DNA from: Hemileia vastatrix | Lineage: Eukaryota; Basidiomycota; Pucciniomycetes; Pucciniales; Zaghouaniaceae | Direction: 5' to 3' | DNA length: 64,000 bases | Assembly (NCBI GenBank): GCA_030280995.1 | Contig: JASXTE010000008.1 | Coordinates: forward strand, 17,199,212-17,263,211 | Notes under the pieces: generated by a model | Database searches by the model: none | Told to the model about the DNA's origin: nothing | The model's input: only the letters and a program-made list of their open reading frames with translations | Made by a program: the position numbers and the translations under genes | Part shown: positions 1 through 64,000 of the stretch, piece by piece | Position numbering within the stretch: position 1 is the stretch's first letter | Layout: the number at the start of each line of letters is the position of its first letter

Positions 1-201
1 CCAAAGAAAACCCCAAATGAAATCACTGAGACAGCAGAAATTGAAAAAATATTAAATGACAGAATAGTCACTGCTGAGAAAGGTACAGAAAACTTATTGA
101 GATTCAAGAATAAATCATCTGAATATGATTCTTGGATACCTGGGAAGGAGATATCTAATCTTCCTATTCTACTAAAAAAGTATAAGAAGAAAAAATCATA
201 G
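1..201 (+). CDS. Gypsy polyprotein C-terminus with chromodomain (partial)
   Basis: Frame 1 is open from the window edge to a TAG at 199-201 (66 residues). It reads EIEKILNDRIV near residue 13 and, after about 25 residues, YDSWIP. This is the pattern of the chromodomain at the C-terminus of chromovirus integrases (ExILxxR, then a W in the aromatic cage). Chromodomains of this class are thought to steer integration through histone marks. The usual second aromatic block (KWKGY) is weak here (RFKNKSSEYDSW), so histone binding may be reduced. The rest of Pol is outside the window. Confidence 0.75.
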   Translation, partial: PKKTPNEITETAEIEKILNDRIVTAEKGTENLLRFKNKSSEYDSWIPGKEISNLPILLKKYKKKKS

Positions 202-223
202 CATTTTTTATTATTATTTTTTT

Positions 224-235
224 AGAGTGAGGGAG
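224..235 (+). other. Polypurine tract of the Gypsy element
   Basis: AGAGTGAGGGAG lies immediately before the TGTCA that starts the LTR, as expected for the plus-strand primer of reverse transcription. Confidence 0.7.
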
Positions 236-1055
236 TGTCAGCCAGGCTACTAGACTTACCCAGTGAAATAAGTAATTATTTACTGGATGAAGCCGCACCT
301 TATCATCTTTAATTATTATTTAATTATCATTTAGTTACATTAAAATTAGTTATAAATTAAGTAGTTACAGAATGTTAAAATTAAATTAATTAATTAAATA
401 AATAAGTGAAATTAAAATTATAATTTTGTCCCTTATATTTTTCTCTAACACCGTGCTCAATTGACAGGTTGGGAAAAATAAAACTTTATATTTAAAAAAT
501 AAAATACAAAGATAAAATAAGATTTAAATATTCAAATAATATTAAATATATACAAAAAATCAAATTTCTTATTTGGGATTGACATTTACAGTAAATATTA
601 AAAATATGGATGTATTTCTGACATACTCTGTAAATACATCTTTTTGACGCCTTCTTTTTGGAATAACTTTATTATTTGAAATACTCTTTCTGGAATGTTC
701 TTTTTCTCTCTCTCTTCCTACTGTTTTTAGAATTTGATTTCCGTGCTTTGTCTCTCCTTTGCCTATAAAAGGCCTCTCTTTTTGTTGTCTTTTAATCATT
801 CTATTTTACCAACTCATTTATTACAATAACTACAACACTAAAACTTATTTCTTATATTTTATATCTTTAGTACTTACAACAAACGTAATTCTAATCTATA
901 ACTTATATAAAATATTTAAATCTACCTCTTATTTTGAGTAAAAAGAAATCATACCTGATTGAGAAATACGTACCTAACTTTTGAGAGTCAAATAATCCTT
1001 AAAATCTTCATATTACACCATACCAAAGCTTCTAGACCAAAAGTGACCCTTGACA
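236..1055 (+). repeat. Gypsy 3' LTR (820 bp)
   Basis: The LTR begins TGTCAGCC after the polypurine tract and ends CCTTGACA at 1055, giving perfect 5-bp inverted ends (TGTCA/TGACA). Base composition changes sharply at 1055/1056, from AT-rich to CpG-rich, supporting this end. A TATA box (TATAAAA, 764-770) lies inside and is the likely start of the U3/R promoter. No second copy was seen in the window. Confidence 0.8.
764..770 (+). promoter_or_regulatory. TATA box in the Gypsy LTR
   Basis: TATAAAA followed by GG sits in the second half of the LTR, where a U3 promoter is expected. Transcription would start about 30 bp downstream and run toward the BUD32 fragment. Confidence 0.5.
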
Positions 1056-1490
1056 GAGTGCGTTGTCGAGTGACTGGATGATGAGCCAGCCGCGATGGCG
1101 GTCGACACCACGGAGGGCCGGGACGCGAACGCCGGCAGCAAGCGCACGGGCAAGACAGCGGGCCTCGTTGGCAAGTCTTTGGGCAGTCAGCCGGGCATCA
1201 AGGGCGGGGTGGCGGTAGGCCTTGGGAATGCGCTCCTTGATGATTACTGCGCTGGTCTCAGTCCACTGATCAACTCCACTCTCAGCCCAGTCGCTCACTA
1301 TTCCTCGGTACACGGTCTGCCACATCTCGCCTCAGCATCGTTCAGCGCCAGCCAGTCTGCGTCCAACGGATCCACTCACCGCCTCAGCACCCTGGGCCAC
1401 CACACTCATCTTGCACATGTCCTCTTTCTCTCCACCACCAGACACTCTCTCATCCACCGTGTGGTCGTTGTCAGTCATCTCTTTATCCAT
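1056..1490 (-). pseudogene. BUD32: BUD32/TP53RK (KEOPS kinase) 5' fragment, cut by Gypsy insertion
   Basis: Exon 1 is 1380-1490 (37 codons, ATG at 1488-1490). A 63-bp intron follows at 1317-1379 (GTGAGT...GCAG, branch-like TGCTGA). Exon 2 runs 1316 down to 1056. The spliced frame gives VAQGAEA-TVYRG, the P-loop of Bud32, then IIKERIPKAYRHPALD and ARLTAQRLANEARCLARA, the strongly conserved Bud32 core with the catalytic Lys region. In the KEOPS/EKC complex Bud32 supports tRNA t6A synthesis. The HGD catalytic loop and the C-lobe are absent because the reading frame runs straight into the LTR end at 1055. Exon 2 is CpG-rich, unlike everything around it. This copy cannot make a kinase. An intact copy must exist elsewhere (for example the other nucleus of a dikaryon), or the 3' part resumes left of the window beyond the element. 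Confidence 0.85.
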
Positions 1491-2769
1491 CCACGCACTC
1501 GACATCACGCTCTCTCGGGCGAATCATCTTGCATATCCATAATTGCCTCCATAATTGATGTCCACCAACCAATATATTCAGACGTCTCATATCCTTTCTG
1601 TGTACCTGGCCAGCAATAATAAAAACCTCATTTGACTAGAGCATTTGGAAACGGAAAAAATCTACTTCATATTCATCCAGGTAATTGCGCTCAGGAAAAG
1701 GATAGTAGAAGATAGATTAAAAAGCCGAGCTTGACTATTGTAGTAATCAAGTTACAGTTTAAACTATGCTATTAGTCTTGAGAATTAATATTAAAGCATA
1801 GTGTTTTTATTTCATTCGCAACCCGAGTAATTGCTTGAATACACAATCGACAAGTTTCATAAATTATTATTCATCATTGTTCAGGTTTCAACATCTACAT
1901 TGATTTTGTAATCCTAGAGCAGCCCGAGGCACTTGATTTAGGTTTAACGGTAATTATCTCAGTTACTACATCCATCTTCTTCTGTAGGAGCACGTCTTGT
2001 AATTTCGCAATTTTATGCTTCACTCTTCCCATACTTTATAAATATTATGTGACCACTGCTTCACAAACCACAAGCTGTGCTTATATCTATAAACTATATA
2101 GAGTAGCTTGCCCTTTGTTTAAAATGATACAGTTGACCTTGTTTTATTGTGATGCATCATTCTTTTCTTTAGTTGTAGTGTTACAAATTGAAGAGTTCAA
2201 CATCATGCTATTGAAATGGACGATACCTCTCAATTATTAATACGAACCACGTAAGCTAATGCGGTGTATCACGGGCATTATTTTATAGTGATTTCACACC
2301 CATTGAGCACGTTTGTAGTGCAACATGATTCTGGCTTGATAGGGGAACAAGTCTTCCTGAAAGCCAAGTGTCTCTTTTAATCTTGCCTTAACTAGTATAA
2401 AAAATGAAAAATAAACAAAACTGAAGAAAAAGAAAAGAAACGGTCTGGGATATCGAGCTATTCAACTCTACAGGTCAAACCCTCAGCTTCTTATAATACC
2501 TGTACCTCACTCGCAACTCATCAATCTTTTGTTTTCGATAGAACCTCAAGTCTGCTACACCTCCTCATCCTTACTCACAAATCCCAAATCTCATCTACAT
2601 GTTTGCAGACTCGCCTCAACTCTTGGTTAAAGAGAAACTTCCGGAGTGTTTATTTCAAAAAAAGTATTAAAAAAATGAAGATATAAAAAAAGTAGAAAAC
2701 AAAATGAACTTTAAACAGTTAAATAAAATATCATCGTAAAGGCAAGCAGGTACCATATTCATGACAATA
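1491..2769. other. Intergenic region between BUD32 fragment and AGC kinase
   Basis: No coding frame with recognisable features was found on either strand. The stretch should hold the 5' flank of the minus-strand BUD32 fragment and the 3' flank of the minus-strand kinase. Base composition is mixed and less AT-rich than in the transposon blocks. Confidence 0.5.
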
Positions 2770-4522
2770 TTATGAAGGCTTTGTGCCTTTTTTGTACAAA
2801 GGATTGGGCAAGGGAACATATGGCGGAATATACTTCTTGCAAAGAACACTTTAGGTTACGAATAAAAATGGATATAAAGACAAAATATAAGTACAGAGCT
2901 TATGGATTGTTGCAAAGAGAAAAAGACAGGAAAATTAGAAGTTGACTCAACTAATCCCAATTTACCTCGTCAAAAAAGGGTTGATCTTTAATGTTTCTTC
3001 CAGTGATCCGGTAAGAAGGATCTTTCTTCAAAAGCTGTAATTTCATTGGTTGGTTTAGCTTTAATAAACTAAACAAAGATAAATTTAAATATCTGAAAAA
3101 TCATCTTACCCCTGTGATCAAAGATTTTGCATCTTCATTATACTCCTTGTCTTCCTCTTCATCAATGTAACAAAAATCTTCATGCAAGATTTTTTTCCAC
3201 ATGATTTTATCATTCTCATGTGCAAAGGGAGTACACCCCTTCAACATTTCATAGCTTTTAGATGTGCGGAAACAGAAAGAAAAAATGAGAGACGTTACAG
3301 CGAAGTAGATAAGATTAACATACAACATGATTCCAAGGCACCACCAATCGACTTCATCACCATATGGCTCTCCAAGTAATATTTCCGGGGCCACGTACTC
3401 GGGTGTGCAACAAAAACTTATTGGTCTTGATGTTGCATCACATTCCTTACTAAGACTGAAGTCGGTAAGGACAATGTGTCCGTCAGATGCAATAAGGACA
3501 TTTTCAGGCTTCAAGTCACGGTAAATAATATCTAACTTATGTAGATACGTGAGGCCCTCGATGATTTCGGTCATATAAAAAAGAACCGCATCATGATCCA
3601 GCCTCTTATTCCGACGCAAGTGCCCCGCCAAATCCCCACCCACATGGAAATCCATGACTAAAAAGTCATGGTCATCATCCTAGAGCCCGCCCCAATCCAT
3701 CTAAGTCAAAAAATAATTAAAAAAACATGGAAACAATTAATGACTTACATGGAATGTCCACCAAAGTTTGGCGATGAAAGGATTCAATTGCGTTTCCTCC
3801 GCAGCGCGCCTTAATATATTTTTCTCCGCAGAAAGCAGCTCGCGCTGTCTGTTTGAAATCTTCCAACAATTTGGGATGGACTTGATAGCAAACACTTTTC
3901 CAACGTGCTCCTCAAATTTTACCAAGCATTTCGTTGGTTGCGGTTCATATCGCGCTGAGAAAACTCTGCCACCAGAACCTTGACCTACTTCCCGAATAAT
4001 ATCAAAATCTCGGATTGTAGTTTCGGCATATTGTCTAGCGGCCTTTGAGGAAAGCGAAGAATGATTGTTGGTTGGCTTTGGTTGCTCAACGACTTCGACG
4101 CCACCTTCTAGCTTGGTGATTTCTTCCGGAACCATTGAAGAGCTCTGACTTGAATCAGGAAGCGAGGGGTCGTTGAGTGGCTTTTCAAGAGAAGGGGATA
4201 CAGAATCAAGATCCTCCATCAAGGCCATGGGCTTAGCCAACATATTGGACACCGGTGATTTTCGCTGGCACTGAAAATCACCCTTTCCAATTTCAAAAAA
4301 TTCAATCCAAGACTTGAAGGATTGAATGAATTGAATTTTGGAAAGAGCAGACAAATAACTTGATATTGTCTGCTCAGTTGATTGGTCAGCCAATTCAGAT
4401 TCAGCATAGAGTTTTTGCTCAGTTTCAGTGAGCGAAATGTGAACAAATTCTTCTGATGACGGAGAAGAATGACAAGGAGAAGGAGAGCGCGAGCGGGAAA
4501 GTATGCCTCGGATTAAATTCAT
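2770..4522 (-). CDS. AGC-family serine/threonine protein kinase
   Basis: Five exons read on minus: 3749-4522, 3324-3679, 3110-3254, 2952-3034 and 2770-2848. Donors are GTAAGT, GTATGT, GTAAGA and GTTGAG, and all introns end in AG. The sum is 1437 nt, 478 aa. The N-terminal ~160 residues are Ser-rich and probably disordered. The kinase domain follows: P-loop GQGSGGRVFSA, VFAIK (catalytic Lys), TFHDDDHDFLVMDF, IYRDLKPEN (catalytic loop), TDFSLSKE in place of the usual DFG, CCTPEYVAPE, DVDWWCLGIMFYEMLKG. After the domain comes NWDYVLCKKYIPPYVP, the start of an AGC C-tail, and a stop soon after; no hydrophobic motif (FxxF) is visible. The ATG at 4520-4522 is conservative. The frame stays open upstream and can be joined in phase to an exon reaching 4875. 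The closest families are RSK/MSK/S6K-like and fungal unclassified AGC kinases. The substrate is unknown. The DFS motif may lower activity. Confidence 0.85.
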
Positions 4523-4674
4523 GCCAATCTTTTGTCGCTTGGCAGTAGAGAAGGAGGAAGGGTTGAAGCAGCTGGGGCGATTGGGCAATGGGAGAGGGCA
4601 TGCAGATCGGATCTGGAAGAAGATCAGATTAAAAAAAACCCAAGAATAAAGAAATAAAAGAAATAGATACTCAC

Positions 4675-4875
4675 AACATTGTCCAATATGATGAGAGAAT
4701 GTAAAGACCTTTTTAGCGAAAGGTGAGAAGTTGGTGTGAGGACCAACAAATTGAAGGAGGGAGATCGGCGGATGAGGTTCTTATAGACAACAGAGCAGAT
4801 TATGTAAGAAAAGGAGAGAATGAACAAATTAATAAAGATGGACAACATTGAGAAAATCAGCATGACACGATCCAC
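4675..4875 (-). other. Possible first exon of the AGC kinase (hydrophobic N-terminus)
   Basis: An ATG at 4873-4875 opens 67 codons ending at a GTGAGT donor (4669-4674). The acceptor TTCTTCCAG at 4613-4615 joins it in phase to the kinase frame upstream of 4522. The encoded start includes about 25 hydrophobic residues (MLIFSMLSIFINLFIL and onward), which would be a membrane anchor or signal. It may instead be transcribed 5' UTR whose open frame is chance. Exact phase agreement favours a real intron but does not prove translation. Confidence 0.4.
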
Positions 4876-6353
4876 ATACTTTGAGACACCTCATTTTGAT
4901 TGGGCGTTGGCTGACGCTGATGATCCAATGATCATCAGTAGCGCAAGTGGAAGAAACAAAGTTTGAAGATTGCATTTTGGAATGATGTAATCTGTAATGA
5001 GAATTCAAAGCAATGATAAATAAGATTTCAAGTTTCAGATTCAAGATTTCCGGGGAAATAACATAGAAGGCTAAGTAAAAGAAATTAAAATATAATGAAA
5101 GTTAAGGTAAAGAGAAATGCCCTACAAAAATGTCACGATAAACTAGAATGGCCACACAGTCGATCAATCGATCAATCAAGTTTTTTGAATGTGTGAAAGA
5201 GAAGCGAATGGGGAGTGGAAAGATGGGAGGACAGTAGGGGTTCATCCACCGGATTTATAGACAACAAGTAGTGACTATTACCTCTCACGTAATCGAAAAA
5301 TGAACATGATTCTGCTATTAGATATCGCGTTTTGAACATAAAGAAGACTCTGGACTCTTGGCATGTAGATAACTGAACAACGAAAATGTGAGGATACAAA
5401 GAGGCACGTAAAAAAGGTAATGAATAAATGGCTAGGATTAACATTACCTCCATGTGATATATTCTACCTGGAATCTGGAAGTTCCGTCAATACCCTTTGA
5501 TGACTTGAATCCCAATTTATTCTTTATCCAAACAATAATTTAATTTAATGGTGATGCAAGGTCTTAAGAAATTTCCACCTCACCACGTTGCAATCTAGAA
5601 AAAAAATGTTAGTTGATTACAAGTCATCTCAAAGGGAAAAGCAAAGCTGTTTGCCAGTAGTTTTATAAAATAAAAATGCATGCTTAGAGTAGAGATAATA
5701 ACTTCTTTTTTCAATGTAATAAAAAGTCTTGATGCTTTTAATACCATCAATTAACTTTAAGCACGTGGTTTCCTGAACAAAGGGTAACTAAGAAGAATTA
5801 CAACGAAAAAAAAAATGAAATTGTAAATTTTAATAATGTTAGTTTATAACTTTTATCCTCCATTTTCCGAGGCTAAAGATAAAGTAAAATGAGGGTTCAA
5901 GCGAGTAAATCCAATAAAAGGGTAGTTGTATATGATTGGGATATTTGGTAAAGTGTAAGTATCTTTGTGCTTATATTTCAATATCGTTAGGAATTATATT
6001 ATATATACTATTTAGTATGTATACTATTGAAAAAAACATTCAAGATCGATCCCCAGGGTTTCACGACCAAGCTACTGTCACTGTACCCAACACGGAATTA
6101 TCAAAGAACTGTTCTGCTTTATTCATTTTCTAAAATCTTCTAATCAGTAACTAGGGAAAGCTATTCATACTAAATTTATCTCTATCTTATCTCTTGTGGT
6201 TTTCTCGATCAGATTGGCCTATGTAAGGATCATGAGACTTTTTCAACGCTTCTTTAAGCGGTTCGTTGGAATATGGCAAAGAAGATTTATGGCATCTACA
6301 GCCGTGTCAGTAAACTCGCTTGAGATGCATATTTTGATTAAAAATTGAGCACA
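4876..6353. other. Gene-poor stretch
   Basis: The minus-strand open frames at 5172-5453 and 4829-5044 show no motif, composition or splice context to support them. The region should contain the kinase promoter on minus. Nothing else was recognised. Confidence 0.45.
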
Positions 6354-6356
6354 TAT

Positions 6357-6450
6357 CACTACGCACCAAGTAAGATATCACCGATGATGATATCCATGCA
6401 CAAGTTGGGGATATTGTAGGGAGTGACATAAGTTCAGAAAAATAAATGTA
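6357..6450 (+). repeat. Left terminal inverted repeat of the 9-kb element
   Basis: The stretch matches the reverse complement of 15300-15392. Shared blocks in order are CCAAGTAAGATATC, CATGYRCAAGTTGG and TAGGGAGTGAC, then a run of TAAGTGTAAG-like motifs. Subterminal similarity resumes at about 6690-6740 (GTATGTACAAT), after an A/T-rich insertion at about 6500-6690. Confidence 0.75.
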
Positions 6451-7111
6451 AGAAAAGTAAGTGCTAGAAAAATAAGTGTAAGAAAAATATTTTGTAACCA
6501 TCAATTTTTTTTTTTTTCAAAAAAAAAAAAAAAAAAGTAATAAATCAGAAAAAAATAAAATAAATAAATTATTTTTTAAGAAAAATAAATTATAAAACAA
6601 AAATCCCAATGTTGCAAAAATATTTTTCTTACTCTTTTTTTTCTCACACTTTTTTTTTACACTTATTTTCCTCGCACTTATTTCTCTTAAAGTATGTACA
6701 ATCATCCATCAATTTAGCCCAATTATGCAATTTTTTTGCATTAATTTGCTATTTTCGCTCCAATCATCACTTGCGCTAATGTTCATCAAAAAATTATCTT
6801 TATAAATACAAATTGCATAATTGACGATAATGGAGGATAATTGAGCACCATATGATCTTAACACCACATGACCGAAGGTTCTTATGTGTTTAATTCTCAA
6901 TTTTTTCTACTTTATGTCATTTTTTATCTATTTTTTCCGATTCAACATATACCCTTCAACATGACACGTTTCACTTTTTTTTCTCATAGCCCATTTTTTC
7001 TCACATACTATTTCCTCCACTTTCATCTGCCCCATATAAAATTTCTTTATCCTCTTCTTCCCTGCACCATTTTTTCATCCTTCACACTATTTTCCACCTT
7101 TATCTTTTGAG

Positions 7112-8015
7112 ATGAGTCCAGACACCTCTATTGAGTTATTTCCTCTCTCACAATCAATACCATCCCCTTTCACACAATCATCACCATCACTGAGTTACCC
7201 AGCAAAATACCAAAAGCCTAGATCAGCTAACTGGTCACAACAAGAAGACCAGCAACTTGCTAAATCTTGGCTTCATGTCAGCCAACAGCCTATTTTTGGT
7301 ACAAATCAGACTGGTGACATGTTCTACCAGTCATTGATGGATGACTTCAATATTTTTACTGTAGGAATCAAAAGGGATGTGGATCAAATACGCATTAAGT
7401 ATTCTTATTCAGGCCTCTATTTGATTTTATTTTATCATACTTATTTTTGCTTAAATTTGGAGTATAATCAATGCTGCAACTCAAAAATTCTCAGTGATTT
7501 ATAATTCCCTTGAAAAAAATCCACCCAGTGGTTCAAAACCAATGATTTGGCTTCAAGCAGCAAAATAGGAATATTGAAACCAATCAAAGGATGCTTCTTT
7601 TAAAATGGAGGATTCCTGGGAGGTTTTACATCATGCACCAAAGTGGAATCCCAATCTTACTAGTCACCAAGAAACTTGTCACACTCCAAATCCTGAGATC
7701 AAAGATGGAAACTCTGAAAAGTCTTCTCTTTCTCTTCCTTACACCTCTTCTTTTTCTCACATTACCAGGCCAATTGGTACAAAACAGACAAAACTATTGT
7801 TATCATCTGGTCCCTATTTCAAAGAGGAACATTTAAAGGTGGTTCAGGAAAGTAATAGGATTGCTAAATCTTCTTCAGAAAGAGACAATATGGAAAAAGG
7901 CATTGAAATTTTATTACATTCTGAGGAAGATTGCCCTGATGAGCTGGCTAAGTTAGGATTGAGGCTCTTGAAAAAGAAGATTCTTAAGCAATTGAGAAAT
8001 GATGATGAGGAATAG
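7112..8015 (+). pseudogene. Myb/SANT-like DNA-binding protein of a PIF/Harbinger element (ORF1)
   Basis: Exon 1 starts at ATG 7112 and includes NWSQQEDQQLAKSWLHVSQQ, then IFGTNQTGDMFYQSLM. This is the trihelix/Myb-like pattern of PIF/Harbinger companion proteins (W, then L..AWL.VS.D...GT.Q). A GTAAGT-like donor after QIRIK (about 7398) leads to an exon with KFSVIYNSLEKNPPSGSKP and SWEVLHHAPKW, the second half seen in NAM-associated C-terminal domains. It ends in an acidic/basic tail (LGLRLLKKKILKQL) with TAA-type stop at about 8015. In-frame TAG and TGA near 7567-7577 break the frame between the blocks. The protein normally binds TIRs and helps import the transposase. This copy is decayed. 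Confidence 0.65.
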
Positions 8016-8509
8016 GATGAAATTGAACTAGATTTAGATAGGATTTCTTTAGCCTTAGTGGTTTATTACCTGTTACAGAAACCTGCAATATATAGTCATG
8101 AACATTTATCATCTATGATATAAAATATGACCTTTTGGGAATAAAAAATCAATTTATCAAATGTGGAGCATCTTGAAATCAAAAAATTATTGAGTATGCA
8201 ATCTCATATCCTTAAAAGATAATGTGAGCGTTATCTCCCCATTAAACTTACCTGGTTTGATGCGAAATGATGACAAAATTTGCTACTTTTCATTAGAAAA
8301 TGGGATGATAGTAGGGCAACTCACATTAATTCAAAATAAGTTGCATAATGCTCCAGATAATTTTAATAATTTTGCATGCAAACAATTATTCAATATTACT
8401 AGGAAATTAATTTGGCAACCTGAAAATTTGAACTCCTCATTTTAATTATATCAAATCAAGTAAAATTAAAAAATTCAATTAATCATGCAACTTGAATAGC
8501 CTACTACAA
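8016..8509. other. Spacer between Myb-like ORF and TET/JBP gene
   Basis: The stretch lies between convergent genes. A 73-residue open frame at 8224-8445 (plus) has no recognisable motif. It is AT-rich and probably contains the 3' ends of both genes. Confidence 0.4.
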
Positions 8510-9938
8510 TTACAAGTCCTCAACCATCTCCCCTTCTTCCAGCTCTTTAATACATTTCTTCTCCTCAAATTTAGCTTTAGATATAATAGCCTTTTGGCAA
8601 TAGTATAGATTATCCTTATTTGAAGGATCCTTTGCCAAAAGATCACTTAAATGGTCAACAAGATGAGTAACTTTTTCTAAAACATTCACCTCTACATACC
8701 CTGATATATCTGGCACAATTATTTTGAGCTTTCTGAGGACTTCCCATAACATTTTAGTGACCTGAATGGATGATCCCAACCTGGTGAAAGTTCCATGTTC
8801 GATGCAAAAGGTTGTCTGATGTATCAAAGAATTAGAAGGCCATATCCCCACCCATACTCCATCAACTTTCTCCAAATCCAACATCCATCCATTTTCAGGG
8901 AAAATTAATTGTCCACCTGTTTTCCTGGTATATTCTGAGCTCCATGTACCCTCAGAGAGTTGCCCTGATAAGGTTGTTGGTAACCAAACCCCAAGAGAAA
9001 GTTCTGTAGCATCTATATCAATATGAGGGATATTTCTGAAGCCATCATTTGTCCAAGTTATATTTCCACCAAATTCTTCTTGATCCCCATGAGGAGGGAG
9101 TCCCAAATCACTGCAAAAAGATAATGCCTGCTCATAATATTTAGAGGAGATTTCCTTAAAAAAGAAGGCATATAATTTGTAAATAAATTCTAGATGTTGC
9201 TTCACTTCTTCAATACTGATTTTCCCAATTGAGTAAAATCCTTGAAATTTGAAACAATGATATTTAAAATCTGAATAAAAATTAAAGTGAAAGATAAATA
9301 ATTGTTTTTAATAATGAAATACCAAAATTAAGGACATGATCATTTGCAGCCCTTTTATCTGCCCCAAAAATCTTCCCATGACCACCTGCTTTCTTACGTG
9401 ACCCATTAATAGTAATTTTTTGCTCCAGTGATTTGAAGTAGTTGCAGCATAATCTGGCATCATCTAGCTTTCCAAGACTATTTAATTCTTTAAGAGTATA
9501 TGATTTGAAAATGACTAGAAGCATTGATTCTTTCTTCAGATCAAGAAATTTTGTCCCCTGTTTGAAAACATTATAGATCCCATTACTAAGGTACAGTTTC
9601 TGAGTTTGAGGATTCAATATTTTAGGGTTATTGAAGGGTGCACTTCTAAATTTTTCTCCCCTTAAGTATTTGGGTTCCCAAAAATACATCCGTCCAGATT
9701 TGCAACCTATACTGGCACAAACAGCCTTGCCTTTTTTATAGACTCAGAATAGTTATTCCTTCAACCTATATCTGCGAAAATTGCCTCAAATTTTTTCATA
9801 GACTCTGAATAGTTATTTGTTTTCCCATTTTTCTTCTTTCTAGCTGTCCTGAGAGTTATAGGAACTATAAATTAAGGACAAAAATATAATTTATTTTTTT
9901 AATATTTTAAATTAATAAAAATTTCCATACCTTTCCAT
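8510..9938 (-). pseudogene. TET/JBP-like 2OG-Fe(II) dioxygenase, copy 1
   Basis: Three exons: a tiny 8-nt exon 9931-9938 (ATGGAAAG), then 9323-9848 and 8510-9240. Exon 1 ends in phase 2, and the second intron (9241-9322, GTATTT...CAAG) is in phase 1. The middle exon has KKAGGHGKIFG. The last exon carries the oxygenase core: NITWTNDGFRNIPHIDID (HxD iron ligands), GGQLIFPENGWMLDL, WPSNSLIHQTT (distal His) and FTRLGSSIQVTK (2OG-binding Arg). This order is the TET/JBP pattern, a family that oxidises 5-methylcytosine or thymine in DNA. The core is intact. The N-terminal part has a TGA at 9761-9763 (CGA would fit), a one-base loss in an A-run near 9737, and a 57-bp tandem duplication (9710-9830). 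Protein about 421 aa if repaired. Function on DNA is inferred from family only. Confidence 0.75.
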
Positions 9939-10339
9939 GGTGTAAGAACTATAGAAAATTCAAAGTAATTAGGAAATAATTAAATATAAATACATGTTTT
10001 ATAATTTAAATAAAATAGCAGGAAATTTTTTTTATCAGAAAGAAAGCTGGAAGAGAGACCTGGATGCTTCAAGAACTTACCTGGAATTTTTAATCCCCCT
10101 TTCCTTTCTGGATTACTATAGTTTTTAAAAGTTATTTACTTGATCACTACCATTATTATGAGAAAAAAAACTATATGATAAAAAGAAAACAAGGGAGGGC
10201 TAGTTTGTGCAGACCTGCTACCTGGTCTCATCAAAGAGCCAGATTAATTTGAAAACTAATATTGTTTACCAGAAGTTTTGGTTTCAGCAGGTGGAAAATA
10301 AGGAATAAGTGAGTAGGAATCCTTTGTTTTAATATTATT

Positions 10340-11370
10340 TTATTATAAGCACAGTCTGGATTGGAGGCCAGTGGGAAATGTTTCTGCTGTGTGGAAGCAA
10401 ACTTGCTTGCTTTTTTTTAATTGATTTTTTTATTTCTTATTTATAATTTTTTTTTTGTCTCCCAGCCTGAGAAGTGTGGCTAGGACACCTGCAGGCAATC
10501 TCGCTGCTGTCTGGAAGCAACATTTCTTGGATTTTTTTATTTTTATTTTTATTTTATTATTTATTTATTTATTTATTTTATTTAATTTTTTAAATTTATG
10601 TTTATTTTTTTTGGTTTCCCAGCTGGAGCAGTGTGGCTGGGAGACCCGCTAGTGAGATTGCTTGCATTTTTTTATTCTTTTTTTATTTAATTTTTTTATT
10701 TATTATTTTTTTTTTTGGTCTCCCAGCTAGAGCAGGGTGTCTGGTAGACCCTTGAGCAAAGTTTCTGCTGTCTGGCAGCAACTTCACTTGAATTTTTTTT
10801 CTTATTTATTATTTTTTATGTAATTGTTTAAATTAATGTTTATTTTTTTTTGGTCTCCCAGCCAGAGCAGTATGGCTGGGAGACCCATGAGCAATGTTGC
10901 TGCTCTCTAGAAGCAACATTTCTTGCATTTATTTTTATTTTTATACTTATTTTTTTTTTTACTAATTTTTTATTTTTATTTTTAATTTTTTTGGTCTCCC
11001 AGCCAGAGAAGCATGACTGAGAGACCTGCAAGTGATGTTACTTCTGTCAGAAAGCAAAATTTCTATCATTTTTTATTATATTTTATTTTAATTAATTTTA
11101 TTTTTTATTTTTAATTTTAATTGGTCTCCCAGCCAGAGCACCATGGCTGGGAGACCCAAAAGCAAAGTCACTGCTGTCTCACAGAAACATTTTTTGCTAT
11201 TTTTTATTTTTTATTTTTTATTTTTTATTTTTTTATTTTCTTGGTCTCCCAGCCAAAGCAGGATGGCTGGGAGACCCACAGGAGATTTTGCTGCTGTCTG
11301 GAAGCAACATTTCTTGCACCTATTTTATTATTTTATTTATTTATTTTTTCTTTTCTTTGGTCTCCCAGAA
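10340..11370 (+). repeat. Hairpin minisatellite, about 8 units of 105-155 bp
   Basis: Each unit has a hairpin GGTCTCCCAGCC ... GGCTGGGAGACC (clear at 10612, 10852, 11124 and 11244; weaker at 10457, 10716 and 10993). About 20 bases later comes a second stem, AATGTTGCT ... AGCAACATT (10893-10901 with 10912-10920). Each unit ends in an A/T tract of TTTTATTT type. The first and last units are degenerate. The array starts about 0.4 kb upstream of the start of the minus-strand TET/JBP gene. Open frames called through it are repeat artefacts. Confidence 0.85.
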
Positions 11371-11596
11371 AAAAACAAAAACCAAAAACCAAAAACCAAA
11401 AACTGAAAACTAAAAATAAAAAGCCAAAAACCAAAAACCAAAAACCAAAAACCAAAACCAAAAACCAAAAACCAAAATACAAAATACAAAGCCAAAAAAC
11501 AAAAAACAAAAACCAAAAACCAAAAACCAAAAACCAAAAACCAAAAACCAAAAACCAAAAACCAAAAACCAAAAACCAAAAACCAAAAACCAAAAA
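11371..11596 (+). repeat. (CCAAAAA)n simple repeat
   Basis: There are about 25-30 copies of a 7-base ACCAAAA unit with a few variants (11400-11415, 11478-11510). It begins directly where the last hairpin unit breaks off. The long hydrophobic frames on minus are read-through of this repeat. Confidence 0.9.
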
Positions 11597-12180
11597 ATAA
11601 ACACAAAAAACAAAACAGAAACAGAAAACAAAAAGAAGCATAGGTTGAGCCAAAAAATTGAAATATGTTTTATCTTTGCATAAATAGTATCTAGCCAATG
11701 TGTATGATGTTTCATATAAATAATTGCTTTTTTATTTTATTAAGTTCCCTCAGAAACACTCCCCTGGAAGGGATATTCACAGGCAATTCAGCTTCTTTTA
11801 TAGCAGTGGAAAAGTTTGTATATAATTTCTCTTTGCTTCCCATTTATCTTCTTCACACCTCCAGAATCATATTAAAAAAGAATCAAAAACTAAACAAAAA
11901 ACTTGTATTTGTTTAATAAAAATACTAACTACTTCACACTACAAAAAGAGACCAATAAACAAATTCTTTAAAAAAAACAAGCTAAAATTCAAGGAAACTC
12001 ATAAGTTAATAAATGGCTAGGAGTATAAGAGATGAATAATAGTGAAAAAAGGATGATAAAAAATAAGAAAACTAAGAAAAGTACAAGTGATGATTTTAGA
12101 AACTGAAAAGAAAATAATAAATAATATTATAGTTTTATTTAAAATTTGTCTTAGGATTGCAAGCCTCTACTCAACCAGTT

Positions 12181-13454
12181 TTAAATTTTTAAATCTTCCA
12201 TGAGTTGGAGATGAAGTGCAGTATCCTGTAATGTATGATCTATTCCTTGATATATTGTATGTGTGAAAAAGATCTCTGGATCATGATTTTCTGGAACAAT
12301 ATGAGCCAAATTTTCAGTTCTTTCTTCATTGCTTAATTGAAACCAATTTTCATTATAATTTTCCTGTACATTTATGTTGTGAAGAATGATTGCACAGATA
12401 ATAACATCATAAATATTTGCTATGTGCCACAAGAAGCATGGCTGAGCAATTATACCCCAGCATTATTTGAGAGCACCAAAGGCACATTCAATATCTTTTC
12501 TGCAAGAAGTCTGGAGGTTCTGATAATTTCTACCAGTATCATCTTAAGGATGGTGAAGTGGCTTAACAAACACAGGCCAAGTTGGATAAATCCCATCAGC
12601 AAGATAATATTCATGAGTGTACTGATGGCCTTTTATATTAAAATAAACTTCATTATATTTCCCTATAGATTCAATCATGAGAAAAGCTAGTATAATATTT
12701 CTCTACATGAAATTAAAAACCAGATATAAAGTTGTGATAAAAAGTACTACTATTCAACACATTAATATCATTGAGTGCACCAGGTGTTCCAAAAAATTCA
12801 TGTCAAAACCTTAAATTTTTTAATGCCACAGCTTCCAGAACCATTTTTATCATACCTTCCTAACCTTGATACTGGTCAGCCCAGGAAGCAGGACAGTTTT
12901 TTCATGTCCAGTGTGTTCCATCTAAGCTTCTTTTACAGCCATAGAAGACTCAATCCTCATTTTCCTTTAAAATCCTTTTTAGCTCTTCAGGGTTTGGAGG
13001 TCAAAAATTCAGAACCATATATTTCCATCAAATCTTTAACAAAAAATTTTAAACATTTAATTGCAGTGCTATCACCAATTTGAGTGTATTCATCTGTGAT
13101 GTCAGCTGATACACCATATGCCATTTGTTTGAGGGCTGATGAATTTTTTTGGTTTGTTGATAATCCCCAGATTCCACAACAGTCCTGTCATTGAACCCAA
13201 TAGATATTATGAGCCTTAAATTCATTGGCTAATCTCAAAAATATTTTTTTATTTGCTTGGAAGCAGCGGTTAAAGTAGGACTCCGGGTACTTTGGGTTAT
13301 CTCCAAGATAATCTGAGATGAGACAATTGTTTCCTTGAGCTTGCTCACAATGTATTCTCCTACAAGTAAAAGTAGTCTGATAATTTCCTAGAGGATATTG
13401 CTCATTAAATGTTTGCACACTTTTGAGAAGAGTTGCAACCATTTGGTTTCTCAA
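12181..13454 (-). pseudogene. PIF/Harbinger DDE transposase (decayed)
   Basis: On minus the N-terminal block (13188-13454) holds YFNRCFQANKKIFLRLANEF, the RRFRM-like entry of DDE_Tnp_4 proteins. The middle (12440-13180) is full of stops but keeps ADITDEYTQIGDSTA and, about 12500-12620, a GIYPTWP-like stretch and an ECAFGALK-like stretch (usual RKDVERAFG). The C-terminal block (12181-12432) holds ANIYDVIICAIILHNINVQE, matching the ACIILHNMIVED signature. The catalytic Asp/Asp/Glu cannot be assigned with certainty. It lies in the same element as the Myb-like ORF, as expected for PIF/Harbinger. It is dead as a protein. Confidence 0.75.
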
Positions 13455-13697
13455 AAAATTTCACCAATTGATGGGTGGCATGGTATGCAGAAAGAGGGGG
13501 GATGTAAGGATTCAATGATGGATGTAGAGGACAGGATATAAGAATTTAATGATGCATGATTGTGAAACTCAAGATTTAGAAAAAATTAGTGAATTCATAT
13601 TGAATACAATTTAAAAAAATTGCAGAAAGAGGCCAATTAGCCTAATTTTTTAATGTCATGCAACATTTTCTAATTTAATTTTTCATGCACAATTGTA

Positions 13698-15288
13698 CAG
13701 TCACCTCCAGAAAGTGATCATCACTGGTTTTTTTGAAATTGATTCAATACTACTCATATGATCAACAACAAGACATGCATACTGACTGAATAGGATCTCA
13801 AGAGCAAGAATATAATAACAAAAATAAGAAAAAAGCTATAGTTTTTGAATGTTTTTGAATTTTCTGAGAGGTCATTTTTGAAATCAGCCAGGAAATATCT
13901 AAACAATATGAATTTTGATTCATGAAATACCCCAGACATGTTAGATAAATGTTTTAAAAAAATAAATTGAGAAAAAATTATTAAAAAGAAAATATTACTG
14001 ACTCAACTCCACCACCATGGGTTACCAGCAAGTAGAACCACCTATAGATTCTATCACAGCTTTCATTTGAGATGGCATTGACTTGAAAATATTTTCAAGC
14101 CTAGAAGATGAGAATTAATTCCAAGTCTTTTGCAGGGCCTCATGCATTTGTGCTATTGAATTTGGGTTATGATGGTAATGAATCCTGCATTTAAGCTCAT
14201 GCAGACATTTTTGATATAATTTAAATCAGGTGACTGTGGTGGCCAGTAATCTATCTTCTCTATATTGTGATTTTCTTGGAATAGCTTGGATATTCATGCT
14301 TTATGAACAGGAGCATTATCTTCCATTAAAATAAGTTTTTATTTTTGGTCTTTTTTGGTGAGAAAAGTTAAAAGAGTTGTTTCATATATGTTATGAATAA
14401 AGTTGGAATCTTTTCATTGATTCAGAGGAAGAAGTACAAGTGGGAGTTTAGTTTTCTAAAAAAATGCACCCCATACCATAGTTGAAGTGTGTCCAGTTTT
14501 AAAAGTTGGCTGAAGAAAATCTTCAGAAAATTTGTCTTCAGCCTTTTGCCAAACCAATACTCTTGGGGTCTATCCTATTTCAAAAGATGATTCATCAGAC
14601 CAAACTACTCTTGACCAGTCTCTTACTTTCTGATTAGCATATTTGCAAGCAAATTCAAGCCGTTGTGCCTTGTGAGTTTTGCTAAAAAAAGGTTTTTTAA
14701 TGGCTTTTTGATTTTTGAAACCAAGTTCATGAATACACTTTCAGACACTATTAAGAGAAACACTAGTTTCAAGACTGTCTCTAAATTAACTAAATTTGCA
14801 TTTACATTTTGAGAGAACAGTGTGCCATAGTCTTCTCATCTTGCAAGGGCTTATTCTACAAGGGTGGCCACTTTGCTTGGCTGACAGAACTGTCCCTCTG
14901 ACACAATAATTTGTGATTAATGATGCCACTGTTGTTTGGGGTACTCCTAATGTTTTGGAAATAAAAGTTGAACTGTGTCCCCCTTTTGATAAGCCCACAA
15001 TATGTAGCCTTTCATCAGTTTTTTGCTCCTTCCTGGCTGTTTTAGCATAAGGCATTGTCTGTCGAAATCATGAAAAATCATCATTAAAAATCATTTGCAC
15101 ATAACTTAATGAAAATGACATGAAACATCAATCTTAAGATACATTGTGATTTTTCAAGAGGAAAATGTAAAAAAACAATATGGACAAAGTGGCATAAAGA
15201 TGATATTGGTGGCAAGAATTATATTTAAAAGTCTGGTGGGCAAAGGGCTCAATGCAGAAAAGTGAAAATCACTTTCTGGAGGTGACTG
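13698..15288 (-). mobile_element. Tc1/mariner element inserted in the Harbinger-like transposon
   Basis: The inverted ends both begin CAGTCACCTCCAGAAAGTGA and are flanked by TA (13696-13697 and 15289-15290), the Tc1/mariner target duplication. The element is 1591 bp. It interrupts the right subterminal repeat of the 9-kb element: flanking CACAATTG and CATGCTC join in the uninterrupted left arm (GTATGTACAATC). It is therefore younger than the host element. Confidence 0.9.
13999..15055 (-). pseudogene. Tc1-type transposase (decayed)
   Basis: The start (15055, MPYAKTARKEQKTDERLHIV) is a Tc1 helix-turn-helix region: GLSKGGHSSTFISKTLGVPQ and TTVASLITNY are the paired-like domain. Further down on minus are a STMVWGAFF-like block, then LILMEDNAPVHKA and WPPQSPDLN, the second and third catalytic blocks of Tc1 transposases (D..., PxSPDLNxIE). 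Multiple stops interrupt the frame from about 14790 on, so it is inactive. Confidence 0.85.
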
Positions 15289-15299
15289 TACATGCTCTT

Positions 15300-15392
15300 A
15301 CACTTATTTCTCTATCTTTAAGTCACTCCCTATAATATTTCCAACTTGCACATGAATATTCTTTTCAGGGATATCTTACTTGGCGCATAGTG
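15300..15392 (-). repeat. Right terminal inverted repeat of the 9-kb element
   Basis: This is the inverted partner of 6357-6450. The arm continues on the other side of the Tc1 insertion, at about 13600-13695, where a TGCATGAAAAATT and AATTAGGCTAATT stretch matches the left subterminal region. Confidence 0.75.
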
Positions 15393-15415
15393 TATTCATC
15401 AATTGTTTTTGTAAC

Positions 15416-15522
15416 TATTGGTGGGAAAATGGTGTTATTATATTTTTATTAATTGCTTAATCATTTAGTGTAACTATCAGTTTATATACATTGTGATACT
15501 GCGGCATAGTCAAAACCTAACA
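15416..15522 (-). repeat. Copia A 3' LTR
   Basis: On minus it starts TGTTAGGTTTTGACTATG and ends CCCACCAATA. It is similar over its full length to 20550-20656, with about 15% differences by eye, indicating an old insertion. 107 bp is very short for an LTR. Confidence 0.75.
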
Positions 15523-15599
15523 CCTGCCCCTTGACAAGATGCTGAAACATGTATTTGTTGGTAGGAGAAGAAAAGGAGAAATACAAGAAAAAATAAAGT

Positions 15600-18500
15600 A
15601 AATAGAGAGAGAGAGAAATTAAAAAGGAAGTAAAGAATGAAAATATAATATTGATTTATAATAATGTTTAATGTAGACCAAGTCCCTTGAACTCACTATT
15701 GAGGCATTATTTTTTTAGAGGTTTTGTCATTATGTCAGCTCTTTGATGTATAGTTGGGACCCATTCAAGAATTTCTTTATTTTTATGCAGTTGTTAATTA
15801 ATTAAGGAAAACTTGTGGTTTCTGTGTCAAGTGCTTTTATTTGATGCTTCATCTGTTGAGACCTTAATAGACGCCTGTTTGTTGCAACAAATAATAAAAT
15901 GCTTATTGTAATTTATGAGATTGCTCAATATGTTCTAGATCCATAGTCCCATTCTTGTTGCTGCTCCCAAAGCCATATATTCAGCATAGAATGTTGATGT
16001 GGCAACCAAAGGCATACTTTTGGAGCTCCAGAATATAAGAGCATTGTATAGAAAGATGACCATACCACCAGTGGATCTGGAAAATTACTTGTCTCAGTTT
16101 GCATCTGAGTATACTGTGAGACCTGGAGTTTTGTTTATTTTTTTAATTAAGTTAAGTTTTTTGTTTTATGTGTATTGTAAATATCTTAGAAGGTGATACA
16201 GTGTATGAAAATGTTGATTGTTGGGAGTTTTTGCATGTCTAGCTTGGTGATTTACTGTAAAACTGATGCCAGGTTGTGATGCTGTTGCAACATAGCTTAA
16301 AGATCCTACAATGGATAGATAGTCAGAGAGTTTAATCAGTTCATGGTCTTTTGGAGAGGTGGATAGTTCAATTTTTACTCAAAGTGGCTGGTGATGTGGA
16401 AGTTTAGTGGGATGATGTTTCATTAGAATTTTAGATATGAGTTCTGGTTGGCTGAGTTGAAAGCCTTGCATGTTTATTTCAATTATAATATCCACTATTC
16501 CATCAAGTTCTTCTTTCCATTTAATATTTAGTGTCTGTCGTAGATCAATTTCTTATCTTTTCAGAGTATCTGTTGAATTAACCCTACCTATACTGTCATC
16601 TACATTGACCCAAATCATGGCACTTGATACATCATTTTTAAGGAAATATACACTGTTGTAAAATGATAACATAGTATAACCAATTGATTGAAGTTGTTTT
16701 CTGAAATGTTGCCACAAGAAATGTGCCTCTTGAGATGTCCCCTACAGAGCTTTCTTCAGATTGTAAGCCTTTCCATCATTAAGTTTGAAACCTGGTGGAT
16801 TGAAAAGCCAAACATCTTCATCTATTAGGCTATGCAGGTATGCTACAGTGACATCAAATGTATGAATATGCCAGTTTTTAATAGAAGAAATAGTCATGAT
16901 CAATCCTGAGCTGTAAATGAAGTAGTTGGTGGAAACATCAATGGGTAATCAATCCCTGTTACTTGTTTGAATCCTTTTGCAACATATCATGCTTTCAACT
17001 TTGTACTTCTATTGATGTTATCTTTCTATTTGAAAATACCCAATTCACATCAAGTATTCTTGCTCCTTTAGTTGGTGTTTTTCTTTCCCATACCTCCATA
17101 TCAGACAGATACTTTATTTCATTTATGCATGCTTTGTTTAAACCTGTGCTGTTTTCTGACTTAGTTGCTTCTTTGAAAGATTTTGGTACTTCAGTGGCAA
17201 AGAAACCAAAGTTTTCAAGTATTGAAAAGATAATTTTTCTTGTTCAAGCATTGTTTCTTCATCAGTGAAATCACCCAATTGTTTTAGTTGTGGTCAGATA
17301 TTTGAATCAACAGTGTTGAGAATAAAATTGACTGAAAAATTTTCTGGTCTGGGAATGTATCCTTTTTTGAACTCTGCCAAAGATGAAGAAAAAATTACTT
17401 TTTCATTTGGTTCCCAGAAAATCCAACCTTTCGTTCCTGCCAGATATCCAACCATAAAGCACCTCTTTTTCCTAACATCCAGTTTGTGTTGTTTCTCTTC
17501 AGGTATGTGTACATAGGCCACCTCTCCAAATTTGCATAGCAGATCTAATTGTGGTTTATTTCCAAACATTGCTTTGCAAGAAGTTTTGTTCTGTGATGCT
17601 TTGTTTGGAATTCTGTTTGAAATATAGGATGCACATCCAAAAGAAAAGCTCCAAAATGCTTTTGGGAGTTGACTAGCAAAAAAAACTGTCAGTCCAGTTT
17701 CTGTAATGGTACAATTGTATCTTTTAATGTATCCATTCTGTTGGTAATAATATGGTAGAAACTTTTTGTGGATTATGCCATTATCATTGAAGAGAGAAGA
17801 GAGGGTTCTGTTGACAAACTCACCACCATTTTATGATCTAAAATTTTCGACTTTGATGCCCATTTGTTTTTCTAGTCAATTTATAACACTAATGAAATGT
17901 GCTTCAGTTCCTGATTTTGTTTTTAAAATACGTCATTTTCTGCAAGAAGCTTCCAAATCTCTTAAGGTGAGTGCATAAAGTTCATTTTCAACCAAATTTT
18001 CTTCAATGGGTCCAATCAAGTCTGAACTTACCATTTCCAGGTTGTTGGGGTTTCTCCATGTTGTTTCTAGGAATGATTTCTTCTTACTTTTTCACATTTG
18101 ACATGCATTGTAAATGATAGAACCAGAGGTTAACTTGTCTAGAAGTCCCAAAGCCATGTTAGAAGTAATCAGTTGTCTTATTTGTCTCAAACTAGCATGT
18201 CCTAAGAGGCAGTGGCAATTATAAAGAATCTCTTCATCTTTTGTTCTCTTTCTCTGTTCTGGGCATGTTTTTGGAAGATTTAGGTTGTGAATTCATGGCT
18301 CAAATGTTTTTGAAATGTCATTATACTTATTGACATATGATTGATTACTTATGTTAAAAAGGCATAGATATCTATCTACATGATTATTAAGTGAGGATGG
18401 AAATTCCCAGAGAGATCTTCTTTTTATGTAATATGTTATGAGAAATGTGACTCCATTTAAGCTAATGTGAAAATGGTTACAGTTGGCTGGAATTATCTTT

Positions 18501-20150
18501 GCACCAGATTCTATGAGAGAATCAGGGGAGATTAACATACCACTGGCTTCCTTACAGTAAAACACCAGGCTAATATTGATAGTTTGACCTGTCAGTCCAG
18601 TTAATGTGAAAGTCCCTTTCCCTGTAGTGTAAGTTTTAATTCCATCAGTTGCTACCTTCATTGAAATTGGTTTTTTGAAAGAAAAAAAAACCCTAAATCA
18701 TTTAAGTTTTCAGAAAAATTGGTTATTTGCACCTGTATCAAAAAGGTAATTTTTTGCGTACTCAGGAGAAACATTGAGGTGTTTAAATGCAGCAGCTGTG
18801 GCTTCAGAAGAGTTGTCTTTTAGTTCTACAGCTTTATATTTAACAGGGGGAGAGGTGTGAGGAGGATGATTTGGTTGTCTCTTTGGGTATGTTGGATGGT
18901 AAGAGTCCATTGGGGGTCTTCAGGGAGGATAAAAGCTCTGTTGACAAATATTCCCAAGGTTTTAGAATTTAGGGAGGAATGAAGGTTGAATCATCATGGG
19001 ATAAACTTGCTGAAGACCTTGCAGTACCGTTGGTCCTGGGAACCAAGGGCAATTTGAAAATAAGGTATATTTAGGAAAATTTATGTGTAAGTGATCAGGA
19101 GAATTGCGATTCCAAAAAGTGGGTTGTTGCATTGATTGCATGGCTGAAAAATTTGGTTGTAAAAATTTTCATTGGAGTATGGAGGCATTGGTGAAAGACG
19201 GATGGTTTGAGAAAGTTCTGTAATGAGATTGCTTGTAGAGGCCTGACTTTCAGTCAGTGAGACAGTCTCATTATTTTTGTATTTTAATCATTGTTTTTTA
19301 ATCTATCCCAAGTTACCATAAGCATCTGTTGAATAGTTTCCAATGATGGTTTTACACCAGTAATTTTGACAAAAATTTCTACTTCATATAGCATCTCAGA
19401 GCTGAAATGCAGGTCATCTTTTAATGCATGTTGTATAATAGTCGCAAACATTTTGTCTTTAAATGTAAGATTCTGTGCTCTGAGATCTGTGTAGCAGTCT
19501 TTAAGGTGGGAGAGCATTGCTATAGGGTTACAAAAATTGTTTGAACCTTTTTTAAGAACTTTTTCCAGTGTGTTTAATTTTTTGGATCAAGAAAGAACAT
19601 TATATTTTTGTCAGAAATAGTTGAAAGCTAAGGTGCTGGGTACCATGGACAGTATTTGAGTTTTGACATCCAAGTCAACAGAATTTATTAACATAGCTTG
19701 GCTAATTTATTTGCTTTCCAATCTGTTTGATGGATTTGGTAAGGTCAGAAAATATGGCTCACCAATGTAGTCATTGAGAATGATTTTTTAGTTCTTTGTG
19801 CCATATTCTGAAAATGGTGCCATTGTCCTTCAATTTTGTTGGAAAGTTTTTCATCTCTTTTCAAAATTTTCTTATAGTATTGGTCACTTGTTTTCTTGAA
19901 CTGTTCCTTTCTGCTTCCTGTGGGTATTGGAATTCTTCATTGTCTAAAGGTGCATTGTGTTGTTGTTTTATGTAAGGGTCAAATCATTCATTGTTGTCTT
20001 CAACTTCTTTTTTAGGGATAGTTGGTTTTCATTAATGCATATATCATGTATTTGATTTAGTCTAATGATTGGTTGTTTTGGTAGTGGCTGGGGCTGAGGA
20101 TGATAGATGAGTAAGAATTTGAGTTGTATTTCTTGAGGGCATGTTATTTA
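15600..20150 (-). pseudogene. Copia A gag-pol (decayed)
   Basis: Order on minus: gag-like LSHLKDCYTDLRAQNLTFKD (19284-19517); protease around 18710-18910 with YLFDTGANNQFF (DTGA active site); protease/pre-integrase at 18293-18661 (GAKIIPANCNHFHISLNGV); integrase C-terminus at 17294-17569 (FGEVAYVHIPEEKQHKLDVR, then CFMVGYLAGTKGW). Reverse transcriptase and RNase H remnants fill 15900-17250 with many stops. The order PR-IN-RT-RH is that of Copia. No part is functional. Confidence 0.75.
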
Positions 20151-20537
20151 TTTATTTTTATTTTTATAATTTTATTTTAATTTAAGAGTGATTGTTGAAA
20201 AAGAGTAAGAGAGAAAGAAGAAAAAAGAGAAGAGGAGATAAAGGAAGGAAAAAAAGAAGAGAGAAAAAAAAGTTTTTGGGTAGGAGTGCACCCACCCCTT
20301 CTTTTGTCCAGGTACTTTCAAGGAACCTGACCTAATCACCATAAAAGAAACAAAAAAAGAAAAAGAAAAAGGGATGAAAGGAGAAAAGAAAATAGAGAAA
20401 AACTAGAAGAAGGAATTAAATTAAAGAGAGAAAAAGGACTAAAAAATATATATGTCTTTGCTGAAAAAGCTGAGAGTTGTTTAATTTAGTCATGAATGGT
20501 ATTTGAAGAATAAGGTGAAGAAAAAATTTAGCACTAA

Positions 20538-20549
20538 AGGCCCATAACC
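20538..20549 (-). other. Copia A primer-binding site (initiator tRNA-Met anticodon arm)
   Basis: GGTTATGGGCCT on minus directly follows the LTR. Its complement, AGGCCCATAACC, matches the anticodon stem-loop (CAT anticodon) of initiator tRNA-Met. Copia of Drosophila is known to be primed by an internal half of this tRNA. Confidence 0.6.
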
Positions 20550-20656
20550 TATTGGCAGAAAAATGGTGATATTATATTCTTACTAATTTATTATTCATTT
20601 AGTGTAGCTATCAGTTTACATACATTGTGATACTGCAGCATAGTCAAAACCTTACA
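20550..20656 (-). repeat. Copia A 5' LTR
   Basis: This is the partner of 15416-15522. On minus it is followed at once by the primer-binding site GGTTATGGGCCT. Confidence 0.75.
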
Positions 20657-20801
20657 GTAATGGCCTCCTATAACAATTTAATTTGTAGCCATTGTTAGAT
20701 CTGGGAAAAGTTACTCTTGACCCAGGCACTAGACCCAGTAATTCAAAAACTAACCAACTTTTGTGAGCTTATAGATTGAATACTAGCTTTTCATTTAATT
20801 T

Positions 20802-20841
20802 CACCACAGAAAAAATGGGGGGGTATTGCTAGCAATACCCC
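20802..20841 (+). repeat. CACTA element left TIR
   Basis: It starts CACCACAGAAAAAATG, then seven G. It ends with a perfect 22-bp palindrome, GGGGTATTGC followed by TAGCAATACCCC (20820-20841). Confidence 0.85.
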
Positions 20842-22741
20842 TTTATTGAACTCCGTTGAGCCACAAATCTATGCCTGAATTATGCACACATCATCACCAT
20901 GTAGGAAATTTTTTGGCCTTACATTTAGTCAGAGATTTGTCACAAATTGAGCTCAAGATGAACCTACATTGATCACCGTTTGATCTTGCAAAATCCTATT
21001 TTGATCATGAGTTGAACTCCCTTTGATCTCATTTTGATCTAACATAAGCTTTTGCATTCCAATATGTCAACTATTCACTTTCAAAAAGATTCATAATGAA
21101 TTTCACATGGAATATTAGAACCGAAACCAGTAATTTTGAGTAAATGGCTCATCAAAATGATTAATCTACAATAAAATACCATCAAAATTCAATCTGATTA
21201 CTGAAAACTTTTGGTAAAATGACTAATAGATATTTAAATTGGAAAATAATATTCCATTTCTCAATTTCAAATTCAAAATATAAATCCTCATTTCAAATGT
21301 GAATTTTGTAGATTCCTTGCCTTTCTATATTATGAGTAATATTTTAGGTATTGTACGCCTTTGTAAATATGATGTTGTGCTGCTAGAAATTATCTCTGTT
21401 TCAATTCGACTTTATTGAAGCTTGATTCCAGAATGATACATATTTTATAACTATTTTGAGAAAAAAGTCACTAGTAATGAATTTAGCCTTTTATCTGTCC
21501 TTTATTAAAACTCACTTAATCCTACTTAAATCCACATTGACCCACAAAAACCTTATTCGGGATATTTTTTAGCCCAGGATGATTCAAGATTGGAGCAAAA
21601 TATTATTTTACATATCCAATATGCCTATTGATTAAATTTCTTCAAGCTTACTTAAAATTCACATTAACATTAACTTTCACAGAAAATATTTAACACAAAT
21701 CTTGAGAATATAGTATTTAAAATCAAAATAAATATAATATAATATGCTTAAAACAAAATTTTTTTTCTGGATTAATTGAAAAAAAAAAATTTTCATTTGT
21801 GAAAATAGAAAAAATACTATCCATCCTGAATTTAGAATTCATTTTTAAAAATTTAATGCCCCCTCACTTTCAAGTTTATCATGTATTTCAAAAATTATAT
21901 TTTTGATAACTTTGTGAATAGTACACCTTAGATATAAACTTGGGGATATCAAAAACTAAAACATCAGCAAATTGAAATGTTTTTTATTGTTATGAATGGA
22001 AATAATGATTGAAAAACACCATTAGAGCAAGTTTTATTTTGAATAATAGGCATACTTTCTCATGTAAATTTCAATAAAAATAATTTTTATTCTTACATAA
22101 GTTGAAAAGGATACATTTGAGCTCAAAAAGAATTAAAATTGACAAAATAAGACTTCTATAATTCATATTCAAAAATGAAATCACCCTTCATTATCTACCT
22201 GTAAACTATTTTAAATTAAATAATTTCAAAGCCAGTATATACTGATGTTATTTTTTCTTCTAAAAAATTTATTATATAGATTAATAGTCATAAACAGTTG
22301 ACATAGATGTTAACTTTATATAAGCAATCTTTAATGCATAAAATGATAGAACTATCTTTTATGTAAAAAGTGATGAAGGAAAAAAATATTATTAAATTTT
22401 TGATGCACTATCAATAAAATTGAAGATAGAGCATATCAAAAGTTTAAACTTAATTTCAATTTTGATATCATCATTTTATTTTATTTTACTTGAGTAGAAA
22501 ACAGATTTTAAATCTCAATATAATTTTAAATCCCATTAGTTTGTAGATTTCAACATTTGAAACAATGAAATAAATATTTATGAAAGAATTTTACAATATT
22601 TGCCCTTCTAAAAACTCATAAATCCAACTTCAAATCTTCTAACCTTCACAAGTAACCACAATGCATTCTGAAAATACTCTATATTTAAATAATTAAAGGT
22701 AAATAAAATTATGTTTTTATTCTTTATTTCAATTTTTGATA

Positions 22742-22777
<36 letters not shown>

Positions 22778-25700
22778 GATTAAAAAGTCTAAGAGGGAAC
22801 TTAATAGTGGTTTTGACATTAGATATATAGATTCAAGTTTCAAAAAATTTGTTTGGAATAAATTACAAAGACAAAAAGGATATATTTTGATGAAAGAATA
22901 CTGATTTAGGTTCTCTTAAAATTTTATTAAAAAATTTTAAGAATATCAATCCATGGTTATCATTCTTTATGATATTATCATAGAATTTTTTCCTTTTTTA
23001 ATAAAATGATTTTCTATTGTGTGGTATGTAGGTTAAGATAATTTTAAAAGATTTATTGAAGATATATATACCAGACACAGTATAATCTGTAGATTTATAA
23101 TTATAACTTACTTTTCTGATGTTTTACATCATTGATAAGTAGCTCATGCATTACACAAGTAAATAATTATAGTCTCTTGAAATAAGTCCTTGTGCATTTC
23201 AAATTTTTTGTTATTCTCAAAATCATTACTCAAATAAACTAAAAATTTCTTCAAATATTGATTGAAAGAAGGAGTTTCAAAATCTTATTTTGTAGTTATA
23301 AAATTTTGAGTTAATTTTCATATTATCAAGTATAATGAACATTTGTAAATTTTAACTTGAAAACTAGTGATCATAGCAAAGTAATACTGGAAGAATCAGA
23401 TAAAAAGGGTGGAATAAAGTCATAGCACAACAGGAAATGATACAAAATTGTTGATTTTTGGCTCACAAAATTCAACATATTTTTGACATATTTTGCCACC
23501 TTTAGATAATGTTTAGTGGATTTTAACATTATTGTAACAAGCAAACTTAACAATGTTTTTGATTTTTTAAACAAAAATAAATATTGTTAGATAATTTTTT
23601 TTAAAAATATGACTTATTTTTATGCTTTATCTACAATAGTTAGTAGTTTTTTTGCATAAATTACTTGTTTTGATATTCTATTTTTGAATTTTTTAAGAGA
23701 GTTCATTGCATTAAAGTTTTATATAAATTTTTCATTAAAGCATCATATTTTAAATCTAGAGATTTGGTTTTGAAATAATATATATTTTCATGTTAATTGA
23801 CTCATTATTTTTGGATTGATAAATTATATTAAAATTGGGATTGCTTATTTCTAGTGAGTGTACATCATAGTTGGTTTTCAAATCAAAGATTAATAAATAG
23901 TGAAATTTTGTAAAATTCTAAATATCTTTTAAACCTTTTTGATTTAAATAATGTTTAATGTTATGTAATCATTCTATAAGTAGAACACAGTTAAAATCTA
24001 ATAATGGTACATTGCTTTCAATTTCTAATACTAAAATTCTATTCAACTTGAAACAATGCAAACTAAAGCTTGGTATCTCATAAGAAACTCACAATTTTCA
24101 AAAATCATATTTCCAACTTTTTAAACATGATACACATTAAAATATATTTTTAGAATAATTTCCTAATTAGTTTCAAATACTAGAAAATAATGACCTCAAT
24201 TTATTTTAATACTTAAACCATTCGGATGAGTGAATTTCACAATCCTCTAAGTAACATATGGTTACCATTTATACACATATGCATGATTTCTCCTTTTGTT
24301 TAATTTTAGCTGAATCTAAAAAGGAAAATCACATGTTGAATATCATCTATAGATAAACTTCTTATATTAGAAGCTAATATTTCATATGAGAAATTTGTTA
24401 TTGAGTTTGGGAAAGATTAATAAGTGTTGGGAATTATAATTGAGCCATTTATTCAAGTAAATAAAAAAGGATGACCTTCAAAATACTTCATATATATACA
24501 AATATATATATATATAGTAAAAATTAATTATATAGTAGCATTTAACCATAGTTTTATACTAATGTAATATAAAAAAAGGGATTGAACTAAACATTTCAGT
24601 AAAGAAAATAAAAATAAGATAAGTTAATATTCTTGTTTATATTTTCATATTTTTGAAATGGCTTACTTAAGGGAGAAAATTATTTGGTTTTAGAGTACAA
24701 GAATTTCTAGATAAAAATCTTCACAATATAGTTTGACCCTCTCAAAAAGAAAATTCTAAAACTTTTACTATCAAATTTTATATATTTGTTAAGTAATAGA
24801 AAATTGAGTGGTGTCTTTGACAATGAAGCTTTAGAAAATGAAATAAATGATTTAGCTTTATAATATAATTTTTGAAACAATAAATCATTCAAAAAAAATT
24901 ATATATCTTAAAATCAAGATAACAGTATTAATTAAGCAACTCTAGCAACTTTGGAAAGAAAACAAGAAAAAAATATTTATTAAAATGCATAATTTATTTT
25001 TAGAATTTAAGGAAACTTAATAGCTCTACCTGTAAACTAGCCTTAAAGCGGGTTTAGATTTAACATGTGGAAATTCATACATAGTACCCTTCCATCATTA
25101 GAGCAGATAAAAATTTATGTAGTTTTATTTTATTAATTTATAATAGTATTTTTTTTTTGGCTTTTTCATTAGTATAACTATATATTTTTTAACTTTTTTG
25201 TTTTTCATAACACAAGTTCAAAGCTGCCCATCACTACTTCAAGATGAAACTCCATATAATGTAATAAATGAATGATATATTATAATGAATTTTACTAGAG
25301 ACTTTTCAAAAATGGTGATTAAGAATACTTATTATAATTTTTTTAAATTTTTATTATTATTCTATCTCTTGAAAGGAGATGGCCATATCTCAATTTAATT
25401 AGTTTTTCCTCAGAAAAATTTATTCTTGATCTAAATAAAATTGCATCACTAATAACTAGATGTTATTATACAATTTTACCAATTTTTTTATCTGAACATA
25501 GTTGAAAGTATGTATAAATTAAAGTGTTTCCACATAGCCTTACTATTATCCCACCATAATTTTCACATTTAGATTTCATTATAACTGTAAAACAAGTTTT
25601 TCAATAATTTTAATAATACCTTAATATTTAATAATTTAGTTACATAGTAGATTTTTTATCCTTTTTTTTATATGAGGCTTATTATATAAACACCACTTTT

Positions 25701-26665
25701 AGATTTTTTCCATTTTAAAGTCTGATAATTTAAATTTCCATTTAACTACCCAAATTATATCAAAAAAAAATTCAAAAGTATATTTTTTTAATGTACTCTT
25801 TTTGATAAACTTATCATTTCTTATAGGTTGTTCTTCAAATATTTATTGTAATTAATTACCCACTCATTTATTGTCTGTTATTGTTGTTAATTACATACAG
25901 ACAAAATAAGGATACTCTCATATTATATTGGAGTTTTAAATTAAAAATTAAATACTAGTGGCTGGTATTAAATATGAAGTTGTTATAACTAAGTTGAACA
26001 ATAATTAATGATTAAATGGCATTATATATTACAAATTTTATTGAATGTATATAAAAATAACACTCAAGAAATATATATAAGATATACATATAACCATTGT
26101 ATATCAAAAATGAAGTACTTATCAACATGGTCTTTTTTAATGATTTTCAAATTTACTTAAAGAGACATTAATATTACCAATTCAAATTTTATATCAAATA
26201 TATCAATATTATTATTTCAATTTTAATTATTTTACAAAAAATTTGAGTTACAAAGTAATTAAATTCTTTATTTAATGAATGTTTTTGAAAAACATTTACA
26301 AAAATAGAAATAACCCCTCACAAAAAAAATATAATTTTTTTTACTTACAATTTGCACCATATTTCTACCCTTAAAATATTGGTATTCTTCTAAAAAAAAT
26401 ATTTTTTAAATAAATTTAAAATTTTTTCCATTATTCAATTACAAAATGTCAAATTTATAATTATTTTTATCTTACTAAAAAATTTAGTTGAAAATTTAAT
26501 TTTATATTTCCAAAAAATCGACTTAAAAGTCAAAAATTAAAAAAACAAAATTATAAATATAATTATGAGAAAGAGGTAAATTAAATTTATAATATTCATA
26601 TAAAAAAATTTCATATATTTCATGGTGTTTGAATTTTAAATTTAATGTATTAAAAAATAATTATT
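20842..26665. other. AT-rich cargo region without recognisable genes
   Basis: There are only short open frames on both strands and no motif was recognised. Base composition is close to 75-80% A+T. A (TA)n microsatellite lies at 22746-22774. This may be decayed older insertions within the CACTA element. Confidence 0.55.
22746..22774 (+). repeat. (TA)n microsatellite
   Basis: An uninterrupted TATATA run of about 29 bp. Confidence 0.9.
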
Positions 26666-26670
26666 AAATA

Positions 26671-27319
26671 ACCAAGCCAAATGAAATCGGCTTGGGTTTT
26701 TGGTATCACTAGCACTTATTTTTTTTCTTGTACTCACATTTTAATTATTTTTTTCTAGCTTTCTCATTTTTTTTTATGATTTTTAATGTTTTTAAGACTG
26801 AAGTTGCTTTCAAACAACTTCAGTCTAACTTTTCTTTCACTTTCCCACCAGTTTGCACCTGGTAGGAAAAGTCGCTTCCATTTTAGAGACCAAAGTCCCT
26901 TGCAGGGACTTTAGTTTCTCTGTGTGCATTGCACAGCCAGAAAAAAACTGGCTGTGCAATGCAACGCTCATCGCTGCTGCAAGTAATGCGCGTTGCATGA
27001 AACGGGCATTTCTGCTGCATGCAGCATGCATTGCATGTGCTGCCCATATCTCATGCAGATGACTTGATATCAGCTGCATGAGATATGGAAGCAATTGTGC
27101 AATGTGCGTTACTTGCAGCAGCAACGCGTGTTGCACACAGCTTTGGCCACCTCCCAGCCTAGTAAATTGGCTGGGAGGGTGGCAAATGTTACAGCAAGCA
27201 ATCAAAGTCGCTAAAAGCGACTTTGATTGCCTGAAAGAGGCACTTCCAGCCAGGAGAAACCTGGCTGGAAGTACTAAATTGCAATGTAAGGGACCCAAGC
27301 CAATTTCAAAGGCTTGGGT
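26671..27319. repeat. Cluster of about nine perfect hairpins in a GC-rich island
   Basis: Consecutive perfect inverted repeats with short loops. CCAAGCC/GGCTTGG (26672-26695). ACTGAAGTTG/CAACTTCAGT (about 26796-26823). AAAGTCCC/GGGACTTT (about 26891-26910). GCATTGCACAGCCAG/CTGGCTGTGCAATGC (about 26926-26962). CCATATCTCATGCAG/CTGCATGAGATATGG (about 27043-27088). CTCCCAGCC/GGCTGGGAG (27151-27159 with 27169-27177). GCAATCAAAGTCGCT/AGCGACTTTGATTGC (about 27198-27230). ACTTCCAGCCAGG/CCTGGCTGGAAGT (about 27241-27273). GACCCAAGCC/GGCTTGGGTC (about 27290-27319). A larger arm, GCTGCTGCAAGTAA against TTACTTGCAGCAGC, encloses the central ones. Open frames here arise from the symmetry. The cluster lies about 1.1 kb upstream of the TET/JBP gene. 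Confidence 0.85.
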
Positions 27320-27485
27320 CATAAATTAAGCTTTCCAAAAAGCAGACAGTATAAATCTGGCTGCATTAAAAAGTAAATTATCTAATTAAAATACATAAAT
27401 AAATAAAAATTTGTTCAAAAAGATATACAGTGCTCTGCAGCCGGATATAAACGGCCTTCCATTGATACACATAGAAACAAAATCA

Positions 27486-27506
27486 AATGTTGCTTTCAGC
27501 AACATT
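27486..27506. repeat. Hairpin with stem AATGTTGCT/AGCAACATT
   Basis: A perfect 9-bp stem with a 3-base loop. The stem is identical to the second hairpin of the minisatellite at 10340-11370 in the other TET-bearing element. Confidence 0.75.
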
Positions 27507-27509
27507 GGC

Positions 27510-28396
27510 CATGTTTTGATATTTTGAGCCAAGTAAGATCAGGAAAAAGGCCAAGGCATAAAAATTGCACAATTAAAAATCTACCAATTTAATATGGTGG
27601 GGAGGTTCATATTTTAGAAATAGGTGGTGCACATTATAGTTCCCTTTAAAAAAATTCGAAAATGAATTAATTTTGACGCAATGTAAATTTAAATGTGATG
27701 AGTGTATGTTTTTTAGCTACGTGAAACATGGTAGCTAGAATTATGTGGCGTCAATTTTTTTTAGATGTGAAATTTAGCATTCCACAAACGTTCATCTGTA
27801 CAACATTCAGCCAAGTAAATTCTAGCTGGAATTAGTATATGCATAGGAAAAAATGATCATGCTGTGTACAGTGCCTTGGCAACATTATTCTTGGAATTTA
27901 GATGAAGTTTATCATATGGCTTGGAGAGCTGCATTTTTTTGAAAATGAGATCAGTGAAAATTCATGATATCTACATCTGTTTGCCACCCAATTTATTTTA
28001 CCTTTCTCTTTCTCACTTACCTTTTTCAAAAACTATCAATCATACTTTTGCTTTATCATTTTGAATTATTGGTACTATTTTCTTGACCTTATCTGATTAC
28101 CGGTAAGCAAATTTTTTTTCTATTGCATTTCATATCATTTTGGTTTGTTACACTTTTGACAAGTTAATCTAATGATTCTAATTCTGAATTTTTTTTTATG
28201 GTATCTTTTACTGTACCCTTTCGATTCATTATAAAAAAATTCTTTTTCAGTTAACTTAAAGTTTTTTTATTTGTTTGTCAATTTACTTTTCGTTATTCCT
28301 TATCAAAAATGTTCAATTTATTTATTTAACCATTTATTTTTTAAAACAGTAATTATAAAATAAACTTTATAATTAATTTTGATCAATCAGCTACAA
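27510..28396. other. 5' flank of TET/JBP copy 2
   Basis: No coding frame. It probably contains the promoter of the plus-strand gene at 28397. A pyrimidine-rich stretch at 27990-28080 precedes the start, but no clear TATA box could be assigned. Confidence 0.4.
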
Positions 28397-30307
28397 ATGG
28401 AAGAAGATTTTATAGACACGTAAGTTCATGTTTTGCTTATCATTTTTCTATATTTCTTTAATACTTTCTCAACCATTATATTATTAATATGAAAAGTAAA
28501 ACATCATCTCATACTTGCTGAAAGCATACAGGATAATGTTTTGCTTTTCATAATAATAATTAGATTGTTTGTACTTTAACTTTAATTTATTGATTTTTAA
28601 GTTGTTTCAAAGTCTCGTACTTGCTGAAAGCATACAGGACAATGCTACAATTTAAAAATTAATAATTTATTGAAGTATAACTTTCTAAGTCAATATATTG
28701 GTCAGAGCAAGATTTTTCATTTTATATGTGTGGATATGATAATTCTGTAAATTTTTTAATATTACTACTGTATTAGAGTTATACTTTCATTATATTATTA
28801 ATATTAAGTGTAGAGCCAAATCTTGTACTTGATGAATGCATACAAGATAAAGCTATACTCTTTATATGTATAATTTAATAAAGTATACCTTTGAAACACT
28901 TTCTTAATATTTTAAATAAAGAAAAAGTATATAAATTTACTAATATGTAGATATGCTAACTTTTGTATTTCTAATATTTAAGATATGATAAAGTTAAAGG
29001 TATCATTGACTGATAATTGAAATTCTGTTACTATTTTATAATTTTATAATTTTTTTCTATTTTAAATCAAAATTGAATTCTCTTAGGATTGAACCATCAA
29101 TGAGTAACAATTTGAAAAAAAAACGGCCAGGGAAGAACTCTAAAAATAGGTGGGCGAAAGACATTGCTACTGGAATGAAACTTGTAAATGCTCTTGGAAT
29201 GGATACAAATGGGAAGAAGCCACATTTCTATGCACAATCTTATGCAAATAATATGACAGATTGCAATAATTATTACAATTTTTTTCCTGGTTGTAGTATT
29301 TATAAACCAAAAGGTGTCTTAATACCTAATGTTCTTGTGCAGACTTTTGAAATTCATGAGCTCAAAGAACTAGATATGTTAGAAGCTACGGTGCAATGCA
29401 CTAAGGATCTTTCTTACTGCGAACATGAAATTACAAATAATGGTTATCATCAAAGAGCTGGTGGTTTTGGAAAAATAATTAATGGTGGCTTTATTTTAGA
29501 TAGGAAGAAATATTTATATATTCGTAAGTATCACTTTTTTTAAATTAAATACTGAATTTTTGAATGCTTTTACTTGCAGATGAATACACTGATAAGATTG
29601 TACGCACAGATGAATATAAAAAACGAATGAAGAGGATTGCAATGTACTTTGAATATTTTTTTAAAAAAATATGATATGTAAAGTACAACGAGGCAACTAA
29701 TCTTTGTGCAAAAGTTGGTATTCCTGGATTTTCAAAAGGTTATAGTGAAGAAGAGGGTGTACCGTTTGCTAGTAATTTAACTTGGAAATCTGGAGCAAAT
29801 GGTAATGGGTTCTCCAATGAGGTTCATCCTGATAAGGATGCAAGTGAGTATACTTTAGGAATATTTTTTCCTAAAGATACAGAAAACAATACCATTCATA
29901 TGAAGTACAATAAGACCCAACCACGACAAACAGGTGGAGAACTTATGTTTCCCAAAATTCGAAGTAAAATTAACTTTGAAGCAACTAATGGAATAACAGT
30001 GACGTTATGGCCTGCCAATCAACTGAGGCATTTTACCTCAAGATGTCACAAAATTTATGGCTTCACAAGGATAGGTTCTTCTATTCAAGTCAGCACTAGA
30101 ATTTTTCATGCTATAGAAAAGCTTAATGTTTTCGATATTAATATTTCAGAGTACTTGGAAATTAAAGAAGAAAAAGATAGGTATAAATATTTGATTAGTT
30201 CTTTGAGAGTTTTTTTGAAAAGAGATGACTTAATAGAGGAAGAAATAAATTCAGCAAATTATTATTTATCTAATGTTAAGACAAATCTAAAAAATTTTGA
30301 TAATTAA
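28397..30307 (+). pseudogene. TET/JBP-like 2OG-Fe(II) dioxygenase, copy 2 (one in-frame TGA)
   Basis: Three exons: 28397-28419 (23 nt, ATG GAA GAA..., donor GTAAGT), 29087-29523 and 29580-30307; 1188 nt in phase, 395 codons plus stop. The middle exon has a basic start (LKKKRPGKNSKNRW) and RAGGFGKIINGG, aligned with copy 1. The last exon holds the oxygenase core: LTWKSGANGNGFSNEVHPDKD (HxD, His near residue 236), TGGELMFPK, LWPANQLRHFTS (distal His near 304), and FTRIGSSIQVST (Arg near 317). These are the TET/JBP Fe(II) and 2-oxoglutarate ligands in family order. The only lesion seen is TGA at 29672-29674, where CGA would fit, before the catalytic core. The first intron is 667 bp, long for this window, and contains three repeated motifs. 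The likely role is DNA base oxidation; this is family inference. Confidence 0.75.
28510..28855 (+). repeat. Three-copy motif in intron 1 of TET/JBP copy 2
   Basis: ACTTGCTGAAAGCATACAGG occurs near 28513 and 28620, with a diverged third copy (ACTTGATGAATGCATACAAG) near 28827. All are followed by A-rich AATG/AAGC text. Its role is unknown. It may be a small tandem duplication that lengthened the intron. Confidence 0.6.
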
Positions 30308-31104
30308 ATATTAAAAATTTATATCATATTTATACAACTTAATGTGAAATTAAACATGATAAATACTGGGAGTAGCTGTAACATTTTCAGTTGTGATGAT
30401 TAAAGTATTATCTATTTTTTTTATTTGTGAAATAGAATAATTTTTTTTCATAATATTATAAGAAAATTTGATTTACTTTTGAGGAAATATATAAGTTGTG
30501 AAATCTTTAAATGTCATTTTTATTAATTTGGTAAAAAAGGTTCTAAAATACAAAAACTATAATTAAGAATTTGAAATATATTAGCCATAAAAATGTGCTT
30601 TTAATGCTACCAAATTAACTGTATAGTATTTTAGGTCAAACAAGCTTATTAATAAAAAAAATAATAATAAAGAGTTGATGAAAGAATTTTGAATCAAAAA
30701 TAGATTAAATTGTATTTTTTTAAGAATACACACATTTAATTATTTAAGTTGTTCTACTTCTGATTAAAAATGTTACAATCAATGAAAAATTTGTAATAAT
30801 TAATAGATTATTTAGTATTAAAGGTAAAGTAACAAAACTAGAACAGTTATCATATTTTTATATAAACAGTAAAATATTTAAGAATTTAATACAAGTATTT
30901 GAAATCATATAAGTAGATTTTAAAATCTTTTTTATTGCTGGACTTACAATAATTTTTTTTAATAATTAATTTAGAAAATCATGTCAAAGGTTTCTTAATT
31001 AATTTCAAAGATGGTCACATGTTTGACGTATTTGAAGGAAAATAACTTGAATTATAAAAGATAAATCATATACACAGAACTTTATCTATTTACATGTTGG
31101 AATA
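30308..31104. other. Spacer between TET/JBP copy 2 and the orphan gene
   Basis: The two genes converge here. AT-rich, with no recognisable feature. Confidence 0.45.
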
Positions 31105-33530
31105 TTAATTTATTGAAAGGCTATGTTTAGCAAAAAAAGGTGATACTTGCTGAATGGAGCTTAAGTGATTAAGAAAATCTGCAGAAATAGCCCTAGCAAT
31201 TCCCAGAGGACTTGGGGTATCAAATTTTAAAGGAAATGGATCACAATTACCTATAAAAGGTTTTATTAATGTTAAAATATAGTTATTTAAATTTTTCCAA
31301 ATTATTTCTTCCATAAAATGATTTTTTTTTCATGTAAATTAAGAAACTTAATTTCTGATATTAACTCCAAGCAATCAGCTGCTGAAGCCAATCTATGATC
31401 TTGAGAGCTCAGAAATAAACCACGGACACCATCAATTATATAGAATGTGAAAGATTGATATCGGTGGTGGGAGTATTCAGAATTTATCTTGTTTAGTGCA
31501 GCCTTTTGTTTCTGTCTCATTATAGTCAGTTCAGTATTTTTGTTTTTCTGACTTAATTGTTGAGCTTCGCTAGTCTTGCCACTTGATATTGTTGAAGCAC
31601 AATATTTTGATTTAAGAATGATAATTGACATAATTATATCAATGATAATATTTCTGATTTGAAGAAGAGTTGACATTGATATATCACGGGTTTGAAGTGC
31701 AGTGGGACCAACTTCTAAGCCATCAGGAATCGGACTCTTCAGATTTGAAAGGTGAGCTAGAAGCTGAAGACCATGCTCAATTGGACAATCTGAGTTAATG
31801 TTTTGATGTGATGGAAGCTGGCTGAATTCATGTGTGGTCAGATAAAGTGAAGATGATATAAAAGATACCCATGAAGAACGGCAGTGGTCACTTGGGATCA
31901 TTAATCTCATGAGCATTCGGATAAGATTGGATTCAGGATGATCTGTTTTCTTTGTTGAGAAAAGAATTTCAGTATTTAAACCATCAGGATCACATAAATC
32001 TTCCATTTTTTTGAAATCAATATTATTGAGTACCCATAGCTGTGAGCTATCAATCTCTAAAAAAATATTTGCCACAAAAGGAAAAAAAAATAATTAAAAG
32101 AACAAAGCCAAGACTAAAAGTTAAGGTTACTTACATAACTCAGTAAGTTTTGAAAGCCAATCTTCTCCACAACATTTTTCCCAATGAAAAGTAAACATTG
32201 GAATATTTAACATGGGTTCTTGGGAAGAAGTAGAAGAGCGTAATTTGAGGAGAGTAACAATTTCCAACCACGACCTGAGGACCTTTGCTGTGCTGATTCT
32301 ACCTTTACAAAAACTATGAATTTTACAGAATTCCTCCTGCAAATCAGTGTCTTTTAGAAATGAGGGTGAATAAGTTAGAGGTTTTTTTGATATCTTGATT
32401 GGAGTTGATTTCATTGGTAGAGAAGCTTTCAAAGTGGACAAAGTAGGTAATTTTAGAGGTGATGGGTATTGCTTCTTAGAAATGAAGGAATTCGGTGATG
32501 ATTGGTTTGAATCATCATCTTTATCAAACATATAGTCATGTCTTGAAGAAGCTTTTAAAGTTTGCTTGTTTTGATGAGCAAGCATAGCTTCATATTCTGA
32601 CAGTTCATCATCACTATTTTCATTGCTATTTTCATCATCTTCATCAGGGAGAGGGCATTTATGGATGGAACAGTCTACAGTAGGTGAGTTTCTGGTACAA
32701 AATATCAAAAGAAAGATAAAAAGTACAATATGTAAGCAATAAAAGAGTTATATGATAGAATTTTAAAGATAAAAGAATAACAATAAAAAAAAGGAAACAA
32801 GAATATACTCATTATCAAAGCCTTTGCTTTTTTTTTGAGATTTATTATTTGATACATCAGAAAATTCATTAGCAGAAGCCGGTTTAATACGTCAAACAAA
32901 AGAGGAGCCTTGGGGCAATTTCTTTTTCTTGGAGCGGATAACAGGTGTTTCAAGATTTTCCTTAGAAGTTGGAGCATGAGTTGAAGCTGATAGTTCATCT
33001 GTCTCATCTTCATCCCTAATGACAATGATTTCATCAGAAGGAATCATACCCTCCTCATAAGCTACAAATATATATGAAGAAAAAAAATATTAATAATCTT
33101 ATCTACTAATTTAAAAGGAGACAAAAAAAGTGAAGAAAATACATTTTTCAAGGCTTTTCACATATTGGAGTAAGTCATTACAAGGGTTAGATAAATATGA
33201 AGGAGAAGGATTATTGTTAAGGATCTTGACAAGTTCTTCTGTTTTATCTCTAGCCAATTCAAGTAAATTGCGATACTGAACTCTTGTTATTTCCTGCCTC
33301 TCATTGCTAAGTACAGGAGGGTTAGGTGCCATGCCATGTGGCAGACATGGTGCAAGCTCAAAAGCTTCAAAGCGAGTATCAATCAGAGAGTGGGATGAAA
33401 CACATTTGGGCGCTGGAAAATCAATTTTTTGAAAAAAAAAGATATAGAAAATAAGTGAAATATATAAATTAAGAAAGAGGAACATGATATACATACAAAG
33501 TGGAGGTGTAGGATTTTGAATACTAGACAT
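31105..33530 (-). pseudogene. Transposon-borne orphan gene (unknown function, decayed)
   Basis: Exons read on minus: ATG at 33528-33530, short exon to 33506; 33142-33412; about 32814-33061; 32143-32698; then to 31105. Introns use GTATGT, GTATTT, GTATAT and GTAAGT donors and keep phase. The protein has a Pro-rich start, a helical segment (NLLELARDKTEELVKILNNN), a basic/acidic low-complexity middle (RSKKKKLPQ; DEDDENSNENSDDELSEYEA), then a helical C-terminal half (LQLLAHLSNLKSPIPDGLEV; QKQKAALNKINSEY). It matches no family I recognise. Lesions: TGA at 32892-32894 (CGA fits), a TAG at the fourth splice junction, and a frameshift in an A-run near 31322. The acidic middle suggests a nuclear or chromatin-linked protein. 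It lies between the TET gene and the palindrome array. Confidence 0.5.
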
Positions 33531-34555
33531 ATTGATTAATGAATATTAAAAAAAAGTATTTGATATCAAAAAATTATGATGTAATATGATGAATAATTAT
33601 AAGAAACTCTATTCTAGAAAATTGAAGTTGATAATTTAATAGGATAAAAAATTGAATAAGATAAAATTAAAGTGAGGATGAAAGAAACAGAAAACATAAA
33701 GAGGGGGATTTTATATTATTTGAGCTTTTTTTAACATGTATTATTCATATTGGGGTAAACTGAGTAACATGCTAAATCAAAATCTGTTTATATTGAAGCA
33801 AAATTTGATGTAGCTAACAGAAAATACTAGGAATTCTTTGGGGACTTTTAGTGTGAAAAACAAATAATAATAAATGTATATCCCATATGCAAATTGCCAC
33901 GGGTAAATACAAAATTTTTTAAATTAGAATTTACTCCTAAAAAATGGAGATACACTTAATTAGTATATTATATGAAAAAAAAGGATAATGCTTTATAAAT
34001 ATTTGTTAAATTTACTTTCAGATGACAATGCGAGATTCACAAATATACTGATATGCCTCATCAAACAAGAAATGAATTATAAATATAAAATTGGTAACAT
34101 TAGAATTTAAGATAAGAATTTGTTTTTTAAGTGACAGGAGGAGTGTCAGGCTAGGGTGTGGGCACCATGACCAAACCATTGATAAACTTGGATACAACTA
34201 AGGGAAAAAAAATTTAATAGTTTTATTTAACAATATATCTTAGTCTGCACAAGATATTGCATTGTTGTCTCTAACTATACCAATATTGTTACTTTTCAAA
34301 AGTTATAGGACTACTAAGTTGATAAAATATTATTATGAATCACCCAATGAAATACCTTAAGCAACATTCAAAATTATTAAAATATTAACATTCAATTTGA
34401 GATTCGGATTAGCTAATTTTTCACAACTTATCACAGTTTTGATTAATATAATAAAACTTGAAAAAAATTGTTGAGATAACCTAGAAATGGGTGCAAGAAA
34501 ATGATGAAACATATGACTTGAAACTTAACTCATACACTATTGATAAACTTCATGG
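33531..34555. other. Spacer upstream of the orphan gene
   Basis: No gene. The promoter of the minus-strand orphan gene should be near 33550-33720. The right side merges into the palindrome array. Confidence 0.4.
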
Positions 34556-36510
34556 ATCCTGATTAATTTCTATTGAAATTAATTTTGAGACTGGCATATT
34601 GAATTTTAGCCATGACCAAGTACTGTAAGTGCCATGGTTTGTATTCAATATATTGGTGTTGAAATTAATTTTGATAGGAATTAACAAGTATCATATGGCA
34701 CCATGCATGAAACCCTGACAGAAACCACCAAATTTATGAGGCAATGAACCTCATAATTTTGATCGAAATAAATGTAGACCCCTGCATATTGAATACAAGC
34801 CATTTCACATGGACTACACAGACATAGATAAAATTCAAAATGCATGGCTTAAAATTAATTTCGATCAAAATTAACCAAGGCATTAAAACATCAATTTTTA
34901 TATGGTGTACTTGATTAAACCAGTTAATCTAACTACTTAGCTTACCTATACTTATTGCAATTTTATGCATAGTCCATGTCCATATTAATTTCGATCGAAA
35001 TTAATTTTGACTAATACATAATGAATACATGCTATTCCACTTACACTTGCCAGGAATAGCTACCATTAAATATGCCAGTATAAAAAATTATTTTTGATCA
35101 AAATTAATGAGCATGATAATCATGAATTTCTGGAGTCAACTGCTTATTTTTATGCATGGTGCCTTGCCAACATTAATTTCAATTGAAATTACTTTTGATA
35201 CTGGCATATTGCATGTATCTATGCCTGGAAAGTGTAAGTGGCATAGTGTGTATTCATTATGTATTGCTCAACATTAATTTCAATTGAATTTAATATTGAC
35301 ATTTGCATATTGAGCCCAAGCCAGCAAACAACTGAAAGGATTCTTCATAAAACTGCCCATTAATTTTGATTGAAATTAAGGCTGACCATATACATATTGA
35401 ATGGTAGTTATATCTGGTCTGAGTAAGCAGAGATTACTTATATTCAATATGTATTGGTCAACATTAATTTTAATTAAAATTAATGAGCATTTTGATCATG
35501 AACTTTTTTAGTCTGTTAGTTGTTTCAATGCATAATGGCATGCCAACATTTATTTTGATCAAAATTAATGTTGAAATGATATAATGCTTTTTTGCATGAC
35601 ATGTAAAGGACAGCAAGTATTTTTAAGTATTGAAATTTACTATACATGTTGAGGTTAAATATAAAATTTACATATCCATATTAATTTCTATAAAAATTAA
35701 TGTTGACCCATACATAATAAGTAGTAAATATGCCTGGTTAGTGTAAGTGGCATAGCTTTTTTTCAATCTGCACTTGGAAACATTAATTTCGATCAAAATT
35801 AAGGTTCATGATTATCATCAATTTATGCAGTCAGTTGCTTAATGTTATGAATGGTAACATGTCAACATTAATTTTAATAAAAATTGAATTTGACATATCA
35901 CCAAGCATTTTTCTGTAAGATGAAAAGTAGGGCCCTCTATTCCTAAGTAAACACATTACAATGCATATTGAGCATGTATGTATCATTTACACATTAATAT
36001 TAATTTCAATCAAAATTAATGCTGACCAATACACATTGAACACAAGCTTTACAACTTACACACACCAGATATAACTACCATTCAATATGTATATGGTCAA
36101 CCCTAATTTTGATCAAAATTAATGAGCAGTTTTATGAAGAATTTTTTGGGTTGTTTGCTGGTTTGGGTTCAATATGCAAATTTCAATATTAAATTCTATT
36201 GAAATTAATGTTGACCAATACATAATGAATACACACTATGCCACTTACACTTTCCAGGAATAGACACCATGCAATATGCCAGTATCAAAATAAATTTGAT
36301 TGAAATTAATGTTGGAAGGGCACCATGCATTAAAATATGCAGTTGACTCCTGTAATTCATGATTAACATGCTCATTGATTTTGATCAAAAATAATTTTGA
36401 TACTGGCATATTTAATGGTAGCTATGCCTGACAAGTGTAAGTGGCATAGCATGTATTCACTATGTATTGGTCAACATTAAATTCGATTGAAATTAATATG
36501 GATACATAAA
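34556..36510. repeat. Array of about 20 A/T-rich palindromes around TTAATTTYGATYRAAATTAA
   Basis: Imperfect palindromes built on ATTAATTT-YGATYR-AAATTAAT recur every 80-120 bp. Examples are near 34576, 34984, 35093, 35172, 35460, 35555, 35780, 36002, 36110 and 36480; the best is TTAATTTCGATCGAAATTAA at about 34985. Most are bounded by AACA and TGTTGA. The spacers are also mirror-related: a spacer like TACTGGCATATTGAATG...AAGTGTAAGTGGCATA...ATGTATTGGTC appears in both orientations on either side of palindromes. The block could form large cruciforms. It lies between the orphan gene and accessory gene A. Confidence 0.8.
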
Positions 36511-36712
36511 TGTGACATAAAGAGGTATGGACCATCAATTTGTTGAAAATACATTTTTATATCTCATACATTATTTTTTTTTCTTAAAAAAATGTTACTC
36601 TCTCTCAATATCACCTTATAACATTTACCAAGCTGCTTTGAAAAAAAAACAGAATACATAAAATTCAATATAAGATAGCTATATTACACAGAAGATCAAC
36701 ATTATACCTAAG

Positions 36713-38390
36713 TTATGATGATGTTGATGCTCTATTAATTGCTTCCCGAATCTTTACCAGATCAATATCAGCTCCAACCCCAAGTGACTCACGTTCATTC
36801 ACAGATAATCCTTGCAAAAATGTTGCTGAATAGCAATTCTTGGGGAGGTATTTGGGAACATTGAATACAACATTTTGTGCAACTGTCCTTTCTGATGACT
36901 GTAAATATGTTTTTAATGCTGATTTTCTTTGAGCTGGTGTATGGGCTAAGTCCTTTGTCATCTTATCCATTTTTTTAAACAAATCATTGAGTTCAGGATT
37001 TTGCCATCCAGGAATAGCTCGGAAAGGTGCAGTTGGGGCTGGTGCTGGGCCTTCCTCAATATCAGAGATGCACCTAGTATCATGAAAAAGCACAACAAAA
37101 CCTGGCACATCACTGCAGAGATTTCTCGCTAACTTGTAGCATGCACTAGCAATCTGAATTCCAACTAAATCAGCTTCATAATAAAAAAAAGCAATGTAAA
37201 ATAAAAAACATACCTTGGTCCGATAACGTTTTACTTGTGCCCTTGCCCTCTTTTCGATCTTTTCTCTTGCTACCCTTTCCTCTACTTGCCAAAATAACCT
37301 TTTCATCTCCTTCCCCTTATTAACTACCCATTTCTCAATAACACATTGAGTGAACTGAAGCTTTGACTGATTGATTGTATTCAAGGTGGTGAGCCATCTG
37401 GTACAGTGGTTGCATACTATGCTTCCCATGACTTGATTCCAAGTTGATTCCAAAAAATCATGGCAAGTGCAATCAAAGGCAAATTTTCGAAAACCTTTTT
37501 CTTGCAATTCACGCTCTAAGTTTCTTTTGACAGAAAGTGGGATCCGTGCTCCTCCTTTTAGTCCTTGAGGCTCAGGTTCTGGAAAAAATTTGGGTAGTCG
37601 AATTTTGGATCGCAAGAAGGCTATAGAATTGGTTATCAGAAATTGTCAATCAGCTGCAGAATTGGCATGGTTAGAAGATTGGACTTGTATTAGGACAGTT
37701 TGAATGGTTTTCAGTTTGAATTGGTTCCAAGCTTTCCGATTTTCAATCTCCAAAGGTGTTGGGCTCACAGGATATTTTGTTATTTGTGTTGGTCCCCCAA
37801 GACAATACTTCAGAAAGTGGTAAATATTTCTATTTAGACTGTCTGAGCTCCTGGGAACATCATTCCTTCTAACTAAGCCTCTTACAGCCCTTAACCCCCG
37901 TTCTCGTTCATGAGACTCTGCTGAATTGAGTCTTTGGTAATCACTGATACCCATAATGATTGAGGGATTCACTAACAATTCAAATAAGTTAATTAAATTG
38001 GTTATTTTTCAATAAAAGAATACACTAAAAATTTGACTTACCAGCTCCACTTGTGCTTGCTCCTTGGTTAGGCTGAGAAGATGATGATTGGTCTCCAAAA
38101 CATTCCCTCAATACTTCACTAGCCCAATCTCTTCCTAGCTGATCTGCATGCTGATCAGCACTTTCAGGAGCAGAAGGATGATTGGGATTAAAATTTCTCA
38201 GTTCTGCATGAGACTCTTGGCCTGGATTGGGATTAGGTGGTGGGTTAGGATTAGGCGGTACAGATTGAGATGCATCTGGAGGTGGATCAGCAGCGGGTGG
38301 TGGTAGAGTATTTCCAGTATTAGTATGTTGAGGTGGAAAAAAATTGGAATCAGTTGGGTCAGCAGACATCCCTTGAAAATTATCATCCAT
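36713..38390 (-). pseudogene. CACTA accessory gene A (unknown, near-intact)
   Basis: Exon 1 (about 38042-38390) starts MDDNFQGMSADPTDSN and is rich in Pro, Asn and Gln (disordered). A GTAAGT...GTTAG intron joins in phase to an exon from about 37971: VNPSIIMGISDYQRL, RGLRAVRGLVRR, SKIRLPKFFPEPEP, FDCTCHDFLESTWNQVMGSI. A further intron near 37160-37215 leads to the C-terminal part with FNVPKYLPKNCYSATFLQGL and DLVKIREAINRAS. The P.xLPxNCYS..xL..L block also occurs in accessory gene B. One TGA at 37646-37648 (CGA fits) breaks the frame. No known domain was recognised. The Cys/His cluster CTCHDF...CNHC could bind metal. It is likely a companion protein of the transposase. Confidence 0.5.
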
Positions 38391-38816
38391 AATGAACTGT
38401 AATAAGAGAAAAGAAAAGAAAAATAATCAGTCTTTAAAATTTATACCTATCAAAGTTAAAGTAAAAAAGATACTATGTTTATAGTCTTGTTAACGTGTAT
38501 GTTATCTTGGGGAAAAATAAAGTGTATAATAATATATATATCAGCTAAAGTGGGAAGGTCAAAATATTTGTAGTAGACAAATGAGCAAGAAGATTATTCA
38601 TTAAGTAACAATTTTATCATATTTCTCATTATCATGATTTTCTTTCTTTCATTCTTACATTTAAGATAAAAATGACTCATTGAAAGCATGGGTTCTCTCG
38701 CAATAAAAGCAACCAAAGTAATTTTTCAATGATTTATGATAAGGTAAGTTGGATGCATTGCATTTTTTAATCGAGCATTGAACTATTTCTTTCACCATTT
38801 ACAAACATCACCAATC
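38391..38816. other. Short spacer between accessory gene A and the transposase
   Basis: No coding signal. It should hold the accessory gene A promoter and the transposase 3' end. AT-rich. Confidence 0.4.
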
Positions 38817-41800
38817 CTACAAATTTCCCAAATCCCAAATTAACACAAAGATGTTAGTCAACAGAAAATAAATTTGATTAATTTTTTCACTCACTACTGT
38901 CTGCAGTCCAATGGAAGTGAAAACCTTGTCTTTGATTCCAAACATTCCTTTTTTGTGCTTGACAGTAGCTGCATGTCCAATTATTGCATCTTTCTTAATC
39001 ACAATTTGAGTTGCTTTGGCTACTCTTACTAACCGACAATGCACTTGTGGGAAAAGCTCATAGGGATCCTTTGATGTTTCTTCTTGACGGAGCTCCTTGA
39101 AAGGACTTACGATTAAATATATTTGATCATTCTCTTCCTTTGACCTGAAAAGATCATCAATTTGCCCAAACTGGCTATCTTTTCCATAGTAGAATTCAAT
39201 TGTTGAATTAGCAGTGTGTTGATGGTAACTAGTAAACCTCTTTCCATGTATCAATATGCTTGCTACATTTTCAACTACCTGATCCCCACTTTTCTCCGAT
39301 GGTGTCAAAGCTAGTCTTGAAGTTTCTTTTCCTATTCGTGCCCTTACCCATTTAGTAAATAATTCCATACTTAGATGGATCCATTTGTTTTGTTTATCAA
39401 GATCAATATGGAGTTTTTTAGTCTCACATTGATCATTATCTTCAGCTTCACCAAGATCCAATACCCCGACTTCCGATACCAATGTTTGAGCATTGTTAGT
39501 GGTATTTCTCCTGTGGTAAATATTAATAAATTAGCACAGCTGAGTTTTTAAATCATTGCTTACAAACATTACATATGTGGATGGTGATTGTTTGGAATTT
39601 CAGATAATATATGATTCACCCGCTCTCCAGACCAAGTAGCTGTACCTGATGGTGGACCAAGACGCTTTATCATTTCAGGATAATGTTGAGTGATATGCAG
39701 ATTTAGCTTTGCATTAATATTCTTCCAACCCTCTTCCAGGCACTCACGATACTCTAACAGAAATTGATCTAGATCTTTAAACTCATTAGTCTGTATATTT
39801 TTTAATGTCAAAAAATTGGTGATTGAGCATAATGTTACAAGTGACTTGAGAAGATAATATTCTCTTGGTTTTTCAGCTGAGGAAGCTGAAGATTCAGATT
39901 CTTTAAATTTTTCAAACCAAAGGGGTATAAGTGACAAAGGGAAGTAGAGAGTATACAGTATGTGCCATTCTGCTGCCTTGAGGGATCCTGCCTTTTTAGA
40001 TCCTACTGATTTTGGAACTTGTTTTAGCCAGGAAGGTCTTCTTACTTGATCAATCATTTTCCATACAACCTGTAGCTCTTCTTCCATGATTCGTGGATTA
40101 CTACTACCTTCATTTTCTTTCTCCTTACCTTTCCTTTTATTTTCTTCATCTCTAGCTGTCTCATTTGATGAGTGAAATCCTTCACTCTGTCATATGCTAA
40201 TGCTCCTTTGCCTTAAGTTATACAATGAATTCATACTGTCACTGCTGTGAGACTGTATTGAGGCCAAATCGCTATATGGAGGAATAAATTTGGAGCTGGA
40301 TGACCTACTCTGGCTTCTTGATTGATTTTTTCCCAATCCTTCATTATCTAGTCCATGATGACTTGATGACTGTCTTGAACTTGTAAGTCTTTGCCGCTTG
40401 TTCTGTCTTGTGTGTCCTGTATCATCATCATCATTATTTGTGGTGCTTAAGCTACTTCTATGTTTTTTTGAATGTTTGTGCAGTGAAGCATCAGAAAAGA
40501 AATTGTCATCTTCTTCTCTTACATTCCAGTTTTTATCCTTTTCCAGCTTTCTTTCTAGATCTTTTGCTGCATTTTGGATTTGAAAATAGCTTAGACTGTG
40601 ATCTTTTAGGTTGCCAAGCATATGTGAATGCATAACATCAATTGAGCAATATTAAGTTGGACGCCAATATTCAAGGTTATTCAGCTCACTCCATTGTACC
40701 CCATGATTCTGAACAATTGATACACGCTCCCAATGTGACTTAGAATTTTTTCACTTTGTTGCCCAGAACATATGATCCTCATGATTCTGTAATGAAAAAT
40801 TTCCCACATTCTTTTCACTAATTTCATCTTTAGAGATATTACAGAAAGATCAGAACATTCTTGCAGAGTGACTCAAAAAGCCAGCCAATTTTTGTATTGC
40901 AGGAATGTCACCTATCAAAGAGAACAATGCAACTCTTAATTTCTGGCCTTGTGTATAAAGATGCGTCTTTTCAATCAATATACCATCTCATGGAGTTTGT
41001 AGATCATTAACCAGTGGTTTTAGAAGGTGATTAAGCTGTTCACTTGTGGGTTCTGTTGGTCCAGGTATGATAGCATACAAAAAAAGATTTTCCATTTTGT
41101 ATCTATCTTCTTGAGGTAGGTTCATACACACCATCATAATATTTCCTACAAACTTCTGATGACCTCTAATCCTATTACCACCAGGCCTAAACCAGTCGAC
41201 ATATAAAGTAAAAATTAAGTTGCCTGAAGTTATTGTATATTCATCATAATTGCTATCCTGAGCTGGAGTGGTAATGGGAAAGTTTTTCCAAATTGAACCA
41301 TCGCAAACATTCTTCATCAAATCACACTCTACATGTTCTGCCACAGGGGTTTTCTTCTCAATCAGAAGCTCAAATTTGAACAGTTTGATCTTTTCCTTAA
41401 GCCAGTCGATAAAAGAATGGTGATGAAATGTTTTAAGAGATAAGTATTTTACATATTCTTGATGTTCCTCCATCAAATACAGCCTTTCATCACATTTAAC
41501 TGCAATTTGTTGTGCTCCAAACATTTTTAAATAGCGCTTTGATGATGAAAGAAACGGTTGATTGCAACATAGTATAGATGGTTGAGATTCAGAGTTATAC
41601 TCATAAAGAGCAAAGCATTTAGGACAGCATGTTTTAGTGAAAAATGATTGATTGAGCTTTAATCGACTAAAAACTGTATCTATCAAGCGTGGGATCAGGA
41701 AGACAATGCTATCAGAATCCAGTATTCAACTATCACCTAGAAGTTTGAGCTTCTTAATTTCTTCATCCAAAAATTGAGTACAACCTTCTTTGCTCAAATG

Positions 41801-42193
41801 TTGAATCAGAGAAAGCTTTGCTGCCTGCCACATAATTATTTGGCTATACTGTTCCCCAAGATTTGAGTTTCTAGATACTGTTGAAGATACTTCTGCCCCC
41901 AATAGCAACTTCCCCTATGTAATAAATCATTGAAACATCATAAAGACTTTTATTCTCACATTGAACTATAGATATACAGCTTACTGTTTCTGTGGAGCTG
42001 GAACTTCCAATGTTAAGTGAATTCTTGGAAGAAATAACCATTTGGGCCTTCCTATTTCTTTCCTCTTGATGTTTTGCATAAGAATTAGAGCTTTTGAAAG
42101 CCATACCAACTTCAAAGGAACCAGAAGAATTTTGTTACTTTTTATTGACACATCCAAGATCTTGACATTGACATACATGAAAAATGGAGGCAT
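38817..42193 (-). pseudogene. CMC-superfamily (CACTA; Tnp2/Plavaka-like) transposase, decayed
   Basis: Blocks on minus in order. A Cys-rich start CQCQDLGCVNKK (about 42160). A helical segment EQYSQIIMWQAAKLSLIQHL (41726-41908). CCPKCFALYEYNSES with LCCNQPF (41570-41640), a zinc-binding block. The catalytic-core landmarks TLYVDWFRPGGNRIRGHQKF and LFLYAIIPGPTEPTSEQLNH (41000-41220), diagnostic of Tnp2/Plavaka-type transposases. SIDVMHSHMLGNLKDHSLSY (about 40600), the usual IDxMHxxxLGxxKxH block. RRPSWLKQVPKSVGSKKAGS with AAEWHILYTLYFPLSLIP (39569-40087). A C-terminal region (38817-39482). At least five in-frame stops and several frame changes make it non-functional. A Ser-rich, low-complexity segment lies at 40190-40520. 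It would have recognised the CACTA-type TIRs of this element. Confidence 0.8.
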
Positions 42194-43269
42194 TGTAATT
42201 GTGATAATTGTAGGAATAAGTTAGCTATTGGAAGTTACCGATTGAAGGTATTCCTTTTTTTGAAAGGCACTAGCTAATATAAGCTACATTTTTTTATCAA
42301 AAGAATATGATGGAATATGTGTTGAAATTATTTAATTTTAAATGTTTAATTTTTAATCAGATAAATTATATATTAATTAAAAGTTATGCAGTCTACTTTA
42401 TTTGTATTCTGTATACTCTCTGCATTTGTACAACAATGCATGCATGTTTATCAGAATATTTTCTATCATAGAAAAAATTCTATTGTACGCACAAGCATCT
42501 TAATTATTTTTCTATCAAATGCCTTCCGAGTTATATCTAACTACCCTATAATCATTTGATTTTGATAAAAATTCTTAGTTATGGACTATAAGAAAATTAA
42601 TCCATATTTTTAACATAATTATTTTAAAAAGTACCCCAAAAATCAAAGTTAAACCCAATAATAAGGTTAATATTTTGTAAAAAAAAATCACAAACATATT
42701 TCTTTCACTTTGAAAATTGGTCTGTACTAGGTAAAATTTTCCATAAAGAAAAAATCAAAAATACTCAAATAATAGATGCTACAAAAGTGTAAACCTTAAA
42801 GCATTACAAAAAATCTGAAACCTTGTATAAATTTCTATACATTAATGTGATGAAGTGACACTCTAGTCTAACTATTCAGGTTGAACAAAAATTACTCAAT
42901 GGAATATGTATTACTATCATATTGGACCAAAAATAATTTTTTGGTAATCAAAAAATGAACATAGCCTCACATTTATCAAATTATTTTTGTGGAAGAATTT
43001 TTTGAAAAGAAAAAAAAATCAGTTTCTCAAATGAGTCTGCTTTTATCACATAATCATTCTCTTAATTTTATACCATTCCTTTTGAGTTCAAATTTCATAT
43101 AAAAATATAATTTATGCATATTATAATGCCATGAAGTTGAAATATTTCTTATTCTTAATTTATGTGATATTTCTCCTTAAATCAACTTTGATCATAAAGT
43201 TTTGGAGCTCAACAATTTATCCTTCCTCTTTGTTTAATTTAATTGAACACTTTCTTAATCTAATTCTTT
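42194..43269. other. Spacer upstream of the transposase
   Basis: The transposase (minus) and accessory gene B (plus) diverge from here, so their promoters probably share this AT-rich stretch. No coding feature. Confidence 0.45.
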
Positions 43270-44387
43270 ATGAACCCTAGTAGCTCTTACCTTCCTCATG
43301 GAAACCTGCCCACAAACACACGAACACTTAATAGAGTTTTTAATGAGACTTTACCTCCATTCAATTCTCACATTTGTAGATCTATACACAATTTTTGTCA
43401 TTCACTTTTGGATATGTCACCAGAATCAAATGGATGGAAACAAAACCCTACTGAAGAGCAATAGACAGATTTTTATCATTCAAAATAAATTCATGCAACA
43501 TCGCCTTTGAACTACCTCATCCAGAATCAAATTCAGCAGTTTCGGAAAAGTTTCCACCAATTTTCTGTGAATCTTTTATTGACCACCTTCGCATGTGCGG
43601 TTTCCCAGGGTCAACTTTTGCTTGGAACCTAGATTGGTTTGACAAATGGAACCAGGTCTTAGCAAATATTCTCATTAAACACTGGGACAATGCCTTAAAA
43701 ACCAATAATTTGATTGCATATCCAATTGACTCAACTCCAATTAGCTTCTCAAATCAAATGGGAGTTCTTCACAGTTGGTTTTTAGGTCATGCCGATAAAT
43801 TAAGACTTGGGAAGGATTCTCATAGCTCTCAAGAAATAATCAAAATGAGAAAGCATAAATATAGAATAAAAAAAAGTATGAAAATCCCCTTTTTTTCAAC
43901 CATTTTTATTTATGACCTTTATTTCAAATAACAAAGATTCTTAGAATTCAGTTAACCAAACTAAACTTCTTAAACAACTTCCACATTGTGAAACTTATCA
44001 CAACCTTTTCACAAACATCAAGTGTTGTTCAGACACCGAAATTGATAATGATGGATCATTAAGACGTATCTTAATGCAATGGAGGTCTGAAGATTTTTCT
44101 AAAGTTGCACAATATCTTGACCAACAACACTTTGATATTCGAGATACTTCAACCTACTCTGGAAGTGTGCTAAAGGACTTGGCCTTGTACAAAAAATCAG
44201 TTTGGTTTCAACATTATCCCCTAACCTTAATCCTTCTCATGTCCCCCGGGGTTTGCCAAATGACTGTTATTCTCCCTTATATCTTGCATCTCTAAATCCT
44301 CAACAACTCAGACTTTTAAATCCTCAAAATCCCATAAATTTACCTGCTCTCCTTAAAATTCTTTCTTCCTCTAATGTGAGTGATTGA
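43270..44387 (+). pseudogene. CACTA accessory gene B, paralogue of accessory gene A (decayed)
   Basis: It starts MNPSSSYLPHGNLPTNTRTL at 43270. After a frame break near 43460-43510 it continues in another frame with MCGFPGSTFAWNLDWFDKWN, QVLANILIKHWDNAL and EIIKMRKHKYRIKK. Another intron or break near 43870 is followed by KVAQYLDQQHFDIRDTSTYS (44080-44160) and, in the frame open at 44202-44387, VPRGLPNDCYSPLYLASLNP with PINLPALLKILSS. This last block matches the LPxNCYSxxxLxxL end of accessory gene A, and the W-N-Q-V block also matches, so A and B are related. They flank the transposase on opposite strands. Function unknown. Confidence 0.45.
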
Positions 44388-44519
44388 CAAACTCCCTTAA
44401 TAATAGGTTTGCACACTCATACTCCTCATTTCCACTGTTTGGGACACTTAGCCTTGAAAACAAAAACATAATTTTAATGATTACTATTATCATTAAAATT
44501 TATAGAAATGAAATTTGCC

Positions 44520-46798
44520 TTACATTGTTAGCTCCATTTTTTTCCTTTGAATCTTATACATGCTGAATTCTATACTTCCTTGTACAAAATAATTCAAAAT
44601 ATTTATTTCATTTTGCTGCCCCATTCTATACAGCCGATCAACAGCCTGCTGCCCAACTTCTGGATTCCAATTTGGCTCCTATTTAAACATTGAACATATA
44701 AAAAATTTAATATTTTTGTTCTTAATATTAAATAAAAGACATTGAGCTCACCATTATATATACATTTTGAGCACACCTGAGATCTATACCCACTCCTGCA
44801 GCCTGAATCGTTCCAACCAAAACTTGGCAATTTTTATTAAAATGGATTCATGCATATTTTTGTCTCGCTTTGTCCTGCTGAGTTCACCCATAAGCTGGGT
44901 ATACCTAATATTGTGGTCATCTAAAGCCATTTTTATTCTATTTTGAAATATTAGAAAATTGTTTTTAATAAGACAACACAATTTTGTAAAACAATTCATT
45001 ATAGAATCACTTACATCTGGAAAAAGTCTGCAAAGTTGGAGAATATAACAGCTTTTGGAAAATTTATACCCCTTTTACCAGACAAAAAGTTTTTTAAGTG
45101 GCCTATAAGATGACAAATCTTTGCGGAATGCTGCCAGGTGAAATCAAAAGTTGGAGTTTCATCCAGATTTATGTAGATTGGATGGTTTCAGAATTTTCTT
45201 AAAATCATAAGCTCTCTTAGAAACTCAGATGAGTCCCAAGGGATGTCAGTGCTTCTGGAGAGCCCATATCGCTCAGTGAATCCTTCTTGAAGCACATCAA
45301 GTTTAGACCTCCATGAATCTGCTAATTGAACCAATACCCCCCTTTGAATCTTTTTTGGAAGAGACAAAATTGCATCCTTTGTTCTACCTAGGCTTATGAC
45401 TTTCATTAAGTGATTGATTGATTTAATAGAATTAGCCTTCCCTTTTTGCAAACCTGGAAAAAGGAAATTCTTCCATAAACAGTCTTCTTGCCACTTTTCG
45501 ATTCTAAGAAAAAATATGCGACTTTGAAGGTCAGTGGGCCTGTTCTGAAGTGGAGTTCCAGTCAAGCATAGTCGGTGTTGGGATTCCAAGTCAAATATTG
45601 TTTGAGCCCTCTGTGAGTAAGGATTTTTAATTTAACTAAAAGAATATTTATAAAAATTGATTATAAAAATTAAGTTTTAAGTTTTAGATATAGAAATGGG
45701 CACTAACTGAGCTTCATCTAAAACAACTCTATACCAAAAGAGCTTTTGAGTCACCGGTATCTTTTTTTGGCTTTGATTTTTTGACATTTTTAGGCTAGCT
45801 GTTTCATAGGTCTTTAAAACAATAGCAGTTTCCTGTAGCTCATTGACGTTAGTATTTTGACAATCCTTCCCATAAAGAACCTTGAAAGGAAGCGCATTAT
45901 CTTCAAAGTGCACACTTATTTCATTGATCCAATTTGATAGTGTTTCCATGGGGCATATAATCAGTGTGGCTGAACTCTGATTAATACCTTCTTGATTTTA
46001 CAATACCTGGAATTGTCTTGCTTCACTTTGAGTTGCACTTATAAGAGAAAGAGTTGAAAGCGTCTTTCCCAAACCCATATCATCAGCAAGTATTGACCCG
46101 TTTCTTTCAGGGGTTAATTGATTGTTAGGAAACTGATCTTTATAGTCATCGAATCCAGTTCTAAGCCAATGGTTGTCCTGGTGCCTCCACATGATATCCA
46201 ACTTTTTCTTTAACATTTGTTCATTTTCAATCATAAAATTTATTGCTTGAAGTTGATGTGTTTTGAGAACTGTTTTGATTCCTCGGATAAGTTGATCAGC
46301 TTTCCAATCTTGAGTACTCTGAGATATTTGGAAAGAGCCTTCAGAAATTTCATGCGGGATATTAAAAAAGATAGTGGAGTCGTAGTTCAGGATCAGACAT
46401 AAATCGATTTGAGCAGAAGAAAATGCTTCTTTAGCAAGACTGATTAGTGTACTTGAAGAAAAGAGACATCCCCAAAGTTGATACTGATTCCCAAAAACTG
46501 GAACCAAGTAAGCATGAAAATAGAAAGGCTTCATAGGATTCAAGGCACTTCTCTGGTTTAAATGGTGAGATTCAGACCCAATTTCACCCAATAGTGGTCC
46601 AATGTGCTGACTCTGCACTTGAGAAAGATTACCAACAAGGGTTGGTTTTCTTTCTTCAAATAGTCCAAAAATATGAACATTCAAATGGCCTCGCAGTAAA
46701 ATTGTGGGGGTTGGTGAGTTTTGAAATCTTGAAATTACATTCATATAAATTTGATCAATCGTTATTGAGAACTTTCCAACACATCTGAGACTTGACAT
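44520..46798 (-). pseudogene. SNF2-family ATPase (Rad5/HLTF-like), nearly complete
   Basis: ATG at 46798; stop TAA 44520-44522. In order: N-terminal region with LKTHQLQAINFMIENE; motif I ILADDMGLGKTLSTLSLI; motif Ia SSATLIICPMETLSNWINE; motif II VVLDEAQ (usual DEAH); motif III HRLCLTGTPLQNRPTDLQ; DLQ spacer; LMILRKF-stop-NHPIY; motif IV AVIFSNFADFFQ; motif V VLVGTIQAAGVGIDLRCAQN; motif VI NPEVGQQAVDRLYRMGQQNE. All core motifs of the SNF2 translocase are visible, in the Rad5/Rad16/HLTF arrangement; no RING finger was seen. Introns (for example GTATTG...ATCAG near 45970-46000) keep the frame. Lesions: TGA at 45188-45190 and a one-base frameshift near 44850. It lies just inside the right TIR of the CACTA element. 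Such ATPases move nucleosomes or strip proteins from DNA; its role in the element is inferred. Confidence 0.8.
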
Positions 46799-47653
46799 AT
46801 TAAGTAAGAATAGTATCTGAAGATAGTGGTTGTTAAAAGATGAATTGAACCAAAAAATGAATAATCAGTTTTGAATAAAACGACAAAATAACTTTTTAGC
46901 ATATGCTATTCTAAGCTCATAATTCTTTCACATGTATTATTATTATCTTTTTGAAAAATATTGGAAGTAAATCAATGATAACTGAAATGAATAATATGGT
47001 TTAAAAATAAATCTTGAGCCTATAGAGAAAATTTTGGTTTGTGGAGGAAGAAAAATTTTCTCAATAAAAATGTGCTTTATTGTTACATTATAATCACAAA
47101 ATAGAATAATTTCACTCTTATTACACTTATTTATGCTTCTGTCTAATAGTAAAATGCTTTAGATGTCAGTTCAAAATCCAAATTGAAACTACTACCTTGA
47201 ACAATGTCTTGATACTAACATACTCTTTGTAAGTCTTTGGACAGACACTTATGGTGATCTCAATAATATTAAAATTGATTTGAATTGTATGTTTTATCAA
47301 ATATCTATGTAGTCTAGTGTAATAATTGAGATACTACAGTTTAACCTTCTGTTACCAACTTGGCAAGAAAATATATGTAGATATTCTTAGAACAAATATC
47401 AAATTTTTCTTTCCACAAGATGGGAAAGTGAATATTATGATATGTTAAGTGATATGTTCAAGCTTTGCTCAATCTGTGCTCAGCTCAAAATCAAAGTAAT
47501 CACCAAGCTCCAAGAGACCTGTGATTGAGTTCGGTTGAACCTAGGTCTAACTGATTACCAAATCTTTGTCCAATTAATTTAAATCTGGTTTCACAATGAA
47601 CTCCCAACAGCCTTCCAACAGCTTTCCAACCACTTCCCAACATTTTTAAATGA
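46799..47653. other. 5' flank of the SNF2 gene up to the right TIR
   Basis: No coding signal. Near the TIR, TTGG/CCAA-rich short repeats (CCTTCCAACAGCTTTCCAAC, about 47610-47630) look like subterminal transposase-binding repeats. Confidence 0.45.
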
Positions 47654-47693
47654 GGGGTATTGCTAGCAATACCCCCCCAAATTTTCTGTGGTG
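47654..47693 (-). repeat. CACTA element right TIR
   Basis: This is the inverted copy of the left TIR with two mismatches in the A/T tract. The internal palindrome (47654-47675) is unchanged. Confidence 0.85.
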
Positions 47694-47696
47694 TTT

Positions 47697-48605
47697 GATG
47701 CAGTTATTTTTGATTTAACACATATAAGATCCTTTGTTGGCCAGATATTTAAATGTAATTAGATGTTATTGCATCATTAATTTAATGGCTATAAGATTTA
47801 TGAGTCACTATTATTTACAAATGAAGAGACACTTGGTTAACAGATTATAAAGGCATCTTATTCTTATATTTTTTATTTAATTTACTCATTCTTTAATAAA
47901 ATTTCTTATTGATTAATTTTTATATTTAATTGGTATCAAAATTCATGTGGTCTCAGCTTTGAAATTTGAGTCACTAATATAGCATTAAATAGTATCAACT
48001 TTATACTTAAACATTTTTACACCATTGATGAGTTCAGGGTATCTGTTTGCATTACCAATCTTTAGTTGCACCCTGAGAATTGGGGGTGTGTGATAGACAT
48101 CTCAATAAATATCTTTTATGTTGATTTAAACCTTCACCAACAGTTGCAACCAGTGCCATGGTTAGAAAAATTTTCATTATTGTTTGGGCCTACTTCCCAT
48201 GTGAAAAAAAAGCACCAGTTTTTTTTGAAATAATGTGTTAATTTTTTTAACTAAAGTAATGGGGCATAATATATTTATTTAAGTTTTTTTTAGTATTATA
48301 GGTGGCAAAATACTATTAAATAGTTGAAGAGGAATTCATACATACATTTTTTTTATTTAGAAAACACTTAACACTTGATCTTAATAACTTTGGGAGTAGC
48401 TGGTCTAAGAAGATATGAATTTCTGAATAAAAAAATTAAGAGTTAATAAAACTTAGTAATAAACAATTGTTAGCTGTGCCAAAATTATATTTTATGTTAT
48501 AGCTTATTTTGGCCAGTGAAGAATAACAAAAAAAATACATATATATTTTTTTATTAATAAATTTATTTGAAACAAAAATAAAATATAGTACTTGTCAAAT
48601 ATTAA
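47697..48605. other. Region between CACTA element and second CACTA-like end
   Basis: AT-rich, with no recognised gene or repeat. Confidence 0.4.
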
Positions 48606-48760
48606 ACCACAGAAAATAAGGGGGTGAACTACAATCATTTCCCCCCCCCTCCCATTTGAAATGGTTTTGAAATGGCTGGGAAATGGTTAGGAATATGTTA
48701 GGGCACTGTTGAAGAATCAGATTAAAACATATTGAAAAAAAATTAGTCATAGATTGAACA
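48606..48760 (+). repeat. Terminal fragment of a second, related CACTA-like element
   Basis: It reads ACCACAGAAAATAAGGGGG, then a C-run, then TCCCATTTGAAATGG and TTGAAATGGCTGGG. This parallels the reverse complement of the right end of the 26.9-kb element (ACCACAGAAAATTTGGGGGG ... CCCCTCATTT ... TTGGGAAGTGGTTGG). The outer end points left. No partner end was found to the right, so the copy is probably truncated. Confidence 0.6.
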
Positions 48761-49302
48761 GAAATTTACCCTAAGTTAATGTCAGTTTCTGAAGATATCA
48801 AAAATACTTTTGAAATAATTTAGAATTAGTTTGAGAAAGTTTTAAGCATTGAATTGATTGTACCATATTATATAAGTCTATAAGGTACATGTCTAATTTA
48901 ATTATGGATGATATTTATTATTAAAGTGACCTCCTTATAAACAGCCAATTTTAATATGACAACTCAAGTCCCTTACAGGTTTCTCCAACATAAAAATAAC
49001 TTAAGTGTAGTGAAAATTTGAATATCAAGAGCTCATATTGTGTATCTAGTAATGGCACCAATTTTTTAGCAGAGCATAGCTAATTGGACAGGGGAATAAT
49101 TTTAAAATTAATATCAGTCAGGCTTTAAATTTGTGCAATATATCTTGAATCAATTATACAAAGTCTCTTTATGAGTAGCTTAAGATCATTCCAGTAAAAA
49201 ATCATGTACCTTGTGGGACATGAACTCATTTAGAAGCCTTGGTACTTGAATATTGGCTACTATAAAAGGAAAGATGTCACAAACTTGGCCAAGAGTTTCT
49301 TC

Positions 49303-49407
49303 TTGAAGGACAGTCTGTTTCTTAATATAAAACTTTTAAAATTCTTAAAAGATAAAATGTTACACATATAATATGTAGATAATATGCATTATAAAAGTGT
49401 CCTTCAA
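49303..49407. mobile_element. Short TIR element (MITE-like, about 105 bp)
   Basis: The perfect 10-bp ends TTGAAGGACA ... TGTCCTTCAA enclose an AT-rich core. A similar core (ATGCATTATAAAAGTTTCC and GTCTGTTT...ATAAAAGATA) occurs at about 59755-59870 and, split by the next element, at 49505-49588 plus 59590-59625. A small repeat family is therefore present around the third transposon. Confidence 0.5.
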
Positions 49408-49588
49408 GTGGAAAATTTTTAAAAAGTCTGAAAAACTTCACTTTTATGGTTAGTCAATTCTCAACTACCAAAGCTAGTAAAAGAGCTCATTTTATATACA
49501 GTGCCTACAGGTTCCACCTGAAGGATAGTCATACATTGAGAAAAAAAATTTTAAAATTTATAAAATACACACTGATTAAATATAATTG

Positions 49589-49630
49589 GGGGTATCAATG
49601 TTGACAGATCCACAATTAAATTAATTGTGG
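49589..49630 (+). repeat. Left TIR of the third transposon
   Basis: GGGGTATCAATGTTGACAG, then ATCCACAATTAAATTAAT. It matches the right end in inverted orientation. Confidence 0.7.
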
Positions 49631-49979
49631 ATAAAAATCATTATACGCCAATTATCTTCCACAATTATTTTTGCTAATAACTGGGTTATTAGACCTTTTA
49701 CGTGTCAATTTTAATCTCTATCTGAAATTTTTATCCTCAATTTTTCATAACCACATCTTGGAAAACTTTCGGAATGTGCCAGCCTCCCTACCTTGCTGTG
49801 CACTCCCATCCTATCTATTCATTCTATCCATTCAAACCCCTCCCCATCTCATCTGTTTATTTCTTCTCCTTTTAATCTTCAAATATCTCAAAATACCTCA
49901 TCATCATAAATCTTATCAAAGGAAGCCATCCCCTAGATTCTCTTCAAATCCCATTAATCCCTCTTTCCCCTGCTCATCC

Positions 49980-50900
49980 AAGAAATCAAAGATCATTCAA
50001 CTAAAAAAAGGTGATCATCTCATACTTATCAACTGGCTGAAAACTAAAACTAATTATGATTCTTGTTTTGGTACTGAGAGTGCAACTAAAGTAGGACATC
50101 CCCCTTCATAAAAAATCAATGGATATCTTCTAACGGTCAATGAATTATGAAATAAGACAAATGGAAGGATTAATCTTTTGCGTAAACAGATTTATGAACA
50201 CTTCAAGCACTATCAAGACAAATACAATAAGGCTAAGACTATTTCATCTTCCACTGGTTTTGGTATTACTGACCTTGATATCAGTAAGTGCATCAAAACT
50301 ATAGACAATAAAATTGATTCTTTATGTACTTAATATAAAGATATAGATTCCATATTTGGAAATCAAGCCAATTTTAATCCTGAAAACATGTTGGATGGAG
50401 AAAATGATATCTCCAAACATTATTTTGAAAGAAATATTTTTCCTTCTGCTTCTACTCAAGCCTCCCCTCATTTGACTTCCACCAATCAAGAAATCTTTTC
50501 AATTGATCCTTATGGCAATATAAACCAGCCTGACCTCACTCCAGTGAGCTTTTATTTCTTGTCTAGTTGTTTTATTTTTTTATTCACATCTCTTTTTTTA
50601 TTTCTAAAAATGCTAATGAATGAAATGAGGATCCTCAAGCAAGAGAGTCTGAAGCTTGAATAGGAGAATAAATTTGAGATTTCTTAAAAGAGGGATGAGA
50701 AAGCACATGACTTGGAGGAGAAGAAATTTGAAAAATAGAAAGTGGAGAAGGCTCTTGAGTACAATTTCCTATTGTATTAAATGAAACTCAAGTATCAACT
50801 TGAAGATTATCCAAAAAAGAAATTTTTCTTGATAGAATGTGTTAAAGCTAATAAATCTGTTGAGGAAATTGAATTCTTAATGAAAATGTTTGATGACTAG
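49980..50900 (+). pseudogene. Myb/SANT-like transposon protein (decayed)
   Basis: The plus-strand frame from about 49980 reads SSKKSKIIQLKKGDHLILIN, then WLKTKTNYDSCFGTE and TKVGHPPS. After stops it continues LLRKQIYEHFKHYQDKYNKA, STGFGITDLDISKCIKTIDN and DSIFGNQANFNPEN. This succession (W..D..L..WL....NY...G...TK.G.PP, then a helical segment with STGFGLT) is the Myb-like DNA-binding ORF repeatedly seen next to rust and mushroom transposons. At least three stops break it. An acidic/basic coiled-coil-like tail (EEKKFEK...KVEKALEYN) follows and merges into the tandem repeat. Confidence 0.5.
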
Positions 50901-51165
50901 TTTTTTATATCATTTATATTTAATTCTAAATTTTTTTTGAATGTTTTCTTGATAGAATGCATTAAAGCTAATAAATCTGTTAAGGTAATTGACTGCTTAA
51001 TGAAGATGTTTGATGACTAGTTTTTTTTATTTTTTTGTTCATATTTCAATTCATTTTTTTGAAAGTTTTCTTGATAAAGTGCATTAAAGATAAGAAATCT
51101 GTTGAGGAAATTGACTGCTTAATGAAAATGTTTGATGATTAGTTTTTTTTATTTTTTTCATTCAT
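50820..51165 (+). repeat. Tandem triplication of a 115-125 bp unit (Myb-like ORF 3' end)
   Basis: TTTCTTGATAGAATG-GTTAAAGCTAATAAATCTGTT and ATGTTTGATGACTAG recur at about 50826, 50946 and 51064 with small changes. Each unit contains the last codons and the TAG stop of the Myb-like ORF plus a T-rich tail. Confidence 0.8.
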
Positions 51166-51544
51166 ATTTCATTCCAAATTTTTTTCAAGTCAAAAAATTT
51201 ACACATCTTATTTGAAAATTTGGCAATACCCCCCTCCTGCAATTTAATCTGGAAGGGGGTAAGGATTACCAAATTTTTATTCTATTTCATAAATAATTAA
51301 TTAAATCAATTAAAAAAGATAATTAACCAAGTAAAGGAATTTCAAATACTATCTTCCAATGATTTTATGAGCAAATTCAAATAAAAAATATGACAAGAAT
51401 GGTATTATGAACTCATTGATAGAATATTATTGAATGAACACCTTTATACAGCACAAGGGCTTCATGGTACAATACTTAATTTGATTGATTATCTTTAATA
51501 ACTGATAAATTAAAAATTTAAGAAAAAAATCATTTTGAAATCCT

Positions 51545-52096
51545 TTAATTACCATATTTCAAACCCCTTCCACATGTTTCAGTAGCCATGGACCCTTCAC
51601 CCCTTACCTTACTCACCCAGTTTATCAAACAATTATTAATCTGAGAAGAACATCCAAAATGAGTAAACTTTTTGCAAGATTCCAATCCAGGAGATGCCTT
51701 AGTAGTTTGATGATTATCTCTTGAAGAATTCTGAATCACTTCCATAATCCTATTTCCTAATCTGAATTCCATGATAAATTTATGATCCGGGAAGTATTGT
51801 CCATGGCCTTTGATTTTAGCAGGTGAAGGGATTGGTCTTCCATTAATAGGATTGATATAACAAAAAAGACAAAAAGTAAGAATATTAGAATCAGTTTTGT
51901 CAACATGGCTCTAGCTATGAGATCCTCCATAGTTGATGATAAAATTAAAATAAAAGATAGAATCATTACTGAGCTCAACCCATTCTATATTTGGAAAATT
52001 GGGAAGCCCAGCTATCTTGGCCAGTTTATGATTAGATTGAAATGCACAAATATATAATTTTTTCAAGCAATTGGTCAAGAAATAATTGAGTGATCC
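51545..52096 (-). pseudogene. TET/JBP-like 2OG-Fe(II) dioxygenase, copy 3 (degraded)
   Basis: On minus one frame runs from about 52096 to TAA at 51545-51547, broken only by TAG near 51920. It reads NYFLTNCLKKLYICAF, LAKIAGLPNFPNIEWVEL, NFIINYGGSHS-stop-SHVDKTD (HxD ligands), LTFCLFCYINPINGRPIPSP, GHGQYFPDHKFIMEFR, EVIQNSSRDNHQTT (distal His) and FTHFGCSSQI. This matches copies 1 and 2 block by block: HIDID, GGQLIFPE, WPSNSLIHQTT, FTRLGSSIQ. The 2OG-binding Arg is His here (CGT to CAT fits G-to-A decay). The stop next to the HxD motif and the lost Arg make it inactive. Upstream (52097-52150) further stops hide the N-terminal half. It is absent from the annotation of simple long frames because it is short and broken. 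Confidence 0.65.
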
Positions 52097-52199
52097 TTAG
52101 CTTTGGGAGAAAAAATCCTAGATAATCATCAGATAAGCGTTTCAGAAGCCTTATTAACTAATTATGCAATATAAAAACACAAAATAAATTAAGTGATAT

Positions 52200-52416
52200 T
52201 TTGAAAAAAAGGCTCAACTTTAAAGGTCAATATCTCAGGAACCACTGAACCAAATTCAAAACCGTTTATGGGAAATGTAATATAGGCTTCAGGAGAGTCT
52301 TCAGTAAAGGAAATGTGATTTAATTAAACCTAAAAGTAATTTGTTACATAAAAATGAAATTTAAAAATTTAAATTGGGAAAAAAAGGCTCAAATTTAAAA
52401 GTCAAGATCTCAGAAA
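52200..52416 (+). repeat. Repeat unit flanking Copia B (partner at 57950-58080)
   Basis: ACCACTGAACCAAATTCAAA, then a GGGAAATG and TTCAGG stretch, occurs here and again just after Copia B. The phrase AAAAGGCTCAA-TTTAAA is repeated at 52209 and 52384. Copia B therefore inserted into one unit of a pre-existing tandem duplication of about 190 bp. Confidence 0.55.
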
Positions 52417-53102
52417 TGTCAGACTTCAAACACAAAACTTCCTAACTCACCGTGACAACTTGCCGGCTACATCAGTATCAACTTCCTAAGCTTATACCTG
52501 AGCCTTGTGACAATGTGACAATCTAATATTGTTATTTTATAGGTTAGAAATAGGTCTATAGTAGTGATAGAATGAGTGATACTCAATAGCATAGTCCATA
52601 GTTATTTCTTTTCTCATTAATTTTCTTCTATAACTATTTCAATTAAATCAATCACTTATTTTTAATCCTTTGCGCTATCCGCCACTCATCTGTTGATTCA
52701 CCTTGTCACAATTGAGCTCAGGGATTTCTCTTCTAAATTCTAATATTTCCATTTCTCTAATTATTTTAATCTTACAGGTTGGCTCCAATAAGAACTGCCA
52801 ACTAGTAACAATTTTTGTGACTGAAAAAAATCAATTATTATATTTAAAAAGGTTAGAGTCTTTTCTGCACTTAGCATTGACTGCAGTTGATTCTCATTCA
52901 TGCATTGACATTCTCATTGATTTTCTTCTATCACTATTTCAATTAAATCAATCACTTCTTTTAAATCCTTCGTTCTATCCACTGCTCATATTTTGATTCC
53001 CCTCGTCACAATTGCACTCAGGTTGGCTCCAATAAGAACTGCCAACTAGTGAAGATTTTTGTGACTGAAAAAAATCAATTATTATATTTTAAAAGGCTCA
53101 CA
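52417..53102 (+). repeat. Copia B 5' LTR
   Basis: It begins TGTCAGAC and ends GGCTCACA. It contains internal duplications of GGTTGGCTCCAATAAGAACT (52779 and 53022) and of TTCTTCTATCACTATTTC. Together with the second LTR this shows repeated rearrangement. Confidence 0.75.
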
Positions 53103-53115
53103 GATTAAAAGTCTG
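53103..53115 (+). other. Copia B putative primer-binding site (tRNA-Lys anticodon arm)
   Basis: GATTAAAAGTCTG directly follows the LTR. Its complement, AGACTTTTAATC, resembles the anticodon stem-loop of a tRNA-Lys(UUU). This assignment is an inference; the tRNA gene is not in the window. Confidence 0.4.
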
Positions 53116-53116
53116 A

Positions 53117-56100
53117 GTGACTCACATCTACAATCATGGAGCAGCCAATAACACCGGCCAGCTTCTCCAGGACATTCCCATCCTAACCGCATCCAACTAC
53201 TTCACATGGCACAGGAAGATGATATTCAATTTATCCCAGTGTGATCTTGATGATCTGCTCAAAGGCAAAATCCTGGTGCCAACAACAGAGAAAGCTAAAG
53301 TCACATATATCATCCAATGTCAACAAGCTGCTAACATAGTATTTCAGAAAATTAATGACACAAATCTGAACTCCCTTGTTGTTGAGACCAATATAGAAAA
53401 TCCTATGGGATTATGGCAAAAACTTGCCAAGAATTTCTCTGCCACAGGAACAACCAAAATAGCCGCTGCATACACTCGCTTTAAATCAATCAGATGCTCA
53501 GAAGGTAACATTTGTGAATTTATTATAAAACTCCAATCTTCAATCAATGAACTCACCTTAATTGGACAAACATTTGAGGACTAACACTACCCTTATTTCA
53601 TCCTCCACAAATTACCAGATTCTCTTGAAATTCACCAAGCAATGATAATCAATACATCAGAAAATACTGGAAAGCCTATTAAAGTTGAAATTTTCCATTA
53701 AAAACTACACCTCATTGCCAACAGTTTAGATTCAAATGAAACCACCCTTCTTACCACTAAAAAGAACAAGAACCCCCACAATAAGATATGTGAATATTGT
53801 TCAAATGGCAAGCACAAAGAAAATTTCCCCCAATCAGAAGAAAAATGTTGGGCTCTTCATCCCAAGCTCTGACCCAACTTTAAACTCAAATCCCAGGACA
53901 AAGAAATGAGATCTGAAACTTCCAACTTCCCCTAAAAAGTTCACCACCTCTATTCAGCTGTCATATCAACCCAACCAGAGTCCAGTAAATTTATATTTGA
54001 CTTGGGTGCATCATTCCAAATTTTCTCAGAGAAAGGACTATTCTTGTCATACAATCACATTAATGTCCCTATCAAAGTTGGAAATGGCACCATGATCCAT
54101 GCGCTGGGTGTAGGTTTGGTGAACCTCATCAACCAAAACAACAAAGGTGTTTTCCTAACAGGTTTCTTGCACGTCCCAAAGATTAGTCAGAATCTCATTA
54201 CCCTTGCATCCTTCACAAAAGAAATTCATTGAATGATAGCCAAGTCTGATGGTTTAATACTCATCTATAATGGAGGGAAAACTGTCCTATCAGGTGCACT
54301 AATCCCTGGATCAAACCTGTATGAGATTGATGCCAAACACTGTAAGCCCTAAAACTCTGATGCATCATTGATTGCATCCATTAAGAAGTCTGACATACTA
54401 TGTTGGCATGAACGTCTTGGACACATAAACCTGGACTACCTTAAAAATTGCTTAAGAGTCTAAAAATTCCTTTTAACAACACAAATGATTCTTTCTTCTG
54501 TGAGAATTGCGTGAATGAAAAATTACATAAGTTTCCGTTCTCTGGGCATTTCCCCACTGCCATCAGGCCTTTAAAATATGTGCACTGAGACTTAAGTGGT
54601 AGATTGGTTAAAGCCAAAGCTGGGAACAAATATTACTTCAAATTAACTGACACCTACTTGTCTTATAGATTTGTATATCTACTTAAAAACAAATCAGATG
54701 CATTTGAGAATTTCTTGCAATTTAAAAAATATTCAGAAAATCTTACCAACCAGAAACTTTTCAATCTAGTGTGCAATGGAGGAGGAGAATTCATTAATTA
54801 AAAGTTCACCAAATTATCATCAAATGTGGGATTTAAAATCATTGTTGAATCTCCCTATACCTTTCAACAAAATCCGATTTCTGAGAGAGGTAAAAGAACA
54901 TCAATTGAAATGGCCAAAGCTATGATTTTTAAAGCCAACATGCCAAAAGAACTATGGGGTGAGTCAATCAAAACATCTGTATTCATCAAAAACCATGTAA
55001 CCACAAAATCCAACTCAAACATGTTCTCACCTTAAAAAAAATTATTTAATCTCAAACCCAAAATTTAAAATATCAAAACCTTTGGATTTCTTACATTTGC
55101 ACTCATTGAAAAGAGGTTACATTCTGGGAAACTCAACAAAAATGCTGTAAAAGCATGTTTTCTGGGTTTTCATTAGGAACATAACTCTTATTGATTGTTA
55201 AACTTTGAGACCAATAAGGAATTCTACTCACACAATTTTGTGTTCAACAAGAATGTGTCCCCTTTTTCACAGCCACCTCATCTAAAGATATCATGGAAAA
55301 ATATTTTTGTTGACAATGAATTCTTACCTCTACCTTCACTTCTGGAAAACAACAATAACAGAGTTTTTGAGTTTCCAGAAAGTTACTGCAAAGACACAGA
55401 GCCTGACAACGCCACTGTTTCAGATGCAGACACATAAGGACCCTCCAGCAGGTTTTGGGAATATTTTCTGACAAGTGATATTGTGCCTCAACATATTTTC
55501 TGAAGTTGAGCCATCAAACATCATCAGTGGTGGTCACACAAGATCCAGAAGAGTAAATTTCCCAAGTGTTGAGCAACCTAGAGACAAGAATGCACTGAGT
55601 GCTATGATTCCTATCTCATAAAGCTTCTTGACTCTGTCCAGCTATGAGCAAGCTCTACACAGTAAAACAGCAATAACTGGGGAATAGCCATCAACTATGA
55701 ATTGGATTTGCTCAAGAATACAGGAGTATGGGAAATAATAGAGTGCCCTAACAAAGCTAGACCCATTTGAAGCACCTGGGTCTTCAAAATCAAATTAAAT
55801 TGCAACAACAAGATAAGAAAGTTCATAGCACATTTATGCGCACCGGGATTTGCTCAAAAATATGGGGTTGATTATACAGAGAATTTAACACCCACTGGAA
55901 GACTCACCAATCTACGTATGCTGCTTGAAATCTCTGTAACTGAAGAATGGGAATACTACCAGATGGATGCAAATTCTGCTTTCTGAAATGGTGCTCCAGA
56001 AGAAAAAATTTATATACACCTGCCAAAAGGGGTATCAGTGCCCTCCGGAATCAAAAATCACGTCTTACTTCTCAAGAAGTCATTGTACGGCCTCAAACAG

Positions 56101-57150
56101 GAATCATGTTGCTTGTATCAATTGATCAAATTATTCTTCATCAACAACAACTTTCTTTGCAGCACAGTAGGCCCATCCCTTTTCATTCACAAGGAAAACA
56201 CTCAGCCTTTCTTTGTGCATGTGCATGTCAAAAACTTCTCAATTTTTGGCAAAAACATCAAATGGTTTAAAGGTCTTATATCAAAAAATTTTGAAATGGA
56301 AGACTTGGGCAACTCACAAATGATCCTAGGAATCAAAATCACACAAGAAAAAAACTGTAAAACAATAAAAATATCTCAGTCTAATGAAATTGAAGCCATA
56401 CTTAACCTCTACAAGATGAATGACTGCAAAAAAATCTCAACTCCCATGGAAACCAACTCACAACTCTCTCCAGCTGACAATGATGACCATAAAACATTCC
56501 TTGAATCAAGAAACAATTACAGATCTCCAGTAGGACATCTGAATTACTTGGTACAATGCAATAGGCCCGACCTGGACTTTTCTTGTAGTCAATTATCACA
56601 ATTCTTAAACTGACCAGGAATGAGCCACTGGAATGCCTTTATCCATGTCCTTAGATATTTGAAAAGAGCCCAAGACATTAATGTGCTGTTCCAACCTGAA
56701 ATCCACTTCTCTAAACCACTAATAGGCTATTGCAATGCTGATAATGAATCCTGCACAGAAATGCAACATTCAACAATGGGTTACATCTTTACCCTTAAGA
56801 ACTGTACAGTTAGTTGGAGAAACAAAAAGCAAATGAAAGTCTTGATCAGCATGTCTGAATCAGAAGCAAAAGCTGTAGTGGAATCTGGACAGGAAGCAAC
56901 TTGGCTGACTCACCTTCTTAATGACATCAACATCCCAAAATATAGATGCACCACTCCTGTGAAAATCTATAACAACAATCAAGTATGTATTGCATTGACA
57001 AAGAATCCACTCTATCATGAACGCACAAAACACCTGGAAATCTTACTACACAGGATCTGAAAAAAAGTTGATTACTTAATATTCCAATTTCCATACATGT
57101 GGAAAGCCACTATGCAAGCTGAAATTCTCACAAAGGTGCTTAATTGAGTA
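53117..57150 (+). pseudogene. Copia B gag-pol (decayed)
   Basis: In order: gag with ILTASNYFTWHRKMIFNLSQ and GLWQKLAKNF (53117-53584); zinc knuckle CEYCSNGKHKEN (about 53790); protease FIFDLGASFQIFS (53996 on, usual DSGAS or DTGAS, now DLG); pre-integrase HERLGHINLDY (about 54410); integrase VCNGGGEFIN (usual DNGGEF, Asp lost) and SPYTFQQNPISERGKR; reverse transcriptase FAQKYGVDYTENLTPTGRLT and VHVKNFSIFG (the usual DD pair is lost); RNase H GYCNADNESC and STMGYIF (56730 on). More than ten stops are present, many where CAA or CGA would fit. Catalytic residues are lost in at least three domains. Confidence 0.85.
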
Positions 57151-57210
57151 AAATTAAGAACCCATCTTTTAAAACTGCGTGTTCATGATGAGTTAATCAG
57201 TAAGGGTGGG

Positions 57211-57949
57211 TGTCAGACTTCAAACACAATACTTCTTAAATCATCATTAAAATGTGACAGTTAGATCAGTATCAACTTCTTAAGCTTATACCTGAGCCTT
57301 GTGACAACACAGAAATCTAATATTGTTATTTGATAGGCTAGAAATAGGCCTATGGAAGTGATAGAATGAGTGATACTTAATAGCATAGTGTGTAGTTATT
57401 TCTTTTCTCATTGATTTTCTTCTATCATTATTTCAATTAAATCAATAACTTATTTTTCATCCTTTGTGCTATCTGTCACTCATCTTTTGATTCACCTCAT
57501 CACAATGGGGATCAGGTATTTATCTGCTACATTCCACTATTTCTGTTTCTCTAACTATTTTAATCTTACAGGTTGGCTCCATTAAGAGCTTCCAGCTAGT
57601 GATAATTTTTGTGACTGACAAAAATCAATTATTATATTTAAAAAGGCTAGAGTCTTTTCAGCAGTTAGCGTTGACTGCAGCTGATTCTTATTGATTTTCT
57701 TCTATCACTATTTCAATTAAATAAATCACTTATTTTAAGTCCTTCACTCTATCCACCGCTCATCTGTTGATTCACCTTGTCACAGTCGCACTCCAGTTGG
57801 CTCCAATAAGAACTGCCAACTAGTGACAATTTTTGTGACTGACAAAAATTGATTGTTATATTCAAAAAGGTTGGCTCCAATAAGAACTGCTAACTAGTGA
57901 CAATTTTTGTGAAAGAAAAAATTGATTATTATATATAAAAAGGCTTAAA
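57211..57949 (+). repeat. Copia B 3' LTR
   Basis: Similar to the 5' LTR throughout. It has one extra copy of the GGTTGGCTCCAATAAGAACT block (57571, 57798 and 57870), which explains its greater length. Confidence 0.75.
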
Positions 57950-57954
57950 AGCAA

Positions 57955-59544
57955 CCACTGAACCAAATTCAAATCTGTTTGTGGGAAATGAAATATAACC
58001 TTCAGGGGAATCATCAGTATAAAGGACATTAGATTTGAATAAACCTAACCCTAATTTACAGTCTGATTTTCAAAATTTTATAAAAACTTGAAAAGTGGTA
58101 ATGGAGATGAGAACAAAAGGAGTTTAATAAGTTAACTGTTATCCAGATAAGAGTCATACATATATTTAAGTATGAAATTTTCATAGAAGGAATGAGATAT
58201 CATATAGGCATGAAAAAAGGAGATCAAACTTACCTTTATTGAAAAGTAGGAAAAATAGAGTGAGAAAGATTGATGTTGGAATTATGGGGAAATTGAATAT
58301 GGAGTAATTTAAATGCTTATAAATGTGCAATGTATGTGTTGTAATGACATGGAACCAAAAAAAAGTGAAATAGGGGAAAGGGGGGATAATGACCATGCCA
58401 AGGAGGGATAAAAAGTAGGGTGATGGAGCTAAAAAAGAAAGTAAAGAGGGATAGAAAAAAAGTTTAATTTTACCATAAAAATCAAAAATAACCACTTACA
58501 AAAAAAAATTAGATACAAAAATGGAAAAAACAGAAAAAAAACAAAAAAAACATAATTAGCAATCAAAAAATTAAAAAAATGAATAAAATGACTTACCTGA
58601 AGAGATGAGATGAGAAAATAAATAAAACCAAATTTTTTCAGGGATGTTTTAGGAATGAAGCAAAGGATAAGAGGAATGAATGAAAAAAAGAAACAGTGAA
58701 AAATTATACGATTGCAGAAAATATTGCAATTTCAAGTTGAGCTGGTGAATGAAAACAAATGAGACATCCAAAAAAGAGACATTCAGCGTAAATTCAAAAA
58801 ATAAAAATGAATATTGAAAAGACACAAACACCAAACCATGTGAATAAAGCACACAAGCTGAAAGTCTGGAGAGTATGAAAAAAAAATTAAAAGGGTTGTG
58901 TTTCAAAATGATAAAGGGTGATTGGCATAATGACAAAGTGTATGCTGTTGGAAAGAATGTTTTTTGATTCAAGGGAGGGGGGAGCTAGGGCAGTTTTGGG
59001 ATCTTCTTCATAAAGATCATTTAAAATACATATAAGCTAAAGTGTCTCCCAAACCTGAGTCAGAATCAGAGTCAGCAGATAAAGTTAAAGTAATAGCATT
59101 CATAGCTGTGTGAAGTTGCTTCCTAGTAGAGAGATGCTTTATTATTGTTTGTAGAAGGTTTAGTTGATGAGTGGGAAGTAGTAATTTGCCACCAAATGAG
59201 CAGGTGGGGTGTGTAGATAGAAAAAAATGTTATGTGTTCTCCACCAAAATTAAGTACCATAGAGTGAAGAGACACATAAGGATGAGAAAAAATGTTATGT
59301 GTTTGCCAACAAAATAAAGTAGCATAGAGTGAAGAGACACATAATGATGGCATACACAATTATATGTCATGTGACTTGCTTTTAAATCAATCATGGTTGT
59401 GATGAGTTTGGGATTAGGAATTAGGAACAGAAATTGGGGTATAAGAGGTGGGATAATGCATTGTTGTGCAAATCTTATCCACTAGCACTGGGGCTAGCAG
59501 ATAAGAATTATCTGCAATTAATAATTTTGGACCCTGGCAAAAAA
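57955..59544. other. Right arm of the third transposon
   Basis: After the repeat unit at 57950-58080 no coding block was recognised. Short hydrophobic frames on minus (58181-58495, 58649-58972) are low-complexity. A GAGTGAAGAGACACATAA phrase is duplicated at about 59262 and 59327. Confidence 0.45.
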
Positions 59545-59586
59545 ATTACTGATCCCTAATTGTGGATCCCTTAACATTGATACCCC
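59545..59586 (-). repeat. Right TIR of the third transposon
   Basis: On minus: GGGGTATCAATGTTAAGGG, then ATCCACAATTAGGGATC. Confidence 0.7.
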
Positions 59587-59589
59587 TTA

Positions 59590-62500
59590 ATATCCAGATG
59601 ATATGGCTTACAAAAGTTTCCTTCTCAGAATCTGACTTTTCTTAAAGTTAACACTTTTGAAAAAGTCTAGGGTATCTTCAACTATATTGTTAACCAAAAA
59701 TTAAATATAATGGAAAGTAGAGAAGCTCATGGTGCTCTTATACAGTACCTAAAGTGTCCACCTGAGAAATTGTCTGTTTATGAGAAGGAAAATTTTATAA
59801 TACATAAAAGATACACTGGTATACATATAATAATTATATGATATGCATTATAAAAGTTTCCATCTCAGAAAAAGATCTTCATTCAGGTGGATACTTTGTG
59901 TAATCTTTAACCAGATAAAATGAGCTTCTTGATTGGCCATAGTTTTCCTTCTGGTTAAACATAAAAATATTGGTACACCAGAATTTGACAAAAGTTTCCA
60001 CTTCAAGGGCAGTCCATTCTGGTACACATCTTGCAGTAATGCAGCAATTGGCTCATTTTCCAGCAATTGCAACAAAGGGGTTGCCATGAAGGACAGTTAC
60101 AAAAGTGAAAAAAAGGGGGTCTTCAAAGCACAGCAAAGGTAGATTTTCAATGCTGAGTTTTTTTGTGTAATATGGATATATGGGCCACAGAAAGCAGAAA
60201 ATAGTGGGGAGCACATACAAGAATTATATGACAAGAGTATGGTATTTATTTGGGGTAATCAGGACTAGCAATAAAAGTATAATATAGGTTTATAAAGCAG
60301 CATAAAGTAATGGCACAGGTTTCACCCTAAGATAAGTGCAACAGCCCATAAGTAGGATCCATGAGTGCCTGTCACTAATTAGATTTTCTAAAATAATCAA
60401 ACATGGTTCTAGGAAATAAGAGGATCAACAAATGAGTGAATATTCCACTCCCAAAGGTAGGAAAGAAAAGGAAAAAATTTAAATGGGAAATGACTTTACT
60501 AAGTGCTGAGGATTTAACAATAAGTGGATGCTCTCACATCAAGCACCAATTTCATAGTAATTATGGAAGGTAGTACAGAAATTACTATATAATTAATAAT
60601 CTCATGAAACATAGGGTATTCAGAGATAAGTGTTGTGTTAGGAGCTAATAGTAATACTTTAAACAAAAATTTAGGCACAATTAGTTTGAAAAACAGACTT
60701 GTACCTAAAATACTGAGATGATAAGTTTAATGTTTGATATACCTAGAAGTGGTGCTGAACTTGTGAAAGGGAACCAGTAGAGGAAGAAAGAATTGGGAAA
60801 GGGAACTGATCATATAGTATATATAAAAAAATACACTCTTTAATTAGAGATGAGTAGATTAGAATAGAGAGATATATAGATTATTAATATATAGATATTA
60901 TTATTATTGTACAGTAGTAGAATAAATTCCAGAGTAATATTGTATATATTCTATTTATGTGTACATAATGGGTTTACATAGCAAGAAGTAGTGTTGTAGA
61001 GTTATTTTATTTCTACATTAAGGATATTATTAGAGAGAGTGCTTTAAGAGGGAGTGAATGAGAATACTAATGTCTTACAAAGAATAGATCTATCCAATCA
61101 GCAGATTACTTATTTTAAAATATATTAGCCAGTTTATTTGTTTCTTTCATATATTTCTTACTCTTACTTCTATCACAACACTTAGATACTATTACTCTGT
61201 CTTTTAAAATATTTAGAGTGGCAGGCACTTCTTTCTAAATTATTTAGAAAGGAGAGCCAACCAACCTTAGATTGTGTCTATAGCTTAGCATTATATAACT
61301 CTCTTTTACTACTAATTGTTGAGAAGGACATTTTTACAATGCACATAATCTAGGTATTTAAGGTTTTCAGCTCTGGTGAGTCTATACTTACCTAAGTGGG
61401 GATTTCTGAAACACACTAGCCCTAACACTGGTGGATTTCAAAAGTGAAATAAGTCACTCATTTCACTCAAATTCACCTACTTCAACCAAAAGTGCTGATT
61501 TCACCATAAAGTTCAATTTAAATTATTTTTCAGAATTATCCTATTCCAACACAGTACTCTGAAGAATTAAGCTTCATACCTCAAAGCATCATACATCATT
61601 TAAATCTTTATACCATATAAGAGTAATGCCTTCCTTACTTTCAAATTGTGATGACTTACATCAAGCAATGCCATTCTTAGCTCTGGATCTGTTTGTCACT
61701 GGACAACCTACGCACAAGGTCGAGGGTGTTCCTGGAAGTGAGATGAAGAGAGTAGTTTAGAAAATTCTTCAAAGCACAGAGGAAATGTTTGAGGAAGTGA
61801 TTTGAAGATGACTCAAAGGAAGAGCTACTGCTTTGAGATATTTTTGATAAGAATTCTAATATATTTTAAAGGTAATATTAATATTATTAAGATCTCAAAA
61901 AGGGTTTCAAACTCAATAATCAAAGATTTAAGTTTTAGAAATGATTACTGAGAAAAATAAGGAAATATACAATAATAATGATTTAACCTGAAGCTTTACC
62001 ACCATTAACTATTTATACGTTATATAATTTAATTCTAAAGAAATATTGAACCAAAATCCAGCCCCTTTTATATCCATTACCCCTCCTTGCATTGACCTCA
62101 TACCCATCCATCATTCCGCACTCCACAGACCTACAAAAAATACACCCGTTACACCTGGACCCTCCTCACTAACATCTTTTAACCCTTTAATCATCCACTA
62201 ACCATCCCGTCCATGCTCACTACCCCTGATAATAACCCACAGATACTTAATAAACCTTTTAACGGAATATTACATTAACTATTGTGCTGTGTGTCTCTTA
62301 TTGAAGAAAAGACTAAACACACTATTGAGAGATTGACTAATTTAGATTTAAAGTGTAGACTAGTGCCATTGAATTGTGAGTACACAAAGGAAAGTTGCAG
62401 TTGCTATGTAGAATTGTTTTCTGCGCTTTGAGTATGGATTTAGACCTCTGTATTATTGATTTAATGACCTGCTTTTACCTCGAGTCTCACGTGGTGTGTG
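59590..62500. other. AT-rich intergenic stretch
   Basis: There are fragments of the short repeat family at 59595-59870 and 59990-60020 (AAGTTTCCACTTCAAGG). Beyond that, no gene, RNA or clear repeat boundary was seen. Confidence 0.45.
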
Positions 62501-62513
62501 ACAGATGCCCGGG

Positions 62514-62520
62514 TATAAAA
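62514..62520 (+). promoter_or_regulatory. TATA box upstream of the Cys-rich gene
   Basis: CCCGGGTATAAAACGTG lies about 87 bp before the ATG at 62601, in a locally GC-richer stretch. The spacing suits a core promoter or an LTR promoter. Confidence 0.5.
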
Positions 62521-62600
62521 CGTGAACTCCGTTGAGCGTGAGACATATTCTTCCCACACTAATTTCTCTCAACTCTTTTTTTAATTATTTTCTATTTATT

Positions 62601-63557
62601 ATGTCGACTTGTCCTACCCCAACTCCCACGCCTCCACACCCCAAAGCGGATGGTGGAATTGTTACCTGGCAATACTTCCAAGTCTGCATGGCCTGCGAAT
62701 TGATAGAATATTTTTGTGTTGAAAGCACGGCTACATGAGGTCCTTGCAAGAAATACAAGTTTTGCCACTGGAGACGGGTGACGTGTGATGCCCTATCAAA
62801 AAACGCAGACATCGAACAACGGTTTACCAAAATTAAATACTGGATAATCCGGAAGACCAAAGAGGTGGTCGAAGACATCTGGGACATGTTGGTCGGGGAC
62901 GATTTTTCGGTGGAAGAGGTTGAGGAGGAGGTTGAGGATACTGTGGCAGCCTGGGTAACCCAGGCCACAGGTAAAAGATGAGGGGTGGAAGAGGAGGTAG
63001 ATGAATTGGTTGAAGAGGATGAGGATGAAGTCCCCATCTCGAGGCGGACACCAAAGTAGCGGTGGATGGTCATTGAAGATGATGAAGAGGAGAAGGAAGT
63101 GACAGTGGAGGTCACCCTGAAGTTATTTTTAGAGGCTGACCCATTTTTTGAAGTAAGTCTGCTTTTTTTTTCAAAAATATTTTTACTGATGACTGTATGT
63201 TTTTAGAATTAAGATGTCATCGCAGAAGCTCCAATTGTAGAAGCTGTGACATTGCTGCCAATTGAGGCAAGTCAACTGGCGGTTGATTTGAGGGAGGATA
63301 ATGAGGAAACCCTTGACCAGGTATGGTCAAAGAAGCCTTGGCAGGTTTGACAAGCTTGATTCATCGAAAATTTAAGTGATGAGATCGACAAGATTGTTGA
63401 TGCTGCCTCCTTCTATGTGGCAGAAAAATTACTGGAGATTGGAGAAGTGGTACCGGTAGGAGAGGAGGAAGTATTTGAGAAATGCAGGAAGGAAATAAGG
63501 GTGGTTTTGGAAAAAATGAAGAAATTGGTTTGGGAAAAAATACAGGAGAAAATTTGA
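62601..63557 (+). pseudogene. Cys-rich, acidic protein gene (zinc-cluster-like), decayed
   Basis: The frame from ATG 62601 gives MSTCPTPTPTPPHP, then CMACELIEYFCVES, stop TGA (62736-62738), and CKKYKFCHWRRVTC. The Cys spacing resembles a zinc cluster (C-x2-C-x6-C ... C-x5-C-x6-C). A helical, acidic region follows (EVVEDIWDMLVGDDFSVEEV). A TGA at 62979-62981 and a further stop are passed in the same frame (VEEEVDELVEEDEDEVPISR). A GTAAGT intron (63153-63206) leads to more acidic sequence (EAPIVEAVTLLPIEASQLAV; AASFYVAEKLLEIGEV) ending at TGA 63555-63557. The stops are mostly TGA, where CGA would fit. GC content is higher than in its neighbours. It resembles gag-like zinc-cluster ORFs of fungal retroelements, but no LTR or pol was found, so a host gene is also possible. 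Confidence 0.45.
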
Positions 63558-64000
63558 AATGGAAAGAGAAAAAAAAGAATGAAAAGAAAAATGAAAAATA
63601 GAAATCAATTTGTGTATTTATTTTATTTTTTTGTTTAATTGAAATTTTAATATATATTTTATAAGATTTTGAAAAAGAAAAAGAAAAGGAAAAAAGAGAA
63701 AAAAAATTTTTTTTAGGAAATTTTAATTTAAGTTTGAAAAAGAAAAAATTTAAGTAAGAAGAGAAAAAAATAGTTGATTGAAACAATTTCTTTTGAAATG
63801 AAAATTTAATGAGAGAAAAATTTGTTATTCGTGAAAGTTTATTTATTGAAGTTTTTGATAAATTTTGGTTATTTGAAAAGAAAGAAGAAAAAGAATTTGA
63901 AAGAAAGAAGTAATTTGTTTGAAGAATTTTAAAAGAGAGATTAAAGGTTGAAGTGAAGTTTGAGAAAGATTGTCGTATTGAGTTTGTGAAAAAGTTGATA
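63558..64000. other. Purine-rich low-complexity tail
   Basis: Mostly GAAAA/AAAGA text on plus. The minus-strand frame 63361-63786 is an artefact of this composition. No feature. Confidence 0.5.

What the first reader, a model, noticed from the sequence alone, without database searches (positions are those of the whole stretch)
8510..52096. Three TET/JBP-type dioxygenase genes carried by three different DNA transposons within 64 kb
Seen: three genes (8510-9938, 28397-30307, 51545-52096) share the block order HxD ... GG-x-FP ... W-P/S-S-x-x-x-H-x-T ... F-T-R/H-x-G-x-S-x-Q. Each lies inside a separate TIR element: PIF/Harbinger-like with TAT duplication, CACTA-type with TTT, and a GGGG-TIR element with TTA. 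Known: Iyer and colleagues reported lineage-specific expansion of fungal TET/JBP genes linked to DNA transposons (KDZ class). Inference: here the gene has become cargo of at least two other transposon superfamilies, possibly as an anti-silencing enzyme acting on methylated transposon DNA.
Basis: partly seen in the sequence, partly recalled or inferred. Interest (0 to 1): 0.9.

Follow-up and report, generated by a model that had tools for sequence, protein, structure and literature searches.

The report
Jumping genes carrying DNA-demethylase-like enzymes
Three neighbouring jumping DNA elements, probably in a rust fungus, each carry a gene related to the enzymes that strip methyl marks off DNA; such cargo was described in 2025, but one carrier here is of a type not described in that paper's main text, and another, 27,000 bases long, also carries a chromatin-remodelling-type motor.

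Summary
The observation largely holds. All three genes match Pfam PF20515 (Tet-like 2OG-Fe(II) oxygenase) and lie inside transposons. E1 (6690-15297) is a canonical PIF/Harbinger: TTA duplication (not TAT), Plant_tran transposase in a copy, NAM-type partner. E2 (20802-47693) is a 26.9-kb CACTA element with 39/41-bp inverted repeats and TTT duplication; a 22-mer from its TET gene occurs at 1,296 places in the genome (at most 1 mismatch; reversed control 0). E3 (49588-59587) is a second Harbinger type (PHISTA; TA duplication in relatives), split by a Copia insertion and holding only a TET fragment. So: three carriers, two superfamilies. Other copies of E1 and E2 run unbroken through the TET gene.

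The concept is published: Kojima 2025 (PMC12730594) reports TET/JBP genes in Harbinger/PHISTA, EnSpm and five more transposon lineages of rusts, with the same anti-silencing idea. I did not find in that main text: a canonical PIF/Harbinger carrier; a SNF2 ATPase beside TET in one CACTA element; His in place of the 2-oxoglutarate-binding Arg (21 of 23 sampled TET loci, all 17 assigned to PHISTA-type elements; E1 and E2 keep Arg). Anti-silencing remains inference. Verdict: new variant of a known kind.

The parts
6690..15297 (.). E1: canonical PIF/Harbinger element; TTA duplication at 6687-6689 and 15298-15300; terminal repeat AAGTATGTACAAT / GAGCATGTACAAT (right arm split by the nested element)
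   Evidence: left edge seen in copies L031, L032, L033, L035, L036; right end in L036 and the window
7112..8015 (+). E1 NAM-associated partner protein (two open stretches)
   Evidence: 7605-8015 PF14303 E 1.5e-7; 7112-7504 no family
8510..9743 (-). E1 TET-like gene (open stretches 8510-9307 and 9282-9743; intron between inferred)
   Evidence: PF20515 E 7.9e-17 on 8510-9307, no family on 9282-9743; HxD, H and Arg present
12184..13460 (-). E1 transposase remnants, PIF type, with stops
   Evidence: YYLADGIYP and SLDGTH motifs (family reading of the motifs recalled); PF04827 E 3.5e-29 in copy L036; window pieces 12184-12462 only E 0.047, 12990-13187 none
13698..15288 (-). Tc1/mariner-like element nested in E1's right end (TA duplication)
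   Evidence: inverted ends; HTH_SB PF25787 E 6.1e-9, 36 bits, below its cut-off of 43
20802..47693 (.). E2: CACTA element, 26.9 kb, TTT duplication (20799-20801, 47694-47696), 41-bp inverted repeats
   Evidence: copies
28397..30307 (+). E2 TET-like gene; one in-frame TGA at 29672-29674, upstream of the catalytic block
   Evidence: PF20515 E 7.2e-19 on 29675-30307; frames; 1,296 places of a 22-mer
31302..33545 (-). E2 open stretches of unknown function
   Evidence: 31302-32093 and 33111-33545 no family at E <= 1; 32127-32747 only weak matches far below cut-off
36713..41725 (-). E2 CACTA transposase region
   Evidence: PF02992 E 3e-6, 27.0 bits against cut-off 28.6, in window 40988-41686; 40.7 bits, over cut-off, in copy L038
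43455..44292 (+). E2 open stretches of unknown function, kept in copy C42
   Evidence: window; L038; no Pfam family in the L038 counterparts
44523..46864 (-). E2 SNF2-family ATPase gene
   Evidence: PF00176 E 1.1e-13, 1.4e-9 and 4.3e-14 in window pieces; 1.9e-17 and 3.3e-20 in copy L038; window pieces 44523-44678 and 44787-45074 hit no family and are assigned by eye
49588..59587 (.). E3: PHISTA-type Harbinger element, GGGGGTATCAATG ends
   Evidence: alignments to L013, L024, L025, L027, L028, L029; ends
49905..50546 (+). E3 third protein of PHISTA-type elements
   Evidence: 76% identity to the L029 third protein
51545..52096 (-). E3 TET-like fragment with an in-frame stop; His at the Arg position
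   Evidence: PF20515 E 4.2e-8
52417..57949 (+). Copia retrotransposon inserted in E3
   Evidence: direct repeats 52417-53096 / 57211-57870, 84%; E3 homology resumes at 57950-57953; gag PF14223 E 1.1e-7 at 53117-53584
59023..59226 (-). E3 Harbinger transposase remnant
   Evidence: 57.5% identity to the L029 transposase piece, which is PF13359 E 9.7e-13

Best explanation
Each of the three TET-like genes is cargo of the DNA transposon around it: a canonical PIF/Harbinger (E1), a 27-kb CACTA element (E2) and a PHISTA-type Harbinger (E3). Shown: family membership, element borders, and copies that carry the gene. Inferred: the enzyme is made from the element, oxidises 5-methylcytosine on element DNA, and so loosens silencing or lowers C-to-T mutation of the element. 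In E2 a SNF2 ATPase encoded by the same element would help by moving nucleosomes or other blocks off methylated DNA. The window copies themselves are mostly decayed: E3 holds a fragment, E2's gene has one stop, and E1's TET stretches are open beside a broken transposase.
For: PF20515 hits. E1: 39 scored places of 1,197 candidates; 15 matched stretches, window included, run unbroken through the whole TET gene. E2: 21 scored places of 2,591 candidates, window included; 18 cover the whole TET gene unbroken, 1 more has a 261-bp interruption, 2 are partial; identity 92-97% besides the window. 22-mer at 1,296 places against 0 for the reversed control. SNF2 region: 75 distinct places, window included, the others 96-97% identical, from two searches that scored 40 each. 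At 2 of 25 SNF2 places other than the window an exact TET 22-mer lies within 4 bp of the expected distance on the same strand; chance mean 0.005 for 26 places. HxD...H kept in all three window genes. Kojima 2025 reports the same kind of cargo and argues for escape from silencing.
Against: No enzyme activity, expression or methylation data were examined; a 2026 review (PMC13297926, passages) calls transposon-encoded TET/JBP enzymes yet to be functionally characterized. E1 copies look close to neutral decay: dN/dS 0.77 and 1.08 for the two TET exons and 0.99 for the NAM stretch over 7 copies. 21 of 26 SNF2 places examined have no exact TET 22-mer within 20 kb of the expected place; many SNF2 copies may lack this TET gene or carry a diverged one. 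The lists of 21 TET and 75 SNF2 places shared only the window. The structure prediction failed (pLDDT 36.8), and a profile search of the PDB found no credible relative.
Confidence: 0.6

Rival explanations
1. Passive passengers: TET genes were captured with flanking DNA and persist only because the transposons copy themselves; they have no role for the element.
For: E1 copies decay near neutrally; E3 holds only a fragment; E2's window gene has a stop.
Against: Kojima 2025 finds related TET genes in seven transposon lineages of rusts with reading frames mostly not disrupted; here three carriers hold one, and a 22-mer of E2's gene is found at 1,296 places.
Confidence: 0.2
2. The TET genes act on something other than 5mC (thymine, 6mA, RNA) or with another co-substrate, above all in the His-bearing clade.
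For: The Arg of TET2, NgTET1 and CcTET that binds a carboxyl of 2-oxoglutarate aligns by motif with His in 21 of 23 distinct sampled TET loci (1 Asn, 1 Tyr). CcTET R385A abolishes activity (PMC11040006, passages). CMD1 uses vitamin C rather than 2OG (PMC7854593, passages). Kojima leaves another activity open.
Against: E1 and E2 keep Arg, as do 5 of 6 E1 copies. The equivalence of the position rests on motif alignment only; no usable structure. CMD1 itself has an Arg at the aligned place. The loci came from the top of one search, a biased sample.
Confidence: 0.13
3. Independent insertions: the TET genes sit in small elements of their own that landed inside larger transposons.
For: Nesting does occur: a PHISTA TET element sits inside an E2-type TET gene in L020.
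Against: Copies of E1 and E2 align unbroken through the TET gene from outside it. Kojima saw no terminal motifs or duplications around the TET genes he compared.
Confidence: 0.05

Closest known systems
TET+ DNA transposons of rust fungi, PU type (Kojima 2025, PMC12730594)
   Same: TET/JBP dioxygenase as cargo of Harbinger and EnSpm/CACTA elements in Pucciniomycetes; PHISTA elements with TA duplications, transposase, TET and a third protein; CAC..GTG ends with 3-bp duplications; same proposed role.
   Different: Its rust TET+ Harbinger families have TA duplications (PHISTA); I found no canonical 3-bp PIF/Harbinger carrier in the sections read. SNF2 and Arg have 0 occurrences in the main text. 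Its supplementary tables were not read (no look-ups allowed).
TET/JBP genes linked to KDZ transposons (Iyer et al. 2014; recalled and as cited by Kojima; not held)
   Same: Lineage-specific expansion of fungal TET/JBP genes with DNA transposons.
   Different: The carriers here are Harbinger and CACTA types.
Trypanosome JBP2 (recalled, no call)
   Same: SNF2 ATPase coupled to a TET/JBP dioxygenase.
   Different: JBP2 is one fused protein; in E2 the two are separate genes on opposite strands of a transposon.
Fungal DNMT5 and Rad8-type SNF2 proteins (PMC13297926, passages)
   Same: SNF2 ATPase tied to DNA-methylation chemistry in Basidiomycota.
   Different: DNMT5 writes methylation and is a SNF2-methyltransferase fusion; E2's SNF2 was not compared with it.
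VANC anti-silencing proteins of Arabidopsis VANDAL transposons (PMC10398659, start of abstract in the listing)
   Same: Transposon-derived protein that counters silencing.
   Different: VANC proteins are described there as sequence-specific anti-silencing proteins, not oxygenases.

Membership tests
TET/JBP (PF20515) dioxygenase | Profile match over curated cut-off | tested here: met
   62.4, 69.1 and 33.9 bits against 27 for E1, E2, E3
TET/JBP (PF20515) dioxygenase | HxD...H iron-binding triad | tested here: met
   invariant in 7 sequences including the three window genes
TET/JBP (PF20515) dioxygenase | 2-oxoglutarate-binding Arg (TET2 Arg1896, CcTET Arg385) | tested here: inconclusive
   Arg in E1 and E2, His in E3 and in 21 of 23 distinct sampled loci; equivalence by motif alignment only
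TET/JBP (PF20515) dioxygenase | Oxidation of 5mC | not testable with these tools
   needs an assay
canonical PIF/Harbinger (E1) | 3-bp target duplication (TTA/TAA recalled) | tested here: met
   TTA on both sides in the window and in L036, the 2 copies with both ends seen
canonical PIF/Harbinger (E1) | PIF-type transposase | tested here: met
   PF04827 E 3.5e-29 in L036; window pieces below cut-off
canonical PIF/Harbinger (E1) | Myb/SANT-like partner protein | tested here: inconclusive
   NAM-associated C-terminal domain PF14303 met; no Myb domain hit on the N-terminal stretch
PHISTA (considered for E1) | TA dinucleotide duplication | tested here: not met
   TTA; different terminal repeat
CACTA/EnSpm (E2) | CAC...GTG ends with 3-bp duplication | tested here: met
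   39/41 inverted repeat, TTT/TTT
CACTA/EnSpm (E2) | tnp2-type transposase | tested here: met
   PF02992 40.7 bits in copy L038; 27.0 bits, under the cut-off of 28.6, in the window
PHISTA (E3) | TA duplication | tested here: inconclusive
   not visible at E3 itself; 10 of 11 related loci with both ends seen
PHISTA (E3) | Harbinger DDE transposase, TET and a third protein in one element | tested here: met
   the third protein of L012 has a sub-cut-off Myb/SANT match (18.8 bits against 27) whereas Kojima reports no Myb/SANT domain in these third proteins

The most novel reading that the evidence does not exclude
E2 is a self-made demethylation machine: one high-copy transposon carries both a SNF2 motor and a TET dioxygenase, a two-gene counterpart of trypanosome JBP2. 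In parallel, the numerous PHISTA-type elements carry a TET clade that lost the 2-oxoglutarate arginine and may use another co-substrate.
Probability: 0.28. Interest if true: 0.8.

Novelty: new variant of a known kind. Interest (0 to 1): 0.58.

Why it matters
If the inferred function is right, these elements carry their own counter-silencing tools, and one genome offers a direct test: compare methylation and C-to-T decay between transposon families with and without TET, and with and without SNF2. The His-type clade would test how far the TET active site can change.

Tried and rejected
Terminal-repeat scans of the window alone were swamped by A+T-rich chance matches; borders came from copies, and for E2 from a comparison of its two ends. 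A protein search with the E1 gene found nothing at E <= 0.001 among 272 candidates. PDB searches by single sequence and by profile found no credible relative. AlphaFold2 on the three window sequences gave pLDDT 36.8; no fold search was run on it. The 18.6-kb query meant to span TET to SNF2 scored only 1 candidate, which matched 28300-37671 and stopped there, so it neither showed nor excluded linkage. The total number of SNF2 copies was not obtained (pattern search not answered). One search linked only the window between 21 TET and 75 SNF2 places; each list is a short top of many candidates, so I give it little weight. Considered and dropped: E1 as PHISTA (TTA duplication, different transposase family). 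The species was not identified; a rust fungus is inferred from the likeness to Kojima's rust elements.
Full report
1. Observation. The three genes were searched in pieces, as they stand. One piece of each hits PF20515, Tet-like 2OG-Fe(II) oxygenase, over Pfam's cut-off of 27 bits: E1 8510-9307(-) 62.4, E2 29675-30307(+) 69.1, E3 51545-51910(-) 33.9. The pieces 9282-9743 and 29010-29543 hit nothing, and 51911-52096 is below cut-off.

2. Genome. The window lies in an assembly of 747.6 Mb in 791 contigs. A PF20515 search there had 10,849 first-look candidates; 150 were scored and all 150 were over cut-off.

3. Element E1. A search with 6600-12000 scored 39 places of 1,197 candidates; 15 matched stretches, window included, run unbroken through the whole TET gene. 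The left border lies near window 6690 in five copies besides the window. TTA stands before it in 4 of these 6 (window, L031, L033, L036), TAA in L035 and CCT in L032. The right border is seen in L036 and in the window, where a Tc1/mariner-like element sits in the end repeat; both have TTA. Between the TET gene and the right end lie remnants of a transposase with PIF motifs and stops; the counterpart in L036 is PF04827, Plant_tran, with E 3.5e-29. The first gene's second stretch matches PF14303, NAM-associated, E 1.5e-7. I read this as a canonical PIF/Harbinger. Its copies are decayed: over 7 copies dN/dS is 0.77 and 1.08 in the TET exons and 0.99 in the NAM stretch, and the six other copies have 3 to 8 stops in the two TET exons together where the window copy has none. 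The window copy served as the reading frame, which favours it, and two copies cover the N-terminal exon only in part.

4. Element E2. The ends are CACCACAGAAAA... at 20802 and its inverse ending at 47693, 39 of 41 matching, with TTT on both sides; of 2,394 CAC/GTG pairs in the tested ranges the next independent one reaches 25 of 41. The element is thus 26.9 kb. A search with 26000-33600 scored 21 places of 2,591 candidates, window included: 18 cover the TET gene unbroken, one more has a 261-base interruption, two are partial; identity is 92-97% besides the window. A 22-mer from the catalytic block occurs at 1,296 places with at most one mismatch, the reversed control at 0. The transposase is tnp2-type (PF02992): 27.0 bits, under its cut-off of 28.6, in the window and 40.7 bits in copy L038. 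The TET gene in the window has one in-frame stop, at 29672-29674, upstream of the catalytic block.

5. SNF2. On the opposite strand of E2, 44523-46864, lies a SNF2-family ATPase gene (PF00176; the last pieces hit no family and are assigned by eye). A copy on another contig, C42, shares 23077-27172 (inverted), 27174-28945 and 36183-47350 at 89-93%, hence the SNF2 gene and the start of the TET gene; in the stretch fetched, a PHISTA-type TET element lies where the rest of that TET gene would be. Two searches, each scoring 40 places, gave 75 distinct SNF2 places, window included, the others at 96-97%. On contigs C2, C19, C26, C34 and C42 I compared 26 SNF2 places with the exact TET 22-mers; these lists are taken as complete there because the printed list runs in contig order up to C50. 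Three of 26, one of them the window itself, have a TET 22-mer at the expected distance within 4 bp, 5 of 26 within 20 kb, against 0.005 and 0.26 expected for 26 random places. So SNF2 and TET travel together in at least two further insertions, but most examined SNF2 places showed no exact TET match nearby; how often both are present is open. The lists and 116/119 shared only the window.

6. Element E3. Its left end GGGGGTATCAATG aligns with that of PHISTA-type relatives; homology breaks at a Copia insertion (52417-57949) and resumes to about 59587. A third protein and a transposase remnant are found. The flanks of E3 itself do not match each other, so its duplication is not shown; in 10 of 11 related loci with both ends seen the flanks are TA (L019 is the exception). 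Of the 20 ten-kilobase TET loci fetched, 15 align with one family whose ends are GGGGGTGTCAGTTC (in L014 the ends were not matched) and 5 are of the E3 type (L013, L024, L027, L028, L029, read by eye; the printout was cut). These 20 were chosen from the top 150.

7. Arginine or histidine. In TET2 and NgTET1 an Arg that the CMD1 paper calls strictly conserved binds a carboxyl of the co-substrate analogue, and CcTET Arg385 to Ala abolishes activity (PMC7854593 and PMC11040006, passages). At the place aligned by motif, E1 and E2 have Arg, and 5 of 6 E1 copies keep it. E3 has His. Of 27 distinct TET loci held (L004 and L029, and L009 and L015, are the same places), 23 matched the motif: 21 His, 1 Asn (L001), 1 Tyr (L008). 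Four (L003, L022, L023, L025) did not match it and were not counted. All 17 of the 23 that assigns to PHISTA-type elements have His; for the other 6 (L001, L002, L005-L008) the carrier was not determined. Kojima's main text has 0 occurrences of 'Arg'.

8. What is known. Kojima 2025 (PMC12730594) was read in outline, abstract and sections 5, 10, 23, 24 (part 1 of 2) and 34. It reports PU-type TET/JBP genes in Dileera, hAT, Harbinger (PHISTA), IS3EU, EnSpm, ESTA and Helitron elements of Pucciniomycetes, frequent transfer between lineages, and the idea that they counter methylation-based silencing or hypermutation. This covers the concept of the finding. Its main text does not mention SNF2. Two literature searches listed no title or abstract start on SNF2 with TET in a transposon; of the papers listed, one review (PMC13297926) was checked in passages: it mentions SNF2 in connection with DNMT5 and Rad8, and transposon-encoded TET/JBP as yet to be functionally characterized, citing Kojima. 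Kojima's supplementary tables were not read, so the E1 or E2 families may be listed there.

9. Mechanism. Shown: the genes are cargo of these elements. Inferred: expression, 5mC oxidation on element DNA, relief of silencing, and help from SNF2. The near-neutral decay of E1 copies, the stop in E2's window gene and the fragment in E3 give no support for activity of the window copies.

Noticed in passing
window 44523-46864: SNF2-family ATPase gene inside the CACTA element E2, with further copies; 75 distinct places listed, window included.
   Followed up: partly
window 23077-27172 against contig C42 (L037, L015): A 4.1-kb segment of E2 lies inverted in another copy, with one break near 27173.
   Followed up: no
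L020 1359-7806: A PHISTA element carrying a TET gene is inserted inside the TET gene of an E2-type element.
   Followed up: partly
window 61367-61691: Stretch about 80% identical to one end region of the PHISTA family in 12 of the 20 fetched loci, outside E3 (short transposase match at 61611-61682).
   Followed up: no
window 10350-11640: Tandem repeats in E1 with GGTCTCCCAGCC units, then AAAACC-type repeats; they align many times over between copies.
   Followed up: no
window 34560-36520: Dense inverted repeats around ATTAATTTTGATCAAAATTAAT in the middle of E2.
   Followed up: no
window 26840-27325: Stretch that looks G+C-richer by eye, with an open frame of 162 codons, in an A+T-rich surrounding.
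   Followed up: no
window 3101-4588: Protein kinase gene left of E1 (PF00069 E 3.6e-38 on 3101-3655; 3737-4588 no family), perhaps a host gene.
   Followed up: partly
window 17297-17830: Retrotransposon polymerase remnant between E1 and E2 (PF25597 E 5e-20).
   Followed up: no
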